From Gimesia chilikensis (lineage in GTDB: Bacteria; Planctomycetota; Planctomycetia; Planctomycetales; Planctomycetaceae), in assembly GCF_007744075.1 (NCBI RefSeq), contig NZ_CP036266.1, positions 7,902,564 to 7,966,563 on the forward strand: a DNA stretch of 64,000 bases, given 5' to 3'. A program made the translations under genes and the position numbers. Under the pieces are notes generated by a model that saw only the letters and a list, made by a program, of their open reading frames with translations, made no database searches and was not told the DNA's origin. Shown one piece after another: positions 1 to 64,000 of the stretch (position 1 is its first letter; each line of letters begins with the position of its first letter).

Positions 1-454
1 CAAACAGCGTGTCAGGATCAGCAAGAAGCCGAAGGGCATCCGGCAAGTCAAATCTGATTGCAGAGAGATGACCGACTAGTTCCTTATCTTTAATGTTGAT
101 GAATGATCGTCCCTTGATCGTGATTAGTTCCTCAAAGTGCGCATTCATTACTGCCGGGAGATATGTCTCCAAACCAGTGCAGGCGATCACAACGGCTTGT
201 CGAAGTAAATTGCAAAGGGCGCTCTTACGAATGAGTCTTGGGGCGACTTCAGCCCGTTCCCGAATCATCCCTAGAAAGACTTCGTTGTATATGACCATCA
301 CCCCTTCATCGTGATCGGCCTTCACCAAATCTCGTAGTGTGCGAAGTACACCTTCTTCGGTGTTGGGCGCATCATGCTCCAAAAGCCGATAGACCTTTAG
401 CAGCAGGTCCGCTGGCCGGATGTTGTCTTCAAAAATTTGTCGAGGACTGAGCAT
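1..454 (-). CDS. HEPN-like protein downstream of brxC (partial, 3' end outside window)
   Basis: An open frame of 151 codons starts with ATG at 454, three bases after the brxC stop, and runs off the left edge. It is clearly in the BREX operon. The visible part is helical. A segment around residues 84-115 (VIACTGLETYLPAVM, then AHFEELI) resembles the core helices of HEPN/RiboL-PSP-type proteins that sit in BREX and other defence loci. No catalytic RxxxxH is seen in the visible part. The HEPN assignment is an inference from helix pattern. In canonical type 1 BREX this slot holds pglX, so this would be an inserted accessory gene. Confidence 0.55.
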   Translation of the reverse strand, partial: MLSPRQIFEDNIRPADLLLKVYRLLEHDAPNTEEGVLRTLRDLVKADHDEGVMVIYNEVFLGMIRERAEVAPRLIRKSALCNLLRQAVVIACTGLETYLPAVMNAHFEELITIKGRSFINIKDKELVGHLSAIRFDLPDALRLLADPDTLF

Positions 455-457
455 GGT

Positions 458-3400
458 TCATTCCAAAATGATGATGGCACCTTCGTCGATGCACTTCTGA
501 AGTGAATCCCGAATGAGGTCGAGGGCTTTGTCGAGTTCCGCCTGCGTCTCAATGGGCCGATTAAAGAACCCCGAAACACGAACCTTTCGGATCGGGGCTT
601 TCTTGTCGTTGCCAATCGAAAGTTCCTGCAACTTGACCAACACAGACGACTTCAACCCATCGACGGCAGCGAGATCCGACTCCATTTCGGTCAGACTGGC
701 CTTACCGAGCGACTTTCCTTCCTGCACCGCCTCTTTGTCTTCCGTGGTGCCGACTCGCCCTTGAAGCGGAGTCAGCAATGACAATGCCATACCGGGGTTG
801 TTGGCTTCCAGTGGTGTCCATTCCGTTCGGTTCTGGATTTCACCAATGGCTGATTCGTATGACTTCGCACGACGGTCAAAGAGATCGCAGTAAGCGGTCT
901 TGTACGCACCCAGCACCGTCTTGGTGTGATCGGTAATGGTATCCCACGAGTCGATAAAGTCTTCGGACGCCAAGAAAGATTGCAATTCTTCAACCGTGGT
1001 GCTGAGTTCCGGCGAAGGGTTGTGGGCAGAAAGGCGGTGCCACACTTGTTCGGTTGCTTGGCGAGCCTGTCGCAATATCCCGATGGCTTCAGAGTCCAGT
1101 GACTCACGCAGGTTGCGAACCTTGTCTCTGGTCTCTCCAAAGTCCTCCCCGTTTTCGGTGAGAATACGAACGCAGTCATCCGATGCAGACGCCTGTATGC
1201 CCGTCAGCGTTTGCTGGTACTCGGACAACATGGACAGAACTGGGAGGCGGTGCGCTTCAGCCGTGGCCTTTAACTGGTAAAGTTTTTCCAGTTCATCCGC
1301 TGCTACCTTTTTGAACGCCGTGGCGATGGCTCCCTCTTCAACGTCAACTTCTTCACCGATCAGGTCTTCGAGTTGCTGTACTGCTTGCGTGAGCGTCTTG
1401 AGACCAACTGACTGCCGAGGCGAAAACAATGACGACCGGAAAGCCGGGTTATTGGTGAATGGTGTGCGTGAGGCCGGGTCTTGGTAATTGTGGAAGCGAT
1501 TACCTTGATGAGTGACTTCGATTTCGCCCGCACGGAACAGCGTGGCAAGAATCAACCTCAGCATGTCACGTTCCCAGCCATAGGGAGTGCCGCCGAAGCG
1601 TTTCTCCAACGCCTTGCCCATGCGACTGTCTTTGTTGCCATAACTGTGTTCGCTCTTCAGGTAGTCCAGCACTTCCTTGGCGACATCGGCGTTGGTGTTG
1701 ATGACGAGTTTTGCCCCGTCCTTAACCACCACCGCAAGTCCCTGTTCGCTTTCATAGAAGACCTTTGGGAGCGCCTTGAGGTCGGCAGCTTTGAGAATGT
1801 GATCGGCTTCATCGCCCTTGAGTGGGCGAGAACCCATTTGTAGCTTCGGGTACAAGTCTGGCACGACCTGACTGAAGAGCTTCTTGAGGATTTCACTCAA
1901 CCCCTTGCCCAAGGCCGACGCATCCTTCTGAACGCCCCGGAACATCCCGGTACCACGTTCCATTGCCTCCGTCAGCTTGTCACGCAGACGAGTTTCGAAA
2001 CCGTTCTTGGAGTTCTTTTCATCTTGAAGGCAGGACGCTTCATCCTGTGTAATCTTTTGCTGAGCGCTGAGTTGGTTGTACTTGTCCACCATCTTGCGTG
2101 AGGCGTGCAATTGGCCGACCAGTTCATCAATTTCGGGTGTCAGGCAAAACAGCCAATACAGATCAGACTGGTGTGAGTTCTGTTGGCTCTCGGTGCGAAT
2201 TTCCTCAATCCGTTTGGTGAGTTCGTCGGCATCCTCGGACACGCACAGAGTTAGTGGCAATTCACCTTCATCACCAATACTCGTACCATCCATGCTGATG
2301 CCGATGCGGAACGAGCGATTTTGGTAGCGGTAAGTTTTGAACTCCGGTTCGTCGAAGATTTGCTGGAGGGCAGTGCGTGCCAGTTCATTGCGATCACGGG
2401 GCTTCGGTTCCAGATAACCCCTGCGTTCTGTCTCCCAGTTCTTCTCTTGGGCGGTCTGAAGCTTCCAGCCTTCCTCGGTGTTGCGAATGAACTGAGCGGT
2501 ATTCAGTCGCTTCACCGCTGCTTGAACTTCGCTGAGCGGTGTGGCCTTGCCGACTTCATCAACCAATACAGCGGCGAGGTTGGCTTCGGTGCGGGGCAGG
2601 TCACGAATGAATTCCAGCAGGCAGATGGCCTTGGCGACCTTCAATGCCCAACCTTGGTCTTCAGGATCGCTGTTGAATCGTTCTGCAATCTGGTGGATGT
2701 CGGTGCGTTTTTCGTTCGATAAGTTGCCTTCGACCAACTCGAATACCTTGTCCAGCGTCACCAATGCTCCAATTGGCTTTTGGGCGAACGCTGTTCGATC
2801 CGACACCAACATCTCGTAAGCCTGCTTGATGATCGTTCGATTGCTGCCACCGTAATGCCGTGGCGCACCGGGTTGCAGTCGAATGCCGGACATGATCCCA
2901 ATGCAGAGATCAATGTAATGCGGCGGATACGGATAGAAGCTCACAAAGTCTTCTTCATTGATGTCAGTGCGTCGGGTTGTGCGTTCCAACCGCAGAGCAG
3001 CGTTCAACTTCCCTTGATTGTCAGTGAAGAGTTTCTTCAGCGGCTTCTCGGCATCTCCTGTCTTGGCCAAAACACGCTTGGTGGCAACTTCTCGAATGTC
3101 AGATGGTGCAAGGTCAACACGGTAGTGAAATCGATCCTGCAATTTGGCCAAGTCAATTCGCTTGGAGTCGATGGCAGCCACGACTTCATCGAGCTTCTCT
3201 TGCGAGGTGACGACTATCCAGCAGGGAGCCGAAATCTTGCGAGCCTTGAGTAAGTTCTTGCTGACCTTGCCGAATTCTTCGATGGTGGCTCGCAGGTCTT
3301 CGATTTTGTCGCCGCTGCGAGCCACGTGCTGGCCCACTTCGTCGATGATGAAGACAAGTGCCTTGCCCGGACGCCTTCTACCCCACAGTTCAAAGGTTCG

Positions 3401-4120
3401 CTCGACAACCTTGCGAACCGTGATCGTTGCTTCTTGGTTCCGAAACGACTTGGCCCATGAGTCAGCCGAGGGATAAGTCGTCGGTTCCAGTTCATGGAGA
3501 ATTGCACTTGCCCGGTTGATCTTGTGGCTTCCGGTGCGTGTCTGTCGCCATGCCTTTCCATCTTTTTCAGCAAGCTGAATGAACTGCTCCAACCGTCCTT
3601 CAGCTTCCAGAGTGATTTCCAACTCAGCGATGTCAAAGTCTTCTGCGTAGTCCAACTCTCGCAGCAGGACCGTGTACATCAACTCGGCAATACGCTGCGT
3701 AACCTTCCGAGTGTCCGCCTCTTTTGCCACTTCAAATAGAATGACCTCGGTGGGAGTCTTGGCATTGATGAGATCGAGCAAATCGCTGATGCGATCATCT
3801 TCCAATTGTTGCTTGAATAGATCGGCAAACTGGCTGCCGAGAACTGTTCGGTTTTGCAAAGCGTAGCCGAGGTTCTTGGCGAACGAGCTTTTGCCCGACC
3901 CGAAGAATCCCGATACCCACACCCCGACACTTTCGTGAGGATCAGCGGGAGCCTCAGCGATGGCTTTGAGAAGATGGTGGTACTGCTCACGGATACTATC
4001 AGTGCCGATGTATTCAGTTATTTCCGCATGGACGGATTGCTCGTCCGCCTGATCGACCTGAATGATCTCTTCGATCTTGCGGCTGAGGTCTCGTGTCAGC
4101 AGTTCGCCAATTGTCGTCAT
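458..4120 (-). CDS. brxC: BREX system P-loop ATPase BrxC
   Basis: 1220 aa, the usual size of BrxC/PglY, the large ATPase of the BREX phage-defence complex. A Walker A motif GFFGSGKS lies at residues 71-78 and a Walker B-like LVFIIDE at 255-261, followed by GQH, a typical BrxC arrangement. The N-terminus (MTTIGELLTRDLSRKIEEI) also fits the family. The gene follows brxB by 16 bases and precedes the HEPN-like gene by three, so all are probably co-transcribed. BrxC acts with BrxB, PglX and PglZ in host methylation and phage exclusion. PglX, PglZ and BrxL are not in the window and would lie left of it. Confidence 0.93.
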   Translation of the reverse strand: MTTIGELLTRDLSRKIEEIIQVDQADEQSVHAEITEYIGTDSIREQYHHLLKAIAEAPADPHESVGVWVSGFFGSGKSSFAKNLGYALQNRTVLGSQFADLFKQQLEDDRISDLLDLINAKTPTEVILFEVAKEADTRKVTQRIAELMYTVLLRELDYAEDFDIAELEITLEAEGRLEQFIQLAEKDGKAWRQTRTGSHKINRASAILHELEPTTYPSADSWAKSFRNQEATITVRKVVERTFELWGRRRPGKALVFIIDEVGQHVARSGDKIEDLRATIEEFGKVSKNLLKARKISAPCWIVVTSQEKLDEVVAAIDSKRIDLAKLQDRFHYRVDLAPSDIREVATKRVLAKTGDAEKPLKKLFTDNQGKLNAALRLERTTRRTDINEEDFVSFYPYPPHYIDLCIGIMSGIRLQPGAPRHYGGSNRTIIKQAYEMLVSDRTAFAQKPIGALVTLDKVFELVEGNLSNEKRTDIHQIAERFNSDPEDQGWALKVAKAICLLEFIRDLPRTEANLAAVLVDEVGKATPLSEVQAAVKRLNTAQFIRNTEEGWKLQTAQEKNWETERRGYLEPKPRDRNELARTALQQIFDEPEFKTYRYQNRSFRIGISMDGTSIGDEGELPLTLCVSEDADELTKRIEEIRTESQQNSHQSDLYWLFCLTPEIDELVGQLHASRKMVDKYNQLSAQQKITQDEASCLQDEKNSKNGFETRLRDKLTEAMERGTGMFRGVQKDASALGKGLSEILKKLFSQVVPDLYPKLQMGSRPLKGDEADHILKAADLKALPKVFYESEQGLAVVVKDGAKLVINTNADVAKEVLDYLKSEHSYGNKDSRMGKALEKRFGGTPYGWERDMLRLILATLFRAGEIEVTHQGNRFHNYQDPASRTPFTNNPAFRSSLFSPRQSVGLKTLTQAVQQLEDLIGEEVDVEEGAIATAFKKVAADELEKLYQLKATAEAHRLPVLSMLSEYQQTLTGIQASASDDCVRILTENGEDFGETRDKVRNLRESLDSEAIGILRQARQATEQVWHRLSAHNPSPELSTTVEELQSFLASEDFIDSWDTITDHTKTVLGAYKTAYCDLFDRRAKSYESAIGEIQNRTEWTPLEANNPGMALSLLTPLQGRVGTTEDKEAVQEGKSLGKASLTEMESDLAAVDGLKSSVLVKLQELSIGNDKKAPIRKVRVSGFFNRPIETQAELDKALDLIRDSLQKCIDEGAIIILE

Positions 4121-4136
4121 GTTGGATACCTTTGCC

Positions 4137-4742
4137 TCAGCCGTAAATTTTGACTCGGTAGTTGCCTAACGCATCCCGGTCTTTCAGGTCCATGAAACGC
4201 AATCCAGTCGTGCCTTCGATAGAGCCGGGATAAAGCAAAATCGTGGGCAACTTGGTTTTGCCGTGCATTTTGTCTAGCAACATCGACATGTGGAAAATGC
4301 CCGGCGACATTGCTGCCACACGAGTCAGGAAAACCACCGAGTTTTCCGGGTTGAAAGATGAAAGTCGTTCTGCGAGCAAATCCCACAGCGGCACCCATAC
4401 CTTGCTCGACAAGTAAGTGGTCACCTGCTGCTGAGCTTCTACATAACCCCGGTCCTTTTCTAAAGCGATGATGGCATCCAAGCCTTCTTCATCGTCCTTA
4501 GCATGAACCTGCTCCAGCGCAGACCAGAGCAGTTCGGACATCGGGATGATGTGGACCTCTTTTCCAACTGCTTCGAGTCGAGTGGCGAGTAGCTTGATCT
4601 CACGGCGAAGTTCCCATTCATCGGTCGGATCATACCGCATGATTGCGAAGGGGAGGTCTTGGTAGACGCCAATCTGCATCGGAATCGACTTCAGGTGGCT
4701 CTCCAAAGGAGCGATGCTATCTTTGAGCGAGGACATTCGCAT
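4137..4742 (-). CDS. brxB: BREX protein BrxB (DUF1788)
   Basis: 201 aa, the normal length for BrxB (DUF1788). Family-like features include the early segment IGVYQDLPFAIMRYDP, the central VWVPLWDLLAERL block and the C-terminal TKLPTILLYPGSIEG...FMDLKDRD block. The start overlaps the brxA end by about 26 bases; a second in-frame ATG at 4736 is also possible. BrxB is a small essential component of BREX that bridges the methyltransferase and phosphatase subunits. Order brxA-brxB-brxC supports the call. Confidence 0.92.
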   Translation of the reverse strand: MRMSSLKDSIAPLESHLKSIPMQIGVYQDLPFAIMRYDPTDEWELRREIKLLATRLEAVGKEVHIIPMSELLWSALEQVHAKDDEEGLDAIIALEKDRGYVEAQQQVTTYLSSKVWVPLWDLLAERLSSFNPENSVVFLTRVAAMSPGIFHMSMLLDKMHGKTKLPTILLYPGSIEGTTGLRFMDLKDRDALGNYRVKIYG

Positions 4743-5532
4743 ACTCCTGTAGAGTTTCGGCGGGGAATGTCAGCCGGGTCACGCTTCCAGCAACGTGGTA
4801 CTCCAACAATTCAAGCTGGTGCGCTTCAAACAGGAATCGCTCCACTCCTTCACTCGACAAAAAGAATAGTTTCCAGTCCGGTAATTGGAGCAGCTTCACT
4901 CCAGATGGCTGATGCAGCTTGAGGTAGAACACGATATAGGCAAACGCTTCGATAGGCAGAAAAGCAGGAGCGATCTTTTTGTTGGTAGCGCCCTGAAGCA
5001 CACCAAAATCCCGCAGTGCTGCGAGCAGGCTTCGTGAAACTCGATTGATTGTGATTTCCGACCAATGCCCCGTCATTTTTCCTTCATCAACCCACTTGGT
5101 CAAGGATCGTTGAAATTCATTTGGGTTTATATCAACAAGCCCTTGTTCTAACATTGGGATTAGGATTTTAGTGACGCTATCATGAAGCAACTTGTCGGCC
5201 CGAGCGGAGTGAAAATACAGCAACCGTTCCAGAGCCGCTGACGGAAACTTTCTTCGAACGAGCGTAACCAATGCCTTGTTCACTGGTTCTTCGGTGAGGT
5301 AGCGTTGCTGAAATATGCGGAGTATATCTTTGACCCGTGAGCGAGATGCCTTACCGAAGATGTTCTCACGCTGAATACGATCAATGTTTTCAGTTACAGT
5401 AGAGGTGGCATCCCAGTGGGAAAGCAGCGTTTTAGTGTCCCCTATCAACGCACCGGCTTTCAGGATTTTGGATGTGTATGAAGCCGTAGTATGGAGCCGT
5501 TTTTCCTTGTTCGGTTTCGTTTTGATAGCCAT
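4717..5532 (-). CDS. brxA: BREX protein BrxA (DUF1819)
   Basis: 271 aa from ATG at 5532. This start is preferred over the upstream in-frame ATG at 5559 because AGGG lies eight bases before it. Residues after the start show the BrxA pattern TTASYTSKILKAGALIGDTKTLL, with a downstream R/K-rich HTH-like segment. BrxA is a small DNA-binding, NusB-like protein that opens type 1 BREX operons. It is first in the brxABC order here and overlaps brxB. Confidence 0.9.
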   Translation of the reverse strand: MAIKTKPNKEKRLHTTASYTSKILKAGALIGDTKTLLSHWDATSTVTENIDRIQRENIFGKASRSRVKDILRIFQQRYLTEEPVNKALVTLVRRKFPSAALERLLYFHSARADKLLHDSVTKILIPMLEQGLVDINPNEFQRSLTKWVDEGKMTGHWSEITINRVSRSLLAALRDFGVLQGATNKKIAPAFLPIEAFAYIVFYLKLHQPSGVKLLQLPDWKLFFLSSEGVERFLFEAHQLELLEYHVAGSVTRLTFPAETLQEYANVLAQR

Positions 5533-5618
5533 GCTCAATCCCTGCAACGTCATCACCATTAGTAATGAATATCCCTGCTATTTGTATCTTCCACTTTTCC
5601 GACTTCACCAAGTCTGCT

Positions 5619-5825
5619 TCATTTTTTGTGCGATTTCTTACTCGCCGTCTCCACCTGCTTTAACAAAGCATCTAGGTCTTCTCGCTTGAAGAGTCGGTAA
5701 TCGTTCACCGGATGGCGAATAGCTACAACTTTTTCAGCATTGACCCAATTGCGAAGTGTGTTCGGCGATACGCCCAAATAGTCAGCAGCCTCGGAAATTC
5801 GGAGGAAATTCGATAGTTTGTCCAC
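5619..5825 (-). CDS. Small MerR/excisionase-type HTH protein, possible BREX regulator
   Basis: 68 aa from GTG at 5825, with GGGGAG seven bases upstream; a longer form from TTG at 5876 is less likely. The sequence FLRISEAADYLGVSPNTLRNW followed by NDYRLFKREDLDALL is a helix-turn-helix plus wing of the HTH_17/MerR-like excisionase family. It lies 86 bases upstream of brxA on the same strand. Many BREX loci carry a leading transcriptional regulator (often WYL-type BrxR); this protein is a different fold in an equivalent place, so a regulatory role is an inference. Confidence 0.75.
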   Translation of the reverse strand: MDKLSNFLRISEAADYLGVSPNTLRNWVNAEKVVAIRHPVNDYRLFKREDLDALLKQVETASKKSHKK

Positions 5826-5939
5826 TTCGACGCTCCCCGATTCCAAAATCAGACCAGACTTTCCCAACCTTACCAACTATTGCTATACTTGCCAACTATC
5901 ACAGGCATTTTAGAGAGGCGTTTTTCTTGGGATGAAAAT

Positions 5940-6137
5940 GTGGTTAGAGTGCTTTTTCTACACGGCTGGCACAGCATCGTCGGTGGCGTCAAGCCAACCC
6001 ACCTGAAACAAGCTGGTTACGAGGTGTTGAACCCAGCACTCGACGATGACGATTTTGAACAAGCCGTTCGAACTGCCCAAGCTGAATACGATCAGAACGA
6101 ACCAGATGTGATAGTCGGTTCTTCTCGTGTGGACTGA
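5940..6137 (+). pseudogene. N-terminal fragment of an alpha/beta-hydrolase-like protein
   Basis: The frame from GTG 5940 reads VVRVLFLHGWHSIVGGVKP, continues through NPALDDDDFEQAV and PDVIVGSSR, then hits a stop. This matches the opening strand, the HGW turn and the nucleophile-elbow region (normally GSSxGG) of small alpha/beta hydrolases known in planctomycetes. The elbow breaks off after SSR and the remaining two thirds are missing, so it is a truncated remnant. Confidence 0.6.
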
Positions 6138-6330
6138 TGCCAATCCACTGCCTCCGTGGGGGTACAGAGCCAGAAAGAGAAGACCAAATAACACACCAGC
6201 TACAAAGTTTTGGTTGAATACCTCATCCAATGTAAGGCACAACCAAAACTGTGAATACTTCAAGAAAACCAAGCGTGGTCGGTCATGCGGACCGAATGAT
6301 GGAAAAGCCTGTGGCAAATGTGGTGGGTAA
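6127..6330 (+). pseudogene. Fragment with a Cys/His small domain (HNxxC...ACGxCGG)
   Basis: The frame ends in a compact pattern: TKFWLNTSSNVRHN, a C-x2-F-x2-TK motif, then C-x5-GKACGKCGG. This is a small Cys-rich domain I associate with secreted planctomycete proteins. The usual signal peptide and linker are missing, and the frame overlaps the broken hydrolase fragment, so this is probably the 3' end of a gene joined to it by deletion. Confidence 0.5.
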
Positions 6331-6407
6331 TTCGATGTCAGGAAGAATGGATACCTGAGTCATCAGCCGAAGCGAGGCGTAAATCACAATGGTAAATGTA
6401 TCAGTAG

Positions 6408-6500
6408 TTACTGAAGAGTCGCCCTTTCGATGTGGTCGATGATCCAATCGGGGGCGAAAGTTTCGAGATCGCAGAGTATTTCGGAGATTTCTTAAGCCAT
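6408..6500 (-). pseudogene. C-terminal remnant of an unidentified gene
   Basis: A protein-like stretch EISEILCDLETFAPDWIIDH followed by IERATLQ and a stop reads on the minus strand. In-frame stops immediately upstream remove any start. It looks like the last ~27 codons of a lost gene. The rest of 6331-6591 holds nothing I can assign. Confidence 0.3.
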
Positions 6501-6591
6501 TTCTACCGTTTAACGGACTAATGGCGGCTGAGCAGCAAGGTTGTCCTCGGAAAGGAAACGTACGACTGCGACAGGGGCGTCTACCTTTAAT

Positions 6592-7100
6592 TCACAGAGC
6601 TTCCGTTGAGAGAATGAGCTTCACCCGATTTGAAAGGGCATCGAGGGCCAGCAGATGGATGATCTCGCTGACCGTTGTGCAGCAGTCGGGAAGAACAGTG
6701 ATGGCATACTTCTCTGCGGACTTCGAAATGGCCGTGTGAGTTACACAGTTATGAGTCATCATGCCGCACACAAGCAGTTCGGTGACGTCGAGTTTGTTGA
6801 GTACCTCTTCCAATGTCGTTCCCTGAAAACTGTCGGCATTCTGCTTCACGATGATGGGTGCATCTGGAGCAGCGGCGAGGATACGAGAATTGATTTCGAC
6901 TCCGGGCGTCTCCTCGCCAAAGAAGGGGGCCTGTTCCTGCTTGACGACGTGCTGAATGTAGATGATAGGGATGTCATTGTCCTTCGCCCTCCTGACCGCT
7001 TTCTCGACGTTCTCCGAGACGGTCTCGGCGTTCCACAGAGGGAACTTTCCATCAGCAAGTAGTCATTCTGAACGTCGATGACTAGCAATGCTTTATTCAT
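6592..7100 (-). pseudogene. Isochorismatase-family cysteine hydrolase, frameshifted
   Basis: The start reads MNKALLVIDVQNDY (catalytic Asp in DVQND). A one-base deletion near 7056 then throws the frame. In the corrected frame the sequence continues ADGKFPLWNAETVSENVEKA, IPIIYIQHVV and PIIVKQNADSF (catalytic Lys), and ends with LLVCGMMTHNCVTHT, which carries the nucleophile Cys. All three catalytic residues are present, so the damage is a single recent frameshift (or a sequencing error). The gene begins ten bases after the FG-GAP gene on the same strand. Confidence 0.8.
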
Positions 7101-7110
7101 GGTTGTCCTG

Positions 7111-8298
7111 TCACTTTGTTTTTGGATTCAGGTAGATTACTACATTGTTGCTTTCACGACCGGCAACCAGAAAATCTTTGTCTCCGTCACCATCAAGGTC
7201 GGCCACTCGAATATCATAAGCTTCCTGATTCATGCCTACGACATGTCGAGAAAAACGTCCTGATCCGTCATTCTCGTACCATACACAGATTTTACTTCCG
7301 TATGCACAAGTCACGGCATCCAAGTCGCCATCACCGTCGATGTCTTCCACTTGCAGGCAGTGAGGCTCCTTAATCTCAGCATCAATGGTGTGAATCTTCC
7401 AATCAGGCGATTCAAACCAGATCACCCCGCTCCCATGCCCACGAGTTGCCAGAAAATCTACCTTGCCATCTCCATTGATGTCACCCGGCAGGATATTCGT
7501 TGCTCCTAAATGGTTTCCCGGCAAGTCGTGCTTGGTCCACTCCTGTGTGGGGTCGGTTGGTGACTCCCACCATGCGAACCATTGACCTGTTCCTTTCTCA
7601 ACGATTGTTGGTCCTCCCTTGGCCCCTGTCACAACATCGGGGCGGCCATCGCCGTTGAAGTCGCCCAGACCCAAGTAGTGAGAAATCCCCGGAGCATTAC
7701 GATCAGCAAGAATATGGCGTTGCCATGCCTGATCGGATTGGACCTTAGCAGGAGGAGAAAGCCATACCAGAGAATTGGGAAACCTGCCCTTTGGCTGGTC
7801 GCTTGTCGCCAGCAAGTCCATGCGTCCGTCTTTGTCAACATCGCCGTGAATGACACTGTGAACGCCGTTCAACTGATTTTCGATCACCCGGCGTTTCCAA
7901 GGCTCCTCCAGTGGTCGCTCAGGCTGTTCATACCACACGATCACACCGGGGTTGAAACAGGCGGCGATGTAATCCGCATCCCCGTCGCCATCAAGGTCGC
8001 ACACATCGCTGGTGATATAGCTGTTGTTGCCGCCGAGATTGAGGTGTTTGTCATCAATGATGATTTGCTTCTTCCAGTCGGGACCGACAAACAGCCGAGT
8101 GACACCTTTTCCGGCATCGGCGATGATGTCGGGAATACCGTCTTTGGTGAAGTCGGCTGTGACGGCGGTGTAGCATATCCCACCTTCCCAAATCACCTTT
8201 TTGGTCCACGCATTTTTCGTCGCCGGTTCTTCCGGCCAAGCAGCGGGAACGTGAACTGCAAACACCAACATCAAGACAAGCCACCATTTGTGTGTCAC
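7111..8298 (-). CDS. Secreted FG-GAP/VCBS repeat protein
   Basis: About 395 aa from GTG 8298, chosen because GGAG lies eight bases upstream and the protein then opens with a good signal peptide (MTHKWWLVLMLVFAVHVPAA). An ATG at 8337 overlapping the sigma-factor stop is the alternative. Six Ca-binding repeats of the DxDxDGxxD type are visible (for example DLDGDGDADYI, DVDKDGRMDLL, DINGDGKVDFL), spaced as in an FG-GAP beta-propeller. It probably acts outside the cytoplasm; ligand unknown. It follows an ECF sigma factor gene closely, so the two are probably co-expressed. Confidence 0.85.
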   Translation of the reverse strand: MTHKWWLVLMLVFAVHVPAAWPEEPATKNAWTKKVIWEGGICYTAVTADFTKDGIPDIIADAGKGVTRLFVGPDWKKQIIIDDKHLNLGGNNSYITSDVCDLDGDGDADYIAACFNPGVIVWYEQPERPLEEPWKRRVIENQLNGVHSVIHGDVDKDGRMDLLATSDQPKGRFPNSLVWLSPPAKVQSDQAWQRHILADRNAPGISHYLGLGDFNGDGRPDVVTGAKGGPTIVEKGTGQWFAWWESPTDPTQEWTKHDLPGNHLGATNILPGDINGDGKVDFLATRGHGSGVIWFESPDWKIHTIDAEIKEPHCLQVEDIDGDGDLDAVTCAYGSKICVWYENDGSGRFSRHVVGMNQEAYDIRVADLDGDGDKDFLVAGRESNNVVIYLNPKTK

Positions 8299-8333
8299 TG
8301 AATATTCTCCAGAAGTAAAGTTAATGTTCGTAT

Positions 8334-8840
8334 TCATTTTATAACCTCAGATATTTTGTTAATACCATAACGCTTAAGTGAGCGAACGGCAGCACTACGA
8401 ATTTCAAGTAATTCCGCAATTGATTTCGTATCCCAACCTTGTAGGTATAAACCAAGGACAACCCGTTGTTGTAAAGGTAGCTTTATAATAGCTTCACCTA
8501 GTTCTTTTCCCCATTTATTGTGATCATCTTGCGGTCTGTCATAAACGTTCAATTTTTCATGAAAGTGAAGATCTGGATTTACTAACGATTCAGACTTTTT
8601 GCTCTTTCGTATTAAATCAATACAGCGGTGCATAACTACTTTTCGAGACCATTTAGAAAAATGAGTAATATCTCGAAAGTAGTTTTCATTACTATCAAAC
8701 CTTGTTAAAGCTTTTGCAATTGTCTCTTGAAGAGCATCTTCAATGTCGTGTGGCTGAAGTGTTCCAAATTTCGTCTTCATTTGAGTCATTAGTTTGGGGG
8801 CGAGTTCATACCACCATTTTTCTATGTCTTGTATGTCCAC
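8334..8840 (-). CDS. ECF-type RNA polymerase sigma factor
   Basis: 168 aa from GTG 8840. Region 2 is visible as HDIEDALQETIAKALTRF and HFSKWSRKVVMHRCIDLIRK. Region 4 is LPLQQRVVLGLYLQGWDTKS followed by IAELLEIRSAAVRSLKRYG, a sigma-70 r4 HTH. No anti-sigma gene lies beside it; the next gene on the strand is the FG-GAP protein. Planctomycetes carry many such ECF factors. The target promoters are unknown. Confidence 0.85.
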   Translation of the reverse strand: MDIQDIEKWWYELAPKLMTQMKTKFGTLQPHDIEDALQETIAKALTRFDSNENYFRDITHFSKWSRKVVMHRCIDLIRKSKKSESLVNPDLHFHEKLNVYDRPQDDHNKWGKELGEAIIKLPLQQRVVLGLYLQGWDTKSIAELLEIRSAAVRSLKRYGINKISEVIK

Positions 8841-9474
8841 TGAAAAACCAACGATTCCTATACCAGCTTACTTGTCACACCATAAATAACGTAGAAGTGT
8901 AATTTTTGTGCAATATATTCTGTAATTTTATTTGGAGAAAAATTTCCAAAAAAGCAAGTTCACTCATTAAATGATACGTAAAGTTATCACATAAAAATAC
9001 TTGTGTAAAATTTACTGGGACGAGAGAGCCTAGGATAAAGAAATAAATAGGCACGAATAATGTCCGTATGTACATTTTTCAAGGTGAGTAGATATGACTT
9101 TACAGGTGAAATAAGTGCTCTTTCGATGGTTATTTGAAATGCTTCAATCCACATGCAGAATACAATTCAGACTGACACTATACCGTTCCCCCCAGTCGCT
9201 TCCCCAACTCAGTCATCTTGGAACGCAGTTCTTCCAGCTCAGATGAGTCCAGCAACTCATCCAGAGAATCTTCGATCTCATAAATTAGTTCTTCGGATCT
9301 CTGTCACGATTCCTGATCCATTTATGATTTTCCTTATGTCCAGACCTGTGAACCGAGCGAAATATGTAAAGTCTCAATAGTGTGAAAATCCGGGTAGGCG
9401 AAACTCTACGATTCTAGGTCGGCCCTGTCTCATTACTTGTCATGTGTATTTTGTAATCTACAGTTTACAAATTC
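8841..9474 (+). other. AT-rich region without a supported gene
   Basis: About 630 bases with no convincing gene. The part at 8880-9080 is strongly AT-rich. On the minus strand at about 9183-9310 a short coding-like tail (EELIYEIEDSLDELLDSSEL, ending KRLGGTV) reads to a stop but has no start, so it may be a remnant of a helical protein. The right end leads into the form-2 motif before the recombinase. Confidence 0.4.
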
Positions 9475-9487
9475 TGACACCCGCAAG
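9475..9487 (+). repeat. Junction motif, form 2
   Basis: TGACACCCGCAAG, 54-55 nt before the recombinase start at 9530. This is the leftmost copy in the window. Confidence 0.7.
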
Positions 9488-9529
9488 CCATCTGTTCAAA
9501 ACAGAAATACAAAATGCGGAGAAATTCAG

Positions 9530-10132
9530 ATGGCAAAAGTGTCAGCGATTTATATGAGGGTATCAACCAAGGACCAGAAGCACGCCAGTCAGTTACCAGA
9601 TCTGGAACGTTGGTGCGAGACACATGGTGGCAAAGTGATCTGGTTCAAAGACACCTTTTCGGGGAGGACCATGAGCCGTCCCGGAATGGATCAGCTACTG
9701 GAATCACTTCGCATGGGGAAGTTAGATCGTATTGTAGTCTGGCGTCTTGATCGACTAGGTCGAAACACCAAAGGGCTCTGCCAACTCTTCGACGAGCTCC
9801 GGGACCGTCGTGTTGATCTTGTCAGTCTCAAAGATGGTTTCTCCTTGGAGTCTCCTGCTAGTCGACTTCATGCACGCATCCTTGCCTCAGTCGCTGAGTA
9901 CGAAACGGAGATCCGTGCTGAACGAGTGGCGGCAGGACAGGCTGTTGCTCGCAAAAACGGCAAGCGATGGGGCGGAAGTGAAAAAGGATGACGGTGGAAA
10001 GTAACTGACGATCAAGTCAAAACTATCCATGAAATGAAGCATGCTGGCAAAGCCATTACAAAGATCGCTCGTGTGACTGGCCTTTCAAGACCAACGATCT
10101 GTCGAGTCCTGCGGGAAGTCCAGCCACTTTAG
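9530..10132 (+). pseudogene. Serine recombinase (resolvase family) with in-frame stop
   Basis: Starts at ATG 9530 after GGAGAAATTCAG. The catalytic domain is intact: nucleophile Ser in AIYMRVSTKDQ (residue 12) and the VWRLDRLGRN motif. At 9989-9991 a TGA interrupts the frame after about 153 codons. Reading through it continues in frame as RWKVTDDQVKTIHEM and then ITKIARVTGLSRPTICRVLR, a resolvase C-terminal HTH, ending at TAG 10130-10132. A CGA-to-TGA change would explain it. The truncated protein would lack its DNA-binding domain, so the gene is probably inactive unless the stop is suppressed. Confidence 0.85.
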
Positions 10133-10155
10133 TAGTGTGGCTTGACGGATGGGAA

Positions 10156-10402
10156 GGGGCACTTGTGTTGCAAAAAAAGAATAGCCGAATTGTTGGATAG
10201 TTTATGTTGAAAAGTTACCCCCATAGGGGGCTCAAAATGGACTAAGCCCCCTATGGTTTATATATAACCTGCTCGTGACGAGGAATCGTCTATGCAAAGT
10301 TGGTTGCAAAAATTGGATTTTCTGGCGGGATGCTCATGGTGAAATTATCTTGAAAAGTTTTTGAGAAGGGCGAGGTTATAAATAGCGGCAATTGGAATAG
10401 CC
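10156..10402 (+). repeat. Conserved recombinase-associated noncoding element, copy 1
   Basis: About 247 bases starting 23 nt after the recombinase frame and matching 40614-40368 (reverse strand) along its length. Shared blocks include GGCACTTGTGTT, AGTTTATGT, AAGTTACCCCC, GTGACGA-N4-TCGTCTATG, AAAGTTGGTTGCAAAAATTGG and GAAATTATC-TTGAAAAG. Two hairpins are conserved: a G/C stem (CCATAGGGGGCT pairing with AGCCCCCTATGG) and GACGA-GGAA-TCGTC. No shared reading frame is evident. It could be a recombination site, element end or structured RNA. Confidence 0.75.
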
Positions 10403-10431
10403 TCTTTTAAACGATAGGCAACTGAAGAAGT

Positions 10432-13400
10432 TTAGCTTAGTTTAATTTTTGGATCTATCGAATCACTGATCCTACCAGTGTTGTCATGTAGTGTAGCTGA
10501 AACTAGTTCATTAATCTTTTTCACATGAGTTTGAATTATGGATATAGACTCTAAAATATTTTCATCTAATTTTGTTGAAGCCCATAGCTTATCTAGTTGA
10601 GTTCGTCTATTGAGCCTTGTTGTTAAACCTTCCATTGATGTTTGAGTGTAATCAAACATCTCTAGCTGTCGTTGCCATGGTACATCACGTTTTGACGTAT
10701 GATTTGTAAAACTACGCCACAATGCATACGCAATTGATATATTAGCATATGATTCCATGATTCTTAAGTACCGAAATAGATCAAGGCGAATAACTCTTTC
10801 CGCATCTTCAATTATTTGATCTGCAATAGTTGGAGTGCCAAATGGGGCCTGATCAAGTCCGATGTAGGGCAAGTTCATATTTCCGGAGGGTATTATTTCC
10901 TTCTTTAAATAGAGCTGCACAATAGTATTTAGCTTTGCATAAATGCTCACCTCGATAAGTTTTATTCGAATTTCATAATACCATGTAGTCCACCACACAT
11001 TCTTCCTATTTGACTTTAACATCGCACTAGCTCTGTCCAATGTTTGCCAGCCATCTTCTACACATAACATTGAACTCCGAAACGTTTCAGATGGCACTGA
11101 GTTTATGCAACATTCTTTTCTCAGTTTATTAAAATTTGGAACTTTTTGTTTTATTATTTCACTAATTATACTCGTGCGATATTGTCCTAATGCAGATGAT
11201 TCAGCTTTTTCAAAAGGAGGTTTTTGTTGAATATTATTTTGCCCTTGTAATAAATATTCATCTTGAAATACAAATACTGCTTCGTGAGTTAGAACCTCGG
11301 CCCGATGAAGTTCAATAATCGCTTGCTCCATTGATCCAGATGGATGTTTGGTATGTGCCAAGGCTGCTTCTGCTTCATTAAGACGACGATGAGCCTTTCG
11401 ATAATCTCTCTTGAAGGCCACAGCTAATCCTTCCTGAGTAAGTAGACGCTGGCGATCATCGTACCATTTAGGAGAATGACCAGTCGTAAATATTTCGAAT
11501 GAACTATCAGATGACACTCCTCTGAGACCTACATACTTTTGCATAACTTGTGCAATTTCATATGCACGTGAGGCACGATGAAAACAAGACCTCGCTTCTT
11601 TTTTCATCTTATTTTGATCAGACTTTTTTCTTTTGCGTCTGCTTAGCATGTGAAATAAGTGGCCTTGCGCTAGAGCAAGCTGCTGTTCTCTTTGGAGTGT
11701 CTTGACTAAAAATCGAAGTGTTGATGAATCATCTTTAGTTGCATCTCCATTTATGAACTGGTTGATCCACTCATCCAGTATTTTAATTTTTGAATCTTTA
11801 TAAAGCGTAGAAATTGATACTAATAGTTTAGTTGGAAATTTTATCCTACTATAGATTATTTCAAAGCATCGTATTGAAAAAGCATATGAGCGAATCGCTA
11901 TACCCAAGGTAGCAAGTTCGTTCCACGAGGAAATCCATTCAGATAATCTTTCGTAATTCTCATTATTATTTCCATGTGGATATAAGATACGTAAATAAAA
12001 TAGCGATCTTTTTGCATGCTCTGTATTATTCATCTCCTTTTCAAGACTTGAAACTGTTTCTACAAAAGTATCTGGAGAGTGATATCGTGCATATTGAGCA
12101 ATCCTGAGTTGATAATGTCTCTTTATTGCAATAGTGTTTTCCCCAACTTCCCGGGCTAGGTCACGATTCATTTTTAGTGACAGTTCCCATATAGCAAGCA
12201 TCAATTCTCTAGCATGTTTTTTTTCGACAGGGGAAAATTGTGATGTTTTAAAATAATTTAACAATTTCGTTAAATGAAAATATCGCAATAAATACAGTTC
12301 GTGACATATCCCCTTCGAAAATCCCCACGAAAGAATGGCTGGCCTCGCAATTTCTAAAACTCTGATAATATCGCCAATACAAATCAAAATTGAATTCAAG
12401 TTCTTTTTATGATCTGGTCTCACCTTATTTTCTTTATCAATTCGAGCCAATGCTTCATTTACTCGATGGTAAATAATTTCAAATGCTGTCATTGGATCAT
12501 TAGACGATGCTAATAATCTGTGATACCACTCCGACAAACCATTATGTATCGATGGTAAATCTTTTTTCAGAAAACTATTTTTCTCAATTAGTTTATATCG
12601 CAGATAATTCCGAACATCAGAATGAATCCAAACAAATCCACCTTTCTTTCGTCTTACTACATGTTCATTTTCTAGGTCATCTAACCAATCATCAGCCATT
12701 TTACTCCATACTTCTGTAGGATGTTGTGTCTCATGAAATGGCCATGACCATACAATTGAAGCATACCTCATTCGATTTACTAAACATAAACAGAATAGAA
12801 ATCTTTTTTTACCGGGTGTGTCTGCCCACAATATTGCTTTTCGAGCTATGCTTTTAAAATCACGATGCGAAATATCACTTTTGGGAATAACGTCATTGAT
12901 TATATTTTCAATTTTTATTATTCGTTCAATATGGATTAACTGATGATGTTGACTTGCGTCATTTCCATTACTGAATTCAGAGATACGATTTGTAAGTTCT
13001 AAAAATGGACCATCGTAGCAGAGAAGGATTACTGTTACATTTTTACATTCATGCCCGCATACTCTGGATAGTAATTGCCAGAATGCTTGGCCATTAGCTG
13101 TATATTCTGCATAAGTATGATTGATCTCGATTTGGTCTAGCCAGCCATTTGGTGACAGCTTCGAATTATCTATGTTGACACTTCCAGCACCACTGCGTGC
13201 ATTAAGAAATATGAGCCATTGACGATTTGGATTATTTGTGAGTCGTGCAATTTCATTTATTTGAGCATTTGCGATTCGTCGACTATCGGAAGAGTCACTA
13301 TCTAGTAGAACCGGTATCCATTCACTGATACCGGCCTTCCGTGATATAGTATGTAGTATTATTTCAAAAAGTGCATTGCAATCACGTATCTCATCAAGGT

Positions 13401-14910
13401 CAATCCAAACAGCTTGTCGACGAGTATCTATTTGTTGGGCAAATACTTCAGAAGCTGCGGAAATTGCCCCAAAAAAACGGCCTTGTTGTCCATGCAGAAG
13501 AACAAATCTGAGCAACTCTCCCTCATGTTCGTTACTGAAACAATTATCAATACTTCGCTCTAGTTCCTTCTGTAGTGCTTCTTGCAACTTCTCACTATGA
13601 ATTTTGTTTTTAGGAATTGGCAATGTGAATTCAGGTGGAACCGGCACCCTCGGAGGTGATGGAAATATACAACCTCTGGGTGGCAACCCTCTGGTTAGTC
13701 GTTGAAATAATTCAAGGAATAATAGCCCCGGGTATTGATGGTTTATTACCGCATATGACGGCGTTTTAGTGCGTGAAGTAGAATGTGAAAAAAGCTCTGC
13801 TAATTGTGCTTCAGTTTCTGGAACAGTTTTTTTGCGTCCACAAACCCAGAAGATCTTAAACCCTTCAAGAACTTCAGCTGCGATTGAAATCATTGAAAGA
13901 ATACGTTTATCGCTAATCGAACTACCAACAATGAGAAGATATCTCGCTGCTGGAATTGATGACTGTGACTTTTTACGATTGCGAGTAACATCTTTCCAAG
14001 CCTCTGAGGTGATGTGTCGATCTGCTAAATACGAACAAAAATGTCTTAAGTCATCATCTGTAGGTGGCTGGTCAAGAGAATAATCTGCTCTTAATCCATA
14101 TCTGCCCCCGTGAAGTTTAACTAAGCTGTTTTGCCCCTGCATGTCCCGGTATGAAGGAAGCCCGCTTTCTACGTGGACATCAAATACGGTAAAATCATTG
14201 AAAGTCTGATCAAATGCAAGTTCTACAAGCTCATCAAAGTTTGTTGTTAAAGCAGTCCTTATGCGAAGTGGGCCTGTTAATAAAGCTAACATATAGTGGC
14301 CAAGAGTTGGTTTTTTTTGAGACACAACATGTAAAAAAAATGTATCTACAATGTCCAAATCTGGCTCTCGAAGTGTGAGTTGATATGACCGGTTACCTTC
14401 AATCCGTAAGCGAGATAAAAATATCAGTGCAGATCGCCATTCTGCTGTTGCTCCGTACCCTTCCTGTAATTCTTTAAGTTCCGCATATTTTTTTCCTTCA
14501 AGCTTATCTTTGAGGATAAGCTTCTCTTGGATAATTGCTCGATCTAAAGCGGCCTTGATTCGCATTGACCAATTCGCTGTCTCTTCTCCATCACCTTTGT
14601 GTATTACAAAGGGAGGCCAGTCATCTCGTCCCGGAAGCCATCTATACGCCCTCTGACTTTCAATTGCAGCAATATCAACTTCTTCAGTCCCGGAATTTGA
14701 AGATGCAATCACTCCCGGTAGATTTATACCAAATGCCATTGCAATGCACTTTTGTAGATATCCATGCAGTTCTGTTATGATGGGTATTCCTGATGGTGCA
14801 GAAAGGCCGGCACCAAGAAGTGGCACGCAGCCATAACCTTCTTTCCGGGCATTGTTTATTTGATCTAAGAAATATTGTTCAGGAGATTTTGCTGTCTTGT
14901 CTTTGGCCAC
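10432..14910 (-). CDS. SIR2-STAND-like large defence protein with helical-repeat C-terminus
   Basis: 1492 aa from GTG 14910, with a strong GGGAGGAATAA ribosome site. The N-terminal SIR2-like NADase domain shows GAGLSAPSGIP (residues 33-43), TTNFDE (222-227) and KLHG (265-268). A second domain follows at about 440-760 with LLHGQQGRFFG where a STAND NTPase would have its P-loop; Lys and Ser/Thr are missing, so ATP binding there is doubtful. The rest, to the C-terminus, is helical and TPR-like. The layout resembles SIR2-headed Avs-type and DSR-type antiphage proteins, which deplete NAD upon phage sensing. The gene is AT-rich compared with neighbours and lies next to the conserved element, which suggests transfer as cargo. 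Confidence 0.75.
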   Translation of the reverse strand: MAKDKTAKSPEQYFLDQINNARKEGYGCVPLLGAGLSAPSGIPIITELHGYLQKCIAMAFGINLPGVIASSNSGTEEVDIAAIESQRAYRWLPGRDDWPPFVIHKGDGEETANWSMRIKAALDRAIIQEKLILKDKLEGKKYAELKELQEGYGATAEWRSALIFLSRLRIEGNRSYQLTLREPDLDIVDTFFLHVVSQKKPTLGHYMLALLTGPLRIRTALTTNFDELVELAFDQTFNDFTVFDVHVESGLPSYRDMQGQNSLVKLHGGRYGLRADYSLDQPPTDDDLRHFCSYLADRHITSEAWKDVTRNRKKSQSSIPAARYLLIVGSSISDKRILSMISIAAEVLEGFKIFWVCGRKKTVPETEAQLAELFSHSTSRTKTPSYAVINHQYPGLLFLELFQRLTRGLPPRGCIFPSPPRVPVPPEFTLPIPKNKIHSEKLQEALQKELERSIDNCFSNEHEGELLRFVLLHGQQGRFFGAISAASEVFAQQIDTRRQAVWIDLDEIRDCNALFEIILHTISRKAGISEWIPVLLDSDSSDSRRIANAQINEIARLTNNPNRQWLIFLNARSGAGSVNIDNSKLSPNGWLDQIEINHTYAEYTANGQAFWQLLSRVCGHECKNVTVILLCYDGPFLELTNRISEFSNGNDASQHHQLIHIERIIKIENIINDVIPKSDISHRDFKSIARKAILWADTPGKKRFLFCLCLVNRMRYASIVWSWPFHETQHPTEVWSKMADDWLDDLENEHVVRRKKGGFVWIHSDVRNYLRYKLIEKNSFLKKDLPSIHNGLSEWYHRLLASSNDPMTAFEIIYHRVNEALARIDKENKVRPDHKKNLNSILICIGDIIRVLEIARPAILSWGFSKGICHELYLLRYFHLTKLLNYFKTSQFSPVEKKHARELMLAIWELSLKMNRDLAREVGENTIAIKRHYQLRIAQYARYHSPDTFVETVSSLEKEMNNTEHAKRSLFYLRILYPHGNNNENYERLSEWISSWNELATLGIAIRSYAFSIRCFEIIYSRIKFPTKLLVSISTLYKDSKIKILDEWINQFINGDATKDDSSTLRFLVKTLQREQQLALAQGHLFHMLSRRKRKKSDQNKMKKEARSCFHRASRAYEIAQVMQKYVGLRGVSSDSSFEIFTTGHSPKWYDDRQRLLTQEGLAVAFKRDYRKAHRRLNEAEAALAHTKHPSGSMEQAIIELHRAEVLTHEAVFVFQDEYLLQGQNNIQQKPPFEKAESSALGQYRTSIISEIIKQKVPNFNKLRKECCINSVPSETFRSSMLCVEDGWQTLDRASAMLKSNRKNVWWTTWYYEIRIKLIEVSIYAKLNTIVQLYLKKEIIPSGNMNLPYIGLDQAPFGTPTIADQIIEDAERVIRLDLFRYLRIMESYANISIAYALWRSFTNHTSKRDVPWQRQLEMFDYTQTSMEGLTTRLNRRTQLDKLWASTKLDENILESISIIQTHVKKINELVSATLHDNTGRISDSIDPKIKLS

Positions 14911-15114
14911 TTATTCCTCCCAAGTTATTACAGTAGACATGCCTGCAAGGTGTGTACGCATCCACACATTCTGTTGTTTGGGCCAGTCACTCTCAAGAAC
15001 AAAATATCTATTTCACTGCATATTTATTATATTCTCCATTTTGAAGGTCTCGTTCTGGTATTATTGAGTTTTAAGATAACGAAATCAGACAATACATGAC
15101 TTCAAAACAATATG

Positions 15115-15667
15115 TCATTTGACTTTACCAATCACATTCTCAGGATCAAAGTTTTTAAGAACCATTAATTTCAATTCACCATTTCCGTTCTCAGGCTCAC
15201 CTGCGAAGAACAATTCATTCGTCGCTTCGACATAGCGAGGAAATATTCCACGCTCCGTAATCTCTTCGATATTCAAAACACTTGCAGAGTGAAATCATCC
15301 ATCTGTATCTCTACCAGAGTGAATAATGATGTTTGATCCTTTCGAAATATCTCGCCCAGTGCAAAATAAATATTGCCCATCTCGTGAGATGAAAGGGAAC
15401 TTCATCTTGCCAATCGGAGTCTGTTGCAAAAGCTGCGGCTTACTCCAGTTTGAAGATTTTGTCTTTCTGGTCATAAATTGAATTTGTGGACCGACTCCTT
15501 TACTCATACTGACGCAGTAAAGCGTCAAGCCGTCAGTTGAGAGACAAGGCCCGGCCAGAAACCCATCTTTGAGAACAGCAGTAGTGATTCTCGTTGGTCG
15601 TTTGAAATCACCGTAGACTCCAAGAGCAAACGGGCGGTCGTGTCCACGCCATCCCGTTGTGAGTTTC
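15115..15667 (-). pseudogene. Beta-propeller protein remnant, paralogue of the gene at 36431-37507
   Basis: Reading in pieces, the strand gives FKRPTRITTAVLKDGFLAGP, GLTLYCVSMSKGVGPQIQ, SNWSKPQLLQQTPIGKMKF, then an in-frame TGA after GRDTDG, then FHSASVLNIEEITERGIFPR and LKLMVLKNFDPENVIG. This matches the C-terminal half of the 36431-37507 protein closely. The N-terminal half is absent, replaced by the upstream VOC gene region. It is a truncated copy with at least one nonsense change. Confidence 0.85.
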
Positions 15668-15759
15668 CGAGAGATGGTATATTATAAACACCATCAGAAG
15701 TGCTGGTTTTTCTGCAACCGAGAAAGAGTAGTACAAAGGACTTTTTAGAGGACAGCTTC

Positions 15760-16086
15760 ATGTCTGAGCAACTGGTTCCAATCTTTCGAGTGACTGATGC
15801 CCGTGCCACCGCCAAGTGGTATGAACGCCTCGGCTTTGAGCTTGAAGGGGAACATCAATTCGCCCCAAAATTGCCCATCTACGCTTTCTTGAGGCGTGGA
15901 GACATCCTGCTTCATCTATCCGAACACAAGGGGGATGCAACTCCCAATTCCCTCGTTTACTTTTATGTGGACGACGTGGATGCAATCGCCAAAGAGTTTG
16001 GAGTTGCGGTCACAGAGCAGCCATGGTGCCGGGAAGTATCACTCACCGACCCTGACGGAAACCGACTTCGTGTAGGGCAAAAATAA
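15760..16086 (+). CDS. VOC-family (glyoxalase/bleomycin resistance-like) protein
   Basis: 108 aa from ATG 15760, preceded by GAGGACAGCTTC. The pattern PIFRVTDARATAKWYERLGF, then FLRRGDILLHLSEH, YFYVDDVDAIAKEF and SLTDPDGNRLRVGQ is that of the bleomycin-resistance branch of the vicinal oxygen chelate fold. Such proteins bind bleomycin-type drugs by sequestration or catalyse metal-dependent reactions; the substrate cannot be told. It starts where the propeller pseudogene breaks off. Confidence 0.85.
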   Translation: MSEQLVPIFRVTDARATAKWYERLGFELEGEHQFAPKLPIYAFLRRGDILLHLSEHKGDATPNSLVYFYVDDVDAIAKEFGVAVTEQPWCREVSLTDPDGNRLRVGQK

Positions 16087-16167
16087 GAATTCCCGTTTCC
16101 TTAAGAAAGCGTCAATCGAGAGGAATGCGGTTCAGTGGGCTTTGAAAAAGTTGGATGAAGATGCCGA

Positions 16168-16566
16168 ATGAATATACCTGATCCAGAACCAGTCGATCCG
16201 AAGAAACTTCGTCTCGGTCCAATTCGTAACGAATCATTGCCACCAAATCTGCTCCAACAAATCGAAGCGGTTCACAAAGTAATCGGCTCTTATGTCAGCA
16301 CGTCGCTCGAACAATTCGAAATCAGCTTCATGCGGGACGCTTCGCCCGAAGTTGAGGTCGCCATATGGTGCAGCATCGCCGCCGCATGGATCACCTACCA
16401 CGAAAAATATCTCGGCGATGAACTGTTGCCAGACGAAGACGAAAAGAAGTTGCTCGCTGCCTTGCTCTCCATCTCCACCGGCATTGAAGACGTGGAAGCA
16501 CTCGGAGTGCCTGAAAATGTCGGACGCAAATTATTGGCATGCTACGATGCGCTCGGGGACGACTGA
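16168..16566 (+). CDS. Hypothetical cytosolic protein, 132 aa
   Basis: ATG 16168; acidic and predicted helical, with a central segment VEVAIWCSIAAAWITYHEKY and an acidic LLPDEDEKKLL stretch. No motif recognised. It follows the VOC gene by 80 bases on the same strand. No secretion signal. Coding looks genuine from the length and composition. Confidence 0.6.
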   Translation: MNIPDPEPVDPKKLRLGPIRNESLPPNLLQQIEAVHKVIGSYVSTSLEQFEISFMRDASPEVEVAIWCSIAAAWITYHEKYLGDELLPDEDEKKLLAALLSISTGIEDVEALGVPENVGRKLLACYDALGDD

Positions 16567-16774
16567 ATCCTGATCAACCGTTTGAAGGTATCCCTCGGAT
16601 CGGCGCACTTTCGACCTTCGACATACTCCAGCATTGAAAGCAGAATGCCGCTCAGCTTGATGCCGACCTCATGGGGCGATATTGAACCGAGGCATCGCCA
16701 TGCCCGGTATTGGCGAGACCAGAAACTGCCTCCATTTACACGCCACGCATTCGTTCTGGTGGATCTCGTGAAAA

Positions 16775-16983
16775 ATGAGACTCACCCCGCCGTCTTCACC
16801 TGTGCTGTGTCGTAAAACACTGTAAACGCAGGCATTTCTTCCCGACACTCTCTCCGCTTGAAGCCCAAACTACGTCGCAAATCAGTTCAAATTCTCATTT
16901 GAGCGTTTGCGACAAGCGGCCTCTTCTCGATTCACATGCGAAAACCAATCTGCGCACAACATTTGTAATAGGACACCGGCAAG
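16775..16983 (+). repeat. Direct repeat, left copy
   Basis: Closely matches 18120-18328, strongest from GTTCAAATTCTCATTTGAG through GCGGCCTCTTCTCGATT to AACATTTGTAATAGGACACC, about 100 bases with few differences; similarity fades upstream. It ends in the junction motif. It lies before the truncated ArdC fragment, so leader and gene were duplicated together. Confidence 0.8.
16971..16983 (+). repeat. Junction motif, form 1
   Basis: GGACACCGGCAAG at the end of the left direct repeat; a second copy follows 54 bases later. Confidence 0.8.
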
Positions 16984-17037
16984 CGCAGGTTCGGCAAATG
17001 CTTCGCCGCTAAAGGAGACCACCACCTCGACACAAAG

Positions 17038-17050
17038 GACACCGGCAAAA
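17038..17050 (+). repeat. Junction motif, form 1
   Basis: GGACACCGGCAAA, 48 nt before the ArdC fragment start at 17086. Confidence 0.8.
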
Positions 17051-17085
17051 ACGTCGTAACCAAACCACTCACAAAAGACGACGCA

Positions 17086-17301
17086 ATGCCAAGCCAAACA
17101 GAACTTCGCCAGCAAATCACAAACGAAATTATCAAAACTTTACAACAAGGTATCGCACCTTGGAAACAACCTTGGTCTTCTGCCCCCATGCTGCGGCAGG
17201 CTGACAAACGCTATCACAAATACATTCTCCGAACTGACTTATGCGCAAGGAAGTATGCGATTCGAGAGCGATCAGGGAGTTGGCAGGTATCAAGGACTTG
17301 A
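17086..17301 (+). pseudogene. N-terminal fragment of an ArdC-like gene
   Basis: Begins MPSQTELRQQITNEIIKTLQ and continues APWKQPWSSA, the opening of the ArdC-like N-terminal (DUF1738, ssDNA-binding) domain, as in the complete genes at 18438 and 46060. After about 35 codons similarity stops and the frame runs into unrelated sequence and a stop. It is the broken partner of the duplication that also copied the leader. Confidence 0.75.
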
Positions 17302-17395
17302 GTCACTCCTCTACGATTTCTGAATTTTTGTGGGCTCATGAAACTAAAAGTGTTAATCTATATGAGGATTCACAACTCTTTAATGGGAGCGAACA

Positions 17396-17854
17396 ATGCC
17401 GAATGAATTGATACCAGACGAAATTGACAGTAGAGAGATTCCACCGGGCTTCGTTGACTTCAAGATTGAAGTGAATAAACCCGTAGGATTTTTCCTAGAG
17501 ATTATCGACACGAAGGCGACGGAATCAGATAAGCGGAGAATATTTCAACCATTTTTTTGCATGACTTTGGGTGATATGACGGGGTTTTCTATAATGTATT
17601 CCGATTGGTATGGCACATTGGTAGGAAGTTACCCAAAGTCATTCCGATTGGCGACAGCCGGAATAACAGCTAATGGGAGAACCGAAGCACGTTTCAGTGT
17701 TTATAAAGCAGTATCTGGAGACGAAGTGCAATTCCGTGCATTTCAACTCATTCCAAATTGTGAAATACAGATCTCTGTGTTTGACCAGCAATGGAAGACA
17801 GCAGCATATGGCTCCATGACGGATACTCTAGCAACAATTAAATTGACGTGGTAA
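17396..17854 (+). CDS. Hypothetical protein, 152 aa
   Basis: ATG 17396 after GGGAGCGAACA, a good ribosome site. The protein looks like an all-beta fold (alternating hydrophobic strands such as VDFKIEVNKPVGFFLEI and ATIKLTW at the end), without signal peptide or known motif. It has no junction motif upstream and sits between the truncated and complete ArdC genes, so it may be an insertion into the duplicated region. Confidence 0.6.
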   Translation: MPNELIPDEIDSREIPPGFVDFKIEVNKPVGFFLEIIDTKATESDKRRIFQPFFCMTLGDMTGFSIMYSDWYGTLVGSYPKSFRLATAGITANGRTEARFSVYKAVSGDEVQFRAFQLIPNCEIQISVFDQQWKTAAYGSMTDTLATIKLTW

Positions 17855-18119
17855 GTGCGAGATATATCCTTGTAGTCGCCACATCGCTTCTCTTGAGAGG
17901 CAAGTCTTGCAAATACATTCGGCATTAGTTTTATCAAGACGCCTTGACCAATTCTGAGTCAGATCGACTTTGTGGTGTATCTCAGGCGCAGGCGTCACCG
18001 CTTCGCATCTCAGGCATTAAGGATGCTTCTGCAACATTCCTTCCGCCTTCGGACCGATTGCCCACAGTGGCCTTCCACTTGAGATGTTCACTGAGATCGG
18101 ACATGATCACCGGCTTGCT

Positions 18120-18328
18120 GATCCAGAACCCCGCCGCCTTCACGTACGTCATGCCGTAAGGCACTACAAATATAGTCATCTTCACTCTACATTTGCCCCC
18201 GCCTAAAGCCCCATTTCCGTCCAAGATCGGTTCAGATTCTCATTTGAGAATTTGCGATAAGCGGCCTCTTCTCGATTCTCATGCGAAAACCAATCTGCGC
18301 ACAACATTTGTAATAGGACACCGGCAAG
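18120..18328 (+). repeat. Direct repeat, right copy
   Basis: Partner of 16775-16983. It ends in the junction motif and precedes the complete ArdC gene. The stretch 17855-18119 before it contains no gene I can support. Confidence 0.8.
18316..18328 (+). repeat. Junction motif, form 1
   Basis: GGACACCGGCAAG at the end of the right direct repeat; followed 53 bases later by another copy. Confidence 0.8.
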
Positions 18329-18381
18329 TAAAGGTTTGCCACCAACATCTCATCACAAGAGAAGAAAACTCTGGAATGAAA

Positions 18382-18394
18382 GGACACCGGCAAC
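18382..18394 (+). repeat. Junction motif, form 1
   Basis: GGACACCGGCAAC, 56 nt before the ArdC start at 18438. Confidence 0.8.
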
Positions 18395-18437
18395 GGCTTC
18401 GTAACACTAACCCACTCAACAGTGAAGGAACGACGCA

Positions 18438-19328
18438 ATGCCAAGCCCAAAAGAAATTCGCCAAAATATCTCTCAACAAATCGTAGACGCCTTAAAGTCG
18501 GGCAACACGCTCCCGTGGCGTCAGCCGTGGAGCAATGATCTAAATGTTGGACTACCAAGAAATGCTGTGAGCGCAAACCGATACTCGGGAGTGAATCCGA
18601 TCCTGCTGGAAATCAGCCGGATGCGGCAGGGATTTCAATCAAAGTGGTGGGGCACCTACAAGCAGATCCAGCAACTGGGTGCTAATGTCAAGCGTGGCGA
18701 AAAAGGAACAGCAATCACGTTCTACAAAAACATTCCAGTCAAGAATCAAAAGACGACGGCTGGTGAAGAACCTGAAAAAACCGTACCACTTTTACGAACG
18801 TACCACGTTTTCAATGTTGAGCAAACTGATGGGCTAGATCATCTACGAATTGGTCACGGTGACAGTACGACCGACATGGAAGATTCCCACGACGAAGCCG
18901 ATGAGTTAATAGACGCTACTGAAGCTGACATTAGATACGGTGGCAATCGGGCATTCTACTCGCCTACCACAGATCATATCCAATTACCTATGCGAAATCA
19001 GTTCCCCGACATGAATGAATTCTACAGCACGGCTACTCACGAACTCGTGCATTGGAGCGGAGCATCGCACCGACTGAATCGTTTTGGCTTGAGTTATGCT
19101 TTTGAAGAACTCGTAGCAGAAATCGGTTCATGTTACACATGCTGCGAAGTTGGCGTCCCCGCCAGTGATGATCTCTCGGACGTGACCAGTTATGTGCAAA
19201 GTTGGCTCCGAGCGATGGAGAACGATCCCAGCTTCATTTTTAAGGCAGCTTCGCACGCCTCAAAAGCCGCTGACTACCTACTGGACTTCCGCCCGTCGCC
19301 GGTTGAAGAACCAGCATTGGTTGTGTGA
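18438..19328 (+). CDS. ArdC-like antirestriction protein (ssDNA-binding plus zincin domains), module I
   Basis: 296 aa, start ATG 18438 after GAAGGAACGACGCA. The N-terminal DUF1738-type domain (residues 1-130: ISQQIVDALK, LPWRQPW, YSGVNPILL, WWGTYKQIQQLGANVKRGEK) matches ArdC, which binds single-stranded DNA. The C-terminal metallopeptidase-like domain carries HELVH (201-205) and a downstream FEELVAEIGSCY helix that would give the third zinc ligand. ArdC proteins of plasmids protect incoming DNA from host restriction. It leads module I and has a clear paralogue at 45176-46060. Confidence 0.88.
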   Translation: MPSPKEIRQNISQQIVDALKSGNTLPWRQPWSNDLNVGLPRNAVSANRYSGVNPILLEISRMRQGFQSKWWGTYKQIQQLGANVKRGEKGTAITFYKNIPVKNQKTTAGEEPEKTVPLLRTYHVFNVEQTDGLDHLRIGHGDSTTDMEDSHDEADELIDATEADIRYGGNRAFYSPTTDHIQLPMRNQFPDMNEFYSTATHELVHWSGASHRLNRFGLSYAFEELVAEIGSCYTCCEVGVPASDDLSDVTSYVQSWLRAMENDPSFIFKAASHASKAADYLLDFRPSPVEEPALVV

Positions 19329-19337
19329 ATCACAACA

Positions 19338-19350
19338 GGACACCGGCAAG
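19338..19350 (+). repeat. Junction motif, form 1
   Basis: GGACACCGGCAAG, ten bases after the ArdC stop. The 210 bases up to the next copy hold no gene. Confidence 0.8.
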
Positions 19351-19560
19351 CCATTCGTCCTGATCGGGACAGCCAAGTGGGATCACTGATGGTGATTACG
19401 AAGACGCCTAGGCTTTGACGCACGCAAGCAGAACGGAACCGTTGTCTCGGTCTGGCCAGCGAGCGACGGTACTCCACTGCCACTGTAAAGCCTTGAAGTC
19501 CCTATCGATCATCAACAGCGATCCGCTTGGTCTCTTTCTCTCTCCCGAAATGGTGAAAGA

Positions 19561-19573
19561 GGACACCGGCAAG
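19561..19573 (+). repeat. Junction motif, form 1
   Basis: GGACACCGGCAAG, 51 nt before the start at 19612. Confidence 0.8.
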
Positions 19574-19611
19574 TCCGTAAGACGAAAACAATCTTCTGAT
19601 GGAGAATAAAC

Positions 19612-20019
19612 ATGACAATCCAACTCAACAACATCTGCAATTCACAGCTTGTGCAGGTGAATTATTCCACAGTGCTGCGAGCCATAGAACTCACCGACAG
19701 CACCCCTTTCACAATGACGATCCGTAGCCCTCTCGAATGGGCCGCTATTGCTCAATGCGTGAATCAGGGAATTGACAGTCACCTTGAAGCGGTCTGTGAA
19801 CCACAGGACGTGTTCAATAATGGCCACTGTTCGGTCACACCGCACTCTCTATGCGTCCTGCTGCGAAGAATGGGTGACACAGAGTTCCGAGACACCGACG
19901 GCCACAATGCTGACGAAATTAGGGATGCAGCCATGTCGCTCCAGTCCAGCATTTTTACCTTGCTAGGGATAAACGAATACGGCGAGTGCATCGGGCGTGA
20001 AGCGATGGGGTTGGAGTAA
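19612..20019 (+). CDS. Module I hypothetical protein, 135 aa
   Basis: ATG 19612 with GGAGAATAAAC upstream. Unrecognised; mixed alpha/beta composition, with segments PFTMTIRSPLEWAAIAQCV and RDAAMSLQSSIFTLLGI. It sits between ArdC and the AAA ATPase. The equivalent place in module II holds no gene, only an inverted repeat, so it is specific to module I. Confidence 0.65.
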   Translation: MTIQLNNICNSQLVQVNYSTVLRAIELTDSTPFTMTIRSPLEWAAIAQCVNQGIDSHLEAVCEPQDVFNNGHCSVTPHSLCVLLRRMGDTEFRDTDGHNADEIRDAAMSLQSSIFTLLGINEYGECIGREAMGLE

Positions 20020-20021
20020 CA

Positions 20022-20034
20022 GGACACCGGTAAG
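20022..20034 (+). repeat. Junction motif, form 1
   Basis: GGACACCGGTAAG, two bases after the previous stop and 57 nt before the preferred AAA start at 20079. Confidence 0.8.
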
Positions 20035-20078
20035 AGAAGTAACAAGACACAATCAACTTCGCAATGGAGCTTTTGAAA

Positions 20079-21020
20079 ATGAACAACCCTAATGACAACA
20101 ACGACCAGATTCCATTTTTCCAAAATCCCACGTTTGAAAAACCTATAACCGCTCTTGAAGAGCGACAACAACTTTTGGCGCATCATGTGCGGCTTGTGGC
20201 TCGCAAACACAATCATGCTCTCTTCGTTTTTGGTGCCCAAGGTGGACTTGGGAAAAGCCGGACGATTCTCCAAATTTTGGACCAAGAGAATATCGAACCA
20301 GTTTTAATAAATAGTCACGTGACGCCGTTAGCATTTTACTCAATTCTTTTTCGCTATCGGAGTGAAGAAGTCATCTTCATGGATGACGTAGATTCAGCTT
20401 TTTCCTCCATGGCCCACTTAGGACTGTTGCGAAGTGCGCTTTGGGGATCACCACGAGTCGTAACATACGGTTCGAGCCAGTTGCCGAGCGACCTTCCCTC
20501 TTCTTTTGAAACAACAGCAAGATTCATTTTCGCCGCCAACGTCATTCCGAAAAAAAATGATGCTTTCAAGGCAGTCCTCTCCAGATGCGACATTTTTGAG
20601 CTTTCTGCGACAAATGAAGAAGTGGTTGATTTGATGAGATCAGTTTCGCAGAAAGGATTCCATCAGCTAACCCCCGAAGATTGTGGCATGGTCATCGACT
20701 ACATCGCAGAGAACTCCGATGACCGGCAACTCTCTATGCGGTTACTGGGACCGTCGCTTCGCAAGCTGCTTTATGCACGTGGCGAAGGCATCGATTGGCA
20801 ACCCATGATCAAGAGCCAGTTGAGTACGCTCGGGAGAAAAGATGCGTCTACAAAGCGACTCGATAGCAAAACTAAGGATTTACGGATCTTGCAAAACGCA
20901 ATTCAGAAACATCCCGACAGCGTGCAAGAGCAGGAGAAGGTATGGAGGCAAGTTACGGGTAAGTCGAGAGCCAGTTTTTATCGTTGTCTCCAGCGTCTCC
21001 GTGCTGAACATAATGAGTAG
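20079..21020 (+). CDS. AAA-type ATPase with C-terminal HTH-like tail, module I
   Basis: 313 aa from ATG 20079, chosen because GGAG is nine bases upstream and the motif spacing fits; ATG 20064 is the alternative. Walker A GAQGGLGKS is at 52-60 and Walker B VIFMDD at 98-103; sensor-like IFAANVIPKKNDAF and a lid domain with DRQLSMRLLGPSLRKL follow. The last 30 residues (TGKSRASFYRCLQRLR) look like a helix-turn-helix. The size and lid suggest a DnaC/TniB-like or phage-type loader ATPase acting on DNA, but no specific family is recognised. Paralogue: 44143-45036. Confidence 0.75.
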   Translation: MNNPNDNNDQIPFFQNPTFEKPITALEERQQLLAHHVRLVARKHNHALFVFGAQGGLGKSRTILQILDQENIEPVLINSHVTPLAFYSILFRYRSEEVIFMDDVDSAFSSMAHLGLLRSALWGSPRVVTYGSSQLPSDLPSSFETTARFIFAANVIPKKNDAFKAVLSRCDIFELSATNEEVVDLMRSVSQKGFHQLTPEDCGMVIDYIAENSDDRQLSMRLLGPSLRKLLYARGEGIDWQPMIKSQLSTLGRKDASTKRLDSKTKDLRILQNAIQKHPDSVQEQEKVWRQVTGKSRASFYRCLQRLRAEHNE

Positions 21021-21032
21021 GACACCGGGAAG
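21020..21032 (+). repeat. Junction motif, form 1
   Basis: GGACACCGGGAAG; its first base is the last base of the AAA stop codon TAG. 54 nt before the start at 21074. Confidence 0.8.
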
Positions 21033-21073
21033 TGAGTTGTCATAACAATTCAACTCACAACGGAGTCAAAAAA

Positions 21074-21472
21074 ATGAACGAGGTAAAATCATGTGCGGTT
21101 TTCAACGGTCACGAACTGAAAGACATCCCCGTAATCAATCCGGGCGACTGGTTTGGCAAGACGTGGTTGCTCGAAATCGGGGGATCTTATTGGCCACTGT
21201 TTTTGATTGTAGAAGCAGACACCGTGCAGGACGCCATCGACGAACTCGCAGACAACGAAAAATACGGCCACAACATAACTGTGTCTGATGACGATCTCGC
21301 CGATTACGACGCCGAGACCTGCAACTACGGGCCGTCAGGTCAGGTGATCGGCCTCGACCATCTGATGATCTATGGGACTGAAGGAACCGAGACTCCGTTT
21401 CCATGCCGGTATTTCGGTGCTGGTCTCCCCAAGGAAGGCATGATGCCGACCAAGTTCTGTCACCGGGATTAA
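21074..21472 (+). CDS. Module I hypothetical protein, 132 aa
   Basis: Start ATG 21074 (ACGGAGTCAAAAAA upstream) rather than the longer frame from 21032, which would begin inside the motif. The body reads WFGKTWLLEIGGSYWPLFLI, DAIDELADNEKYGHNI and acidic SDDDLADYDAETC. It resembles small acidic proteins of plasmids and integrative elements, but I cannot name a family. No module II counterpart. Confidence 0.65.
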   Translation: MNEVKSCAVFNGHELKDIPVINPGDWFGKTWLLEIGGSYWPLFLIVEADTVQDAIDELADNEKYGHNITVSDDDLADYDAETCNYGPSGQVIGLDHLMIYGTEGTETPFPCRYFGAGLPKEGMMPTKFCHRD

Positions 21473-21479
21473 GTCAGTA

Positions 21480-21492
21480 GGACACCGGCAAG
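21480..21492 (+). repeat. Junction motif, form 1
   Basis: GGACACCGGCAAG, 56 nt before the start at 21536. Confidence 0.8.
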
Positions 21493-21535
21493 CAAGTCGT
21501 CAAACAACAATTCACTCAATCACAGGAGCAACACA

Positions 21536-21751
21536 ATGGACAACTATCACGATCAATTCACCGAAGACCATTTGAACGGCGGCTACGGCGATATCCTCGA
21601 CGAACTGGCCGCAATTGAATTCGACGATGAGTTTCCGGAGCTTCCAGAACTCGACGAACCGTGGGACGAAATGTTGGCCCAGCAGGAACTCGAAGATTAC
21701 GAGCAAGCAGATGAATATTTCGGGTTCTATGGTTTTGATGAGGACTGGTAA
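21536..21751 (+). CDS. Very acidic 71-aa protein, possible DNA mimic, module I
   Basis: ATG 21536, CACAGGAGCAACACA upstream. By count 26 of 71 residues are Asp or Glu and there is no Lys or Arg, so the net charge is about -26. It shares GDILDE, DEPWDE, QQELEDYEQ and DEYFGFYG with the 71-aa protein at 42389-42604. Ocr- and ArdA-like antirestriction proteins work as acidic DNA mimics; the neighbouring ArdC genes make that role attractive here, but it is an inference. Confidence 0.75.
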   Translation: MDNYHDQFTEDHLNGGYGDILDELAAIEFDDEFPELPELDEPWDEMLAQQELEDYEQADEYFGFYGFDEDW

Positions 21752-21764
21752 GGACACCGGGAAA
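21752..21764 (+). repeat. Junction motif, form 1
   Basis: GGACACCGGGAAA, directly after the acidic-protein stop, 50 nt before the start at 21802. Confidence 0.8.
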
Positions 21765-21801
21765 GAAACCAGACGAACAACTTCAATCTGAAAGGAAAAG
21801 C

Positions 21802-22116
21802 ATGATAAATCAAAATAGCAAAGCAACCAGTCCAAAATTTAAGTTAGGAACAGTAGTCGCCACTCCGGGTGCATTGGATGCCCTTGAACAAAGTGGCCAG
21901 TCACCGAATGAATTTCTCAAACGCCATTTGCAGCTTGAGCAGGGTGATCTCTGTGCCGAAGATCATGAACTCAACACCGAATCTTTGAAGGACGGGAGCA
22001 GGATCTTGTCGGCTTACAAGACTTCGAAAGGCGTCAAGATTTGGATCATCACAGAAGCCGAAGATGGTAACGGCCATCGATCAGCAACCACGCTACTCCT
22101 GCCGGAAGAATACTAA
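21802..22116 (+). CDS. Plasmid-related small protein, 104 aa, module I
   Basis: ATG 21802 with GAAAGGAAAAGC upstream. FKLGTVVATPGALDALEQSG, then FLKRH, LCAEDHELN and RILSAYKTSKGVKIWIITEA, ending SATTLLLPEEY. This matches a family of small proteins annotated on plasmids and genomic islands, of unknown function. The paralogue at 42660-42947 shares both ends. The order of this gene and the acidic gene is swapped between the modules. Confidence 0.78.
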   Translation: MINQNSKATSPKFKLGTVVATPGALDALEQSGQSPNEFLKRHLQLEQGDLCAEDHELNTESLKDGSRILSAYKTSKGVKIWIITEAEDGNGHRSATTLLLPEEY

Positions 22117-22127
22117 TTGCCCATTTT

Positions 22128-22140
22128 GGACACCGGCAAT
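22128..22140 (+). repeat. Junction motif, form 1
   Basis: GGACACCGGCAAT, 11 bases after the 104-aa gene; the next gene is on the other strand. Confidence 0.75.
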
Positions 22141-22156
22141 TCACGAAGTGTTGACC

Positions 22157-22186
22157 ATCAAAACAGCACTGTATTCCTGTTTTGAT
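22157..22186. terminator. Hairpin between convergent genes
   Basis: Perfect 10-bp stem ATCAAAACAG/CTGTTTTGAT with a 10-base loop, between the 104-aa gene and the convergent 136-aa gene. The A- and T-rich arms could serve both directions. Confidence 0.55.
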
Positions 22187-22189
22187 AGT

Positions 22190-22600
22190 CTACGCCCCCA
22201 CCATCATCGAGAAGAACTCAGCGTAGTCGTCGCCGCCAGCAATCTCACCACACTGCTGTCGCACAGCCACAGCCGCAGACTCATCTTCATCATACGACTC
22301 GTCTGCAACACACTTTCCAAAGTGCGCTTCGAGCACTTTGAGCGCAGAGATGAAAACTGTTTGGTTTTGGGCAACTGGGCATAATACCCGATTCTCAACT
22401 TCGTGATCGTACACCTGAAGCGTTCCATCGTTCATCAGGCATAGTGCATCCGCCTCGGCCAGTCCGATAAACGTCGCTTCGGCGGGAAGAGCGTAGTATG
22501 GGAAGCAATCCGCTGCAGATGCGGATGCTGAGAATTCGATCATGCCAACGACGTGTTTGTTTTGTTGCCAGTCGGCAATCTTCGGGTCGATCTGAGTCAT
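22190..22600 (-). CDS. Hypothetical protein, 136 aa, opposite-strand insert in module I
   Basis: ATG 22600. Cytosolic and acidic, with strands VVGMIEFSASASAADCFPYY and FIGLAEADALCLMNDG then TLQVYDHEV, reminiscent of SMI1/KNR4 (SUKH)-type proteins, which often act as immunity proteins; this is only a resemblance. The gene runs against the module and is bracketed by junction motifs at 22128 and 22720. Confidence 0.6.
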   Translation of the reverse strand: MTQIDPKIADWQQNKHVVGMIEFSASASAADCFPYYALPAEATFIGLAEADALCLMNDGTLQVYDHEVENRVLCPVAQNQTVFISALKVLEAHFGKCVADESYDEDESAAVAVRQQCGEIAGGDDYAEFFSMMVGA

Positions 22601-22719
22601 GTTGACATCCGCTTGGAAAGACTTTTGTACAAGTAATGGGATCTGGCGTGGACGATTCTACTTGACCGCAGAAGTCGAATGCAATGAAAGGGCTGAAGAA
22701 TACTGATTACCCCAAAACA

Positions 22720-22732
22720 GGACACCGGGAAG
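22720..22732 (+). repeat. Junction motif, form 1
   Basis: GGACACCGGGAAG, 52 nt before the start at 22772. Confidence 0.8.
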
Positions 22733-22771
22733 CCAGTTGTAAATCAACACAACTCTTCACAGGAGAAACAC

Positions 22772-23206
22772 ATGGGATGGCTTTTCAGAAATGGCAGCAC
22801 ACGTCGAGGCTTGATCGAGGAAAGAACCGAGGGGTGGGAGCGGACGAATCCTGACGGCCTCGTCATTACAAGCACCTGTCTTGCTCATTGCTATCGAGGG
22901 GCCAGTTTTTCAGGAGTCCTTTGGAGTGTCTGGGAACGCACTTTCAACAAAGAAGGTACTGAATCCAGTCCCAAACAACGCTGGATTCAGTGCGACTTAC
23001 TGAGATACCAGCGAGATTTTGGATGGGGCTATAAGGACATGGAAGAGTCCAGTGGTCCTTACTTCTTCAGTTGTCCTATCAAATATATCCGCATGGTTCC
23101 TATTGAGCAGTACGGCGGCAACGAAGAGTGGCGGGAGCAGGTCGTCCTACATCATCAGCGTGCAGCAGAGAAACGTCGGCAGCGGAGTGCAGCAAAATGC
23201 CAGTGA
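22772..23206 (+). CDS. Conserved module protein, 144 aa, module I
   Basis: ATG 22772 after CACAGGAGAAACAC. Signature blocks MGWLF, STCLAHCYRGASFSGVLWSV, RTFNKEG, QRWIQCDLLRY, WGYKDMEE, YFFSCPIKYI and a basic tail (HHQRAAEKRRQR). Similar proteins are seen as unnamed genes on plasmids and genomic islands. The paralogue at 41867-42298 keeps all blocks. Tryptophan-rich with conserved Cys; function unknown. Confidence 0.8.
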   Translation: MGWLFRNGSTRRGLIEERTEGWERTNPDGLVITSTCLAHCYRGASFSGVLWSVWERTFNKEGTESSPKQRWIQCDLLRYQRDFGWGYKDMEESSGPYFFSCPIKYIRMVPIEQYGGNEEWREQVVLHHQRAAEKRRQRSAAKCQ

Positions 23207-23216
23207 TCAGCAAGTA

Positions 23217-23229
23217 GGACACCGGCAAA
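23217..23229 (+). repeat. Junction motif, form 1
   Basis: GGACACCGGCAAA, 55 nt before the start at 23272. Confidence 0.8.
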
Positions 23230-23271
23230 ACAACTGTGGAAACAACAACACACTCAACTAAAGGAACAAAA

Positions 23272-23517
23272 ATGTCTGATCCAACAGAAACAACTCGCCG
23301 TGAGATGGTGACACAGATCAATGCTATTGAAGGAAGTCGGGAATATCTTGAAGCCAAGCACGGCGAAGTGTGGGACACGACCGAGCTTCAGGAGCAATTT
23401 GAAGTCACGGGCTTCATGGCACCGTTTGTCGGTGTTCGTCGTCGATGTGACAACGTGCGGGGGAGTGTGATGTTCCAAGCGAGCCCTCGCTATTATTTCG
23501 GATTTTCCCCGGAATAG
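23272..23517 (+). CDS. Conserved module protein, 81 aa, module I
   Basis: ATG 23272 (CTAAAGGAACAAAA upstream). The pattern TRREMVTQINAIEGSREYLE then AKHGEVWDTTELQEQFEV is a short helical unit followed by strands MAPFVGVRRR and GSVMFQASPRYYFGF. The 41570-41815 protein is nearly the same length and clearly homologous. Function unknown; it always follows the ~144-aa gene here. Confidence 0.8.
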   Translation: MSDPTETTRREMVTQINAIEGSREYLEAKHGEVWDTTELQEQFEVTGFMAPFVGVRRRCDNVRGSVMFQASPRYYFGFSPE

Positions 23518-23561
23518 GTCCGTGGATGGTGGGGCTCTCAAGGATGGGAGCTTCACCTTTC

Positions 23562-23574
23562 GGACACCGGCAAG
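23562..23574 (+). repeat. Junction motif, form 1
   Basis: GGACACCGGCAAG, 110 nt before the recombinase start; the extra length is taken by the inverted repeat that follows. Confidence 0.8.
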
Positions 23575-23606
23575 TATTGAAGAAGGCCATATTCATCATA
23601 AAACCA

Positions 23607-23648
23607 GTGGTAAGAAGCCTTGACCGTTCGTTGAAGGCTTCTTACCAC
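23607..23648 (+). repeat. 15-bp perfect inverted repeat before the recombinase
   Basis: GTGGTAAGAAGCCTT pairs with AAGGCTTCTTACCAC around a 12-base loop, ending 23 bases before the recombinase start. No T-tract follows, so a simple terminator is unlikely. It could be an operator, a leader hairpin limiting recombinase expression, or a recombinase site. Confidence 0.7.
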
Positions 23649-23671
23649 CCCGTGATATTGGGAGAAATCCA

Positions 23672-24355
23672 TTGAAACTCGTGCCTTACTACCGAGTATC
23701 CACGACAAAGCAGGCCAAGTCTGGACTTGGACTCGAAGGGCAAGAAGCCACAGTCAGTCAGTTCGCCAACGCCCATGGGGCACAAGTCCTCAAGTCGTAT
23801 ATCGAGGTCGAGACAGGCAAGTGGTCCGAACGACCAGAGTTGGCGAAGGCAGTTTCTCATGCCCGTCGATCCAAAGCCACACTCGTCATCGCCAAGCTCG
23901 ACCGGCTGGCTCGCAACGTCCACTTCTTGAGTGGTCTCATGGAGGCAGGCGTCAAGTTCCTTGCCTGTGATCAGCCAAGTGCCAACGATCTGACCATTCA
24001 CATCTTGGCGGCTGTTGCACAGGACGAAGCCCATCGGATCAGCGAGCGTACCAAGGCTGCGCTCAAAGCTTACAAAGCTCGTGGTGGTAAGCTTGGAGCG
24101 TCCAGACCTGAATGTCGTAACCTGACTACGGATGCGAGTAGAAGGGGCGCAACAGCAGCAGGTGAAGCCGCACGAAGAGAGGCCGACTCTGCTTACACTG
24201 ACCTGTATCCAATCATGAGGGAACTTCGAGACAAAGGCGTATCACTGCGAGCCATTGCCAGACACCTCAACGACGACGGATACGAAACTCGCCGTGGCCG
24301 ATCATGGAATCACGTGCAGGTGCGGTCTGTCTTGAGGCGGTACGAAGTTGGTTGA
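23672..24355 (+). CDS. Serine recombinase, module I
   Basis: 227 aa from TTG 23672, eight bases after GGGAG. Resolvase-type catalytic domain: nucleophile Ser10 in VPYYRVSTTKQ, then VIAKLDRLARNVHFL and DEAHRISERTKAALKAYK. The C-terminal part (LRAIARHLNDDGYETRRGRS) is the short Recombinase-like HTH region. A small-to-mid serine recombinase, not a large integrase with a zinc ribbon. It ends module I and faces the kinase gene across the third copy of the conserved element. Confidence 0.88.
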   Translation: MKLVPYYRVSTTKQAKSGLGLEGQEATVSQFANAHGAQVLKSYIEVETGKWSERPELAKAVSHARRSKATLVIAKLDRLARNVHFLSGLMEAGVKFLACDQPSANDLTIHILAAVAQDEAHRISERTKAALKAYKARGGKLGASRPECRNLTTDASRRGATAAGEAARREADSAYTDLYPIMRELRDKGVSLRAIARHLNDDGYETRRGRSWNHVQVRSVLRRYEVG

Positions 24356-24386
24356 TCGTCAGGATCAGCTTCGGTCTTCAATCCGA

Positions 24387-24550
24387 TGTTGCAAAAAAAG
24401 AAATCGAGTTTCTCCAATTCGAAAAGTGGGGAGATTCGACCGGGGTATCCGCCCCACGACCACTACGTCACCACCCTCATTTATTAGAAACCTCGAAACT
24501 TTCAAATCGTCTGCGCACGCTGAAAAAATGGCGCAAATTGAATCTCGAAA
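24387..24550 (+). repeat. Possible diverged third copy of the recombinase-associated element
   Basis: TGTTGCAAAAAAAGAA here is identical to 10166-10181. AATCGTC lies exactly 118 bases downstream in both places, and GCAAATTG follows in both. Between them a G/C segment can form alternative hairpins (GTGGGG or GGGG with CGCCCCAC), as in copy 1. The remainder to 24870 has no supported gene. Similarity is weak outside these blocks. Confidence 0.45.
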
Positions 24551-24870
24551 AAATCGCCGCCGCTGAAAACTCGTTAACTTGATAGCGATTTAATTTATCA
24601 GGATTTCCGTTATTCAATTCCTATTTTGCGAATGTGAATAGCAACTCTTCTAACCACCTCAATGTGAGCTTTACTTGATACCTATTGTAAAACTAAAACT
24701 GCTGGTAGTGTTCCATCGAAGACTGTTACAGGCTCAAGAGCGGCTTTCTTTGGGACTCTAAAATGCCAACCCAATGATCTACAGATTAACCAGATTCCAG
24801 ATTGGAATTAAATCAGACACCATTCAAAGTAGCAAATTTGATCATGTATCTTGTTGCATACTGCTCAACG

Positions 24871-27189
24871 CTACGGGGCTTTTGTTGCTGGCTCAATCAC
24901 CTTTAACTCATCATTCAACTTCACCCATTTTGTACCAACAATCTTGCCATCGTGTCCGTTGCCGGATAAGTCTTTGAGAACATCGCCGCTGCCTTCATCA
25001 AAGTGATACAAGGCCATTGTGTTTTTGTCGTTTTCAAAGCGTTTGGTAGGGGTGAAATCTTCGGTGTACCGGGCGATGTTGGAAATACGAACTTCGTCGA
25101 TGGTGCCTTTGAAGAAGCCGCCACCTTTTCTATGACAACCGATGTGAAAAGACTCACTGGGATAGAATTCTTTTAACATTATTTCATCGTCGGTTTCAGA
25201 AAATGAATCATCAGCGTTTCTTTTCGTAAGAGTTGCTTTCAATGTTTTCCCATTCAGGAACAGCTTGAATCGCTTTCCATCAAAGCAGACTGCAACGTGA
25301 AATCCTTCTGATTGAAGTGGTATGTATTCTGTAGTTAGAAAATAGGTTTGATCAGGATTTCTGGATTTGGCGTGTAACGTATATACTGATAATTTCGCTC
25401 TCCCTGCTACCAATTTGACGTTTAGATTAAGGGGTACTTTCGACAGCCCAAGCGGGGAAGCCATCCATTTAGATTTCGTGGCTTGCGGGATAATAAATGC
25501 TTCCAGCGTCAACGGATGGTTTCCATCATACTTCAGCGTGTCTACAGCAATGTAACTCGACTTCCCATCAAACTCCAACGCATAGTTACTATCTTTGGAA
25601 GGCGGTATTTTCTCAGTCATTGCCGACGGCATCAAGCGGACCTTGATCGTCTCTTTGCCACCCGCTTTCACCGTAAACTGCTTTGTAAATGTTTCGAATC
25701 CGCCTTTGGTCACTTGTAATGTATGTGTCTTTTCATCAGCCACCACTTCAATCGGTTCTTTACCTTCACCCGTCTTGATGGTGATTTTCTTTTGCTCATC
25801 GACAGAAACCACAGCACCCGCCAATTCGGGCTGGTCGACTTCCAGAACGATGGTCCCTGAGGGGGTGTCTATTTTGAAGATGATTCCAGCTATTAAAACG
25901 AGCGAAGCCAGCACCACGCCCGCAATAATTCCACCCCGTTTTCCGATGGACTGCTTTCGCTTTGATAACGGTTGATAGCTGGTGCCGCCCAGTGTGTTGT
26001 TCAAAAAACCAGAAGTGAGGCTCTCATTTTGAGTATCGGTCAACGGTTTTTCTGCCGTCATGACATCCGCAGACATGACAATTGTCGGACTGGATGCGAC
26101 CTTTTGTGATTGCAGAAACTTGTGTAACTCTGAATCTGACGGTTCTGTCGAAACAGTCGAGGAAGACTTCATCTGAATACAATTTTCAATTGCGACGATG
26201 ACTTCACTCATCGATTGAAATCGGTCTTCAGGCTTCTTGGCAACCATCTTCTGAAACACGGCATCGATATCTTGAGAAATGAGGATGTGTTTGCCTGTCA
26301 GTGAAGGAATAGGATCATTCTGGTGTGCCATGATCCGATTGACCATGGTACTGCCTCGGTAAACCGATTCGCCTGTGAGCAGGTAATACAGCGAACACCC
26401 CAAGCTGTATATGTCGGAACGGGCATCGGCTGTGTGCGTGTCCTTGGCCTGTTCGGGAGCCATGTAATCGACGGTGCCCATCACTGAGCCATCTTGTGTT
26501 AGCTGTGTGGCTGGAATTTCGTGGGCTTCGTCTTCGATCCGTGCCAGCCCCATGTCCAGTATTTTGATAGTGCCTTTTTTGTCCAGCAACAAATTGGCGG
26601 GTTTAATGTCTCGATGAATCACTCCTTCTTCATGGGCATATTCCAAACCCTTTGCCGCTTGCAGAATATAATCGACGGCAACATCAACCTTAAGCACACC
26701 CTGTTTTTTCACAACGGCTGACAGATCAATGCCTTCCACATACTCCATCACAAAGTAATGGACACCATTGGCTTCATCGGCATCATGGGCAGTCACGATA
26801 TTTGGATGGGTCAGCTTTGCGGCTGCTTTGACCTCACGGTGGAAGCGTTGGATCGATTGTGTATCTTTGGTCATCGCAGCTGGCAGAGTTTTGAGAGCCA
26901 CCCGCCTTTCCATACGACGGTGTTCAGCCAGATAGACATCACCCATCCCACCCGCACCGATTTTATCCAGAATGAGATAGTTCCCCAGCAGCAGTTGTTT
27001 TCCTTTGCCCTGATAAACGAACTGTGCTTGAAGCTTGGTGACTTTTTTGTGTTTGACCAGCAGTTTCCCCAAGTCTTCGGCAGACTCCGCAGCAGGAGAT
27101 TGCGACTTTTGAAAGACAGCGATATCCACAGCGGAGATAACACCGCTTTCCTCAAGCTGAGATACAAATTGTTCCAGACTAAGCGACAT
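24871..27189 (-). CDS. Membrane Ser/Thr protein kinase with C-terminal LamG domain
   Basis: 772 aa. Kinase domain at residues 70-340: glycine loop GAGGMGDVYL (78-87), Lys100 in VALK, HRDIKPANL (192-200), DMG at 212-214 replacing DFG, APE at 244-246. One membrane segment (GGIIAGVVLASLVLIAGIIF, about 420-440) separates it from PEGA-like strands and a LamG/concanavalin-like fold (about 550-740: HPLTLEAFIIP, GTIDEVRISN, ALYHFDEGSG). A receptor-like kinase with an exported carbohydrate- or protein-binding part, a common planctomycete design. Divergent from the HEAT gene. Confidence 0.9.
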   Translation of the reverse strand: MSLSLEQFVSQLEESGVISAVDIAVFQKSQSPAAESAEDLGKLLVKHKKVTKLQAQFVYQGKGKQLLLGNYLILDKIGAGGMGDVYLAEHRRMERRVALKTLPAAMTKDTQSIQRFHREVKAAAKLTHPNIVTAHDADEANGVHYFVMEYVEGIDLSAVVKKQGVLKVDVAVDYILQAAKGLEYAHEEGVIHRDIKPANLLLDKKGTIKILDMGLARIEDEAHEIPATQLTQDGSVMGTVDYMAPEQAKDTHTADARSDIYSLGCSLYYLLTGESVYRGSTMVNRIMAHQNDPIPSLTGKHILISQDIDAVFQKMVAKKPEDRFQSMSEVIVAIENCIQMKSSSTVSTEPSDSELHKFLQSQKVASSPTIVMSADVMTAEKPLTDTQNESLTSGFLNNTLGGTSYQPLSKRKQSIGKRGGIIAGVVLASLVLIAGIIFKIDTPSGTIVLEVDQPELAGAVVSVDEQKKITIKTGEGKEPIEVVADEKTHTLQVTKGGFETFTKQFTVKAGGKETIKVRLMPSAMTEKIPPSKDSNYALEFDGKSSYIAVDTLKYDGNHPLTLEAFIIPQATKSKWMASPLGLSKVPLNLNVKLVAGRAKLSVYTLHAKSRNPDQTYFLTTEYIPLQSEGFHVAVCFDGKRFKLFLNGKTLKATLTKRNADDSFSETDDEIMLKEFYPSESFHIGCHRKGGGFFKGTIDEVRISNIARYTEDFTPTKRFENDKNTMALYHFDEGSGDVLKDLSGNGHDGKIVGTKWVKLNDELKVIEPATKAP

Positions 27190-27373
27190 AAACTCTGGCC
27201 AACTAGAGAATTTAGAAGGTATTCAAATAGGCTAAGTACTGTAACCACAAACAGTATTCAATACAAGAAATTATAGCCATTCTCCGTATCCAACCAGTCT
27301 GATAAAAGAACGGTGTCAGTCGTTTTAAGCACCGGTCAGAGAATATGTTGCATTTCCAAGCATAAATACCTAC

Positions 27374-27994
27374 ATGAATAAAAACCACAACATAATCGAA
27401 CTTCTTCGCACTTTCGCCCATCGGACTGATCCCGACCGGGTATTCGACGCCGAGCAAGCACTTCAGCCTTTCGGTGACGAGATAGTCCCCGCTCTTACCA
27501 AATCTCTCAACGATCCTGACCCCGACCTTCGCATTCTCGCTCTAAAAATACTTGAACACATCGACCAAAATACCGAACCTGCACTTCCAGCTATGATCGA
27601 GGCACTCGAAGACGATCACAGAACTGTAAAAATCGCCGCCCTCACACCTGTGGCGTCATTCGGTGCAAAGGCGATTGATGCCGTTCCAATTCTGGAGAAG
27701 TGGATTGGAAGCGATGACGAGTTCAGTCATGTGTCGGCAGCGGGGCACATTTTGATGATTGATCCCACAAGATCTAAAGAACTCTTATCGGTTCTGCTAA
27801 AGGCTTTGGAATCTGACGATATAGGAATTCGTTGCCAGACGGCTTGGCTGCTCGGACAACTCGGAGAATTGGAAAGAGATGTTGTGCCTGCATTGGAGCG
27901 AATGCTGGACGATGAAAACTCGTCTGTTCGCAGTGTCGCAGCAGATGCGATTCTGGATATTACGGACAACGACATAACTCATGTGACGATTTGA
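27374..27994 (+). CDS. HEAT-repeat protein
   Basis: 206 aa, ATG 27374. Five or so HEAT/PBS-lyase repeats are visible (for example IVPALTKSLNDPDPDLRILA, LPAMIEALEDDHRTVKIAAL, VVPALERMLDDENSSVRSVA). No signal peptide. Such repeats form a protein-binding solenoid; partner unknown. It lies opposite the kinase (184-base gap) and converges with the next gene. Confidence 0.85.
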   Translation: MNKNHNIIELLRTFAHRTDPDRVFDAEQALQPFGDEIVPALTKSLNDPDPDLRILALKILEHIDQNTEPALPAMIEALEDDHRTVKIAALTPVASFGAKAIDAVPILEKWIGSDDEFSHVSAAGHILMIDPTRSKELLSVLLKALESDDIGIRCQTAWLLGQLGELERDVVPALERMLDDENSSVRSVAADAILDITDNDITHVTI

Positions 27995-28007
27995 AACTAA
28001 ACGAGCT

Positions 28008-29606
28008 TCAGTGAATTATCTTGCAATTGGGAAGTGCTCGTTTCAGCTTCTGGATGCCCGCTTCGGATATGGACGTGTTATTGATCTGGAGTACCGTCAA
28101 TTTCTTCATGTCTGTCAAGTGAGGTACTCCACTGTCCCCGATGTCTTTATTGCCGTTAATGCGGAGACCCTTAATTTTTTTGAGTCCCGTGAGATGGCGT
28201 AAGCCATCACTCGTAATTCGTGTGCGCCCAATGGCCAGATAAGACAGATTCGAGGGCTTGGCAAGAGCTTTGAGTCCGTCATCCGTCAGGTTCGTCTTGT
28301 ATAGGTTCAATGATTGCAAGGACTGAAGTGTTCCAATGGCAGCGAGATGGGATTCGGTAATTGAAACCCCCGTCAGGTCCAGATTGATAATTTCGCCTTT
28401 GGCGTTTACCTTCTCCGACTTTACAATATTTCGAAGCGATTCAAGGTCCACGAGTGGTTTGGAAGTTGTCGATGCTGTGATTTTCTCTTTGTCCAAAGTG
28501 ATCGTAATGGGTCGCTTGGCCAGATGGTGCGGCTGGTTCGGTGCTCTGGTTCCCCATCGTGGCGTGTAAGCGTATAACAGACAGCCAGATGCTTGATTGG
28601 CAGTCGCTCGGGTGATCAGCAGATGGGGATGTCCCACATATTTTCTTCCCTGATAAGGAACCGGATGGCCTGTCACCAATGATTTAGGTTCTGTCCAGTT
28701 GATTCCATCATCAGAGAAGCAGAAGTAAATTCCCCCCTTTTCGGCTAGCTGTTTCTCTTGGTCCGAATAGACCATGACATTGCAGACCATCACATACTTA
28801 TTCAACTCCCGAATGTACGTCACGTGGGGGGCGTAGACATCGCAAGGAAATGAGGCAGGGGGGAACACCACTGGGCTTTCCATTCCACCACGTCCCTTTT
28901 CAGTAAATCCGCCGTTGTGGAATTTATACCAGCTTCCGGGCCTGCCACCGGCTGCAATCTTGCTCCTAGCCATGCCAATTTTTGCAGGTTTGCTGCCCTG
29001 TTTTCGAGTCAAATCTGTGAAATAGGCATATAAATATGTGTTGGATGAGTCGGTAATGACACAAACATCCCCAATTCCTTGGTGATCATGAGTAACATCG
29101 GGTTTCTTAACACTTGGGATCAGTATCTGGCCTGACTTCATAAAGACGTTGCTGTCGGCATTCAACACTGCCATTCCGATTGACCAATAAGCTCCCTGTA
29201 TATCTTTGTTGTAGGAGACCTTGGGCATGCCGACATGATCTTCGGCGTGATAGAAGGCAAGAAGTCGCTTCCCTTTATTGTCATACACAGTGGAAGTAAT
29301 TCCGGTATAACCGTTGTCAAATTCTGTTTTTGTGCCGGGGACGAGAACCTTCTTGATTGGAATAGCATTGTCCAAGGTACTACCTTGCATCAAATATGTT
29401 GAATTGCCAGCAACCATGAGGTACTGAAATGGATTTTTCTTGATCACGCTAATTGGCTCATCGGGAAAGTAGTTCAGTCCTCTATAACCGGCTGGAAAGA
29501 CAATTTGGCGATCTCCTACGGTCACAGTAGGCTCTACTGCCTCGGATATGGAAAGTGGAAGGAAAATCAGAAGAAGCAAGATCTTATTTTTATGAATTGT
29601 CATCAT
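28008..29606 (-). CDS. Secreted protein with propeller-like and leucine-rich-repeat domains
   Basis: 532 aa with signal peptide (ILLLLIFLPLSISEAVE). Residues 30-370 look like a glycosidase/sialidase-type beta-propeller (GYTGITSTVYDNKGKRLLAF, CFSDDGINWTEPKSLVTG). The C-terminal 140 residues are leucine-rich repeats of the bacterial type (LQSLQSLNLYKTNLTDDGLK, LSYLAIGRTRITSDGLRHL). This combination is common among planctomycete exported proteins. Substrate unknown. Confidence 0.78.
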   Translation of the reverse strand: MMTIHKNKILLLLIFLPLSISEAVEPTVTVGDRQIVFPAGYRGLNYFPDEPISVIKKNPFQYLMVAGNSTYLMQGSTLDNAIPIKKVLVPGTKTEFDNGYTGITSTVYDNKGKRLLAFYHAEDHVGMPKVSYNKDIQGAYWSIGMAVLNADSNVFMKSGQILIPSVKKPDVTHDHQGIGDVCVITDSSNTYLYAYFTDLTRKQGSKPAKIGMARSKIAAGGRPGSWYKFHNGGFTEKGRGGMESPVVFPPASFPCDVYAPHVTYIRELNKYVMVCNVMVYSDQEKQLAEKGGIYFCFSDDGINWTEPKSLVTGHPVPYQGRKYVGHPHLLITRATANQASGCLLYAYTPRWGTRAPNQPHHLAKRPITITLDKEKITASTTSKPLVDLESLRNIVKSEKVNAKGEIINLDLTGVSITESHLAAIGTLQSLQSLNLYKTNLTDDGLKALAKPSNLSYLAIGRTRITSDGLRHLTGLKKIKGLRINGNKDIGDSGVPHLTDMKKLTVLQINNTSISEAGIQKLKRALPNCKIIH

Positions 29607-29672
29607 TTCATTTTTCTTTCTTGGGCCTAGACTTATTTCCGATTCCTTGCCGGTGGCCTAATGAGCGACGGT

Positions 29673-30227
29673 TCATTGTGATCGAGGTTTTTTTTGACTT
29701 ATATTCATTGGAAGTGGTGGCGGTTCTCCTTTTGATCGAATCGTTTTTGGAATTGGTGGAGGGCTAGTTTTTGATTTATGCTTCGTTGAAGAAAATGATT
29801 TTGGCAGAGCAGGAGGAAGTTGTTTCGGACGATTCTTTCTTGGTTGAGAATGGGGAGGTGTTGTTGATGGAGACGATACTGGTTCACTCTCATCAACTAT
29901 AATGATCTCTAAATCGTCTGTTTCTTGAGTCTGCGGTGTAATAAATGAATTTGATTGAGTTCCCGATAATTGAACTTGAATCCAAGAGAATAACATCGAG
30001 CTTCCCTTGATGATCAGAGGAAGTACAAATGCAATTAAAGAGATTACTCCGGCTACAATCATGAAAAATACTTCGGCGTTCTCTTTCTTTTCATTCTGTT
30101 GATGCCCCTCTCCCTGACTCTTGCATTGAAGGCTACAATAAGTGCCAGCAAAAGCATCGATATGGCTGGTAGGGAAATGGTCTGTTGGATAATCAAAATA
30201 ACGCCCACAATAGCTACATGTGCTCAC
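29673..30227 (-). CDS. Membrane protein with N-terminal zinc finger and proline-rich tail
   Basis: 184 aa from GTG 30227 (AAAGGGAAAGCC upstream). N-terminal CSYCGRYFDYP...YCSLQC could bind one zinc. One membrane helix at about 52-75 (FFMIVAGVISLIAFVLPLII). The tail is rich in Pro, Ser and Lys (PPALPKSF, SPPPIPKT, PPPLPMN) and probably disordered. Function unknown. Belongs to the minus-strand cargo genes. Confidence 0.65.
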   Translation of the reverse strand: MSTCSYCGRYFDYPTDHFPTSHIDAFAGTYCSLQCKSQGEGHQQNEKKENAEVFFMIVAGVISLIAFVLPLIIKGSSMLFSWIQVQLSGTQSNSFITPQTQETDDLEIIIVDESEPVSSPSTTPPHSQPRKNRPKQLPPALPKSFSSTKHKSKTSPPPIPKTIRSKGEPPPLPMNISQKKPRSQ

Positions 30228-30283
30228 GGCTTTCCCTTTGCTAAATTACGCTGATGTTTTTATTGGTATCCGTATCGATTTCA

Positions 30284-31588
30284 TTATGGTCTTTCAATTC
30301 GGATCGCTCGATTTCCGTAATTCAAGGAACCCTCTTCACACAGAAATGTGACTTCAAGTTTGGAAAATAGATCTGCATTTGGAAGATCGTCGAGGGAATT
30401 GAACTCTGCCAAAGAATCTACAGAAGACGGCGCAACGTTAATCATCACGTCAAGCTTATTGGTCCCGACAAAAGCATAGAACGCAATCGATCCACCTGAT
30501 CGGAGAAAACCACTAGGCATCGTCAGTATCGTTCTAATGACCTTGCCTTTATACTTCTTTGTGTTATCAATGAAGTCCAATATCTCTGAATCGCTCAATG
30601 TCGTTACTTGCGATGCCGTCTCTTGTGGCACCACGCTACCTATATCCGATCCCGCCGAATCAATGAAATCACTCATCATCTTTTCCATCAGACTTACTCT
30701 CATAATTTCATTCTGAACAATTCCGTTAAACTCAAGAGCGGTAAATTCAAAGCGATCATCAACGACAAGAAACTGGAGCAATGCTTTCACGGGCTTCGCC
30801 TGATACGTCATTCCTCCAGTGATATTGACGAAGTGATTGCCGTCTTCACTTTCGCTAACCGACCATTCGGGGTCAGATAGAAACTCGTCGATGGCATTCC
30901 CAAGGCTGATGCCCGGATAAGCGTCGAGTTTTCCATATCGGACTGTGAGAATTTCTGCCGGTGTACCAAGCAACGTAGGGAGCACGGCAAACACAAGCAG
31001 AAAGCATAAACACGCCGACGCAAAGCCAATGGGCTTGCCCCAAGAACGTCTTTGATAGTCATTTCCAAAACGCTCTTTGATATAATTTATTTGAGGCTGT
31101 GCCGAAAATATTGACCATGCTGCAAGAACTCCAAGTCCTACAAAACGAAATATTTTCAGCGTGAAATCATCATCAGGTGTAATCAGCCCAAGAAAGATGA
31201 ATCCAAATATTGAATAAAACCATATCATCGATTTCTTTGATTTTTCATGCTCTCCCAATGACTTCCAATTTTGAGCCATCAAAAATCCACCAAAGCCCCA
31301 CGTAAAAAGCAAACTCCATAATCGAATGGCAGTTGGATTCCAAAGAGCAGGTGCCGTATCCATTTTGGCCGTATTCGTTGAGCCGGGGACCGGTGGTGGC
31401 GTTGGCGAATCTGGCTTCGTAGGGAACAATCCCTTTACAATACTCGCAGGCTTCCACTCGTTTTTTCCTTCTGTCCACACCAAATCGGTTGGCTGAAGTT
31501 CACCAACATTGGCAAGGTGTTTCAACTGCTTGGATGTGATTGGGCCTTGCCTTTCACCGTCTTTCGTGTAGTACCATTCTTGCGGCAT
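30284..31588 (-). CDS. GYF-domain (DUF4339) membrane protein
   Basis: 434 aa from ATG 31588, with GGGAGAGCACA upstream and the junction motif 54 nt before it; the longer open frame up to 31732 would run through the leader terminator and is rejected. The N-terminal GYF_2 domain is clear: EWYYTKDGERQGPITSKQL and DLVWTEGKNEWKPAS. About four membrane helices follow (WSLLFTWGFGGFLM, IFGFIFLGLI, FASACLCFLLVFAV). The C-terminal part is soluble. It is transcribed from leader B. Confidence 0.8.
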   Translation of the reverse strand: MPQEWYYTKDGERQGPITSKQLKHLANVGELQPTDLVWTEGKNEWKPASIVKGLFPTKPDSPTPPPVPGSTNTAKMDTAPALWNPTAIRLWSLLFTWGFGGFLMAQNWKSLGEHEKSKKSMIWFYSIFGFIFLGLITPDDDFTLKIFRFVGLGVLAAWSIFSAQPQINYIKERFGNDYQRRSWGKPIGFASACLCFLLVFAVLPTLLGTPAEILTVRYGKLDAYPGISLGNAIDEFLSDPEWSVSESEDGNHFVNITGGMTYQAKPVKALLQFLVVDDRFEFTALEFNGIVQNEIMRVSLMEKMMSDFIDSAGSDIGSVVPQETASQVTTLSDSEILDFIDNTKKYKGKVIRTILTMPSGFLRSGGSIAFYAFVGTNKLDVMINVAPSSVDSLAEFNSLDDLPNADLFSKLEVTFLCEEGSLNYGNRAIRIERP

Positions 31589-31629
31589 TGTGCTCTCCCA
31601 GAATTTGTGCGACGAACTTGTTTTGTCGT

Positions 31630-31642
31630 CTTGCCGGTGTCC
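31630..31642 (-). repeat. Junction motif, form 1, minus strand
   Basis: GGACACCGGCAAG on the minus strand, 54 nt before the GYF gene start, just after the leader terminator. Confidence 0.8.
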
Positions 31643-31955
31643 TTTAGCCCCAGCCATCAGCGCATAAAAAAAGAGAGCACCGAACCGAGGTCGCTCTCCA
31701 CACGCCCGCCAAGGCGCACAATCGAACAACACAAAGCCGGTGCTCCCATTTCAAGGAACATCCGTCCGAGTGCTGCTTCGATTGTTCAAGAGTCTTTTGA
31801 CTCAGGTTGGCGATTTGTGGAGAAGCAGTATCTGACGTTACACGTCATTAAATTGTCAGTTTGGCCATTACAGGCCGTTAAATAATTCTCCTTTAGTTTT
31901 CTTTTAATAGCTTCGGCAGACTGTCGAAGCATCCGTGTATCAATATACAGTGAGG
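31643..31955 (-). ncRNA. Structured leader B (about 300 nt)
   Basis: Resembles leader A (34027-34327) in order: GCTTCG-loop-CGAAGC hairpin, AAAGGAGAAT, ACGGCC-loop-GGCC hairpin, CTGACAA-TT-AT linker, GACGT-GTA-ACGTC hairpin, a CCTTGGCGGG block, then a T-tract terminator and the junction motif. The third hairpin differs from leader A by compensating changes. Probably a cis-acting RNA controlling the GYF operon; what it senses is unknown. Confidence 0.6.
31664..31698 (-). terminator. Intrinsic terminator/attenuator in leader B
   Basis: Stem GAGAGC/GCTCTC around a 14-base loop, then seven T on the minus strand. It lies before the GYF gene start, so it would attenuate that gene. Confidence 0.75.
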
Positions 31956-32035
31956 AACCAGCGCCATCCACAGTTATTGAATGAAAATATGGGATGGTAT
32001 TGGTTTTTGAGTCAATTAGAGTTTACAGTTTCGAG

Positions 32036-32644
32036 TCAATTTCCCCAACGTTCGTAGTAGGCTGATTCGTCTCCGTCCTCTCCGTAGTTGCAATTCCAAC
32101 ACACGCCGAAATTGGTTTGTTGCCTTGCGCCACATACAGGGCACTGAAACCGCCAGTGAGCAGGCGGCACAAAGCCTTCGTATATCGGCTCCTCAAATCC
32201 ACCATCCTTGATCAATTCGCTGTCGTGATTGTAAATAGTTGTGTCCCAAAACGGATGCCATCCTGCTTTGCGTAAGGCGCAGTAGTTCGGGTCCGCATAG
32301 GGGTAAATTAAATGGTGGGCGATGGTATGAGCAACCCATTGCCAGAATAATATGACCCAGAGCGTGGCGTGTGAAATCATGTACCAAAAAAAATAACCAG
32401 CCCCAAATAAGAGTAAGAAAGACCAAACCACGCAATAGGTCAATGCCATATTTCGCATGATAATCGAGATTGCCGACCGAGGAGCACGTCCGCAGTCTTT
32501 CCAAGCCAGAACGAGGAAGGCGACCACTGATATCATCAAGAGCGTGGAGAATCGCATTTGCTCGTGCATCGGTCCCATGTGAGTTTCATGGAAGAAGTAC
32601 GCCACCCACAGCGGCGAGATGAGGAACAGTCTGGCAACCAGCAT
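32036..32644 (-). CDS. Multi-pass membrane protein with C-terminal zinc ribbon
   Basis: 202 aa, ATG 32644 after AAAAGGAGATCAAA. About four hydrophobic segments (VARLFLISPLWVAYFF, LLMISVVAFLVLAW, YCVVWSFLLLFGAGYFFW, LWVILFWQWVAHTI). The tail VPPAHWRFQCPVCGARQ followed by CWNC is a zinc ribbon, shared with the 35864-36409 protein (VPPEDWQYQCMQCGAR...CWNC). Function unknown. Confidence 0.7.
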   Translation of the reverse strand: MLVARLFLISPLWVAYFFHETHMGPMHEQMRFSTLLMISVVAFLVLAWKDCGRAPRSAISIIMRNMALTYCVVWSFLLLFGAGYFFWYMISHATLWVILFWQWVAHTIAHHLIYPYADPNYCALRKAGWHPFWDTTIYNHDSELIKDGGFEEPIYEGFVPPAHWRFQCPVCGARQQTNFGVCWNCNYGEDGDESAYYERWGN

Positions 32645-32691
32645 TTTGATCTCCTTTTAATAGAGTTAATAGAGCGGTAAACTTTGTTGGA

Positions 32692-32704
32692 GTTGCCGGT
32701 GTCC
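32692..32704 (-). repeat. Junction motif, form 1, minus strand
   Basis: GGACACCGGCAAC, 60 nt before the start at 32644. Confidence 0.8.
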
Positions 32705-32798
32705 TTATTATCCAGATGAAGTTGGTTCGCTTGAGGGCTTTTATGTAAATCCTTACGGCGAGGAATAATTTCCAGAATTGCAGTCAAGGAGAAGATAG

Positions 32799-33491
32799 AT
32801 GACGAGTGAATCCTCTTACATGCCCCAACAATCACCCATCAATCTCATTCAAGCATCGACGATCCGAGTGCAGCTTCCAGCAGAATACCTTGAAATCAAG
32901 TACCCCAACGAGCCGCTCTCTGGTCACTTTGATCATGATTTCTATTTTGATGATCCGCCAGAAACTCGCTTCGAAGGCATGTCGGCATGTCTGGAACGTA
33001 TCCACATTCATTCACGGAGCGAACATCTGGTGGACGGACAAGATTTTGATTTCGAAATCCACTTCGTCCACCCGCTTCCCGTAAAGATTCCCGAAACGGG
33101 AGAGCAGCGTTACTTGGTGCTGGGAGTGTTCTTCAAAGAAAATGCGGCGAGCAAAACGTCGAAATCAATTCGTATCTTGAACGATTATTTCAAGGCTAAC
33201 CCCGAAAGCATATCTAAAGACTCTAGGGGTGATGATCCTCCACCGCAGGCTAGCATCAATCCTTGTGAATTTCTGCCCTCTGATTGCAGTCGATTCTTCA
33301 GATACGAAGGATCACTTACGACGCCTCATAAGGATAGCACGTCAAATCCTGAGATCGTGAGTTGGGTCGTTTTTACCGAACTCGTCGAAGTGAATCCTGA
33401 AGACGTAGCCGACTTAAAACAGTCTGCTCAAGATACCGCCCGTAAACCGCAGGAGATTTATAGAAGGTTCATACTACGAAACTTTGAGTAA
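32799..33491 (+). CDS. Alpha-type carbonic anhydrase, cytosolic form
   Basis: 230 aa, ATG 32799 after CAAGGAGAAGATAG. The alpha-CA start pattern QQSPINL, zinc ligands in IHIHSRSEH (two His) and FEIHFVH (third His), and the GSLTTP gatekeeper block with SWVV are present. There is no signal peptide, unusual since most bacterial alpha-CAs are exported. It catalyses CO2 hydration. Related to the gene at 43103-43759. Confidence 0.88.
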   Translation: MTSESSYMPQQSPINLIQASTIRVQLPAEYLEIKYPNEPLSGHFDHDFYFDDPPETRFEGMSACLERIHIHSRSEHLVDGQDFDFEIHFVHPLPVKIPETGEQRYLVLGVFFKENAASKTSKSIRILNDYFKANPESISKDSRGDDPPPQASINPCEFLPSDCSRFFRYEGSLTTPHKDSTSNPEIVSWVVFTELVEVNPEDVADLKQSAQDTARKPQEIYRRFILRNFE

Positions 33492-33516
33492 TAGAACCTG
33501 CTTTTGGCTGGACAGT

Positions 33517-33560
33517 GTGCCGTTGTCACCGTGAAGGTGAGAAGTTGATGACAACGGCAC
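33517..33560 (+). terminator. Hairpin after carbonic anhydrase gene
   Basis: Perfect 11-bp stem GTGCCGTTGTC/GACAACGGCAC with a 22-base loop, about 25 bases after the stop codon. No T-tract. The region 33561-34026 beyond it has no supported gene. Confidence 0.55.
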
Positions 33561-34026
33561 CGAGAACAGTATTGTGGAAGTATCGCAGGAGATAGGGTGA
33601 TTGTTGGATGCACAGGGCTTTCAGCCCACTTTTAACAAATCTGCTCCCTCAAATGACTCATCGATTAGGAATGAACTATTTGGCACCATCAGTGAAGCGG
33701 GCCTGGTGGGAGGGGGCTCCACTCCCGCGCCGGGTGAAATCAGCTTGGCGCATAACGGTCTACTGTTATATATCTAACATATACTGGATGAATTTAACTA
33801 TTGCAGCCTTGAATTTGTAGGGTTTGATTTTTTATCTCAACTGCTGACCCTTAACATTTCCTTCTGTGGATTCTGAGAGTCATATCCAACACCACTAAGG
33901 TTGGACTTATTTCATTTCGCTTATGTTCGTAGTCCGAGCAGATATAAGTCCCATGAATTTAGTCTACCGATGAATGTGATCCACCAAGCTAGAATTTCAA
34001 CTCTACTGAGTGGATTGTGATCTCAC

Positions 34027-34327
34027 TCGCCTGTAATATAAGTACAGTGCTTCGTCTAAAGTCGAAGCCAATTGATTCAAAACAAAAGGAGAATTTGACG
34101 GCCTTTAAAGGCCTTGCTGACAACTTGATAAAACGTGCGAACGTTTAGCATTTACTTTGCCCAAATACCGCCATTTAGGGGCTTTTAGCCTCAACAGATC
34201 AGAAGTAGTGCAGGACTTCGCTCCCGTTGCGAGACGGGGGCGTCGGGCCTTGTGCTACCCTGATCGGCCCTTGGCGGGGCTTGGGCAGGTGGTCTTGGAT
34301 TCCGGCGTCCTCTTTTTTTATCGCTAC
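34027..34327 (+). ncRNA. Structured leader A (about 300 nt)
   Basis: Mirror partner of leader B. Hairpins: GCTTCG (34049) with CGAAGC (34063); GGCC-TTTAAA-GGCC (about 34100-34113); AACGT-GCG-AACGT type stem (about 34132-34146). Then a GC-rich part with CCTTGGCGGGG, a CTCTTTTTTTATCGCT tract and the motif. It leads the plus-strand cargo run from 34397 to 40279. Confidence 0.6.
34296..34319 (+). terminator. T-tract attenuator in leader A
   Basis: Short GGAT/GTCC stem then CTCTTTTTTT. The stem is weak; the call rests mainly on the T-tract and the matching place in leader B. Confidence 0.4.
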
Positions 34328-34340
34328 TGACACCCGGAAG
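34328..34340 (+). repeat. Junction motif, form 2
   Basis: TGACACCCGGAAG, 69 nt before the start at 34397, right after the leader A T-tract. Confidence 0.75.
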
Positions 34341-34396
34341 CATATGCTGAGCCGAATTTATCGCACAGCAAATTTCTTCACAAAGGGTTATATCAG

Positions 34397-34618
34397 ATGG
34401 CAAAACATACTCTCCAACAGTGCACGATTTTCAACCCGATTCTTTCCCTGCTCCTCCTGCTCTCACTTCACAAACTCAAAGCAGAAGACATTACTCCGGC
34501 CACATTCACCTCTCAACAACATTCAGTTGTTGATGAAGGCAACCGCACGCTCACAGTACATACCCAAGATGGTGGCATCTCATGCGATGTAGTCATCCCT
34601 CATTCCTTTAGCGAATGA
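34397..34618 (+). CDS. Small protein with signal-like N-terminus, 73 aa
   Basis: ATG 34397 after AAAGGGTTATATCAG. Residues 10-28 are hydrophobic (IFNPILSLLLLLSLHKL), then a short polar region. It may be a secreted peptide or the head of a decayed gene. The stop TGA is the start of the next junction motif. No family recognised. Confidence 0.5.
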   Translation: MAKHTLQQCTIFNPILSLLLLLSLHKLKAEDITPATFTSQQHSVVDEGNRTLTVHTQDGGISCDVVIPHSFSE

Positions 34619-34628
34619 CACCCGCACA
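34616..34628 (+). repeat. Junction motif, form 2
   Basis: TGACACCCGCACA; its TGA is the stop of the preceding gene. 87 nt before the start at 34703, longer than usual. Confidence 0.7.
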
Positions 34629-34702
34629 CAACGGTGTTGACCAACGCATCTTGTCTGATTTCAAGTTTTCACTCACTCACTCACTGAAAAAAGAGCTGAC
34701 AA

Positions 34703-35785
34703 ATGAGTAACTACGACCTTGTGCAACGCGACAAAGAGTATCAAAAAGAAATTCGTCGCAGGAAGTTGACCGACGCGGCCAAGATCGGCTTGTTGGTCAA
34801 TCAGAACATCCAGCAATTTCAAACAAACCAGCTACTGGAGCAACTCCAATATCAAGCGTGTCACACAAACCAGTTCCTCAATCAAATTTCAGGAACTCTC
34901 GATCAAATTGCAAAGGCTCAAGCCACTCATCTGGAGCAGGTACAACGAGAGCGTTCTCTCAAGGAAATTTTGTTTCAGTTCGAGAAGTACCTCAAAGAAA
35001 CTGAGGCTTATGGTGATCCAGTCGCGGCAGCATTTGGGATGAATCGTCTACTTCAAATCATTGATCGTCCGGGGAATGGTTTCTCTACGGCTGATCTGTC
35101 TGACCTGAATGACAAACGTCATTTTGACGCAATGATGACGAAAGCTAAAGCGATTCTCACACAACTTCCTCCAGATCAATTTCAAGAGCTCCAAAACTTC
35201 GAATACTTAGTTGGCGTCTATCATCAGCGTAAAGCAAGAGGATTTGATCCTGTCAGAGATGTTCCATTGAAAGAACGTCTCAATCTCCCCAAAACGTATA
35301 GAACGCCACCAAAACCAAGTGCTAATAATGTCACGAAATTAGGTGATGGCAAATCCGTTGCCAAAGCTGGGTGTGGCGGCCTACTTGTTTTATTCAATCT
35401 TCCTCTTTTGCTCGGATCTATCGTCTCTCTGACAAGTAATGAACCAATGCCGTTCAACGTGATAATCATCTCCCTAGCAATCACTGCTGCTGGAATCGCA
35501 TTGCTCTGGCAATTCATCCAAGGGCTGGAAGTAAATAAGCAGCAGAAACGAGAGATGCAAAACCAACAACAGATGGAATTGAAGCAATGGGAAGCTCAAA
35601 GAAATAAAGAGCAAATTAAACTCAACAATACCAACAAGAAAATAGATGCTGAGAATTCAGATATCGAGAAGAAGCGTCAGCAGGCAGCAAGAATATACCA
35701 AGCGACAATGGACGATATGCGAAATTTGATAAATGGATTTCTGATGAAGCATCCCATGATAGAGAAGTACGTCGCACGTGTGTGA
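34703..35785 (+). CDS. Coiled-coil membrane protein, 360 aa
   Basis: ATG 34703. N-terminal half is helical and Gln-rich (QNIQQFQTNQLLEQLQYQ); two membrane helices at about 225-275 (GGLLVLFNLPLLLGSIVSL and VIIISLAITAAGIALLW) are followed by a long coiled coil rich in Gln, Lys and Asn. No enzymatic motif. Likely a structural or scaffold membrane protein. First large gene of the plus cargo run. Confidence 0.65.
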   Translation: MSNYDLVQRDKEYQKEIRRRKLTDAAKIGLLVNQNIQQFQTNQLLEQLQYQACHTNQFLNQISGTLDQIAKAQATHLEQVQRERSLKEILFQFEKYLKETEAYGDPVAAAFGMNRLLQIIDRPGNGFSTADLSDLNDKRHFDAMMTKAKAILTQLPPDQFQELQNFEYLVGVYHQRKARGFDPVRDVPLKERLNLPKTYRTPPKPSANNVTKLGDGKSVAKAGCGGLLVLFNLPLLLGSIVSLTSNEPMPFNVIIISLAITAAGIALLWQFIQGLEVNKQQKREMQNQQQMELKQWEAQRNKEQIKLNNTNKKIDAENSDIEKKRQQAARIYQATMDDMRNLINGFLMKHPMIEKYVARV

Positions 35786-35863
35786 TCAGATCTAGTTGTC
35801 ACATTTCGATCTAATGGATCAATGAGATTGACACCTATGTCGTCTTTGGAAGGATAGTATGAA

Positions 35864-36409
35864 ATGAGCGGCCAACCACGAACATCAAAGACAACAATAA
35901 TTGCTCGTATTCTTGCACTTGGAGCGTCACTCGGGACTACTCTTTTCTATATTCTCGGGGCATTAGGTGTAAGTGCGGCTATTGGCCCGATCTGGATCGG
36001 TGGAATTATTGCTGTTAGTTTTTGGGTTCTAGTGATGTGGGGAATCATAAGATTATTGGGCTGGGCAATGTCAGGACATGATCCAGACTACCAGCAATAT
36101 ATCTCTGAGGGTGGAGATCCTTATTTCGACGGTCTACCTCCGCCCTTTAATATGGACTCAGTGACTCAACGAGTGGGAGGGCTCAGTGAGCCTATCACCG
36201 ACTTTGTGCCGCCGGAGGACTGGCAGTACCAATGTATGCAGTGTGGTGCTCGTGTCGAACATGAAATTGACACCTGTTGGAACTGCGGAAACGGAAATGA
36301 TATTGAGCAGTGTCATGGATGTGGAATGTTGGTGAAAGAACCCAGCTTTGGTGCGTTCAAAACGACAGGTGTTATTTGTCCTCAGTGTAATTGTTTAATT
36401 AGAACATAA
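35864..36409 (+). CDS. Membrane protein with C-terminal double zinc ribbon
   Basis: 181 aa, ATG 35864 (GGAAGGATAGTATGAA upstream). Two membrane segments (ILALGASLGTTLFYILGAL, WIGGIIAVSFWVLVMWGII). The tail has two ribbon pairs, CMQCGAR/CWNCGNG and CHGCGM/CPQCN. The first is shared with the 32036-32644 protein, so these are paralogues in the two mirror-image cargo segments. A degenerate GACACC lies 34 nt upstream. Confidence 0.7.
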   Translation: MSGQPRTSKTTIIARILALGASLGTTLFYILGALGVSAAIGPIWIGGIIAVSFWVLVMWGIIRLLGWAMSGHDPDYQQYISEGGDPYFDGLPPPFNMDSVTQRVGGLSEPITDFVPPEDWQYQCMQCGARVEHEIDTCWNCGNGNDIEQCHGCGMLVKEPSFGAFKTTGVICPQCNCLIRT

Positions 36410-36430
36410 ACCTTTTTAAAGGAGACGATA

Positions 36431-37507
36431 ATGTTTCGATTTCACTTATCAGTATTAACGGTTTTGATCATGTTCTTCGCGACAACCTCGATTCATGCTG
36501 CTGAGAAAACAATCGACGGAAAAATCAAATCAGTTGATCCCACAAAGCGTACAATCTCGGTGATCGACAAAGATAAATCACTCGATCTTGAGCTCAGTAA
36601 AAATACAAAGATCACCGCGAAGAACAAGTCTCTAAATTCAAACTCATTGCAGGCAGGACAATCCGTCAGGCTGAAATATCATGATGCACTTGGAATTGTT
36701 CTGGAGATCGAGGTGTTGTCGCCGATTGAAAAACGACCTGAATTGGCTGTCTTGACGGAATTAGATGTGAATGGAGAAGAAAGTAATCCTTGCCTTTCAG
36801 CAGATGGTATGACGATTTATTTCACGATCAAAGAATCTTCGCAACAAACGAGATGGATTTGGAGTGCCAAGAGAAAAGATAAAGAGTCGTTGTTCGAAAA
36901 TCCCAAGCGACTGATTCCTGCTCAGGACTTTACTGTTTCCGATGACGGGCTCGAAATGATTTTGTTCCTCAACAGAGGGCTCTACCAGACGAGCAGAGAG
37001 ACTGTTGAAGATAACTTTAAGCGTCCATCGAGAATCACCACTGCTGTTATCAAAAACGGATTCTTGGCCGGACCTTGTCTGTCATCTGATGGACTGACCT
37101 TATATTGCGACAGCATGAGGAAGGGGTTTGGTCCACAGATTCAGATATTAAAAAGAAAGACAAAGGCTTCAAACTGGAGCAAACCTGAGCCTCTGCAATT
37201 AACCCCCATCGGCAAAATGAAATATCCCTATGTTTCACGAGATGGAAAATATCTTTTTTGCACTGGTAAGGACATCTCGCAAGGATCAAACATCATCATA
37301 CATTCTGGCAGAGATGCTCAGGGTGGGTTTCACAGTGCGAGTGTCCTGAATATTGAGGGGATCACAGTGCGTGGGATCTTTCCAAGATATGTTGCTGCGA
37401 CTAATGAATTGTTTTTTGCTGGTGAGACTGAGAACGGAAATGGTGAGTTGAAATTGATGGTGTTGAAGAATTTCGATCCTGAAAAGTTGATTCCCGGTTT
37501 GAAGTGA
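36431..37507 (+). CDS. Exported PD40-type beta-propeller protein
   Basis: 358 aa with strong ribosome site (AAAGGAGACGATA) and signal peptide (LSVLTVLIMFFATTSIHAA). After a small N-terminal strand domain (IDGKIKSVDPTKRTISVI) come WD40-like (PD40) blades: CLSADGMTIYFTI, CLSSDGLTLYCDSM, VSRDGKYLFCTG. Homologues are widespread in planctomycetes without known role. Tandem paralogue follows 58 bases later; a broken third copy is at 15115-15667. Confidence 0.78.
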   Translation: MFRFHLSVLTVLIMFFATTSIHAAEKTIDGKIKSVDPTKRTISVIDKDKSLDLELSKNTKITAKNKSLNSNSLQAGQSVRLKYHDALGIVLEIEVLSPIEKRPELAVLTELDVNGEESNPCLSADGMTIYFTIKESSQQTRWIWSAKRKDKESLFENPKRLIPAQDFTVSDDGLEMILFLNRGLYQTSRETVEDNFKRPSRITTAVIKNGFLAGPCLSSDGLTLYCDSMRKGFGPQIQILKRKTKASNWSKPEPLQLTPIGKMKYPYVSRDGKYLFCTGKDISQGSNIIIHSGRDAQGGFHSASVLNIEGITVRGIFPRYVAATNELFFAGETENGNGELKLMVLKNFDPEKLIPGLK

Positions 37508-37565
37508 TTCTCGCTGATGGTGAACTCACAGATTCAAGTATTACTCAAAAATAAAGGCTACCAGA

Positions 37566-38633
37566 ATGTACCGCATTTTGACCATAACATGCTTTGCCAT
37601 GATCTTTTTTCTGGCAACAAGTATTGCTCAAGCAGAAGTTGTTTCGATTGAAGCAACCGTTAAATCAGTTGATCCTCAAAACAATAAAATCACAGTCGAA
37701 CGAAAAGGAAAAACAACAGAATTCGATGTGAGCAAGAATACTGACCTCTCTAAACTCAAAGCAGGACAGAAAGTGACTCTGAGCTATCACCTAGATCTGG
37801 AGACCGTTTTGAAAATCGAAACGACTCAAAATGGATCATCCCCAAGCTCCAAAGCCATAGCTCTGGACGAACTGAATATTGGCTCTTCCAATTTTGCTCC
37901 TTGGGTTTCCAAAGATGGCTTGTCAATTTACTGGACTAGAGATGATTCAATTTGGGAGGCTCAGCGAAAGAATGTAGATGAGCCTTTCCAGAAGCAGTCT
38001 CGCCTGTTCGATGGTTTCATGCCTTCTGTTTCCGAAGATGGTTTATATATGGTTTTATGCCGTCCGCTTAAAATTGGTAACAAGGATATGGGGAGAAAAT
38101 TATTCTTCTCGACTCGAAACAACCTAATGAGTAATTTTCCACCTCCGAGGGAAATTCGGGAACTTCGTGATATGGGCATTCTAATGACTCCGTGTCTTTC
38201 TCCAGACGGGCTTTCATTATATTTGTCATGCTATGGTCCTGCTGACAATCAGAAAGGTCATTGGGTGGTTACTCGTGAGACCAGATCATCCAAATGGGAC
38301 ATCGCAAAGATACATCGCATTCTTCCACATCCTAATCCGATCCCTTCAACAACTCCATTTGTGACTGATGACGGTTTGTCATTGCTTCTCACCAAACGCA
38401 CTAACAAAACTCATGGAGCGTTTGGGGAAATTCTCGTCCTTAGAAGAGACTCAACCAAGGACAAGATCTTTTCAATATTTCAAAAGCAAATTGAAGTAGA
38501 TGGAGAATTGATCATCGGGAGATTTCCCAGATACTGCCCCGCCACTCATGAGTTGTTCTTCTCTGCTCCGGTTACTGACGAGAAAGATAGCGAGGGAATC
38601 TGGTGCATCAAGAACTATGATTTGTCGAAATAG
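37566..38633 (+). CDS. Exported PD40-type beta-propeller protein, tandem paralogue
   Basis: 355 aa, signal peptide (CFAMIFFLATSIAQAE), N-terminal domain (EATVKSVDPQNNKITVE) and blades (WVSKDGLSIYWTRDD, CLSPDGLSLYLSC, VTDDGLSLLLTKR) as in the preceding gene, with which it shares layout but moderate identity. Probably co-transcribed. Role unknown. Confidence 0.78.
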   Translation: MYRILTITCFAMIFFLATSIAQAEVVSIEATVKSVDPQNNKITVERKGKTTEFDVSKNTDLSKLKAGQKVTLSYHLDLETVLKIETTQNGSSPSSKAIALDELNIGSSNFAPWVSKDGLSIYWTRDDSIWEAQRKNVDEPFQKQSRLFDGFMPSVSEDGLYMVLCRPLKIGNKDMGRKLFFSTRNNLMSNFPPPREIRELRDMGILMTPCLSPDGLSLYLSCYGPADNQKGHWVVTRETRSSKWDIAKIHRILPHPNPIPSTTPFVTDDGLSLLLTKRTNKTHGAFGEILVLRRDSTKDKIFSIFQKQIEVDGELIIGRFPRYCPATHELFFSAPVTDEKDSEGIWCIKNYDLSK

Positions 38634-38956
38634 GAACGATTTCGTTTTCAACTACGGAAGAATTGCAAATGGAAATTTCTCTCACTCTTATTGCGAAGTT
38701 GGTGATTTCCACTCTAAGAGTCCCATGATGATCTGTCCGCTTGAATCACAACTCCCTGCGGATTTCCTCGATGTTCCTCCCAGACCTGTGATCATCGATG
38801 GTTAATCGCTCTAGTTAGTTATTCAAAAACGGATTTGGATAGTGTTTCACAGCCAAAGATATTTTAATCCATTGCCATCTTTGTGTATGTGCAGATAATA
38901 TAATTGTTAAGTGTTTCTCTCGAACACTGTATGATCATTCTTTGGTCTGAGCTTTT
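38634..38956 (+). other. Intergenic region with a possible frameshifted small gene
   Basis: After the propeller stop, two overlapping frames look weakly coding (MEISLTLIAKLVISTL, then in another frame FHSKSPMMICPLESQLPADF ending VIIDG). They may be a broken short gene. Nothing else is supported; the last 100 bases are AT-rich and may contain the promoter of the next gene. Confidence 0.3.
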
Positions 38957-39892
38957 ATGATGAGGGAGTACAAGGTGGAATACAAAACATCGCAAGAAGA
39001 AACTTCTATTTACCGTCCCTTTCAACAGGTCATTCAAGTATTAGGGTTATTGATGATCTTTTCACCAACCGTTTGTCTGGCCGAAGAACCGCCTGCTAAG
39101 TCCAAACCTTCTTCTCCTCAACCTTCCAGCGATAAAAAACTGATTACTAACAGCATTGGTATGAAGTTGGTAAAGATTCCAGCGGGGGATTTTCTGATGG
39201 GAAGTGCAAAATCAACGGCTGAGATTGCTCTACTTTTCGACAGCAACGCAGAATACTTTGAAGACGAACACCCGAAACATCGAGTCAGAATCAGTAAGCC
39301 ATTTTATATGACGACAACGGAGGTTACACAGGGGCAATGGAGAACTGTGATGGGATCGGAGCCTTGGAAAGGAAAACGATTAGTTAAGGATGGTGATAAT
39401 TACTCTGCGACGTACGTTAGCTGGGAAGACGCTGTGAATTTTTGCCTCAAGCTGAGTCAAAAGGAAGGTAAAAAGTATCGGTTACCGACTGAGGCAGAAT
39501 GGGAATACGCATGCCGTGCTGGATCAACAACCATGTTTAGTTTTGGAGAGGATTTCAACCATCTCGGAGATTATGCTTGGTATAGTAAGAATGCACTCAA
39601 CATCGACAAAAGATACGTGCACCGTGTAGGTTTGAAAAAGGCAAATGCATTTGGCTTGTATGACATGCACGGCAATGTATGGGAGTGGTGCAGTGACTGG
39701 TATAGTGAGGATTACTACGGAAAATCTCCTACTGCTGATCCGGGAGGCCCTTCATATGGATATACTCGCGTTTTGCGTGGCGGGTCGTGGTACCGTGGTG
39801 CTGAGGAGAGTCGTTCTGCATCCCGTCGCTCGTTCGATCCTGAAATGGGTGCCAGCAGCTACGGTTTTCGTATAGTGTGTGAGAATTATTAG
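38957..39892 (+). CDS. Exported SUMF1/FGE-domain protein
   Basis: 311 aa. A hydrophobic segment (VIQVLGLLMIFSPTVCLAEE) ends the N-terminal signal region. Residues 45-311 form a formylglycine-generating-enzyme-like domain: MKLVKIPAGDFLMGS, FYMTTTEVTQGQW, YRLPTEAEWEYACRAGS, GLYDMHGNVWEWCSDWY and VLRGGSWYRG. In planctomycetes many such proteins lack enzymatic function and act as binding modules; whether this one is an oxidase is unknown. Confidence 0.87.
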   Translation: MMREYKVEYKTSQEETSIYRPFQQVIQVLGLLMIFSPTVCLAEEPPAKSKPSSPQPSSDKKLITNSIGMKLVKIPAGDFLMGSAKSTAEIALLFDSNAEYFEDEHPKHRVRISKPFYMTTTEVTQGQWRTVMGSEPWKGKRLVKDGDNYSATYVSWEDAVNFCLKLSQKEGKKYRLPTEAEWEYACRAGSTTMFSFGEDFNHLGDYAWYSKNALNIDKRYVHRVGLKKANAFGLYDMHGNVWEWCSDWYSEDYYGKSPTADPGGPSYGYTRVLRGGSWYRGAEESRSASRRSFDPEMGASSYGFRIVCENY

Positions 39893-39979
39893 GTCCTCGG
39901 TTAGAAGCTGTTTGATTCAGACGTTTGACCTGCCCCCTTCACAAGCCACAATAATCAGACATACCGTAAGAGTAAGAGT

Positions 39980-40279
39980 ATGTTTTACTACATTGAAGAA
40001 TTGTGTCCGATCTGCCGTACTGGTTCGATTGGATTCAGGATGTGTAGCGATAACAACGCGATTGTTTTTCTTTGTGACGAATGTGGCACTGTTTGGCTGA
40101 ATCCAAATCATGTCTCTGTTGAATCTGCATTATTTCCAGAGTCACCAGAGTATTATGTTGAGCAATTACAGTGCTCCCTTGCTTCGTCCACTGGTGCAAA
40201 ATGGGCAACAAAGGAAGAAATTGATGCTGCGGGTTTTACCAATCTAATAGCTGGAGAGAGCGGTTCAATTAGTGACTGA
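39980..40279 (+). CDS. Small zinc-ribbon protein, 99 aa
   Basis: ATG 39980. The N-terminal CPICRTGSIGFRMC and later CDECGTVWLNP are two Cys pairs of a zinc ribbon; the rest is acidic (VESALFPESPEYYVEQL). Typical of unassigned small planctomycete proteins. It ends the plus cargo run just before the conserved element. Confidence 0.65.
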   Translation: MFYYIEELCPICRTGSIGFRMCSDNNAIVFLCDECGTVWLNPNHVSVESALFPESPEYYVEQLQCSLASSTGAKWATKEEIDAAGFTNLIAGESGSISD

Positions 40280-40367
40280 GCTAGGTCCATGTATTTTTCA
40301 TAGTTCAAAAGATGTATGGTGTTGACGGTATGAAAAACTATAGCGAAATTCACCTACTTGAACTGTT

Positions 40368-40614
40368 CCAAATCCCAATCGCCGGTATTTACAGCCCCGC
40401 CTTCCTCAAATTCTTTTCAGGATAATTTCTCCAGCATCAGCCTGTTGGAAATTCCAATTTTTGCAACCAACTTTCCATAGACGATTTTTCGTCACATGCA
40501 CTTCATATAAAACAACATAGGGGGCTAGGTCCAATATAAGCCCCTGCCGGGGGTAACTTTATTACATAAACTACCCCACAATTCTGTAAAACAATTTTTG
40601 TAACACAAGTGCCT
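40368..40614 (-). repeat. Conserved recombinase-associated noncoding element, copy 2
   Basis: Reverse-strand match to 10156-10402, beginning 40 bases after the recombinase stop at 40654. The same hairpins occur with changes that keep pairing (GGGGCT with AGCCCC; GACGA-AAAA-TCGTC), and the GCAAAAATTGGAA and GAAATTATCCTGAAAAG blocks are kept. The plus cargo genes converge on it from the other side. Confidence 0.75.
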
Positions 40615-40653
40615 CGTGCGAGCTCAATTTGATATGTTTCAGACGTTCGATCT

Positions 40654-41229
40654 TTATGCTTTCAGATATCGAAGGACAGTCCGCTTGCTTGTCCCCAGTG
40701 CAGTAGCGATCTCGTCGATCTTTAGGCCACGAGATCTGAGTTCCTGTGCTCGCTCCGGTTTCGCTTTGTACGTGCCCCGCTTTCTGCCAGTGTAGACTCC
40801 TTTCTTCTTGGCCACTTCGATACCCGCCTGTTGTCGTTCCTGCCGGTATTCGAGTTCAATCTCGGCAAGTCCCAGCATCACAGCAGCGATCATCCTTCCG
40901 ACTGCACCATTCAGTTCGATCATCTGGGTGATCACAACAACTTTGATTCCCCGTTCACACCAGTCTGCCAGCAAGGTCACGCCATCTTTCAAACGGCGTG
41001 ACAGTCGGTCCAGCTTCCAGCACACTACTGTTTTGATCGTCCCATTGAAGATATCCTCCTGCAATCGCTGGAACTCAGGACGCTTCAAGGTCTTGCCACT
41101 TTCATAGTCGATGTACCATTCGATATGATTTTCATCGAAGCCATTGGCAGCAATCCATTTCCTGATCTCTGCTTCTTGGCTGTCTGTCTTTTGTTTGGCT
41201 GTACTACAGCGGCAATAGCAGGCGATCAT
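40654..41229 (-). CDS. Serine recombinase, module II
   Basis: 191 aa, ATG 41229 after CAAGGAAATCTCTC. Resolvase domain with Ser9 in ACYCRCSTAKQ, VVCWKLDRLSRRLKDG and MIAAVMLGLAEIELEYRQ; the C-terminal HTH is intact (IDEIATALGTSKRTVLRYL). Length matches Tn3-type resolvases/invertases. It differs clearly from the module I recombinase and from the one at 9530, though the position and the downstream element are the same. Confidence 0.9.
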   Translation of the reverse strand: MIACYCRCSTAKQKTDSQEAEIRKWIAANGFDENHIEWYIDYESGKTLKRPEFQRLQEDIFNGTIKTVVCWKLDRLSRRLKDGVTLLADWCERGIKVVVITQMIELNGAVGRMIAAVMLGLAEIELEYRQERQQAGIEVAKKKGVYTGRKRGTYKAKPERAQELRSRGLKIDEIATALGTSKRTVLRYLKA

Positions 41230-41257
41230 GAGAGATTTCCTTGAGATAGGTTAATGA

Positions 41258-41279
41258 CAAAATGATTACAGTCATTTTG
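41258..41279 (-). repeat. Inverted repeat before module II recombinase
   Basis: CAAAATGA/TCATTTTG, 8-bp arms and a 6-base centre, ending 28 bases before the recombinase start. Candidate operator or subsite; compare the 15-bp repeat before the module I recombinase. Nothing else is supported between 41280 and 41520. Confidence 0.5.
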
Positions 41280-41520
41280 GCACTCGATGTTGAGACTGAA
41301 AGCCCTACAAAATAAGGCGATTCAGGGTTTATAATCCGAAGAACTCTAATTGTCACATTGACAAGTTGAGTTTGGGTGTCTTCATCTCAGCATCTCATCT
41401 GACGCCGAATACCCTTGCCATAATAAGTTCTACTGGGAGAACGAAGGGGTTTGGATTTGATTAAAGCTCGGACTTTTGGTCTGCGTTTCTTTCTCATTAC
41501 ATCTAGGTCTCCATATGTAT

Positions 41521-41533
41521 TGTGAGGGTGTCG
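41521..41533 (-). repeat. Junction motif, form 2, minus strand
   Basis: CGACACCCTCACA, diverged, 37 bases after the 81-aa gene stop, on the recombinase side. Confidence 0.55.
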
Positions 41534-41569
41534 GGAGTCCTCCATGACTCCACCGACACGTGTTGTTGA

Positions 41570-41815
41570 CTATTCCGGTTCGAAACTGAAATAGAAACGC
41601 GGAGAATGTTGGAACTTTAAAGTCCCACGAATCCCGTCTGATTTTCTTGTCGCCAAAACTAAGGGGGCCAAGAAGCCTTCAACTGAATATTCCTGCTGCA
41701 GTTCACTGGTATCCCAGACCTGCCCATGTTTGGCTTCGAGATACTCCCGACTTCCCTCAACTGCATTAATGCTTTGAGTCATTTCCCGGCGAATGGATTC
41801 TGTCTGATCAGTCAT
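41570..41815 (-). CDS. Conserved module protein, 81 aa, module II
   Basis: ATG 41815 with CAGGAGTTTTAG upstream. IRREMTQSINAVEGSREYLE and AKHGQVWDTSELQQEYSVEG match the 23272-23517 protein residue for residue over long stretches, ending PRFYFSFEPE. Function unknown. It lies last before the recombinase, as in module I. Confidence 0.8.
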   Translation of the reverse strand: MTDQTESIRREMTQSINAVEGSREYLEAKHGQVWDTSELQQEYSVEGFLAPLVLATRKSDGIRGTLKFQHSPRFYFSFEPE

Positions 41816-41856
41816 CTAAAACTCCTGATAAAGTAAAAAGTGATTGTTACATATCA

Positions 41857-41869
41857 CTCGCGGGTGTCA
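41857..41869 (-). repeat. Junction motif, form 2, minus strand
   Basis: TGACACCCGCGAG, 53 nt before the start at 41815. Confidence 0.8.
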
Positions 41870-42298
41870 TTGCGTGAGACCTTGAGACTTACGCTGACGC
41901 CTTTTTTCCAGTCTTTCCTGATGCCGGAATCTCACTTCCAGCCTCCAATCTGGATGGCCGCCATATCGGTCAAGAGGCACAAGATCGAGATACCTTATCG
42001 GGCATGAGTAATAGTATGGGTGTTCTGCTTCTTGCATGTCTTTATAGCCCCACTCCCCTCCATGGCATCGAATCAAATCACACGTGATCCAGCGTTGAGT
42101 TCTCTCAACCTGCTTCCCTTCTCGCTCAAAGGTCCGCTCCCAGACGCTCCATAGCACGCCGCTGAACTTGCCACCCCTAAAACAACTGGCAAGACAAGTT
42201 GATTTAACAGTCACTCCATTGAGTTCACGTTCCCAAGATTTAGTCCGCTGCTGAATGAGTTCTTTTCGTGAAACTCCAGTCGGATATGTCCAACCCAT
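41867..42298 (-). CDS. Conserved module protein, 143 aa, module II
   Basis: ATG 42298 (TTTAGAGGAGATCGAT upstream). Retains MGWTY, STCLASCFRGGKFSGVLWSV, RTFEREGK, QRWITCDLIRC, WGYKDMQE and YYYSCPIRYL of the 22772-23206 protein, and a basic tail. Its stop overlaps the next junction motif by three bases. An intrinsic terminator, not a motif, precedes it. Confidence 0.8.
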   Translation of the reverse strand: MGWTYPTGVSRKELIQQRTKSWERELNGVTVKSTCLASCFRGGKFSGVLWSVWERTFEREGKQVERTQRWITCDLIRCHGGEWGYKDMQEAEHPYYYSCPIRYLDLVPLDRYGGHPDWRLEVRFRHQERLEKRRQRKSQGLTQ

Positions 42299-42311
42299 AT
42301 CGATCTCCTCT

Positions 42312-42355
42312 AAAAGAAAAAACTGCTGTGAGATTCATATTGAATCTCACAGCAG
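42312..42355 (-). terminator. Intrinsic terminator inside module II
   Basis: Perfect 14-bp stem (CTGCTGTGAGATTC with GAATCTCACAGCAG, 5-base loop) followed by TTTTTTCTTTT on the minus strand, between the acidic gene and the 143-aa gene. It would separate the last two small genes and recombinase from the upstream genes. Confidence 0.85.
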
Positions 42356-42388
42356 CCTTGTGGTTGTCTTGTTTCTGGGAATCAGAGA

Positions 42389-42604
42389 TTAGAACTCGCC
42401 GTATCCGAAGAAACCGAAGTATTCATCGCATTGTTCGAAATCTTCAAGCTCTTGCTGTTGGAGAATGTCGTCCCAAGGTTCGTCATACGGATATTCTTCG
42501 TCGTACTCTTGGGCGAACTCGTCAGCCGCTTGTTCATCCAGAATGTCGCCATAGTTGCCGTTCAACTGATCTTCACAGAACTGGTCAAGATGATCGTCCG
42601 TCAT
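42389..42604 (-). CDS. Very acidic 71-aa protein, possible DNA mimic, module II
   Basis: Start ATG 42604 (CGGGAGAAACAC upstream), inside a longer open frame that is not supported. By count about 25 of 71 residues are Asp/Glu, with no Lys or Arg. It shares DQF, NGNYGDILDE, YDEPWDDIL, QQELEDFEQCDEYFGFFG with the module I protein of identical length. That an all-acidic composition is kept in two diverged copies suggests the charge itself is functional. Confidence 0.78.
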   Translation of the reverse strand: MTDDHLDQFCEDQLNGNYGDILDEQAADEFAQEYDEEYPYDEPWDDILQQQELEDFEQCDEYFGFFGYGEF

Positions 42605-42645
42605 GTGTTTCTCCCGAAAAGAATATTGAATTTGTGAACACTGTG

Positions 42646-42658
42646 AGTCAGGGTGTCT
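42646..42658 (-). repeat. Junction motif, form 2, minus strand
   Basis: AGACACCCTGACT, 53 nt before the start at 42604. Confidence 0.7.
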
Positions 42659-42659
42659 G

Positions 42660-42947
42660 TCAATACTCTTCGGGCAGTAGAATGGTAGTCGCACTGCGAT
42701 CCGCTTCGGAAATAATCCAGACCTTGGTGTTGTCCTTGAGGTGGTAGGCACTGAAAATCCGGTCGCCATCTTTAAGAGCCTGCTCATTGGTCTGGCGATC
42801 TTCCGAACACAGCTCAGACCAGTCCCCATGTTGATGTCTTTCAAAGAACTCAAGCGGTGACTGATTGTTGGCTTGGAGAGCATCAAGAGCTCCATGCGTG
42901 GCAACGGTCCGACCAAGTTGGAAGAGAGGTTTGCTTTTTTGGATCAT
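42660..42947 (-). CDS. Plasmid-related small protein, 95 aa, module II
   Basis: ATG 42947 (GAAGGAAACGAG upstream). FQLGRTVATHGALDALQANN, LCSEDRQTNEQALKDGDRIF, KVWIISEA and the end SATTILLPEEY match the 21802-22116 protein. The middle is shorter. Function unknown. Confidence 0.78.
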   Translation of the reverse strand: MIQKSKPLFQLGRTVATHGALDALQANNQSPLEFFERHQHGDWSELCSEDRQTNEQALKDGDRIFSAYHLKDNTKVWIISEADRSATTILLPEEY

Positions 42948-42991
42948 CTCGTTTCCTTCATTAAGTGATTGTTGGTTACTCGAACAATCAT

Positions 42992-43004
42992 CTGTTGGGT
43001 GTCA
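42992..43004 (-). repeat. Junction motif, form 2, minus strand
   Basis: TGACACCCAACAG, 56 nt before the start at 42947. It forms the left bracket of the carbonic anhydrase insert. Confidence 0.75.
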
Positions 43005-43102
43005 GATACTACTCAGAGAAGAATTTTCTTGAGTTACTGAATCTGATCTGGGACAATCTGAACAACCGTGAATCCATTTTTTGAGAATAGAAAGAGCACA
43101 TC

Positions 43103-43759
43103 ATGAGCCAGCAATCCCCCATCGATATCAGAAATCCGATCTATGCAGACTTTGGAGATGGCAAATTAAAGATTAAATGGAACAGCGATGTATATGGTCA
43201 CATTCATAAAGGTGATCATGGAATGCAGGTCTTATTCGCATCGGATTGTCGCCAATACATCGAACTCTCCGGGAAGCAGTATCACTTGAGGCAGTTCCAT
43301 TTTCACCATCCCAGTGAGCATTGGGTGGATGGCAGCCAGCACGCGATGGAATTACACGTGGTTCATCAGAATTCGCATGATGGATCACTGGCAGTTATCG
43401 GGATATTCATTGACCCCGGAAAAACCAAAGATCCGGTGCATAAGCTGTTGACCCAGATTGCTTCCATATCTTTTGCAGGATCAAATACTAAAGACGACTA
43501 TCATGTTTCTTTTGATCCCAACGATTTCCTGCCAAAGGACTGGAAAAAACACTATCGGTATGAAGGCTCACTGACCACGCCGCCCTATAGTGAAAATGTC
43601 AGTTGGGTTGTTATCAAAGATTCATTTGAAGTGAACGAAACGGAGCTTTCAGAATTACTGGAAATTTTTGAATCAGAAGCTCGATTCCCTGAACCACTGA
43701 ATCGTAGATATATCCTTTCCACATTTAAAGAAGATGATAAACCCAAAGGGAAGAAGTAA
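43103..43759 (+). CDS. Alpha-type carbonic anhydrase, opposite-strand insert in module II
   Basis: 218 aa. QQSPIDI, then zinc ligands in FHFHHPSEH (two His) and MELHVVH (third), and GSLTTPPYSENVSWVVI with the Thr gate. No signal peptide. It runs against module II, between motifs at 43004 and 43777. The second alpha-CA of the window (32799-33491) lies in the mirror-image segment, but the two differ considerably. Confidence 0.9.
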   Translation: MSQQSPIDIRNPIYADFGDGKLKIKWNSDVYGHIHKGDHGMQVLFASDCRQYIELSGKQYHLRQFHFHHPSEHWVDGSQHAMELHVVHQNSHDGSLAVIGIFIDPGKTKDPVHKLLTQIASISFAGSNTKDDYHVSFDPNDFLPKDWKKHYRYEGSLTTPPYSENVSWVVIKDSFEVNETELSELLEIFESEARFPEPLNRRYILSTFKEDDKPKGKK

Positions 43760-43776
43760 GAATCAGGAACGGTGAG

Positions 43777-43789
43777 TCTCAAGGTGTCA
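43777..43789 (-). repeat. Junction motif, form 2, minus strand
   Basis: TGACACCTTGAGA; its TGA is the stop codon of the 102-aa gene. Confidence 0.65.
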
Positions 43790-44095
43790 GATGGGAATAA
43801 CCTCATACTGAATTGTTTCGCCATTGGCCATCTTTTGGCTGGCCAAAAAGGCATCGGCTTCTCTGCTTGGCGTCATCCTGCACAAACTGGAGATCTTGCT
43901 GGCAAAGCAAATCGTGACTGGATGATTATTGAGCTCATCCCCTGATATGCCAGTTTCTCTCATGGCTTTGAGGTGTCTGTGGAAACATCCAGCAACTGCA
44001 ATAAGATTGACAGCATCCTGAACTGCGATGGCATCGCTGGCTGCTTTTCGAAGACTCTCGATATTGCCGTCGGATGTGGCGAGTTGATTAAGCAT
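43787..44095 (-). CDS. Module II hypothetical protein, 102 aa
   Basis: Start ATG 44095, chosen over 44146 because AAGGATCACAAA precedes it and the motif is 49 nt upstream, as at other junctions. Helical (NIESLRKAASDAIAVQDAVN, LIAVAGCFHRHLKAM), then HPVTICFASKISSLCRM. It may belong to the small plasmid-type helical proteins; no name. No clear counterpart in module I. Confidence 0.65.
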   Translation of the reverse strand: MLNQLATSDGNIESLRKAASDAIAVQDAVNLIAVAGCFHRHLKAMRETGISGDELNNHPVTICFASKISSLCRMTPSREADAFLASQKMANGETIQYEVIPI

Positions 44096-44132
44096 TTTGT
44101 GATCCTTGCTGGATAGGTGTGGTAATAGAAAG

Positions 44133-44145
44133 ATGTCAGGTGTCA
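44133..44145 (-). repeat. Junction motif, form 2, minus strand
   Basis: TGACACCTGACAT; its TGA is the AAA gene stop codon. 49 nt before the start at 44095. Confidence 0.7.
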
Positions 44146-45036
44146 CTCAGATTCTTCCTGCATTTTCAGATATCGTTGACGAGCTCTGAAAAAACTTGCA
44201 CGACTTTTTCCGGTCGTGTTGCAAAAGAAAGTCTGCTGATCCGCTGGTGACTCTGGATGTTTTTCTATTGCCTGTTTCATCACTTTTGCGTCAGCCGATT
44301 TATTGTCAAGTCGCTTGGTTGCAACCTGTTTACGCCCAAGTGAACTCAACTGGCTTTTGATCAGGGGACGCCAGTCAATGCCCTCCTCATGAGCATATTT
44401 CAGCTTTCTCAGACTTGGGCCAAGAAGCCGCAGTGATAACTGACGGTCTTCGGCATTCGATTCGATATAATCGATGACCTCTACGCACTCATCAGGTGTC
44501 ACTCCATGGAATCCTTCCGAAGAGAGATTACGCATCATCTCAATGACCTCGCCGTTAGTAGCACTTAATTCAAACTGATCGCATCGAGACAAGACGGCCT
44601 TGAATGCATCATTTTTGGGAATGACATTCACCGCAAATATGACACGGCTTGTAAACTCGAACGAGCTTGGCAAGTTGGACAGTTGCGACGAGTTGTAGGT
44701 CACAATACGGGGGCTTCCCCAAAGTGCAGACCGAAGCAGGCCAAGGTGTGGCATCGAGGAAAACATGGAATCCACGTCATCGAAGAACAGAATCGAATCT
44801 TCGCGGTGTTGCCAAAGCACTCCATACAAAGCAAGTGGCGTAATGTGCGAATTAATTAAAACCGGATCTACTCCATATTCGTCGAGAACTTGTAACACTG
44901 TTCGGCTCTTGCCCATGCCGCCCTGAGCTCCATAAATCAGCAAACTGTGGCTCATTTTCTTGGCGACCAACCGAACATGATGAGAAAGTAGTTCCTGTTT
45001 TTTCTCTAGGGATGTCTTTATCTGCGAAGATTCCAT
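44143..45036 (-). CDS. AAA-type ATPase with C-terminal HTH-like tail, module II
   Basis: 297 aa, ATG 45036 after GAAAGGAATAGAA. Walker A GAQGGMGKS at 36-44, Walker B ILFFDD at 82-87 followed by VDSMFSSMPHLGLLRSAL as in the module I protein. The central VIFAVNVIPKNDAFKAVLSR and the DRQLSLRLLGPSLRKLKYA lid are nearly unchanged, as is the tail TGKSRASFFRARQR. Strong conservation of the whole length indicates the same task in both modules, probably DNA-linked. Confidence 0.78.
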   Translation of the reverse strand: MESSQIKTSLEKKQELLSHHVRLVAKKMSHSLLIYGAQGGMGKSRTVLQVLDEYGVDPVLINSHITPLALYGVLWQHREDSILFFDDVDSMFSSMPHLGLLRSALWGSPRIVTYNSSQLSNLPSSFEFTSRVIFAVNVIPKNDAFKAVLSRCDQFELSATNGEVIEMMRNLSSEGFHGVTPDECVEVIDYIESNAEDRQLSLRLLGPSLRKLKYAHEEGIDWRPLIKSQLSSLGRKQVATKRLDNKSADAKVMKQAIEKHPESPADQQTFFCNTTGKSRASFFRARQRYLKMQEESE

Positions 45037-45055
45037 TTCTATTCCTTTCGTTGTA

Positions 45056-45068
45056 ATTGCGGGTGTCG
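45056..45068 (-). repeat. Junction motif, form 2, minus strand
   Basis: CGACACCCGCAAT, 31 nt before the AAA start, closer than usual. Confidence 0.75.
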
Positions 45069-45077
45069 TATAGAAGT

Positions 45078-45163
45078 GATCGCCGCCCTGATCTGGAACT
45101 AACAGTGGTCCTCAACGTAATGTGAAAGACCACAGAGATCTGTTTTGATCAGTGACGGCGATC
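45078..45163. repeat. Nested inverted repeat between two motifs
   Basis: Outer arms GATCGCCGCCCTGATC and GATCAGTGACGGCGATC pair almost fully; inside, GTGGTC and GACCAC form a second stem. It fills the gene-less interval between ArdC and AAA in module II, where module I has a 135-aa gene. Confidence 0.65.
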
Positions 45164-45165
45164 TA

Positions 45166-45178
45166 CTTGTGGGTGTCA
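45166..45178 (-). repeat. Junction motif, form 2, minus strand
   Basis: TGACACCCACAAG; its TGA is the ArdC stop codon. Confidence 0.75.
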
Positions 45179-46060
45179 GCAAGAAACCCCGGCGGGCTTG
45201 AACGACATGAGGTAATCAGTCGCCCGAGAGGCTTGAGAAGAAGCTTTGAAGATGAATGATGAATCCTGCTTCATTTTTTGGAGCCAGCCATCGAGATAGG
45301 CATGATGATTTTCATCATTCATTGGGATATTAAGCTCCGAGCATAAGTAACACGCTCCGATCTCCGCAATTAGTTCGCCAAGTGCGTAGCCATTACCTTC
45401 ACGATCCCAATTCAGACGGTTTTCTGTCCAATGAACGAGCTCATGGAACAGAGTTTCGTAATATCCAGTTCCTGAAAACTGATCTCGATTGGGAACTTGG
45501 ATGTAGTCTCTGGGTATATCGTAATATGCTTGGTTGCCTCCATGACGAATATCCGCTTCGGTTGCCGCGATCAATTCGTCAGCTTCTTCGTAGAAGTTGC
45601 TATCTTCATTGCGGGTGTCAATGTTGTGACCAACGCGATAGTGATCCAAATGATCGCCTTCAATCTGGTCGATGTTGAAGACGGTGTAAGTTCGAAGCAG
45701 GAAGTAAGTCTCTTCTTCCTCATGTTCCTTCTTCTTCGTGATGGCTTTACAGAACACGATTTTTGTACCCCACTGACCTTTGGAGACATGCGATGGTCGA
45801 CGCATTACTTTGCCACCGAACTGTTCCCACTGCTTATAAGTGCCCCAGTGCCTCGACTGAAATCCATGTCTCTCGCAGGCGAGCCCCAGCAAGAGAGGAT
45901 TAACGCCTGAGTATAAATCACCTGACACAACATTCTTTGGCATTCCTGCGTTACGGTCGCAGCTCCAAGGTTTACGCCACGGCGGGAGTGATCCTCTCTC
46001 CAAAGCAGAAATGATTTGATTTGTAATTTCTTCGCGGATCTTTTGATTGTTGTTTGACAC
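45176..46060 (-). CDS. ArdC-like antirestriction protein, module II
   Basis: 294 aa from GTG 46060 (GGAGACGGTAAA upstream). DUF1738-like N-terminal domain (EITNQIISALERGSLPPWRK, LYSGVNPLLLGL, WGTYKQWEQFGGKV), then a zincin domain with HELVH at 206-210 and YALGELIAEIGACYLCSEL. A charged insert (KKKEHEEEE) lies between the halves. Same architecture as 18438-19328. A copy of the motif core lies inside the gene at 45614-45619 (see findings). Confidence 0.88.
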   Translation of the reverse strand: MSNNNQKIREEITNQIISALERGSLPPWRKPWSCDRNAGMPKNVVSGDLYSGVNPLLLGLACERHGFQSRHWGTYKQWEQFGGKVMRRPSHVSKGQWGTKIVFCKAITKKKEHEEEETYFLLRTYTVFNIDQIEGDHLDHYRVGHNIDTRNEDSNFYEEADELIAATEADIRHGGNQAYYDIPRDYIQVPNRDQFSGTGYYETLFHELVHWTENRLNWDREGNGYALGELIAEIGACYLCSELNIPMNDENHHAYLDGWLQKMKQDSSFIFKASSQASRATDYLMSFKPAGVSC

Positions 46061-46096
46061 TTTACCGTCTCCAGATGAGGTTGATTGGACGGCTTG

Positions 46097-46109
46097 TTTG
46101 CGGGTGTCA
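46097..46109 (-). repeat. Junction motif, form 2, minus strand
   Basis: TGACACCCGCAAA, 48 nt before the ArdC start. This is the outermost copy on the right. Confidence 0.8.
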
Positions 46110-46564
46110 GCCAGAATTCTGTGGCGTAGAGGTGGCTCTCATTGAGAATTGAGATGAGGGGGGATTGAGGAATATGATACTGATTCGGTTCAAAGTGTTC
46201 GCGTTTAAAAAGCCTTGTATAACAGGCATTTATTGCGATTGGCTTGAGGGCTGTTGTATTGGAGTCTCAACTTTCAATGAGATGGGAATCGGAATACGCT
46301 CAGGAAAGAGATGACAAAACGACTATGCTACGTCTCAAAGATGGGTGGCTTTGTAATTCCACAGAGGTCACACTGACATCTGTAACTCTTCCCCCATGGT
46401 CACACATGCCTATATTCAACAAGCTGACAGCGACTTCTTTCCCCAGACCACAGAACAACCAGCATCCAGAAGCTCTCTCAATACTGATTGACATATGTCT
46501 CACATGGCTGCAAAATTGAATCTCATGAGTTTTCTTCGATTGAATTTGGCTGAGAGAATTAAGT
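46110..46564 (+). other. Region between module II and Sel1 gene
   Basis: About 450 bases. Open frames exist on both strands but neither looks coding. It must contain divergent promoters for module II and the Sel1 gene, and on the model in the findings, the right boundary of the element. No obvious direct or inverted repeat was spotted. Confidence 0.35.
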
Positions 46565-47359
46565 ATGAGTCGAGTTAAGTGGAACGAGATGATAGGCCCT
46601 ACTGTTGGCGTTCTCACATTTGTTTTTTGTTTGAGTGTGCTTAACGGATGTAAGGATGATCAAAAATCCGATCCACTAGCTAAACCAGCTTCCACCTCAA
46701 TAAAATCCGAGAAGGAGAAACCGGAGGAACGTCAGGAGTTTGAGCGGTGCCTTAAAGCTGCTGAGCTAGGGGATGCCGTAGAACAAAACAATTTAGGCGT
46801 CATGTATGAGAATGGAGCAGGGATCAAGAAAGATCAAGCCAAAGCGGTGAAGTGGTATCATAAATCTGCTGAGCAAGGAAATGCAGTTGCACAAAACAAT
46901 TTAGGAGTCATGTACGATAATGGGATGGGGGTTAAGCAAGATCATAAACAAGCAGCAAGATGGTATCGAAAAGCTGCTGAACAGGGTAACGTTGATGCAC
47001 AACACAATTTAGGCGTCATGTATCTTGATGGAACCGGCGTTAAGAAAAATTATACTGAGGCGGAAAAGTGGTTAAGAAATGCTGCTGAGAAGAACCATTC
47101 CCAAGCACAACATAACTTAGGGGTCATGTATTTTCATGGAGACGGTGTTAAGAGAGATTATGTTCAGGCGGTGGAATGGTTTCACAAAGCGGCTGAACAA
47201 GGCTATGCCGATGCACAATATAATTTAGGAATCATATATTTTAATGGAGCAGGTGTTAAGAAAAATCACGCTCAGGCGGTGGAGTGGGCTCGCAAAGCAG
47301 CTAGGCAGGGACATAAAAAAGCACAAGAGGAATTAAAAAAATTGGGAGAATCTCCTTAG
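46565..47359 (+). CDS. Sel1-repeat lipoprotein
   Basis: 264 aa. The N-terminus ends in a lipobox (FCLSVLNGC), so it is probably a lipoprotein. Six Sel1-type repeats follow, of about 36 residues each, with the pattern A-NLGVMY-NG-GV-KD--A-WY-KAAEQG. Such solenoids bind proteins. The role is unknown. First gene right of module II; ordinary planctomycete coding. Confidence 0.87.
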   Translation: MSRVKWNEMIGPTVGVLTFVFCLSVLNGCKDDQKSDPLAKPASTSIKSEKEKPEERQEFERCLKAAELGDAVEQNNLGVMYENGAGIKKDQAKAVKWYHKSAEQGNAVAQNNLGVMYDNGMGVKQDHKQAARWYRKAAEQGNVDAQHNLGVMYLDGTGVKKNYTEAEKWLRNAAEKNHSQAQHNLGVMYFHGDGVKRDYVQAVEWFHKAAEQGYADAQYNLGIIYFNGAGVKKNHAQAVEWARKAARQGHKKAQEELKKLGESP

Positions 47360-47397
47360 AGTGACGTGTCTTTTGTACGAGCAATAATTTCATTGAG

Positions 47398-48294
47398 ATG
47401 AAATTCAACGAAGTGTTTAAATTAGATCTTATGAACGAAACTGAATGGATAAACTGTAGAGATACTGAGAAGAGATACGATTTTTTGATCTCTAAAGAAA
47501 GTGAACGAAAACGTCAACTCTTTCTTTGTGCGTGTTGTCGTCATGCCTATGGACTTCTTCCTGATAATCATAAAGGTAGAGTCTCCAAAATGGTGATCGA
47601 ATTTGCCTTACAAGTGGGCAGCGATCTGGGGGACGTATGGGAGGTGTCTCAAAATGCGATTGAAGTCGCTGAGAAATATGCAGATGGATTACTGGCTAAG
47701 AGTGAGCAGGAAGCAATGGCAGATACTGCACTCGATGTTGGTCATCTATATGCAGCTGTTGCTGCTTCTGCTCCCACCCCAGACGAAGATCCTAACTTTG
47801 ACAGTGCAGCCGTAAAAATAGGGAGTGGTGCTGCATTTGCTTCGTCTCTTGCAGTGAGTGCCCATCCGAATGCTTCTGAACTATCTGTTCGAATAGCCGC
47901 TACTTTCCTTTCTTATGATAGTGACGCATATTATGCAGCTGCCTACGAAGACTCTGATGAAGCTTTAGAAGTACCACAGGTAGACCTTAACCATCCTCAT
48001 ATGATTGCCCGGCGTGCTGAACGTGCTTTCCAATGGAAACTTTTAGAAGATATTTTGGGCGAAACATCACACAAGAAGAAAATCAAACGAAAATGGCTTC
48101 GCTGGAATGATGGTTACATCCCCCAACTGGCCCAAGAGATCTATGACAATCGAGATTTTGAGCGTATGCCATTATTAGCTGATGCTCTTGAAGAAGCGGG
48201 TTGTAAAGACGAAGACATTTTGGATCACTGCCGTAAACATACAGTTCATGCACGTGGGTGCTGGGTTGTTGATTTGCTTTTGGGGAAGGAATGA
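47398..48294 (+). CDS. Planctomycete-specific protein ending GCWVVDLLLGKE
   Basis: 298 aa. MNETEWINCRD at the start, RQLFLCACCRH and an alanine-rich central helical part, then KRKWLRWNDGYIPQLAQEIY, MPLLADALEEAGC, ILDHCRKH and GCWVVDLLLGKE. I know this pattern as a large paralogous family of Planctomycetota, of unknown function. It is a good marker for the taxonomic origin of the window. Confidence 0.8.
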   Translation: MKFNEVFKLDLMNETEWINCRDTEKRYDFLISKESERKRQLFLCACCRHAYGLLPDNHKGRVSKMVIEFALQVGSDLGDVWEVSQNAIEVAEKYADGLLAKSEQEAMADTALDVGHLYAAVAASAPTPDEDPNFDSAAVKIGSGAAFASSLAVSAHPNASELSVRIAATFLSYDSDAYYAAAYEDSDEALEVPQVDLNHPHMIARRAERAFQWKLLEDILGETSHKKKIKRKWLRWNDGYIPQLAQEIYDNRDFERMPLLADALEEAGCKDEDILDHCRKHTVHARGCWVVDLLLGKE

Positions 48295-48301
48295 ATAATA
48301 T

Positions 48302-49105
48302 TTATTCTTGGTTCTCCATAACCCTCTCATACTGCTTCGATCTCACACGAACATACTGAACCGAATCCATCTTCATCCGCCTCAAATTATTCGACAGGTC
48401 ATGCCCGCCACCTAACACGATCACTTTGATTCCCTGCCCCTTCATTAAGATCTTGACCATCACATCCTCACGTTTCTCTTCTGCGGCTTCATCAAAGCGA
48501 ATCTTACCATCTGTGCCAAATGGATTAGCCGCTTCAAAAGCCTCAGCATTTTCAAGAGGCAAGACTGACTCTAACAAACCCTGAGTTTGCAACTGAGCGG
48601 CTGCTCCCATCTGTAAACAGTCCCGCCGATACTGCTCCTTTAAGAATAGATCAAAAGCACCATCACCATCTGGGACTTCGAATTCCCGAAGCGTCTTGAT
48701 GAATCTGTTGAATGCACTCAGATTCTTCTCTGTCAGTCCTTCCATGTAAACTGACCGAACCTTGTGGTGCTTAATTAGGTAACGTAGGATCTGTTTTTGT
48801 TCTTTCTGAACTGCCTCCACATCATTCAGGAACTCAAAATATCGTTTATCAATTTCATCTTCTGTCATTTTGCCATCTGATAGATCTGAGATATCAGCGG
48901 CATAATCCTCTTTGGACACGAAGTGCCAATTCAACAAATGAATGACGATCTGTTTGGGTTTGGATTTTGTTGGTGTGGAAGTGACTGAGTGGACGCTGGG
49001 GAGTTTGGGGAGCTGGAGAATGAGATCGGAATCATCACATAATGCAAGAGGGGCTGTGATGTGCAGGCAGATGATGATGGAGGCACAGTGAGCTAATTTG
49101 ATCAT
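48302..49105 (-). CDS. Exported hypothetical protein, ChaN/TraB-like resemblance
   Basis: About 267 aa from ATG 49105 (GTG 49120 possible). N-terminal signal (CASIIICLHITAPLALCDD). Later blocks: IVIHLLNWHFVSKEDY, ILRYLIKHHKVRSVYMEGL and IKVIVLGGGHDLSNNLRR. The opening beta-strand with H and the final GGGHD recall the EreA/ChaN/TraB-like fold, but the resemblance is weak. Convergent with the preceding gene. Confidence 0.6.
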   Translation of the reverse strand: MIKLAHCASIIICLHITAPLALCDDSDLILQLPKLPSVHSVTSTPTKSKPKQIVIHLLNWHFVSKEDYAADISDLSDGKMTEDEIDKRYFEFLNDVEAVQKEQKQILRYLIKHHKVRSVYMEGLTEKNLSAFNRFIKTLREFEVPDGDGAFDLFLKEQYRRDCLQMGAAAQLQTQGLLESVLPLENAEAFEAANPFGTDGKIRFDEAAEEKREDVMVKILMKGQGIKVIVLGGGHDLSNNLRRMKMDSVQYVRVRSKQYERVMENQE

Positions 49106-49138
49106 GGCTAGATGGATCACTTGAATTGGATCAATTCA

Positions 49139-49174
49139 TAAAAAAGGCCGTCCGTGTGCCTGCTCCGGACGGCT
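49139..49174 (-). terminator. Intrinsic terminator for the AlbA-domain gene
   Basis: Stem GCCGTCCG/CGGACGGC and six or more T on the minus strand, 170 bases after the stop at 49345 and before the start at 49105. Confidence 0.8.
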
Positions 49175-49344
49175 GTCTTATTATACTGGTCTGGAAGTGA
49201 TTGCAATCAAATTATTTTTTGCTCATAGCAATGATTTATCGTCTTTCCCAGAAGCTCGTTCAGAAACGGAAGAAGGAACAAATTATACCTGTGTAACCTA
49301 TCAGCGTCAGAAATAGTCTTATAAACATGGCGAATAACAACAAT

Positions 49345-50676
49345 TCAAAACTCTCGTCTCTTAAATCTTTCAATCCACCCAAGGATTACTTCTTTCGTGA
49401 TATTTGAATTTGGGAAATACTCAAAAAAACGTTTAATTGTATCGGCACATATCGATTCCCATTCTGCTCGAAATTCTTCAATCCTAAACTGCTTTACGAT
49501 TTCAAAGCGATTCGCTCTACATGGTTCTGGGTCACGATGTGAAAAGTTTATTTGGGAATCTCGACATACTAATTTTCTGCCAGACAGAGAATCGGCAACA
49601 AAACTCAAATCAAAATCTCCCCCCAATTCATATTCCTCAATAAATCGATCAATGAACATGAACATTTCAATTACAAGGTCCATATTTAGTTTAAATTCAA
49701 TCCACCCTCCGGGTTCAATATCCGGGATTGATGGGGTGCCATCTAAACCACGCCATTGACATTCATACTTATAACTGTTCTCGCGGTATGGTTGCCAAAG
49801 AGCAAACATGCCAGAATGCGTGAGTGTCCAGATTTCTCCATAATAATCATTGCATATCCCCCACTCCCGCAAGTGTGTCCCATTTCTGGTTGGGGGAAAC
49901 TCACTTCGAATTCGAATAGATCGTTTTTGGATTACTGCTTCAAGTTCTTCGCTATCATTCCATCTATCTTCAACGTATGTTGTAGGATGTATGGCAAGTC
50001 TCCACCCCCCCAGCACCATTCTGTCCTTCATAACATCTTCGAGTCCTTTCTCTATTCTTTTAAGTTCTGCTTCATATCTTTCTTGGTGATTCTCAACAGG
50101 AAGAATAGGTTTACCTTTGAGAATCGAATCGAACATTGAGAGCATTTGATCTCCTTGTCTTGATGTTGCAAGACCAATCAACGTGCGAAATTCTTCAACG
50201 GTTTTAAGAGGTGCGGACTCAGCATTTTGATTTCGGACATATATAGTCCCCTGTTTCAGTAATTCTTTTCTACTATCAGTTGGGTCGAGTAATGGTTTGG
50301 TGCAGATAATTGGTATGTCTTCGAATTGAGCTACCGAAATAACTTCGAGTCTTTTACATTCATATTCAATAGAACTGCACACCAGACGCACTGGTGGGGA
50401 AAAACGACTGTTGATCCAACTGGCTACTCTAGTCGTTTCGAAAGAAATTGCTTCGTCTTCTGTAAGTCCCGTTATCTCAAACTGTCCATTTACTTCCGAC
50501 CTACCAATAACAATGGCCCCTCCATCACGTGAGTTTGCGAATGAAACAATTACTTTGGCTAGTTTTGCGGATTGCGTGCTTTTGTCCCATGTCATTGGGC
50601 CTTTGAAATCTATATTGTCGCTTTCGCCACTTGTTTCGATCAGTCGTTTCAATTCATCTGGTGTGAAGTCATTCAT
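49345..50676 (-). CDS. Schlafen AlbA_2-domain protein
   Basis: 443 aa, ATG 50676. N-terminal AlbA_2 domain: ESDNIDFKGPMTWD, KVIVSFANSRDGGAIVIGRS, VRLVCSSIEYECKRLEVISV and KQGTIYVRNQNAESAP. These domains bind nucleotides or nucleic acid and are frequent in phage-defence loci and regulators. The C-terminal 260 residues are unassigned. First gene of the defence island. Confidence 0.8.
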   Translation of the reverse strand: MNDFTPDELKRLIETSGESDNIDFKGPMTWDKSTQSAKLAKVIVSFANSRDGGAIVIGRSEVNGQFEITGLTEDEAISFETTRVASWINSRFSPPVRLVCSSIEYECKRLEVISVAQFEDIPIICTKPLLDPTDSRKELLKQGTIYVRNQNAESAPLKTVEEFRTLIGLATSRQGDQMLSMFDSILKGKPILPVENHQERYEAELKRIEKGLEDVMKDRMVLGGWRLAIHPTTYVEDRWNDSEELEAVIQKRSIRIRSEFPPTRNGTHLREWGICNDYYGEIWTLTHSGMFALWQPYRENSYKYECQWRGLDGTPSIPDIEPGGWIEFKLNMDLVIEMFMFIDRFIEEYELGGDFDLSFVADSLSGRKLVCRDSQINFSHRDPEPCRANRFEIVKQFRIEEFRAEWESICADTIKRFFEYFPNSNITKEVILGWIERFKRREF

Positions 50677-50821
50677 GAAAATATTCTGGCCTATCAGGGG
50701 TTATTTTAGATTAGAATGATGTTCTTCATTTAAAGGGTTCAGCATTATTGGTTCGACACCATGGCTTTCCCAACCATGAGCAAAGTCACGATGGCTGTGA
50801 TGTATCTCATACCATTCTTTC

Positions 50822-51691
50822 TTATAAGGTGGCTCGATACAAAACAGGATCAAGATTGCAAAGACTTCTGAGTGATCCATTCAGAATGAAAATCCGTGGT
50901 GATCTTCCAAAATCAAACACCCTGTAAAGCTGAAATTGCTCTGGAATGTCTTCCGAACAGAGCAGTTCGTTCTGAGTTAAAAAGAATGGAAAGTATTTCC
51001 CAAGACCAGTTGATTTCACTTCCAACATTCGTTCTGATTCTGTCTGTTCATCAAATGACAGAATATCAAAACCCAGTCCATCGCCATATTCTTTGGATGC
51101 CCATATAACTTTCTGAGCCAGATCGTCCCTACCAGCCAGTTTCAGTCGATGTTGTTCCAATTCGAAAACGAACTTCTCGCCAAGACTGCCAAGCTTACGA
51201 TTCACTGCATCACGTTCAGCAAAATTGATTCTCTTACCCTTCCGGGAAAGCCACGGCTTAACCGATGGTTTTGGTGAAATGATTTTCTCAGGTGGGGCTT
51301 CGATAATTCTGTTGATATTCGAAGAATCTATTTTCTTTGACTGTGTTGGATTCAGGACAGGTGAAGTATCGAAAAGCTTCATCAAGTGTGGGTTATTGTT
51401 TAAATATTCCTCGACGCCCTCTACTAGAAGCTTCTGATAGTTACCCCGTGGTTTATAACCATCGATGTATGGCAATCCCTGCTCGACCAATATGGCACTG
51501 ATGTTTTGGTGTTTGAATTCAACTGAGCCTTTCGAACGATCTGATAGCTGGGGAATCAGCAGGTTTCTATGCTCAGTTTTGTCATATGACCAATTCTGTA
51601 TCTCTGCTAGGAGCATCGCAAAATAATCATTGATGATGAGCTGGACTTCTTTTTCAGACCATTTTTGCCTTGGTTTAGATTCTTTCGGCAT
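50822..51691 (-). CDS. DUF3883 protein, predicted PD-(D/E)XK nuclease
   Basis: 289 aa, ATG 51691. The C-terminal half has NRKLGSLGEKFVFELEQHRL, then GDGLGFDIL (Asp209) and MLEVKST (Glu224, Lys226), the DUF3883 restriction-nuclease-like site. The N-terminal part is helical and may bind DNA. Diverges from the Shedu gene. DUF3883 domains occur in restriction and other defence proteins. Confidence 0.82.
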   Translation of the reverse strand: MPKESKPRQKWSEKEVQLIINDYFAMLLAEIQNWSYDKTEHRNLLIPQLSDRSKGSVEFKHQNISAILVEQGLPYIDGYKPRGNYQKLLVEGVEEYLNNNPHLMKLFDTSPVLNPTQSKKIDSSNINRIIEAPPEKIISPKPSVKPWLSRKGKRINFAERDAVNRKLGSLGEKFVFELEQHRLKLAGRDDLAQKVIWASKEYGDGLGFDILSFDEQTESERMLEVKSTGLGKYFPFFLTQNELLCSEDIPEQFQLYRVFDFGRSPRIFILNGSLRSLCNLDPVLYRATL

Positions 51692-51916
51692 GTCGATTTT
51701 GTACCTAGATTAATCCCTCTTACAGGTTCTTGCTCATGCAGTGAATTCCGTGTAGTATTGTAAGCATGTCTACCCTCTCTGGGCAATGTAGTTTCATGTA
51801 CTGAACCAGATCTCTGAAATCACTAAAGTGAGAAATAAAACAGAAAACTATCATTCAAATAAAGCCTTGTTCAACTCTATCGTCCAACGTGGTTTCAAGA
51901 GAGAGAGCTATAATAA

Positions 51917-53119
51917 ATGGCGAAGAAAAAGAATACAGTACGCAACGTTGTTGAAAAAAGACGTGAAGACGGGACACTCCTCTATTGGCTTGACCGAGAT
52001 AAAAAGATCGGCGAGTACAACATTAACACCGATTCATCTCAGTACAAGCATCTAAAGAAGGTGGAGCTCGATGGGTTCTCAACTTTCCCAAAAGCACTTT
52101 ATCCGACAGGCTTTGGTTTTAAGGTTTCCGGTGGGCAATTGGTTGAGCCTCTGCATTCAAAGTATGGAAACAAACTCTTAGTTGTACTGTCGGCAACTCA
52201 GATATCTTCAGTGAAGAAAACAAATAACCGCGTTACTGTAACGATCAACGCAAATAAATTGCAGCAAATTAATCGCGAAGTTTCGGATGTAAAGCGAACT
52301 CGAAGGAATGAGATCACAACGTTGGTGCAAGATTTCCTGATCGACCAGTTTCCAAAGGAATTCACCGGAACCGCTTCTGATACGTTCAAATATCGTCCTA
52401 ACAAGATAGCCGAAATGCTCGCTGATCAAGACGTTGTTGAAAACCTATCGGACTTAGACCGATTTGCAATACAGGCGGCTTTTCCTGACCTAGTAGAAGA
52501 AATGGAGTTCAGCCTGCGATCCGCAAAGAAAGTGAAGATCGTCACCGATGGAATCAACACCAGCAAGAAAGTCTATCTGGACAAAATCATTATTGAGTTT
52601 GAAAAAAAACTCAAAGGTTCCAGTTCGGAGAATGTTTGGCAGAAGTTTTTACACGACCACATTCTAACGCTTCTAAATACATACGCACACGTAATTGAAA
52701 AGCAAAGCGTCGAGTTAGATGGGAAGTACCCTGATTTTATGTTGATTGACGCCTACGGCTATCTTGACGTGTACGAGATCAAGAAGCCACAGACCAAGTT
52801 ACTGAGTTATGATAACGGTCGGAAGAATTATTACTGGCACGCTGAAATCTCTCGTGCGACGACTCAAACTGAAAAATATATGTCGAGCATCCAGAGGCAT
52901 CGTTACGAACTTGAAAGTAAGCTTCGAAAAGAGAGTGTAGAAGCACAGATCGTTCGACCACGCGGATTCATTATTGCTGGGAAACGATCCAACCTTAACA
53001 CAGAAGAGATGCGGGAAGACTTCCGTGTATTGAATGACAGCCTGAAAAACATCGACGTGATTTGTTTTGATGATCTTCTTGACAACTTGAAGGCACTTCG
53101 TGATCGACTCGACTCTTAG
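51917..53119 (+). CDS. sduA: Shedu nuclease (SduA, DUF4263)
   Basis: 400 aa, ATG 51917. The C-terminal DUF4263 domain carries YPDFML (Asp273) and the EIKK core (Glu287, Lys289) of a PD-(D/E)XK site. The N-terminal 220 residues are the variable part. Shedu is a single-gene antiphage system whose tetrameric nuclease nicks DNA. MAKKK starts this gene, the next one and the ParB-methyltransferase gene. Confidence 0.88.
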   Translation: MAKKKNTVRNVVEKRREDGTLLYWLDRDKKIGEYNINTDSSQYKHLKKVELDGFSTFPKALYPTGFGFKVSGGQLVEPLHSKYGNKLLVVLSATQISSVKKTNNRVTVTINANKLQQINREVSDVKRTRRNEITTLVQDFLIDQFPKEFTGTASDTFKYRPNKIAEMLADQDVVENLSDLDRFAIQAAFPDLVEEMEFSLRSAKKVKIVTDGINTSKKVYLDKIIIEFEKKLKGSSSENVWQKFLHDHILTLLNTYAHVIEKQSVELDGKYPDFMLIDAYGYLDVYEIKKPQTKLLSYDNGRKNYYWHAEISRATTQTEKYMSSIQRHRYELESKLRKESVEAQIVRPRGFIIAGKRSNLNTEEMREDFRVLNDSLKNIDVICFDDLLDNLKALRDRLDS

Positions 53120-53282
53120 AAGTATTTATCACGATCAGCAAATCATTTGTCCCAACTGCCGGATACACCTACCTGAGTATAAATGATTAATCATCGGGAA
53201 TCGTGAAACAGGACAAGGTCTGTCATCAACAGTGAATTTCGGGGCCGATACAGCATCCAATGCTTAGAAACGGTGTTCACAT

Positions 53283-54878
53283 ATGGCAAAAAAGAAAAAG
53301 AAGATACAGCCTTTACGAATGTATTTGCTTAAATCTTCCGTGACTAAGTTTAAGGATGCTCTTCGGACTGGCGTGAGCGTAAATGAGTATTCCCTAAAAA
53401 CTTCACCGGGGATTAGTGGCAAGTTCTACCTTCGCCCATCAGTACGCAGCACACCAGATTGGGCAGAGTTCATTCAATCTGGAGTCACAGATAAGTTGCC
53501 AAAAATTCAGTCTATAGCAAACGCTGGTGTCCTGTTCCTGAAAATTGATAATCGCATTGTGGCATTGGTTTTCGGCACTGGACGTTATCTCCTGAAGGAC
53601 AGTGCGTATGAGACAGACTTTGGGCTTCGCTCGACTCTTAATGCGGTTGACCCCAAGACTCTGGACCAGATCGATGTAAATTGGTTTGGTGAGATGGTTG
53701 TACAGAAGAGAATTCAAGTAAGTCATAAGTCGAGCCTTGCCGCGTTTGAGATCGACGTAAATCGCGAACGCTTCAAGTCGCTCACTGGCAAAGCGAAAAG
53801 AAGCAGCCTCGGCGGACGAATCAATGGATCCGAAGGTGGATTTGGAGTTCATACTCGCATCGACTTCAAGGAGTTGGCCAATCAATGTCGGGAATGCATC
53901 AAAGTATATCGGTCAAAAGATTATAAAAAGGCGTTTCCCCGATACGACGATTTCAGTGTTGTGACAGACGCGACTAAACAGTCGGAATTGGACGATAAAC
54001 TTTTATCAAGACTTCAGAAAGGAAACATTAATGGTCTCCATATGTCTCCACCGGATATCATCTCGTTCGACAACTTTTCAGGCTACTCGTTCAGTGCAAA
54101 AGGAGATGTACACGACGAAATGCTACTGGAAGATTATCTTTCCTCGGGAAAAGACTTCGAAAATCTAAAGCTTGAGAACCTTAAATCGCACCGTGTATTT
54201 CTTCGTCGTGTAAATGATGCAGAACCTCTGGATAAATGGTCGGCTTATCGCTGTTTGATTTGCGAGATCAAGGAGGGGACTACGGTGTACGTTTTGTGGG
54301 ACGGGAAGTGGTACAAAATCGCAAAGGAGTTTGCTGATAAGGTTCGTGATGACATTGAAGTAATACCGGATGCAAATACCTCTATACCAGCAACGACCAC
54401 ATTCAAGCTTGAGGCAGACTTTCTCAAAGACTGTGCGAACAACCATGTGGATTTGGCCTTGATGGACCGAAAGAATGTTTGGTGCGACAACGCTGGTTCT
54501 GAAATGGAAGTCTGCGATTTGTTTTCAGAATCCCGACAGTTTATTCACGTCAAACGTCGTGCTCATGGATCAAGCGGATTAAGTCATCTGTTCGCCCAAG
54601 GACGCAACTCGGCTGAGGCATTCTTGAAAGATGAATCTTTTCGTGCAGGAGCAAAAGAGAAATTAAAGACAATTGCAACTAAGTTTGGGAAAAAGATTCC
54701 CCCAAAACGCCCATCGCCCGAAAAATTCGAAGTCGTTTATGTTGTAATGGGGAAAAAGAGGGGTAAATTCATCAATGAGCTTCCGTTCTTCAGCCAATTG
54801 ACTTTGCACCTTGCTGCCAAAGATCTTCGCATCATGGGGTTTAAAGTTTCCTTCCAATTTGTGGAAGCACCGGAGTGA
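53283..54878 (+). CDS. TIGR04141/DUF6119 sporadically distributed protein
   Basis: 531 aa, ATG 53283. LRMYLLKSSVTKFKDALR at the start, LFLKIDNRIVALVFGTGRYL, LDQIDVNWFGEMVVQKRIQ, GGRINGSEGGFGVHTRIDF and QFIHVKRRAHGSSGLSHLFA fit the TIGR04141 (DUF6119) family, large proteins scattered in defence islands with unknown mechanism. Follows Shedu by 163 bases on the same strand; possibly a functional pair. Confidence 0.8.
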   Translation: MAKKKKKIQPLRMYLLKSSVTKFKDALRTGVSVNEYSLKTSPGISGKFYLRPSVRSTPDWAEFIQSGVTDKLPKIQSIANAGVLFLKIDNRIVALVFGTGRYLLKDSAYETDFGLRSTLNAVDPKTLDQIDVNWFGEMVVQKRIQVSHKSSLAAFEIDVNRERFKSLTGKAKRSSLGGRINGSEGGFGVHTRIDFKELANQCRECIKVYRSKDYKKAFPRYDDFSVVTDATKQSELDDKLLSRLQKGNINGLHMSPPDIISFDNFSGYSFSAKGDVHDEMLLEDYLSSGKDFENLKLENLKSHRVFLRRVNDAEPLDKWSAYRCLICEIKEGTTVYVLWDGKWYKIAKEFADKVRDDIEVIPDANTSIPATTTFKLEADFLKDCANNHVDLALMDRKNVWCDNAGSEMEVCDLFSESRQFIHVKRRAHGSSGLSHLFAQGRNSAEAFLKDESFRAGAKEKLKTIATKFGKKIPPKRPSPEKFEVVYVVMGKKRGKFINELPFFSQLTLHLAAKDLRIMGFKVSFQFVEAPE

Positions 54879-55192
54879 TTAAACTAATATTATTAGCCTT
54901 TCCCTGTCCCTTCCAGCAGTATTTCCCGAAGGATCCTCCAGAAACACGACCTATTCTGTGGCACAATCGACGCCACCAGACCTCAAGTGATCTCTGTAGT
55001 CGTGTGTCATTGTCAGGACTGACCAACGATCATCCTCTATTACCTTGCTGGAACGCAGCCCAACAAATATCGGATATCCTACGTCTTAAATACATTGCAA
55101 TACACAATTCCGAACAGTAAATTCTCTACTGATAGATAGTATGAATTCAGATTACAGTCACGAAACTGGGGAATATAGATTCTCTTGCTCAA
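54879..55192 (+). other. Intergenic region between convergent genes
   Basis: About 310 bases between the TIGR04141 and ParB-methyltransferase genes. No coding frame is convincing. I see no strong terminator hairpin. Confidence 0.4.
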
Positions 55193-56461
55193 CTACTTCT
55201 CCCTTTCCAACCTCGAATGACCAATCTCAACACACTCAGCATCAACATCGCACCCAACGAACTTTCTGCCATTTCTACGACAAGCCACTGCTGTCGTAAA
55301 ACTGCCAGCCATACAGTCACAAACAAGCTCTTTAGGTTCTGAGAAATATTTTACAAGCATCTCGACCTCAGTTTCATGTTGCTGCCAGTCATGCAAAGAT
55401 TTGTCTTTCTCTTGAACCAGTGAAACATCAGACCAACGTTTCTTTTTCTTCCATTTTCCTTTTGAGAAAATGAGAATTGGCTTCCATTGGGAAGCAATCT
55501 GCAATGGATGAATCATGTTTGAATCGCCACTCCAGATTGAGGCCATCTGCCAACGGTATGTAAGGTGTTCCCCTGAACGCTCCAGCACCTCGGGAAGATG
55601 ATACTGGCCACTATAAGTAACTAGCAGGCCGCCGGGTTTTAACACTCGATTACAAAAACTGCTCAGTTCGGATAGTTGCGGCAAGAATTCTTTATTGTAC
55701 GGAAAATCTGTTAATACAAGTGAAACACTATTTCTCTTTAATTTTGCCTGTTTCTCAAGATCCTGAAACCGGCAATGATACAGGCGAATGTCCTTAGTAG
55801 ATGATGGCTTAACGACGCTGCTAATGTTCCGGGCGAGTGACTTAACGTTTCGTCTGGCACGTCTTTGTGCCGAGATCGTGTCGAGAATTCTTCCATTCTC
55901 AGACGGCAAATCAGAAATCACTGATCGTGCAATTTCCAGTTCCTTTGGGGTATTAGCAATGATCTGATTGTATCGTGCACTGCGATGTTTTCCGTCCTTG
56001 CCTCTCAGCTTTTTCAACTCTGGAATTTCCAAAGTTGAGACCAATTTTCGGCGAACTGCTTGAACTGTTTTTACGTCGGCTCCAATAATTTCCGCCAGCC
56101 AATTATTGGCAATGTCGGGCGTGCGTTTGAGTTCCTGTTTAATCAAATCACGTTTTTGGGCTGATGTGAGGTGCCTACGCTTAACATTGACGCTCAGTGC
56201 GTATTGCCATTTCTCTTCCTCGTTTAGGCCCCCTATGACTTGAACTGGGTAATTCTTGATTTTCAGTTCTCTCAAGGCTCGCTCACGTTGGTGACCGTCG
56301 AGCGTGATGCCCTCTTCATCTTGAACAATGGGGTATTGGAGACCGTTCTCTGCAATATCAGATTTCAGAAGCTCGAATTCGTCAGGAGAAAGGTCAGGCA
56401 TTGGCTGGTATTTGGGAGTGCCACTGGTCTTCGCACTGGATCCGGATTTCTTCTTTGCCAT
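55193..56461 (-). CDS. ParB-domain DNA methyltransferase
   Basis: 422 aa from ATG 56461 (a TTG six bases earlier is less likely). ParB/Srx-like N-terminus (ENGLQYPIVQDEEGITLDGH, QRERALRELKIKNYPV) with an HTH-like middle (WLAEIIGADVKTVQAVRRKL). The C-terminal methyltransferase has motif IV TDFPY (251-255, in place of DPPY) and motif I CMAGSF (383-388) with FVGCDVDAECVEIG. The order IV then I marks a beta-class N4/N6 amino-methyltransferase. ParB-methyltransferase fusions are typical of phages and mobile elements. Confidence 0.85.
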   Translation of the reverse strand: MAKKKSGSSAKTSGTPKYQPMPDLSPDEFELLKSDIAENGLQYPIVQDEEGITLDGHQRERALRELKIKNYPVQVIGGLNEEEKWQYALSVNVKRRHLTSAQKRDLIKQELKRTPDIANNWLAEIIGADVKTVQAVRRKLVSTLEIPELKKLRGKDGKHRSARYNQIIANTPKELEIARSVISDLPSENGRILDTISAQRRARRNVKSLARNISSVVKPSSTKDIRLYHCRFQDLEKQAKLKRNSVSLVLTDFPYNKEFLPQLSELSSFCNRVLKPGGLLVTYSGQYHLPEVLERSGEHLTYRWQMASIWSGDSNMIHPLQIASQWKPILIFSKGKWKKKKRWSDVSLVQEKDKSLHDWQQHETEVEMLVKYFSEPKELVCDCMAGSFTTAVACRRNGRKFVGCDVDAECVEIGHSRLEREK

Positions 56462-56725
56462 GTTCAATTCTCAACGAACTTGATCAGGGTATATTGTGTT
56501 TCCGGGAGGTATGTGTTGATGATTATTGAAATCAAGGTTTTGTATATGTCCAATTTCCACAGTCCTATAAATAGAAACCTGAAAAGTATCTCTGTCATTT
56601 CCACGCTTCATAAATACTTGCTAATCATCACATTAACAGTTACCATTGTAAACTTGTCAACCTGTTTCAACAATTGTCAGATCTTTGGATTAGAACTCCG
56701 CAATTTAATTAAAAAATAACTACTT

Positions 56726-57007
56726 ATGGCAAATAACAACTCTGAAACTGAACGAAAACTGTGGGATGCAGCGGACGAATTTCGGGCAAATTCAAATCTC
56801 CGGTCGTCTGAATATTCCACCCCAGTTCTGGGACTCATTTTCCTCCGCTATGCAGATCACAAATTCACAATCGCTGAGAAGGAATTAAAGGGTAAAGGGT
56901 CTGGAAGACGAGCCATCGGAAAGGAAGACTATCAGTCTAAAGGCGTGATGTATCTCCCTCCTAATGCTCGCTTCTTTTCGCTTTCAAAGATCTGGGAGGG
57001 GGCGTAA
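56726..57007 (+). CDS. HsdM N-terminal domain fragment, coupled to next gene
   Basis: 93 aa, ATG 56726. [35 protein letters not shown] and [13 protein letters not shown] are the N-terminal helical domain of type I restriction methyltransferases (HsdM). The catalytic domain is missing. The stop and next start overlap as TAATG, so translation may be coupled. Either a broken hsdM or a retained domain acting with the methyltransferase downstream. Confidence 0.75.
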
Positions 57008-58329
57008 TGACCAAGAATGGTAACGATCAAACGCCACGCTTTGCTCCTCGCAATCCTAAGCGACACGGTTCGGAACACCCGATTCATATCAATTGGTTTC
57101 CATACTATGCAGGTTACAATTCTGGGTTCGTATTCGATTCACTAAAATCACTTGCCATTGAAATGGGCGATTCCATTCTCGATCCTTGGAACGGTAGTGG
57201 GACAACAACAACAACTGCTTATCGAATGGGAGCGACGACCATTGGTTGTGACATCAACCCAGTTATGGTGATTGCAGCTAAAAGTGCACTCCTTGATCCC
57301 GGAACGGCACCAAGCCTTCTTCCACTTTCAGAGGAATTGCTGAATGTAGCACGCACACTATCACTCGAGCTCAAGAACGACCCATTGAGTGAGTGGTACT
57401 CCCCCTCTAGTGCATATCATATCCGCCGCATTCATCATGCAATTTGGAAGGTCTTAGTGGAATCTGATTCAATGCCCACATGTCGAGCTGATCATATTTC
57501 AGGGCTTTCGACCCTTGCTGCATTTTTCATTACCGCTTTGTTCCGCGTTACCCGTTCATTTCTTTCACCATTTCTTGGTTCCAACCCGACGTGGATTCGC
57601 TCACCCAAAACACCTCAAAATCGAGTCCGTCCTTCAGAACAGATTGTTTTTCACAGGTTTCAAAAAGAAATTCAAGCGATGTCTTTGAGGCTTTCCGACG
57701 CATTTAACAGAGGTCTAAAAAAGCCCATACACGGCTCTGGACCAACAATTACTGTTGCACCCTCACAATCTTTACCCGTGAAAAACTCTTCAATCAAGGC
57801 TGTTGTTACATCCCCACCATACCTTACTCGCATCGACTATGCGGTTGCGACTAAGCCAGAGCTCGCCACATTGGAAATGTCTCTCTCAAAAGACTTTGCC
57901 AAACTCAGAAAATCGATGTTGGGTGCTCCAGCAATACGGGCGGCTTCTCCTCCACCGCAAGCGTATGGTGAATCTTGCGAGCGATTCATGCAAGCTGTAG
58001 CAAACCATCCGTCGAAAGGGTCTATCAATTACTACCATAAGCTGTTTAGGCAGTATTTTTCCGATATGCATAAATCGCTTGGAGAGATTTCACGTGTGCT
58101 AGTCACAAATGGAAATTGTGTCTTGGTGGTACAGGATTCGTATTACAAGGAAATTCATGCTGACCTTGCTCAGTTCGTAACAGACATCGCCGATATACAC
58201 GGGCTCACCCTTATGGGGCGGAATGACTTTGAATGGAACCGAAACATGGTGCGTGTGAACAGCCGATCCCGGCGATATAGAACTTCAGACATCGCAGTCG
58301 AATCTGCACTTTGGTTTAGCAAATTATAG
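57007..58329 (+). CDS. DNA amino-methyltransferase, beta class
   Basis: 440 aa, ATG 57007. Motif I DPWNGSG (59-65) with TTIGCDINP, and motif IV TSPPY (268-272) with LTRIDYAVATKPEL. A long insert between them may be the target-recognition region. It heads a compact plus-strand run with DUF262 and HEPN genes (gaps under 11 bases), so it may modify self DNA for that system. Confidence 0.85.
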   Translation: MTKNGNDQTPRFAPRNPKRHGSEHPIHINWFPYYAGYNSGFVFDSLKSLAIEMGDSILDPWNGSGTTTTTAYRMGATTIGCDINPVMVIAAKSALLDPGTAPSLLPLSEELLNVARTLSLELKNDPLSEWYSPSSAYHIRRIHHAIWKVLVESDSMPTCRADHISGLSTLAAFFITALFRVTRSFLSPFLGSNPTWIRSPKTPQNRVRPSEQIVFHRFQKEIQAMSLRLSDAFNRGLKKPIHGSGPTITVAPSQSLPVKNSSIKAVVTSPPYLTRIDYAVATKPELATLEMSLSKDFAKLRKSMLGAPAIRAASPPPQAYGESCERFMQAVANHPSKGSINYYHKLFRQYFSDMHKSLGEISRVLVTNGNCVLVVQDSYYKEIHADLAQFVTDIADIHGLTLMGRNDFEWNRNMVRVNSRSRRYRTSDIAVESALWFSKL

Positions 58330-58339
58330 GACAAGAACG

Positions 58340-59473
58340 ATGCCAATAATGGATCACGCTGCACTCATTCAGGCAGCAGACGAACAGGTTGCGAAAGTTC
58401 GGACGCAGGGAAAGGATTATTCCTTCAATGAATTGCTCAGTATGTACGAGGATGAGGAATTGATTATTGCACCTGAGTACCAGCGACTGTTCCGTTGGAC
58501 TGAGGTGCAGGCATCTCGTTTTATCGAATCCGTGATTCTGGAACTTCCATTACCACCAATTTTCGTTATTGAAATCACTGATGGGAAATACGAGTTAATC
58601 GATGGACTTCAGCGAATTTCCTCATACTTCTATTTCAGAGGCAAGTTGGACGCAGAACATCGAGCAATTACTCCCGGCGTTGTGCTCACTCTTGACGGAT
58701 GTGACATTGTAAAAGGACTTGACGGGTTTACTTACGAGACTTTACCGAGGGCTTTAGAAATAAAACTAAAGCGTCATACGATTAGAGTAGAAGTCATCAG
58801 AAAAGAAAGCGAAAGTCGAATTCGCTATCACATGTTCAAGAGGCTTAACAAAGGAGGCTCCGTACTTTCGGAACAGGAAATTCGAAACTGCACAATTCGA
58901 CTTCTCGATGACACGGTCAACCAGTTTCTCATTGATTGCACAGGAAATATCGACTTCGTAAAAACCATATCTCCAGTTAATCAACAGCGTATGGTGGAGC
59001 GATATGATCAAGAACTCGTCTTGAGGTTCTTCGCCTTCAAGAATTGGAGGGACCATTACGTACACGAGGTGGCTGAGTATCTCACCGAATATATGGAAGC
59101 AGTGGCCGATTCCTCAGTCACAGAGGTTACTCTGGACTACAACGTTGAGCGTGGCATATTTGAAAAAACATTCCGCATCCTCAATGCATCGATGGCTGAA
59201 GATGCATTTGCAATTGTAGACAAGCGTGGAAGAACACTACCGTTTGGAGTATATCATTTTGAAGCATTTTCATTAGGGTTACAACCGCATCTTGATGCAC
59301 TCGATCCCGATAACGCAGAACAAATGGAGCAACTTTCTAAGTGTATTTGGGAAATTAAACGTGACGATGCATTTCGAGAAATTACAACAGGAGGAGGGAA
59401 AAACTTCCTTAATAGACTAACAGAGCGAATCGACTTTGTTTCGAATCGCCTAGGAGCAGAGAAATGGACGTAG
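58340..59473 (+). CDS. DUF262 (GmrSD-type) protein
   Basis: 377 aa, ATG 58340. The DUF262 core is visible: IIAPEYQRLFRWTEVQASRF, LPLPPIFVIE and YELIDGLQRISSYFYF (DGLQR in place of DGQQR). It lacks the C-terminal HNH-bearing DUF1524 domain of full GmrSD, so it could be a sensor/NTPase half acting with the next gene. Overlaps that gene by ten bases. Confidence 0.85.
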   Translation: MPIMDHAALIQAADEQVAKVRTQGKDYSFNELLSMYEDEELIIAPEYQRLFRWTEVQASRFIESVILELPLPPIFVIEITDGKYELIDGLQRISSYFYFRGKLDAEHRAITPGVVLTLDGCDIVKGLDGFTYETLPRALEIKLKRHTIRVEVIRKESESRIRYHMFKRLNKGGSVLSEQEIRNCTIRLLDDTVNQFLIDCTGNIDFVKTISPVNQQRMVERYDQELVLRFFAFKNWRDHYVHEVAEYLTEYMEAVADSSVTEVTLDYNVERGIFEKTFRILNASMAEDAFAIVDKRGRTLPFGVYHFEAFSLGLQPHLDALDPDNAEQMEQLSKCIWEIKRDDAFREITTGGGKNFLNRLTERIDFVSNRLGAEKWT

Positions 59474-60189
59474 CAGAAGTGAGGGCCGAGCTTGAGGAGG
59501 AGATGAGCCGTCGCCTTAATGAGATTCGCTTTTTTCGCAATCAGTTGAGTGAACTTGATAGTAAAGAAGAGAAAGAACGCTATTGCCAGTGCCTAGTTGT
59601 AATGCTCTATGCTCACTTTGAAGGTTTCTGGAAGGCAGCGTTTAGTATTTATCTAAAGGCAATCAATCAGGAACAAATAATGTGTAAAAATGCTGTCGAA
59701 CAACTCGTTGCAGCCAGCATGAATGATCTGTTTACATCGTTATCTGATCCGCACAGGAAATGCACTTTCTTTCGGAATCCCGCACCTGATGACACAAAAT
59801 TACACCGATTTGCACGGCATTCGGAGTTTGTGGCTAGGCTCGACGATGCGTTGTCGACGATTGTGTCAATCCCAATTGATGATGTTGTTGACACAGAATC
59901 GAACCTCAAACCCGTCGTAGTGAGAAAGAATCTGTTTCGGCTTGGATTCTCACACGAAGAATTCAAATCAGAGGAAGGAACCATAAACGAGTTATTGCGT
60001 CGGCGGAATGACATTGCACATGGAAGTTCAAGAATAGGAGTTCCTGTGGACTCGTATTCTAATCTTGAGTCCTCAGTTGTAGGTGTTATGAGGCGTATCG
60101 TCATACTAATTTTTGAGTCGCTCCGTGAACGTCGATTTGAAAAGCAGGTGGATTCCACGCCATCAGAAGTGGGAACGGAATTCATCTAA
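59464..60189 (+). CDS. MAE_28990/MAE_18760-like HEPN nuclease
   Basis: 241 aa, ATG 59464. CLVVMLYAHFEGFWKAAFSI is the typical first helix and RNDIAH (181-186) the Rx4H HEPN RNase site. The family commonly accompanies DUF262 and methyltransferase genes. Probably the toxic RNase effector, restrained by its partners in the absence of infection (inference). Confidence 0.82.
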   Translation: MDVAEVRAELEEEMSRRLNEIRFFRNQLSELDSKEEKERYCQCLVVMLYAHFEGFWKAAFSIYLKAINQEQIMCKNAVEQLVAASMNDLFTSLSDPHRKCTFFRNPAPDDTKLHRFARHSEFVARLDDALSTIVSIPIDDVVDTESNLKPVVVRKNLFRLGFSHEEFKSEEGTINELLRRRNDIAHGSSRIGVPVDSYSNLESSVVGVMRRIVILIFESLRERRFEKQVDSTPSEVGTEFI

Positions 60190-60306
60190 TAGAGATCTTT
60201 GTGACATCGACTGGCAGCTTTCGGGTGTTTGAAGAAACGTCGTTGAGCAACGCAAGCTTCGTAGAAGCTCTTATCCCAGACATATAAAGTATCTGGAGAA
60301 ATCTTT

Positions 60307-61647
60307 GTGGCCAAAAGAAATGCAATAAAAACTGTTCGAACTTTTTGCACCAGTAATGTTGGTGCCAATGAAGACACCAAAACTGTGTGGATATTTGGTG
60401 CGGGAGCTTCTCAACATTTAAATGATTTTCCAATGTCTTTTAATTTCTTTGACAAATCGATCGCTCTCTGCACAAGTAAAATGAAAACATTCTCGCGAAA
60501 AAATGACCCCAGATATATGGGGCTCTGTTTGGGAAAAACTAGCAATAGCCCACAAGTTCCAAGTATTAATAAAATCAGGAGCTTCAAAAGAGATTCACGC
60601 CTTGCTCTCTCGTACATTGACATCTGGAACTATTTAACTCCCGAACACAATGTTATGGCAAAAATACAGTACCTCTGGAATAGTTGGAAACTACTACCAA
60701 CCCTACTTGAAGAAATTGGATTATCACTTACTCCTGATCAATTAATATCAAAGTATCCTGAAGAACTGATTGCAGAAGTCAGAAATATCACACCCTCATC
60801 ATTAGTTAAACATCACGGTTTTTATGATTGCAAATCTGCTCGTAGAAAATTAGATGAAACGCTTGAAACACTCCAAGATATCTATTTCTATACCCTGTCC
60901 GAATATAACCAAGCTGCCCATACTAAATTTGCAAATAATAATCTGTATTCCAAACTCGTAGAAAGTTTTATCCTTGAGAAAAATGCTCGTGTCATATCTT
61001 TCAATTACGACACAATGCTTGATGAAGCTATTTTCAATTATTTTACACGAAGCTGGCATTACGGAGGTATGACAGTAGCGGGGATTAATGGGTATCCAGT
61101 ATCGAGAGGGGCGAAGAGTGACTTAGTCCTGATTAAACCCCACGGATCTCTACATTTCCTTATTTGTCCTAATTGCAAACGAGCACACGTTAACTGGTTT
61201 TGGACTTTTCGCAAAACGGGACTTGGAGCATTTGCATCAGATAATAGGCGTTGTGTTAAATGCAAGAAGACGATGCCGGGGCGAAAAGAATTGCTTGAAT
61301 CAATGATAGTCTCACCACTATATGATAAAAAGATTATTAAGAGATCACACCATGCTATTAAAGCAGCTTTTTCGTGGTGTGATAACATCGTAGCTATTGG
61401 ATACAGCTTCCCTGAACAGGATACATACTTTTTCGAATGCATTCAAAAAGGAGTGCAATCGAGGAATGGTAGGCAAATAAAAGTTCGAATCGTTTCCCAG
61501 AATCACGGTAGTGCAAAAAAAATAAAGAAACGTTTAGACAACCAATTAAGAATTCGGGGGATTATGGCAAAGGATATAAAAGTAAAAGCGGAAATATTGA
61601 ATGGATTCAAGGATGTAAAAGCTGGACTCGAGGCTATTCCCGCTTAA
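60307..61647 (+). CDS. SIR2-like protein with internal zinc finger
   Basis: 446 aa from GTG 60307. VWIFGAGASQHL (GAGAS 31-35), VISFNYDTMLDEA (FNYD 232-235) and IKPHGSLHF (277-280) are SIR2-like motifs. CPNC (287-290) and CVKC (316-319) form a zinc site. VAIGYSFPEQD near the end completes the fold. Such proteins act as NAD-depleting effectors or in DNA-end defence. Plus strand, 117 bases after the HEPN gene. Confidence 0.8.
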   Translation: MAKRNAIKTVRTFCTSNVGANEDTKTVWIFGAGASQHLNDFPMSFNFFDKSIALCTSKMKTFSRKNDPRYMGLCLGKTSNSPQVPSINKIRSFKRDSRLALSYIDIWNYLTPEHNVMAKIQYLWNSWKLLPTLLEEIGLSLTPDQLISKYPEELIAEVRNITPSSLVKHHGFYDCKSARRKLDETLETLQDIYFYTLSEYNQAAHTKFANNNLYSKLVESFILEKNARVISFNYDTMLDEAIFNYFTRSWHYGGMTVAGINGYPVSRGAKSDLVLIKPHGSLHFLICPNCKRAHVNWFWTFRKTGLGAFASDNRRCVKCKKTMPGRKELLESMIVSPLYDKKIIKRSHHAIKAAFSWCDNIVAIGYSFPEQDTYFFECIQKGVQSRNGRQIKVRIVSQNHGSAKKIKKRLDNQLRIRGIMAKDIKVKAEILNGFKDVKAGLEAIPA

Positions 61648-61687
61648 CTCAATTGAATTAAAATATTACATGATATTTATCATCGAG

Positions 61688-64000
61688 TCATCGATATTGA
61701 AACTCGACACATTGCCCAATCGTGTCCATCAGCATCTGTGACGGACCATGATTTATATTCACTCCATAAATAGCCAGCAGGGATCGGGCACGAGTCATCG
61801 CCACATACAAGTTGTTGGCAAGAATATCTCCATCCCCAGTCACATACTGATCCACGCACGGAATAAAGACCACTTCTGACTCATACCCTTTGTAAGAATG
61901 TGATGTTGTCACAATCAATGTATTAGGTCGTCGTTCAAACGCTCGGTTGGTCTGGATGGATAATTCAACACCGATCTCAGACAACAGTGGTCCTAACTTG
62001 GATTCAAGAAGTTGGACGACAGATTTTGAATTGTAGATCAGGCAGATGTCACATGGCGAGATCTGCTCGACTGTGATTAAATGCTTTAAGTGTCTGAAAA
62101 TAGCGTCCAGTTCAGTCTGTCGATCATCAAATGAATGAAAAATTGGATCGGGTCCGCCAATCTGGTTGTATTTGATTTTCAACCATTCTTTTGATCCATT
62201 CTGAGTTCGTTCCATCAAACCCATCTCGATCAACTCCTGCTGATCTTGTCTTTTGTCCTTCGGAGTGAGGCGATCAAGAATGTTGACTGCGAGTTCTGTA
62301 ATTGGCGTGGTCGAACGGAAGCTCTCACGCATGATTGTTGAGCGACCACGCAGATCCAAGCCAAATTCTGTCCATTTCGGTGTTTTGCGACCGTAAATGT
62401 TCTGGGCATTATCGTAGAAAATGTGTGCTGAACGACTATTGGGATCTTCTGCATCAGATTGTTCCACTAGCGATAGCAACAGTTTCAATGTTGATGGTCC
62501 CATGTCCTGAGCTTCATCAATGAATAAAGCCGAACAGCGTGGGAGCATTTCAGAGTTATCATGACAATTTAGGAACTCTTCCGCTGCACGATCATAATCA
62601 AATTCGAACCGATTCATGGTCAATGAAGCAATCGGTAATATTTCTGTGAGAACATCTTTAATGTGCAAGAGAGATACTGATTCCCACGGAAAGTCACTGC
62701 GATCAAATAATTCTCCATCAGACATAGAACTCCATGCTGATTCTACTGACTCCCGTAGCAGTTTATGTAAAGAACGATTTGCATAAACCGCCCACACATG
62801 GAACTCTTTCGTGTCGCTCATTCGCTTAACAGTTTTTGCCAGCCAGTTACAAAGGACTATGGATTTTCCGCTTCCAGCTACTCCACGTACAAGACGGGGT
62901 TTTCCATCTAGCTTTAAATTTGTAAGCCGTTGTTGTTCTTCTGAAAGAATCGGTTTCATCGACTGTCTATTAGCTATTTGGCCCCCAAGCGAATTATCGG
63001 TCCCCTGCTCCTTTTGTTTTGATGGACCATGATCAGAATTATGAGTATTGCCCGCTTTAAGATCGACTTTTTGCCAGCGAACGGTTGCACCTTGCTGGGC
63101 CAGTATGCTTGGAGTCAATTCCATAGCAAGTGATTTCAGATAGGGTTCTTCTATCTCGCTTCGACTGGCAAGGACGATGAGAGCTTCTCTGGCTCGGCTC
63201 AGAGCCACATTCGTAAGCCGTTTCCACTCTTGGAATGGCCAGCTATAACTGCTGGCATTCACTGTATCAAATATTATGATATCGGTTTCTGCCCCCTGTT
63301 GACTATGAACTGTTGACGCTTCCCAGTTTGGAAGATCCCATTGTGAAAACAGTTTCGAAATTTCTTGAGCCTGTGCCTTAAATGGAGAAATAAACAATCC
63401 TTTAGTTTCCCTGATAGAAGAATCCGAGAACAACTTTTGTAATATGTCAGGAGTGATGGATCTCATCCAGCTATTGTTGCCCGGACCTCTCTTTGCACGA
63501 ATCGAGATTAGATCAGAATCTTCCTCATCGAGTACATACCAGATTGTTCTGGAGTAATCTGAAATAAATGTAGGAAGTAACGATTCTCGGTCTATCGTCT
63601 CCTTTGCTGTTTTCAGAAACCCATCGTATTGGTAATGTGAAACGATTTTGCATACATCTGGGTGCATCCTTCTCTGTTCTGAAAGGACATGAACTGCTGA
63701 TGGAGTTTCTTCAATGTCATCCAGATGGCTCAAACCACTGCTGGCCAGCCATGTCTGTTGTCGGGTTGTCAGAATTCTAGTAATGCGACTGATCGGTGCT
63801 AGTTGCTTCGAATCACCGACTAAAACAACTCGTTTAGCGGCGAGTAATGACAATGCAGCAACCGCTGCTCGTGATATCAAACCAGCTTCATCAATGAAGA
63901 TAGTAGTGAATGGTGCTTCATTATTTTCAATCATTTTCCTGATCGTGGAATCGTTTAGAAAGCTCATCGCCTTGAAAGCTGTTGAAACAACGACTCTCAC
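61688..64000 (-). CDS. Superfamily 1 helicase with two helicase cores (5' end outside window)
   Basis: At least 770 aa, open at the right edge. First core, UPF1/DNA2-like: TIFIDEAG, VVLVGDSKQLAP, LSEQRRMHPDV, STVHSQQGAETDIII, RLTNVALSRAREAL. Second core, UvrD-like: GVAGSGKS, ALFIDEAQDMGP, TTSHSYKGYESEVVF, NNLYVAMTRARSLLAI. A linker rich in polar residues joins them. Dual SF1 cores are known in some defence and repair helicases. Convergent with the SIR2 gene. Confidence 0.85.
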   Translation of the reverse strand: MRVVVSTAFKAMSFLNDSTIRKMIENNEAPFTTIFIDEAGLISRAAVAALSLLAAKRVVLVGDSKQLAPISRITRILTTRQQTWLASSGLSHLDDIEETPSAVHVLSEQRRMHPDVCKIVSHYQYDGFLKTAKETIDRESLLPTFISDYSRTIWYVLDEEDSDLISIRAKRGPGNNSWMRSITPDILQKLFSDSSIRETKGLFISPFKAQAQEISKLFSQWDLPNWEASTVHSQQGAETDIIIFDTVNASSYSWPFQEWKRLTNVALSRAREALIVLASRSEIEEPYLKSLAMELTPSILAQQGATVRWQKVDLKAGNTHNSDHGPSKQKEQGTDNSLGGQIANRQSMKPILSEEQQRLTNLKLDGKPRLVRGVAGSGKSIVLCNWLAKTVKRMSDTKEFHVWAVYANRSLHKLLRESVESAWSSMSDGELFDRSDFPWESVSLLHIKDVLTEILPIASLTMNRFEFDYDRAAEEFLNCHDNSEMLPRCSALFIDEAQDMGPSTLKLLLSLVEQSDAEDPNSRSAHIFYDNAQNIYGRKTPKWTEFGLDLRGRSTIMRESFRSTTPITELAVNILDRLTPKDKRQDQQELIEMGLMERTQNGSKEWLKIKYNQIGGPDPIFHSFDDRQTELDAIFRHLKHLITVEQISPCDICLIYNSKSVVQLLESKLGPLLSEIGVELSIQTNRAFERRPNTLIVTTSHSYKGYESEVVFIPCVDQYVTGDGDILANNLYVAMTRARSLLAIYGVNINHGPSQMLMDTIGQCVEFQYR

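Follow-up and report, generated by a model that had tools for sequence, protein, structure and literature searches.

Nearly all gene junctions of two related integrative elements in the window (the whole 64-kb stretch of DNA that was analysed) carry a short oriented motif, which is GGACACCGGCAAG in element A (16.9-24.4 kb, plus strand) and TGACACCCGCAAG-like in element B (46.1-40.65 kb, minus strand), as listed in Table 1. Judged from sequence, this motif and the hairpin that frequently follows it may form an RNA leader module of ~50 nt, which would be placed ahead of most genes and some non-coding units of planctomycete ardC integrative elements. Together these leaders would make up an "establishment regulon" private to the element, in which every gene has a switch of its own. 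We favor this reading tentatively, at somewhat less than an even chance. If correct, it would mean that mobile elements of a widespread class use a regulatory code that operates gene by gene.

The frequency of the motif in the window was far above chance, as the sequence-only reading had claimed. With up to one mismatch, GACACCSGCAAG matched 23 times on the two strands of the 64 kb, compared with 0.34 expected, which is the mean of 100 dinucleotide shuffles of the window (the largest shuffled count was 2). The core GACACC occurred 50 times in the whole window, and all of these occurrences were listed. In the 8.29-Mb genome, 11 exact copies of the motif were found, and eight of them are inside the window. 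One of the three copies outside is located within a 534-codon open frame, and for the other two the rules used gave no start. One of these two, at 7859948, lies ~2 kb from a distant relative of the ATPase.

The 14 copies reported on the plus strand of element A were recounted, and every one is intergenic. They start at 16971, 17037, 18316, 18382, 19338, 19561, 20022, 21020, 21480, 21752, 22128, 22720, 23217 and 23562. Four of the 14 head no sense gene: the copies at 16971 and 18316 are each 66 nt ahead of the next copy, the one at 19338 heads ~220 nt of non-coding sequence, and the one at 22128 heads an antisense ORF. The copy at 23562 is ~110 nt from the recombinase start. The copies reported at 9475, 34328 and 34616 (plus strand) and the A-type copies at 31630 and 32692 (minus strand, with GACACC starting at 31641 and 32703) were also present. 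All nine minus-strand copies reported in 41521-46109 were recovered, together with a further GACACC at 41380. The claim that the motif marks nearly every junction was upheld. Some minus-strand GACACC of element B are away from junctions, those at 45619, 44500 and 43977 being within the genes of ArdC, the ATPase and a 102-aa protein, respectively, and the 144-aa gene of element B has no intact copy, its leader having GACAACCACAAGG.

Table 1. Features of the window with their coordinates.
Feature	Position	Strand	Remark
TGACACCCGCAAG ahead of serine recombinase gene	9475..9487	+	
14 GGACACCGGCAAG-like copies, element A	16971..23574	+	Each with GGACACC
ArdC-like anti-restriction protein, element A (ArdcN and MPTase-PolyVal)	18438..19328	+	PF08401 2.5e-36; PF18818 8e-39
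Motif-headed non-coding unit 3' of ardC	19338..19561	+	Alignable in L038, L040, L088 and L089
135-aa protein with motif leader	19612..20019	+	No family in Pfam, NCBIfam or PHROGs
P-loop ATPase-like protein, 318 aa	20064..21020	+	phrog_1250 4e-16
Example leader: motif, stem GTGAGTTG 21032-21039 / CAACTCAC 21051-21058, ribosome site	21020..21073	+	Start at 21074
132-aa protein of unassigned family, motif leader	21074..21472	+	
71-aa acidic protein, motif leader	21536..21751	+	
104-aa protein, motif leader	21802..22116	+	
Example leader: motif, stem AGTTGT 22735-22740 / ACAACT 22749-22754	22720..22771	+	Start at 22772
144-aa protein, motif leader	22772..23206	+	
81-aa protein, motif leader	23272..23517	+	Highly conserved across elements
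Serine recombinase, element A	23672..24355	+	PF00239 6.1e-28
GCCACCGGCAAG, 51 nt ahead of 532-aa gene starting at 29606	29646..29657	-	Absent from the sequence-only reading
A-type GGACACCGGCAAG, 53 nt (from G of GACACC) ahead of GYF-domain gene	31630..31642	-	
A-type GGACACCGGCAAC ahead of 202-aa gene	32692..32704	-	
B-type TGACACCCGGAAG	34328..34340	+	Another B-type copy starts at 34616
Serine recombinase, element B	40654..41229	-	Similarity to A recombinase and others
Junction GACACC of element B, starting at 46108, 45177, 45067, 44144, 43788, 43003, 42657, 41868, 41532 and 41380	41375..46108	-	
36-aa very basic peptide ORF, own motif leader	41387..41497	-	
Example B leader: motif, stem TGATTGTT 42990-42983 / AACAATCA 42973-42966	42966..43003	-	
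ATPase-like protein, element B	44143..45036	-	66% to A counterpart
ArdC-like protein, element B	45176..46060	-	GTG start

The ArdC-like protein of element A also matched phrog_7245 of PHROGs (6.9e-83). The 318-aa ATPase-like protein, which served as the query for finding relatives, had no match in the Pfam and NCBIfam scans, and its ATPase and HTH-like C-terminal segment were assigned by eye. Relatives of ArdC were found in 107 of the 397 sampled genomes of the class, including its own genome, and the layout of A and B was present in a good part of the fetched loci. The ardC-bearing relatives across the class have the same layout, each with its own motif, which is largely uniform per element (ATACCCACTA, TAGGCACCTGCTA, GAGGCACCCCCTAG, CGGACCA and others). 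What most versions have in common is limited to the ACC core, a weak YGT located 14 nt further along, a tract poor in G and the spacing to the start codon (median 50 nt). With ACC excluded, motif identity was 0.72 within elements and 0.42 between them, while the values for the two flanks were 0.33 and 0.26, and 0.25 and 0.26, respectively. The sequence-only reading had asked whether homologous modules elsewhere are without the motif; they do have one at most junctions, and its sequence is a different, element-specific one. A blind 7-mer test, with a random-position null, the better of the two strands taken and no correction for the number of loci, gave a positive result for 25 of the 53 loci with ardC and for none of the 24 control loci, in which ardC had no match. 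Relatives of the 104-aa protein occur in 124 plasmid records, the majority from other phyla, and the leaders of three proteobacterial plasmids with such a relative had no significant common 7-mer. As exceptions to the link with ardC, the ArdC-less loci L051 and L052 each have one copy of GACACCGGCAAG, and the leader of the 104-aa gene in L080 has TTGTACCTGT. A single-base contrast in all copies between L081 and L139, within one genome, had been considered and was dropped, and it is excluded from the evidence because on recount the ACC/ACT split holds by majority only (seven ACC and one ACT in L081, eight ACT and two ACC in L139).

Loose motif patterns gave 458 matches in 40 elements, and 274 of these had a start and a ribosome-site-like sequence 24-74 nt downstream. 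The remaining 184 had no start in this range, partly because the patterns also match inside genes and flanks. The start was located at 44-56 nt for 210 of the 274 copies, compared with 87 of 301 random positions. From the 274, a set of 202 unique leaders was obtained by removing upstream-open frames without a near stop, with L153, L161 and weak loci excluded, and the distance from ACC to the start in this set had a median of 50 nt and an interquartile range of 47-52. The stop codon of the upstream gene, which in the sequence-only reading often touches the motif, was located at -16 to +4 in 109 of the 202. The second block is weak with a fixed position (Y14 G15 T16, i.e., ACC-N11-YGT), as observed in the 202 leaders and in 149 matches that remained from 170 after those judged intragenic were removed using a hand-made substring list. 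In the tract ahead of the ribosome site, G accounted for 12% of the bases compared with 27% in control leaders.

Many of the motifs are followed by hairpins. The stem sequence varies between genes, but the pairing is much better than in controls with swapped parts. The stem in the leader of the B ArdC gene, for example, is GCCGTC (46093-46088) with GACGGT (46069-46064), adjoining the GTG start. When stems joining positions +5 to +20 to the 3' part were scored, the real leaders gave 14.74 and those with 3' parts swapped within the element gave 11.67 (sd 0.175), although scores are inflated because related elements do not supply independent leaders. Twenty-nine of 32 elements were above their own swap mean. 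The difference upon swapping was 3.07 in motif leaders versus 0.31 (z 4.0) in 877 motif-less leaders, and the control region upstream of the motif scored 13.49 versus 12.89 when swapped (z 3.1), so that a slight pairing excess is seen in both controls too. Only 100 of the 202 leaders scored as having a strong stem. At lone interior non-Watson-Crick positions of long stems, GU was observed 19 times versus 7.0 expected, AC 14 times versus 7.8, and other mismatches 33 times versus ~33. The GU excess leans weakly to the sense strand, and the strand argument is weak because AC positions are enriched as well as GU.

The sequence-only reading had offered four roles for the motif: an RNA-protein site, a promoter element, a processing site and a recombination boundary. 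The roles at the RNA level gained support because the sequence after the motif pairs with the rest of the leader and the start distance is constrained, whereas the evidence went against a promoter and was mixed for a boundary. A dedicated bipartite promoter per gene (GGACACC and YGT), recognized by a sigma factor or polymerase specific to the element, would agree with two conserved blocks at fixed spacing and with copies ahead of stand-alone genes such as those of recombinases. However, such a promoter is quite improbable because no more than 11 nt separate ACC and YGT, which is short for known sigma factors, whose usual spacing is 16-18 nt. In addition, the hairpin's 5' arm would be inside the promoter DNA, upstream of any start site, where it should not pair with the rest of the leader. 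Moreover, TTTACA was found just upstream of the motif in six of seven recombinase leaders viewed (the exception was L078), and if it is a -10 box, the motif would be at the RNA start. The leader at 9475 has this conserved TTTACA a few nt upstream of the motif, and the pairing of GCCATCTG with CAGATGGC spans its start codon.

A single-strand DNA signal in transfer or replication, namely an ssDNA promoter or a nick site with a hairpin that acts while the element is single-stranded, would also agree with a hairpin adjoining the motif in an ardC context. A precedent is provided by F-like plasmids, whose establishment genes are under ssDNA promoters, as reported in PMC8708921. Since the stems vary from gene to gene with no evident -35/-10, and no relaxase or Rep match was obtained among the scanned window proteins, we consider this role very improbable.

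Other general roles for the leaders were rejected. Intrinsic terminators were set aside because a hairpin with a T-run was clear only in a minority of leaders, i.e., those of the 144-aa gene in L042, L044, L046 and L079 plus a few others. A T-box reading, suggested by likeness to the T-box sequence GGNACC, was dropped because the motif core varies. An Rfam scan of the window gave no matches at the gathering score.

Under the RNA leader reading, in the integrated state each leader would uncouple its own gene from upstream transcription and keep it largely silent to it, by means of the hairpin and a stretch that is poor in G but contains C, as might be suitable for Rho or for attenuation. An element-specific factor would read the motif on the RNA and shift all genes together, perhaps by acting on termination, RNA cleavage or translation, for example on entering a new cell. 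The tag differs from one element to the next, which suggests a private switch governing the genes of an element jointly. Since the motif changes jointly per element and independently of the widespread proteins, regulon specificity, compatibility between elements and gene recruitment become testable.

In its mode, the proposed module may be likened to two known systems, as a likeness and not as membership. The first is the stoperators of cluster A mycobacteriophages, which PMC9283540 and PMC6550527 describe as asymmetric 13-mers with more than 20 copies per genome, located in short intergenic spaces, oriented with transcription and with a consensus per phage group. The motif here resembles those of L5, Bxb1 and TipsytheTRex in being ~13 bp and asymmetric, with many intergenic copies in one orientation and a consensus private to a genome group. 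Sites of this kind could act here at the DNA level, an element repressor bound to 13-bp junction sites halting elongation one-way with private specificity, and the features described for the phage sites are found here. Stoperators nevertheless belong to phages and the present motif to planctomycete integrative elements, and they leave unexplained the constrained start distance, the YGT block and the frequent hairpins, which the present motif adds together with the G-poor tract. Stoperators act with a cognate two-domain monomeric repressor; scans of A and B proteins against Pfam, NCBIfam and PHROGs gave no repressor family, and no widespread protein tracks the motif. We thus regard stoperators as an improbable but serious alternative.

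The second is the ardC establishment regulon of pLS20, in which a repeated region rich in inverted repeats is located upstream of each operon; the tested region showed no constitutive promoter, and it stopped read-through only when in the native orientation (PMC8708921). The regulons of pLS20 and p576 (EGeRS1, and EGeRS2 with Reg) likewise concern ardC-bearing mobile DNA with a repeated regulatory region; in the present elements, the repeated sequence is upstream of ardC and of other genes. However, EGeRS1 is 400-600 bp and precedes operons, whereas the present unit is ~60 nt, occurs at most genes and has an element-specific motif. EGeRS2 is a promoter with TTATCCC dual operators, and the leaders that we read carry other sequence. 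A full-text literature search, with most subscription journals outside its scope, returned no description of the motif.

Lambda-type nut sites consist of boxA and a boxB hairpin acting with the N protein, a fast-diverging phage-specific reader. They are similar in that a hairpin comes after a linear motif in the RNA, but here there is a site at most genes, with a linear part that is specific to the element and a stem that differs between sites of the same element. Integron attC sites occur once per gene unit near the stop codon, have a variable stem sequence, and contain the inverted partner boxes RYYYAAC/GTTRRRY. The present motif shares with them one site per unit near the stop codon, variable stems, and units that are non-coding or antisense; it differs in that no inverted partner was found beside the site among the best four matches per strand in nine elements, gene order is largely conserved and the distance to the next start is constrained.

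These differences bear on the possibility that the motif is an integron-like core site for the gain, loss and exchange of gene units, where core sequences must be identical, so that the motif would be uniform without any reader. Gains and losses between close elements do have a motif at either end: the 135-aa and 132-aa genes are missing in this way from L039 and L040, and L039 has an additional motif-to-motif unit ahead of the recombinase. Non-coding and antisense units are motif-headed too, and a similar motif can accompany very different proteins, as in L142 and L163 (motif distance 0.07, yet ArdC 35%), with L150 and L162 as the converse. On the other hand, short direct repeats of any kind should give rise to precise deletions, and the gene order deduced from coordinates is largely kept among diverged elements with different motifs. 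As to gene shuffling at the motif, about which the sequence-only reading asked, these gains and losses and a single swap of order (the 71- and 104-aa genes) were observed, with order otherwise conserved. Together with the constrained start distance and the lack of an inverted partner, this makes a recombination boundary unlikely.

Returning to the RNA leader reading, its reader is hypothetical because no widespread element protein tracks the motif. In a comparison of protein and motif distances for 15 families, where pairs without a BLAST match were set to 20% identity, ten families present in at least 13 elements gave Spearman coefficients of 0.02-0.39 (ArdC 0.38, ATPase 0.39). ArdC and the ATPase as readers are also opposed by swaps (L040 for ArdC; L045 and L089 for the ATPase). 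Five smaller families (7-11 elements) gave 0.11, 0.22, 0.53, 0.73 and 0.78, but the high values rest on few clades and were not counted as evidence for a reader, though one of these families could still be it. Small basic proteins restricted to a motif class are candidate readers. The first is an arginine- and lysine-rich peptide of 36-40 aa in six B loci, with its frame broken in L044, and among the fetched loci ORFs like the 36-aa peptide of element B were found only in B-type loci. The second is a basic protein of 73-75 aa, which by clustering was only in CGGACCA-type loci. It is conceivable, though doubtful, that these elements have a private RNA address system, in which each element's own leader word and hairpin would label most of its mRNAs, along with some non-coding RNAs, and be read by a fast-replaced, element-specific RNA-binding factor. 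Leaders would then evolve in concert, giving compatibility classes independent of the controlled proteins.

A guide RNA inside the element was rejected as a general reader, because a search for the motif complement in nine elements (both strands, best four matches per strand) yielded, apart from the motif copies, mostly complementary runs of 7-10 nt that include wobble pairs. A 13-nt run at 23425 of the window is inside the 81-aa gene and did not recur in the best matches listed for L039 and L040, and another 13-nt run at 5298 of L088 is ~590 nt upstream of the first motif copy of that locus.

Cargo genes close to element A were observed to carry the A-type motif, and because of this, elements and their cargo can be delimited from sequence alone.

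With at most one mismatch, the motif, a short oriented tag with a GACACC core at gene junctions, was found 23 times in the window versus 0.34 expected, which bore out the earlier claim that it is too regular for chance. The whole 8.29-Mb genome has 11 exact copies, and eight of them are inside the window. All 14 GGACACC copies on the plus strand of element A, one of two related ardC-bearing integrative elements, are intergenic. The copies at 16971 and 18316 head no sense gene and each is 66 nt ahead of the following copy; also without a sense gene, those at 19338 and 22128 head a non-coding unit and an antisense ORF, respectively, and the recombinase start is about 110 nt from the copy at 23562. 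In the other element (B), GACACC was also observed within genes at 45619, 44500 and 43977, and the 144-aa gene (named, like others here, by protein length) has no intact copy. Paired copies 60-66 nt apart, with a short non-coding spacer, were found ahead of ardC in element A and in regions fetched from other planctomycete genomes (L038, L039, L040, L078 and L089). The A-type or B-type motif, named after the element, is also present in leaders of cargo-like genes near the elements.

Element A (plus strand, 16.9-24.4 kb) contains, in order, genes for an ArdC-like protein, 135 aa, an ATPase-like protein, 132 aa, 71 aa and 104 aa, an antisense unit, 144 aa, 81 aa and a serine recombinase. Most of these have relatives in element B (minus strand, 46.1-40.65 kb), where the 71- and 104-aa genes are in swapped order and a different serine recombinase is at the end. 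Antisense ORFs within the elements are each flanked on both sides by a motif copy. The stretch upstream of ardC is duplicated, its first copy being followed by the broken start of another ArdC version. Directly 3' of ardC are non-coding units with the motif at the head, and the A-like and B-like stretches differ; in L089, the A-like unit runs into a 116-codon gene.

Features of the window and of related regions (L-numbers)
Feature	Location	Strand	Remark
Antisense ORF, element B	window 43103-43759	+	
Antisense ORF, element A	window 22190-22600	-	
Copies of ardC upstream stretch	window 16.8-17.3 kb; 18.15-18.45 kb		
152-aa gene	window 17396-17854		between the two copies
A-like post-ardC unit	window 19338-19561; L038, L040, L088, L089	+ (window)	alignable, ~210 nt
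B-like post-ardC unit	window 45177-45067; L042-L045	- (window)	~110 nt, nested complementary arms (by eye)
Cargo-like genes with motif leaders	window 28008-32703; 34328-36409	-; +	LRR, GYF-domain, zinc-ribbon-like proteins
Small sigma-70-like gene	window 8334-8840	-	by eye
Inverted repeat, 21 bp	L146 2687-2733 (reverse-strand coordinates)		holds pre-ardC motif copy and inverted copy
Tyrosine recombinase	L089 11218-11943; L045 12869-13609 (reverse-strand coordinates); L158, L163, L165		XerC/IntI-like (by eye), 241-246 aa

The ATPase-like protein had matches in 13 of 59 genomes and, at E <= 1e-20, in 32 of 397 genomes sampled from the class; ArdC of element B had matches in 107 of these 397 at E <= 1e-30 (own genome counted throughout). 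From these matches 78 regions (20 + 18 + 20 + 20) were fetched. Elements with both proteins have the same layout and different motif letters, so the expected recurrence in homologous modules held for the layout and not for the letters. The motif is ATACCCACTA in L078, ACGGACACCAACTAC in L088, AGCGGACACCGnCT in L081 and GGACACCGGCCAG in L089. Among ArdC loci, it is TAGGCACCTGCTA in L142, L162, L163 and L165, GAGGCACCCCCTAG in L158 and L159, TAACACCCGCTTG in L141, TGACGGACACC in L151, L154 and L155, TTGTACC in L146 and L152, and TGTACCC in L174, where an inverted copy lies about 30 nt upstream of the ardC motif. CGGACCA is the motif in L149, L150, L156, L160 and L164, and in two L148 leaders. 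The ACC core is not universal: L139 has ACT in 8 of 10 copies, the L153 leaders share TTGTACAGG, and four leaders of the L168 ArdC locus share CGACGGG (7-mer test p 0.01). Excluding ACC, motif identity is 0.72 within elements versus 0.42 between them, and 0.25-0.33 in the flanks.

A blind test for a 7-mer shared among leaders 36-62 nt before predicted starts (null, 200 random placements; p <= 0.01) was positive in 11 of 13 ArdC loci found via the ATPase, in 14 of 40 ArdC loci of the last two batches, and in L046, a B locus with no ArdC match within the fetched stretch. None of 24 ATPase-fetched loci without an ArdC match and none of three proteobacterial plasmids was positive. Since the motif is visible by eye in several failed loci (L078, L149, L160 and L164), the count is a lower bound. 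Counter to a strict ardC link, the ArdC-less L051 and L052 have one motif copy each and L080 has a TTGTACCTGT leader.

Loose matches numbered 458 in 40 elements, counting intragenic and flank matches, and 274 were followed at 24-74 nt by a start with ribosome-site-like sequence; for 210 of the 274 the start was at 44-56 nt, versus 87 of 301 random positions. In the 202 unique leaders (motif to start codon) kept from 39 elements, the median ACC-to-start distance is 50 nt (IQR 47-52), and the preceding stop lies within -16 to +4 of the motif in 109. A weak second block (Y14 G15 T16) at fixed spacing is followed by a G-poor tract (12% G versus 27% in control leaders). Positions +5 to +20 pair with the rest of the leader, scoring 14.74 versus 11.67 (sd 0.175) for within-element 3' swaps; taken one by one, 29 of 32 elements score higher than the mean of their own swaps. 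The region upstream of the motif gave z 3.1, and swapping lowered the score by 0.31 (z 4.0) in 877 motif-less leaders versus 3.07 in motif leaders; the z-scores are inflated by relatedness among leaders. Strong stems are present in 100 of the 202. At interior stem positions GU (19 versus 7.0 expected) and AC (14 versus 7.8) were in excess, and other mismatches were not enriched. The 3' arm in ArdC leaders is often directly ahead of, or over, the start codon, and the 144-aa leaders of L042, L044, L046 and L079 have a terminator-like hairpin and T-run.

Because motif-adjacent sequence pairs with the rest of the leader, wobble leans weakly to the sense strand and start distance is constrained, an RNA-level leader is favoured, and on sequence grounds we tentatively rank first an RNA-level, element-specific establishment regulon, at somewhat below even chances. 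The nearest published behaviour is that of EGeRS1, the repeated regulatory region of the pLS20 ardC regulon (PMC8708921), which has inverted repeats and precedes ardC as well as further establishment operons. The one copy assayed there lacked a constitutive promoter and, in the native orientation, stopped read-through. The nearest site pattern is that of stoperators (PMC9283540, PMC6550527), 13-bp asymmetric intergenic DNA sites oriented with transcription and private to each phage group; this reading is ranked second and is rather doubtful. Clear motif-to-motif gains and losses among close relatives would fit a recombination boundary, but gene order is mostly preserved and short direct repeats alone could yield such changes; this ranks third and is unlikely. 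TTTACA just upstream of the motif in six of seven recombinase leaders viewed (exception, L078) is compatible with transcripts that may start at the motif. The motif as a promoter is very improbable and ranks fourth. A single-strand signal, ranked last, is the least credible. Of the options in the sequence-only reading, an RNA-level one thus came first, and the boundary and promoter fell behind.

Among widespread element proteins, none tracked motif identity as a reader of the RNA-level leader might. L142 and L163 share a motif (distance 0.07) with ArdC 35% identical; L150 and L162, from one genome, differ in motif, and identity is 76% between their integrases, 69% between their RuvB-like proteins and 74% between their HTH proteins (the latter two classed by eye). 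Two putative readers are leads only. A very basic 36-40-aa peptide is found in the six B loci (frame broken in L044) and is absent from all other loci scanned; with the filter used, A elements showed no similar basic ORF save 65-aa frames that overlap the gene for the 132-aa protein. Clustering placed a second basic protein, of about 75 aa, in L149, L150, L156, L160, L164 and L148 only, and a regular expression recovered it in L148, L149 and L164. No antisense guide was found among complements sought in nine elements (both strands, top four matches per strand).

In some elements a tyrosine recombinase replaces the serine enzyme or lies in the middle of the array. In its leader, a TTTCG..CGAA dyad is retained immediately downstream of the motif, and in L039 a relic of this leader is all that remains.
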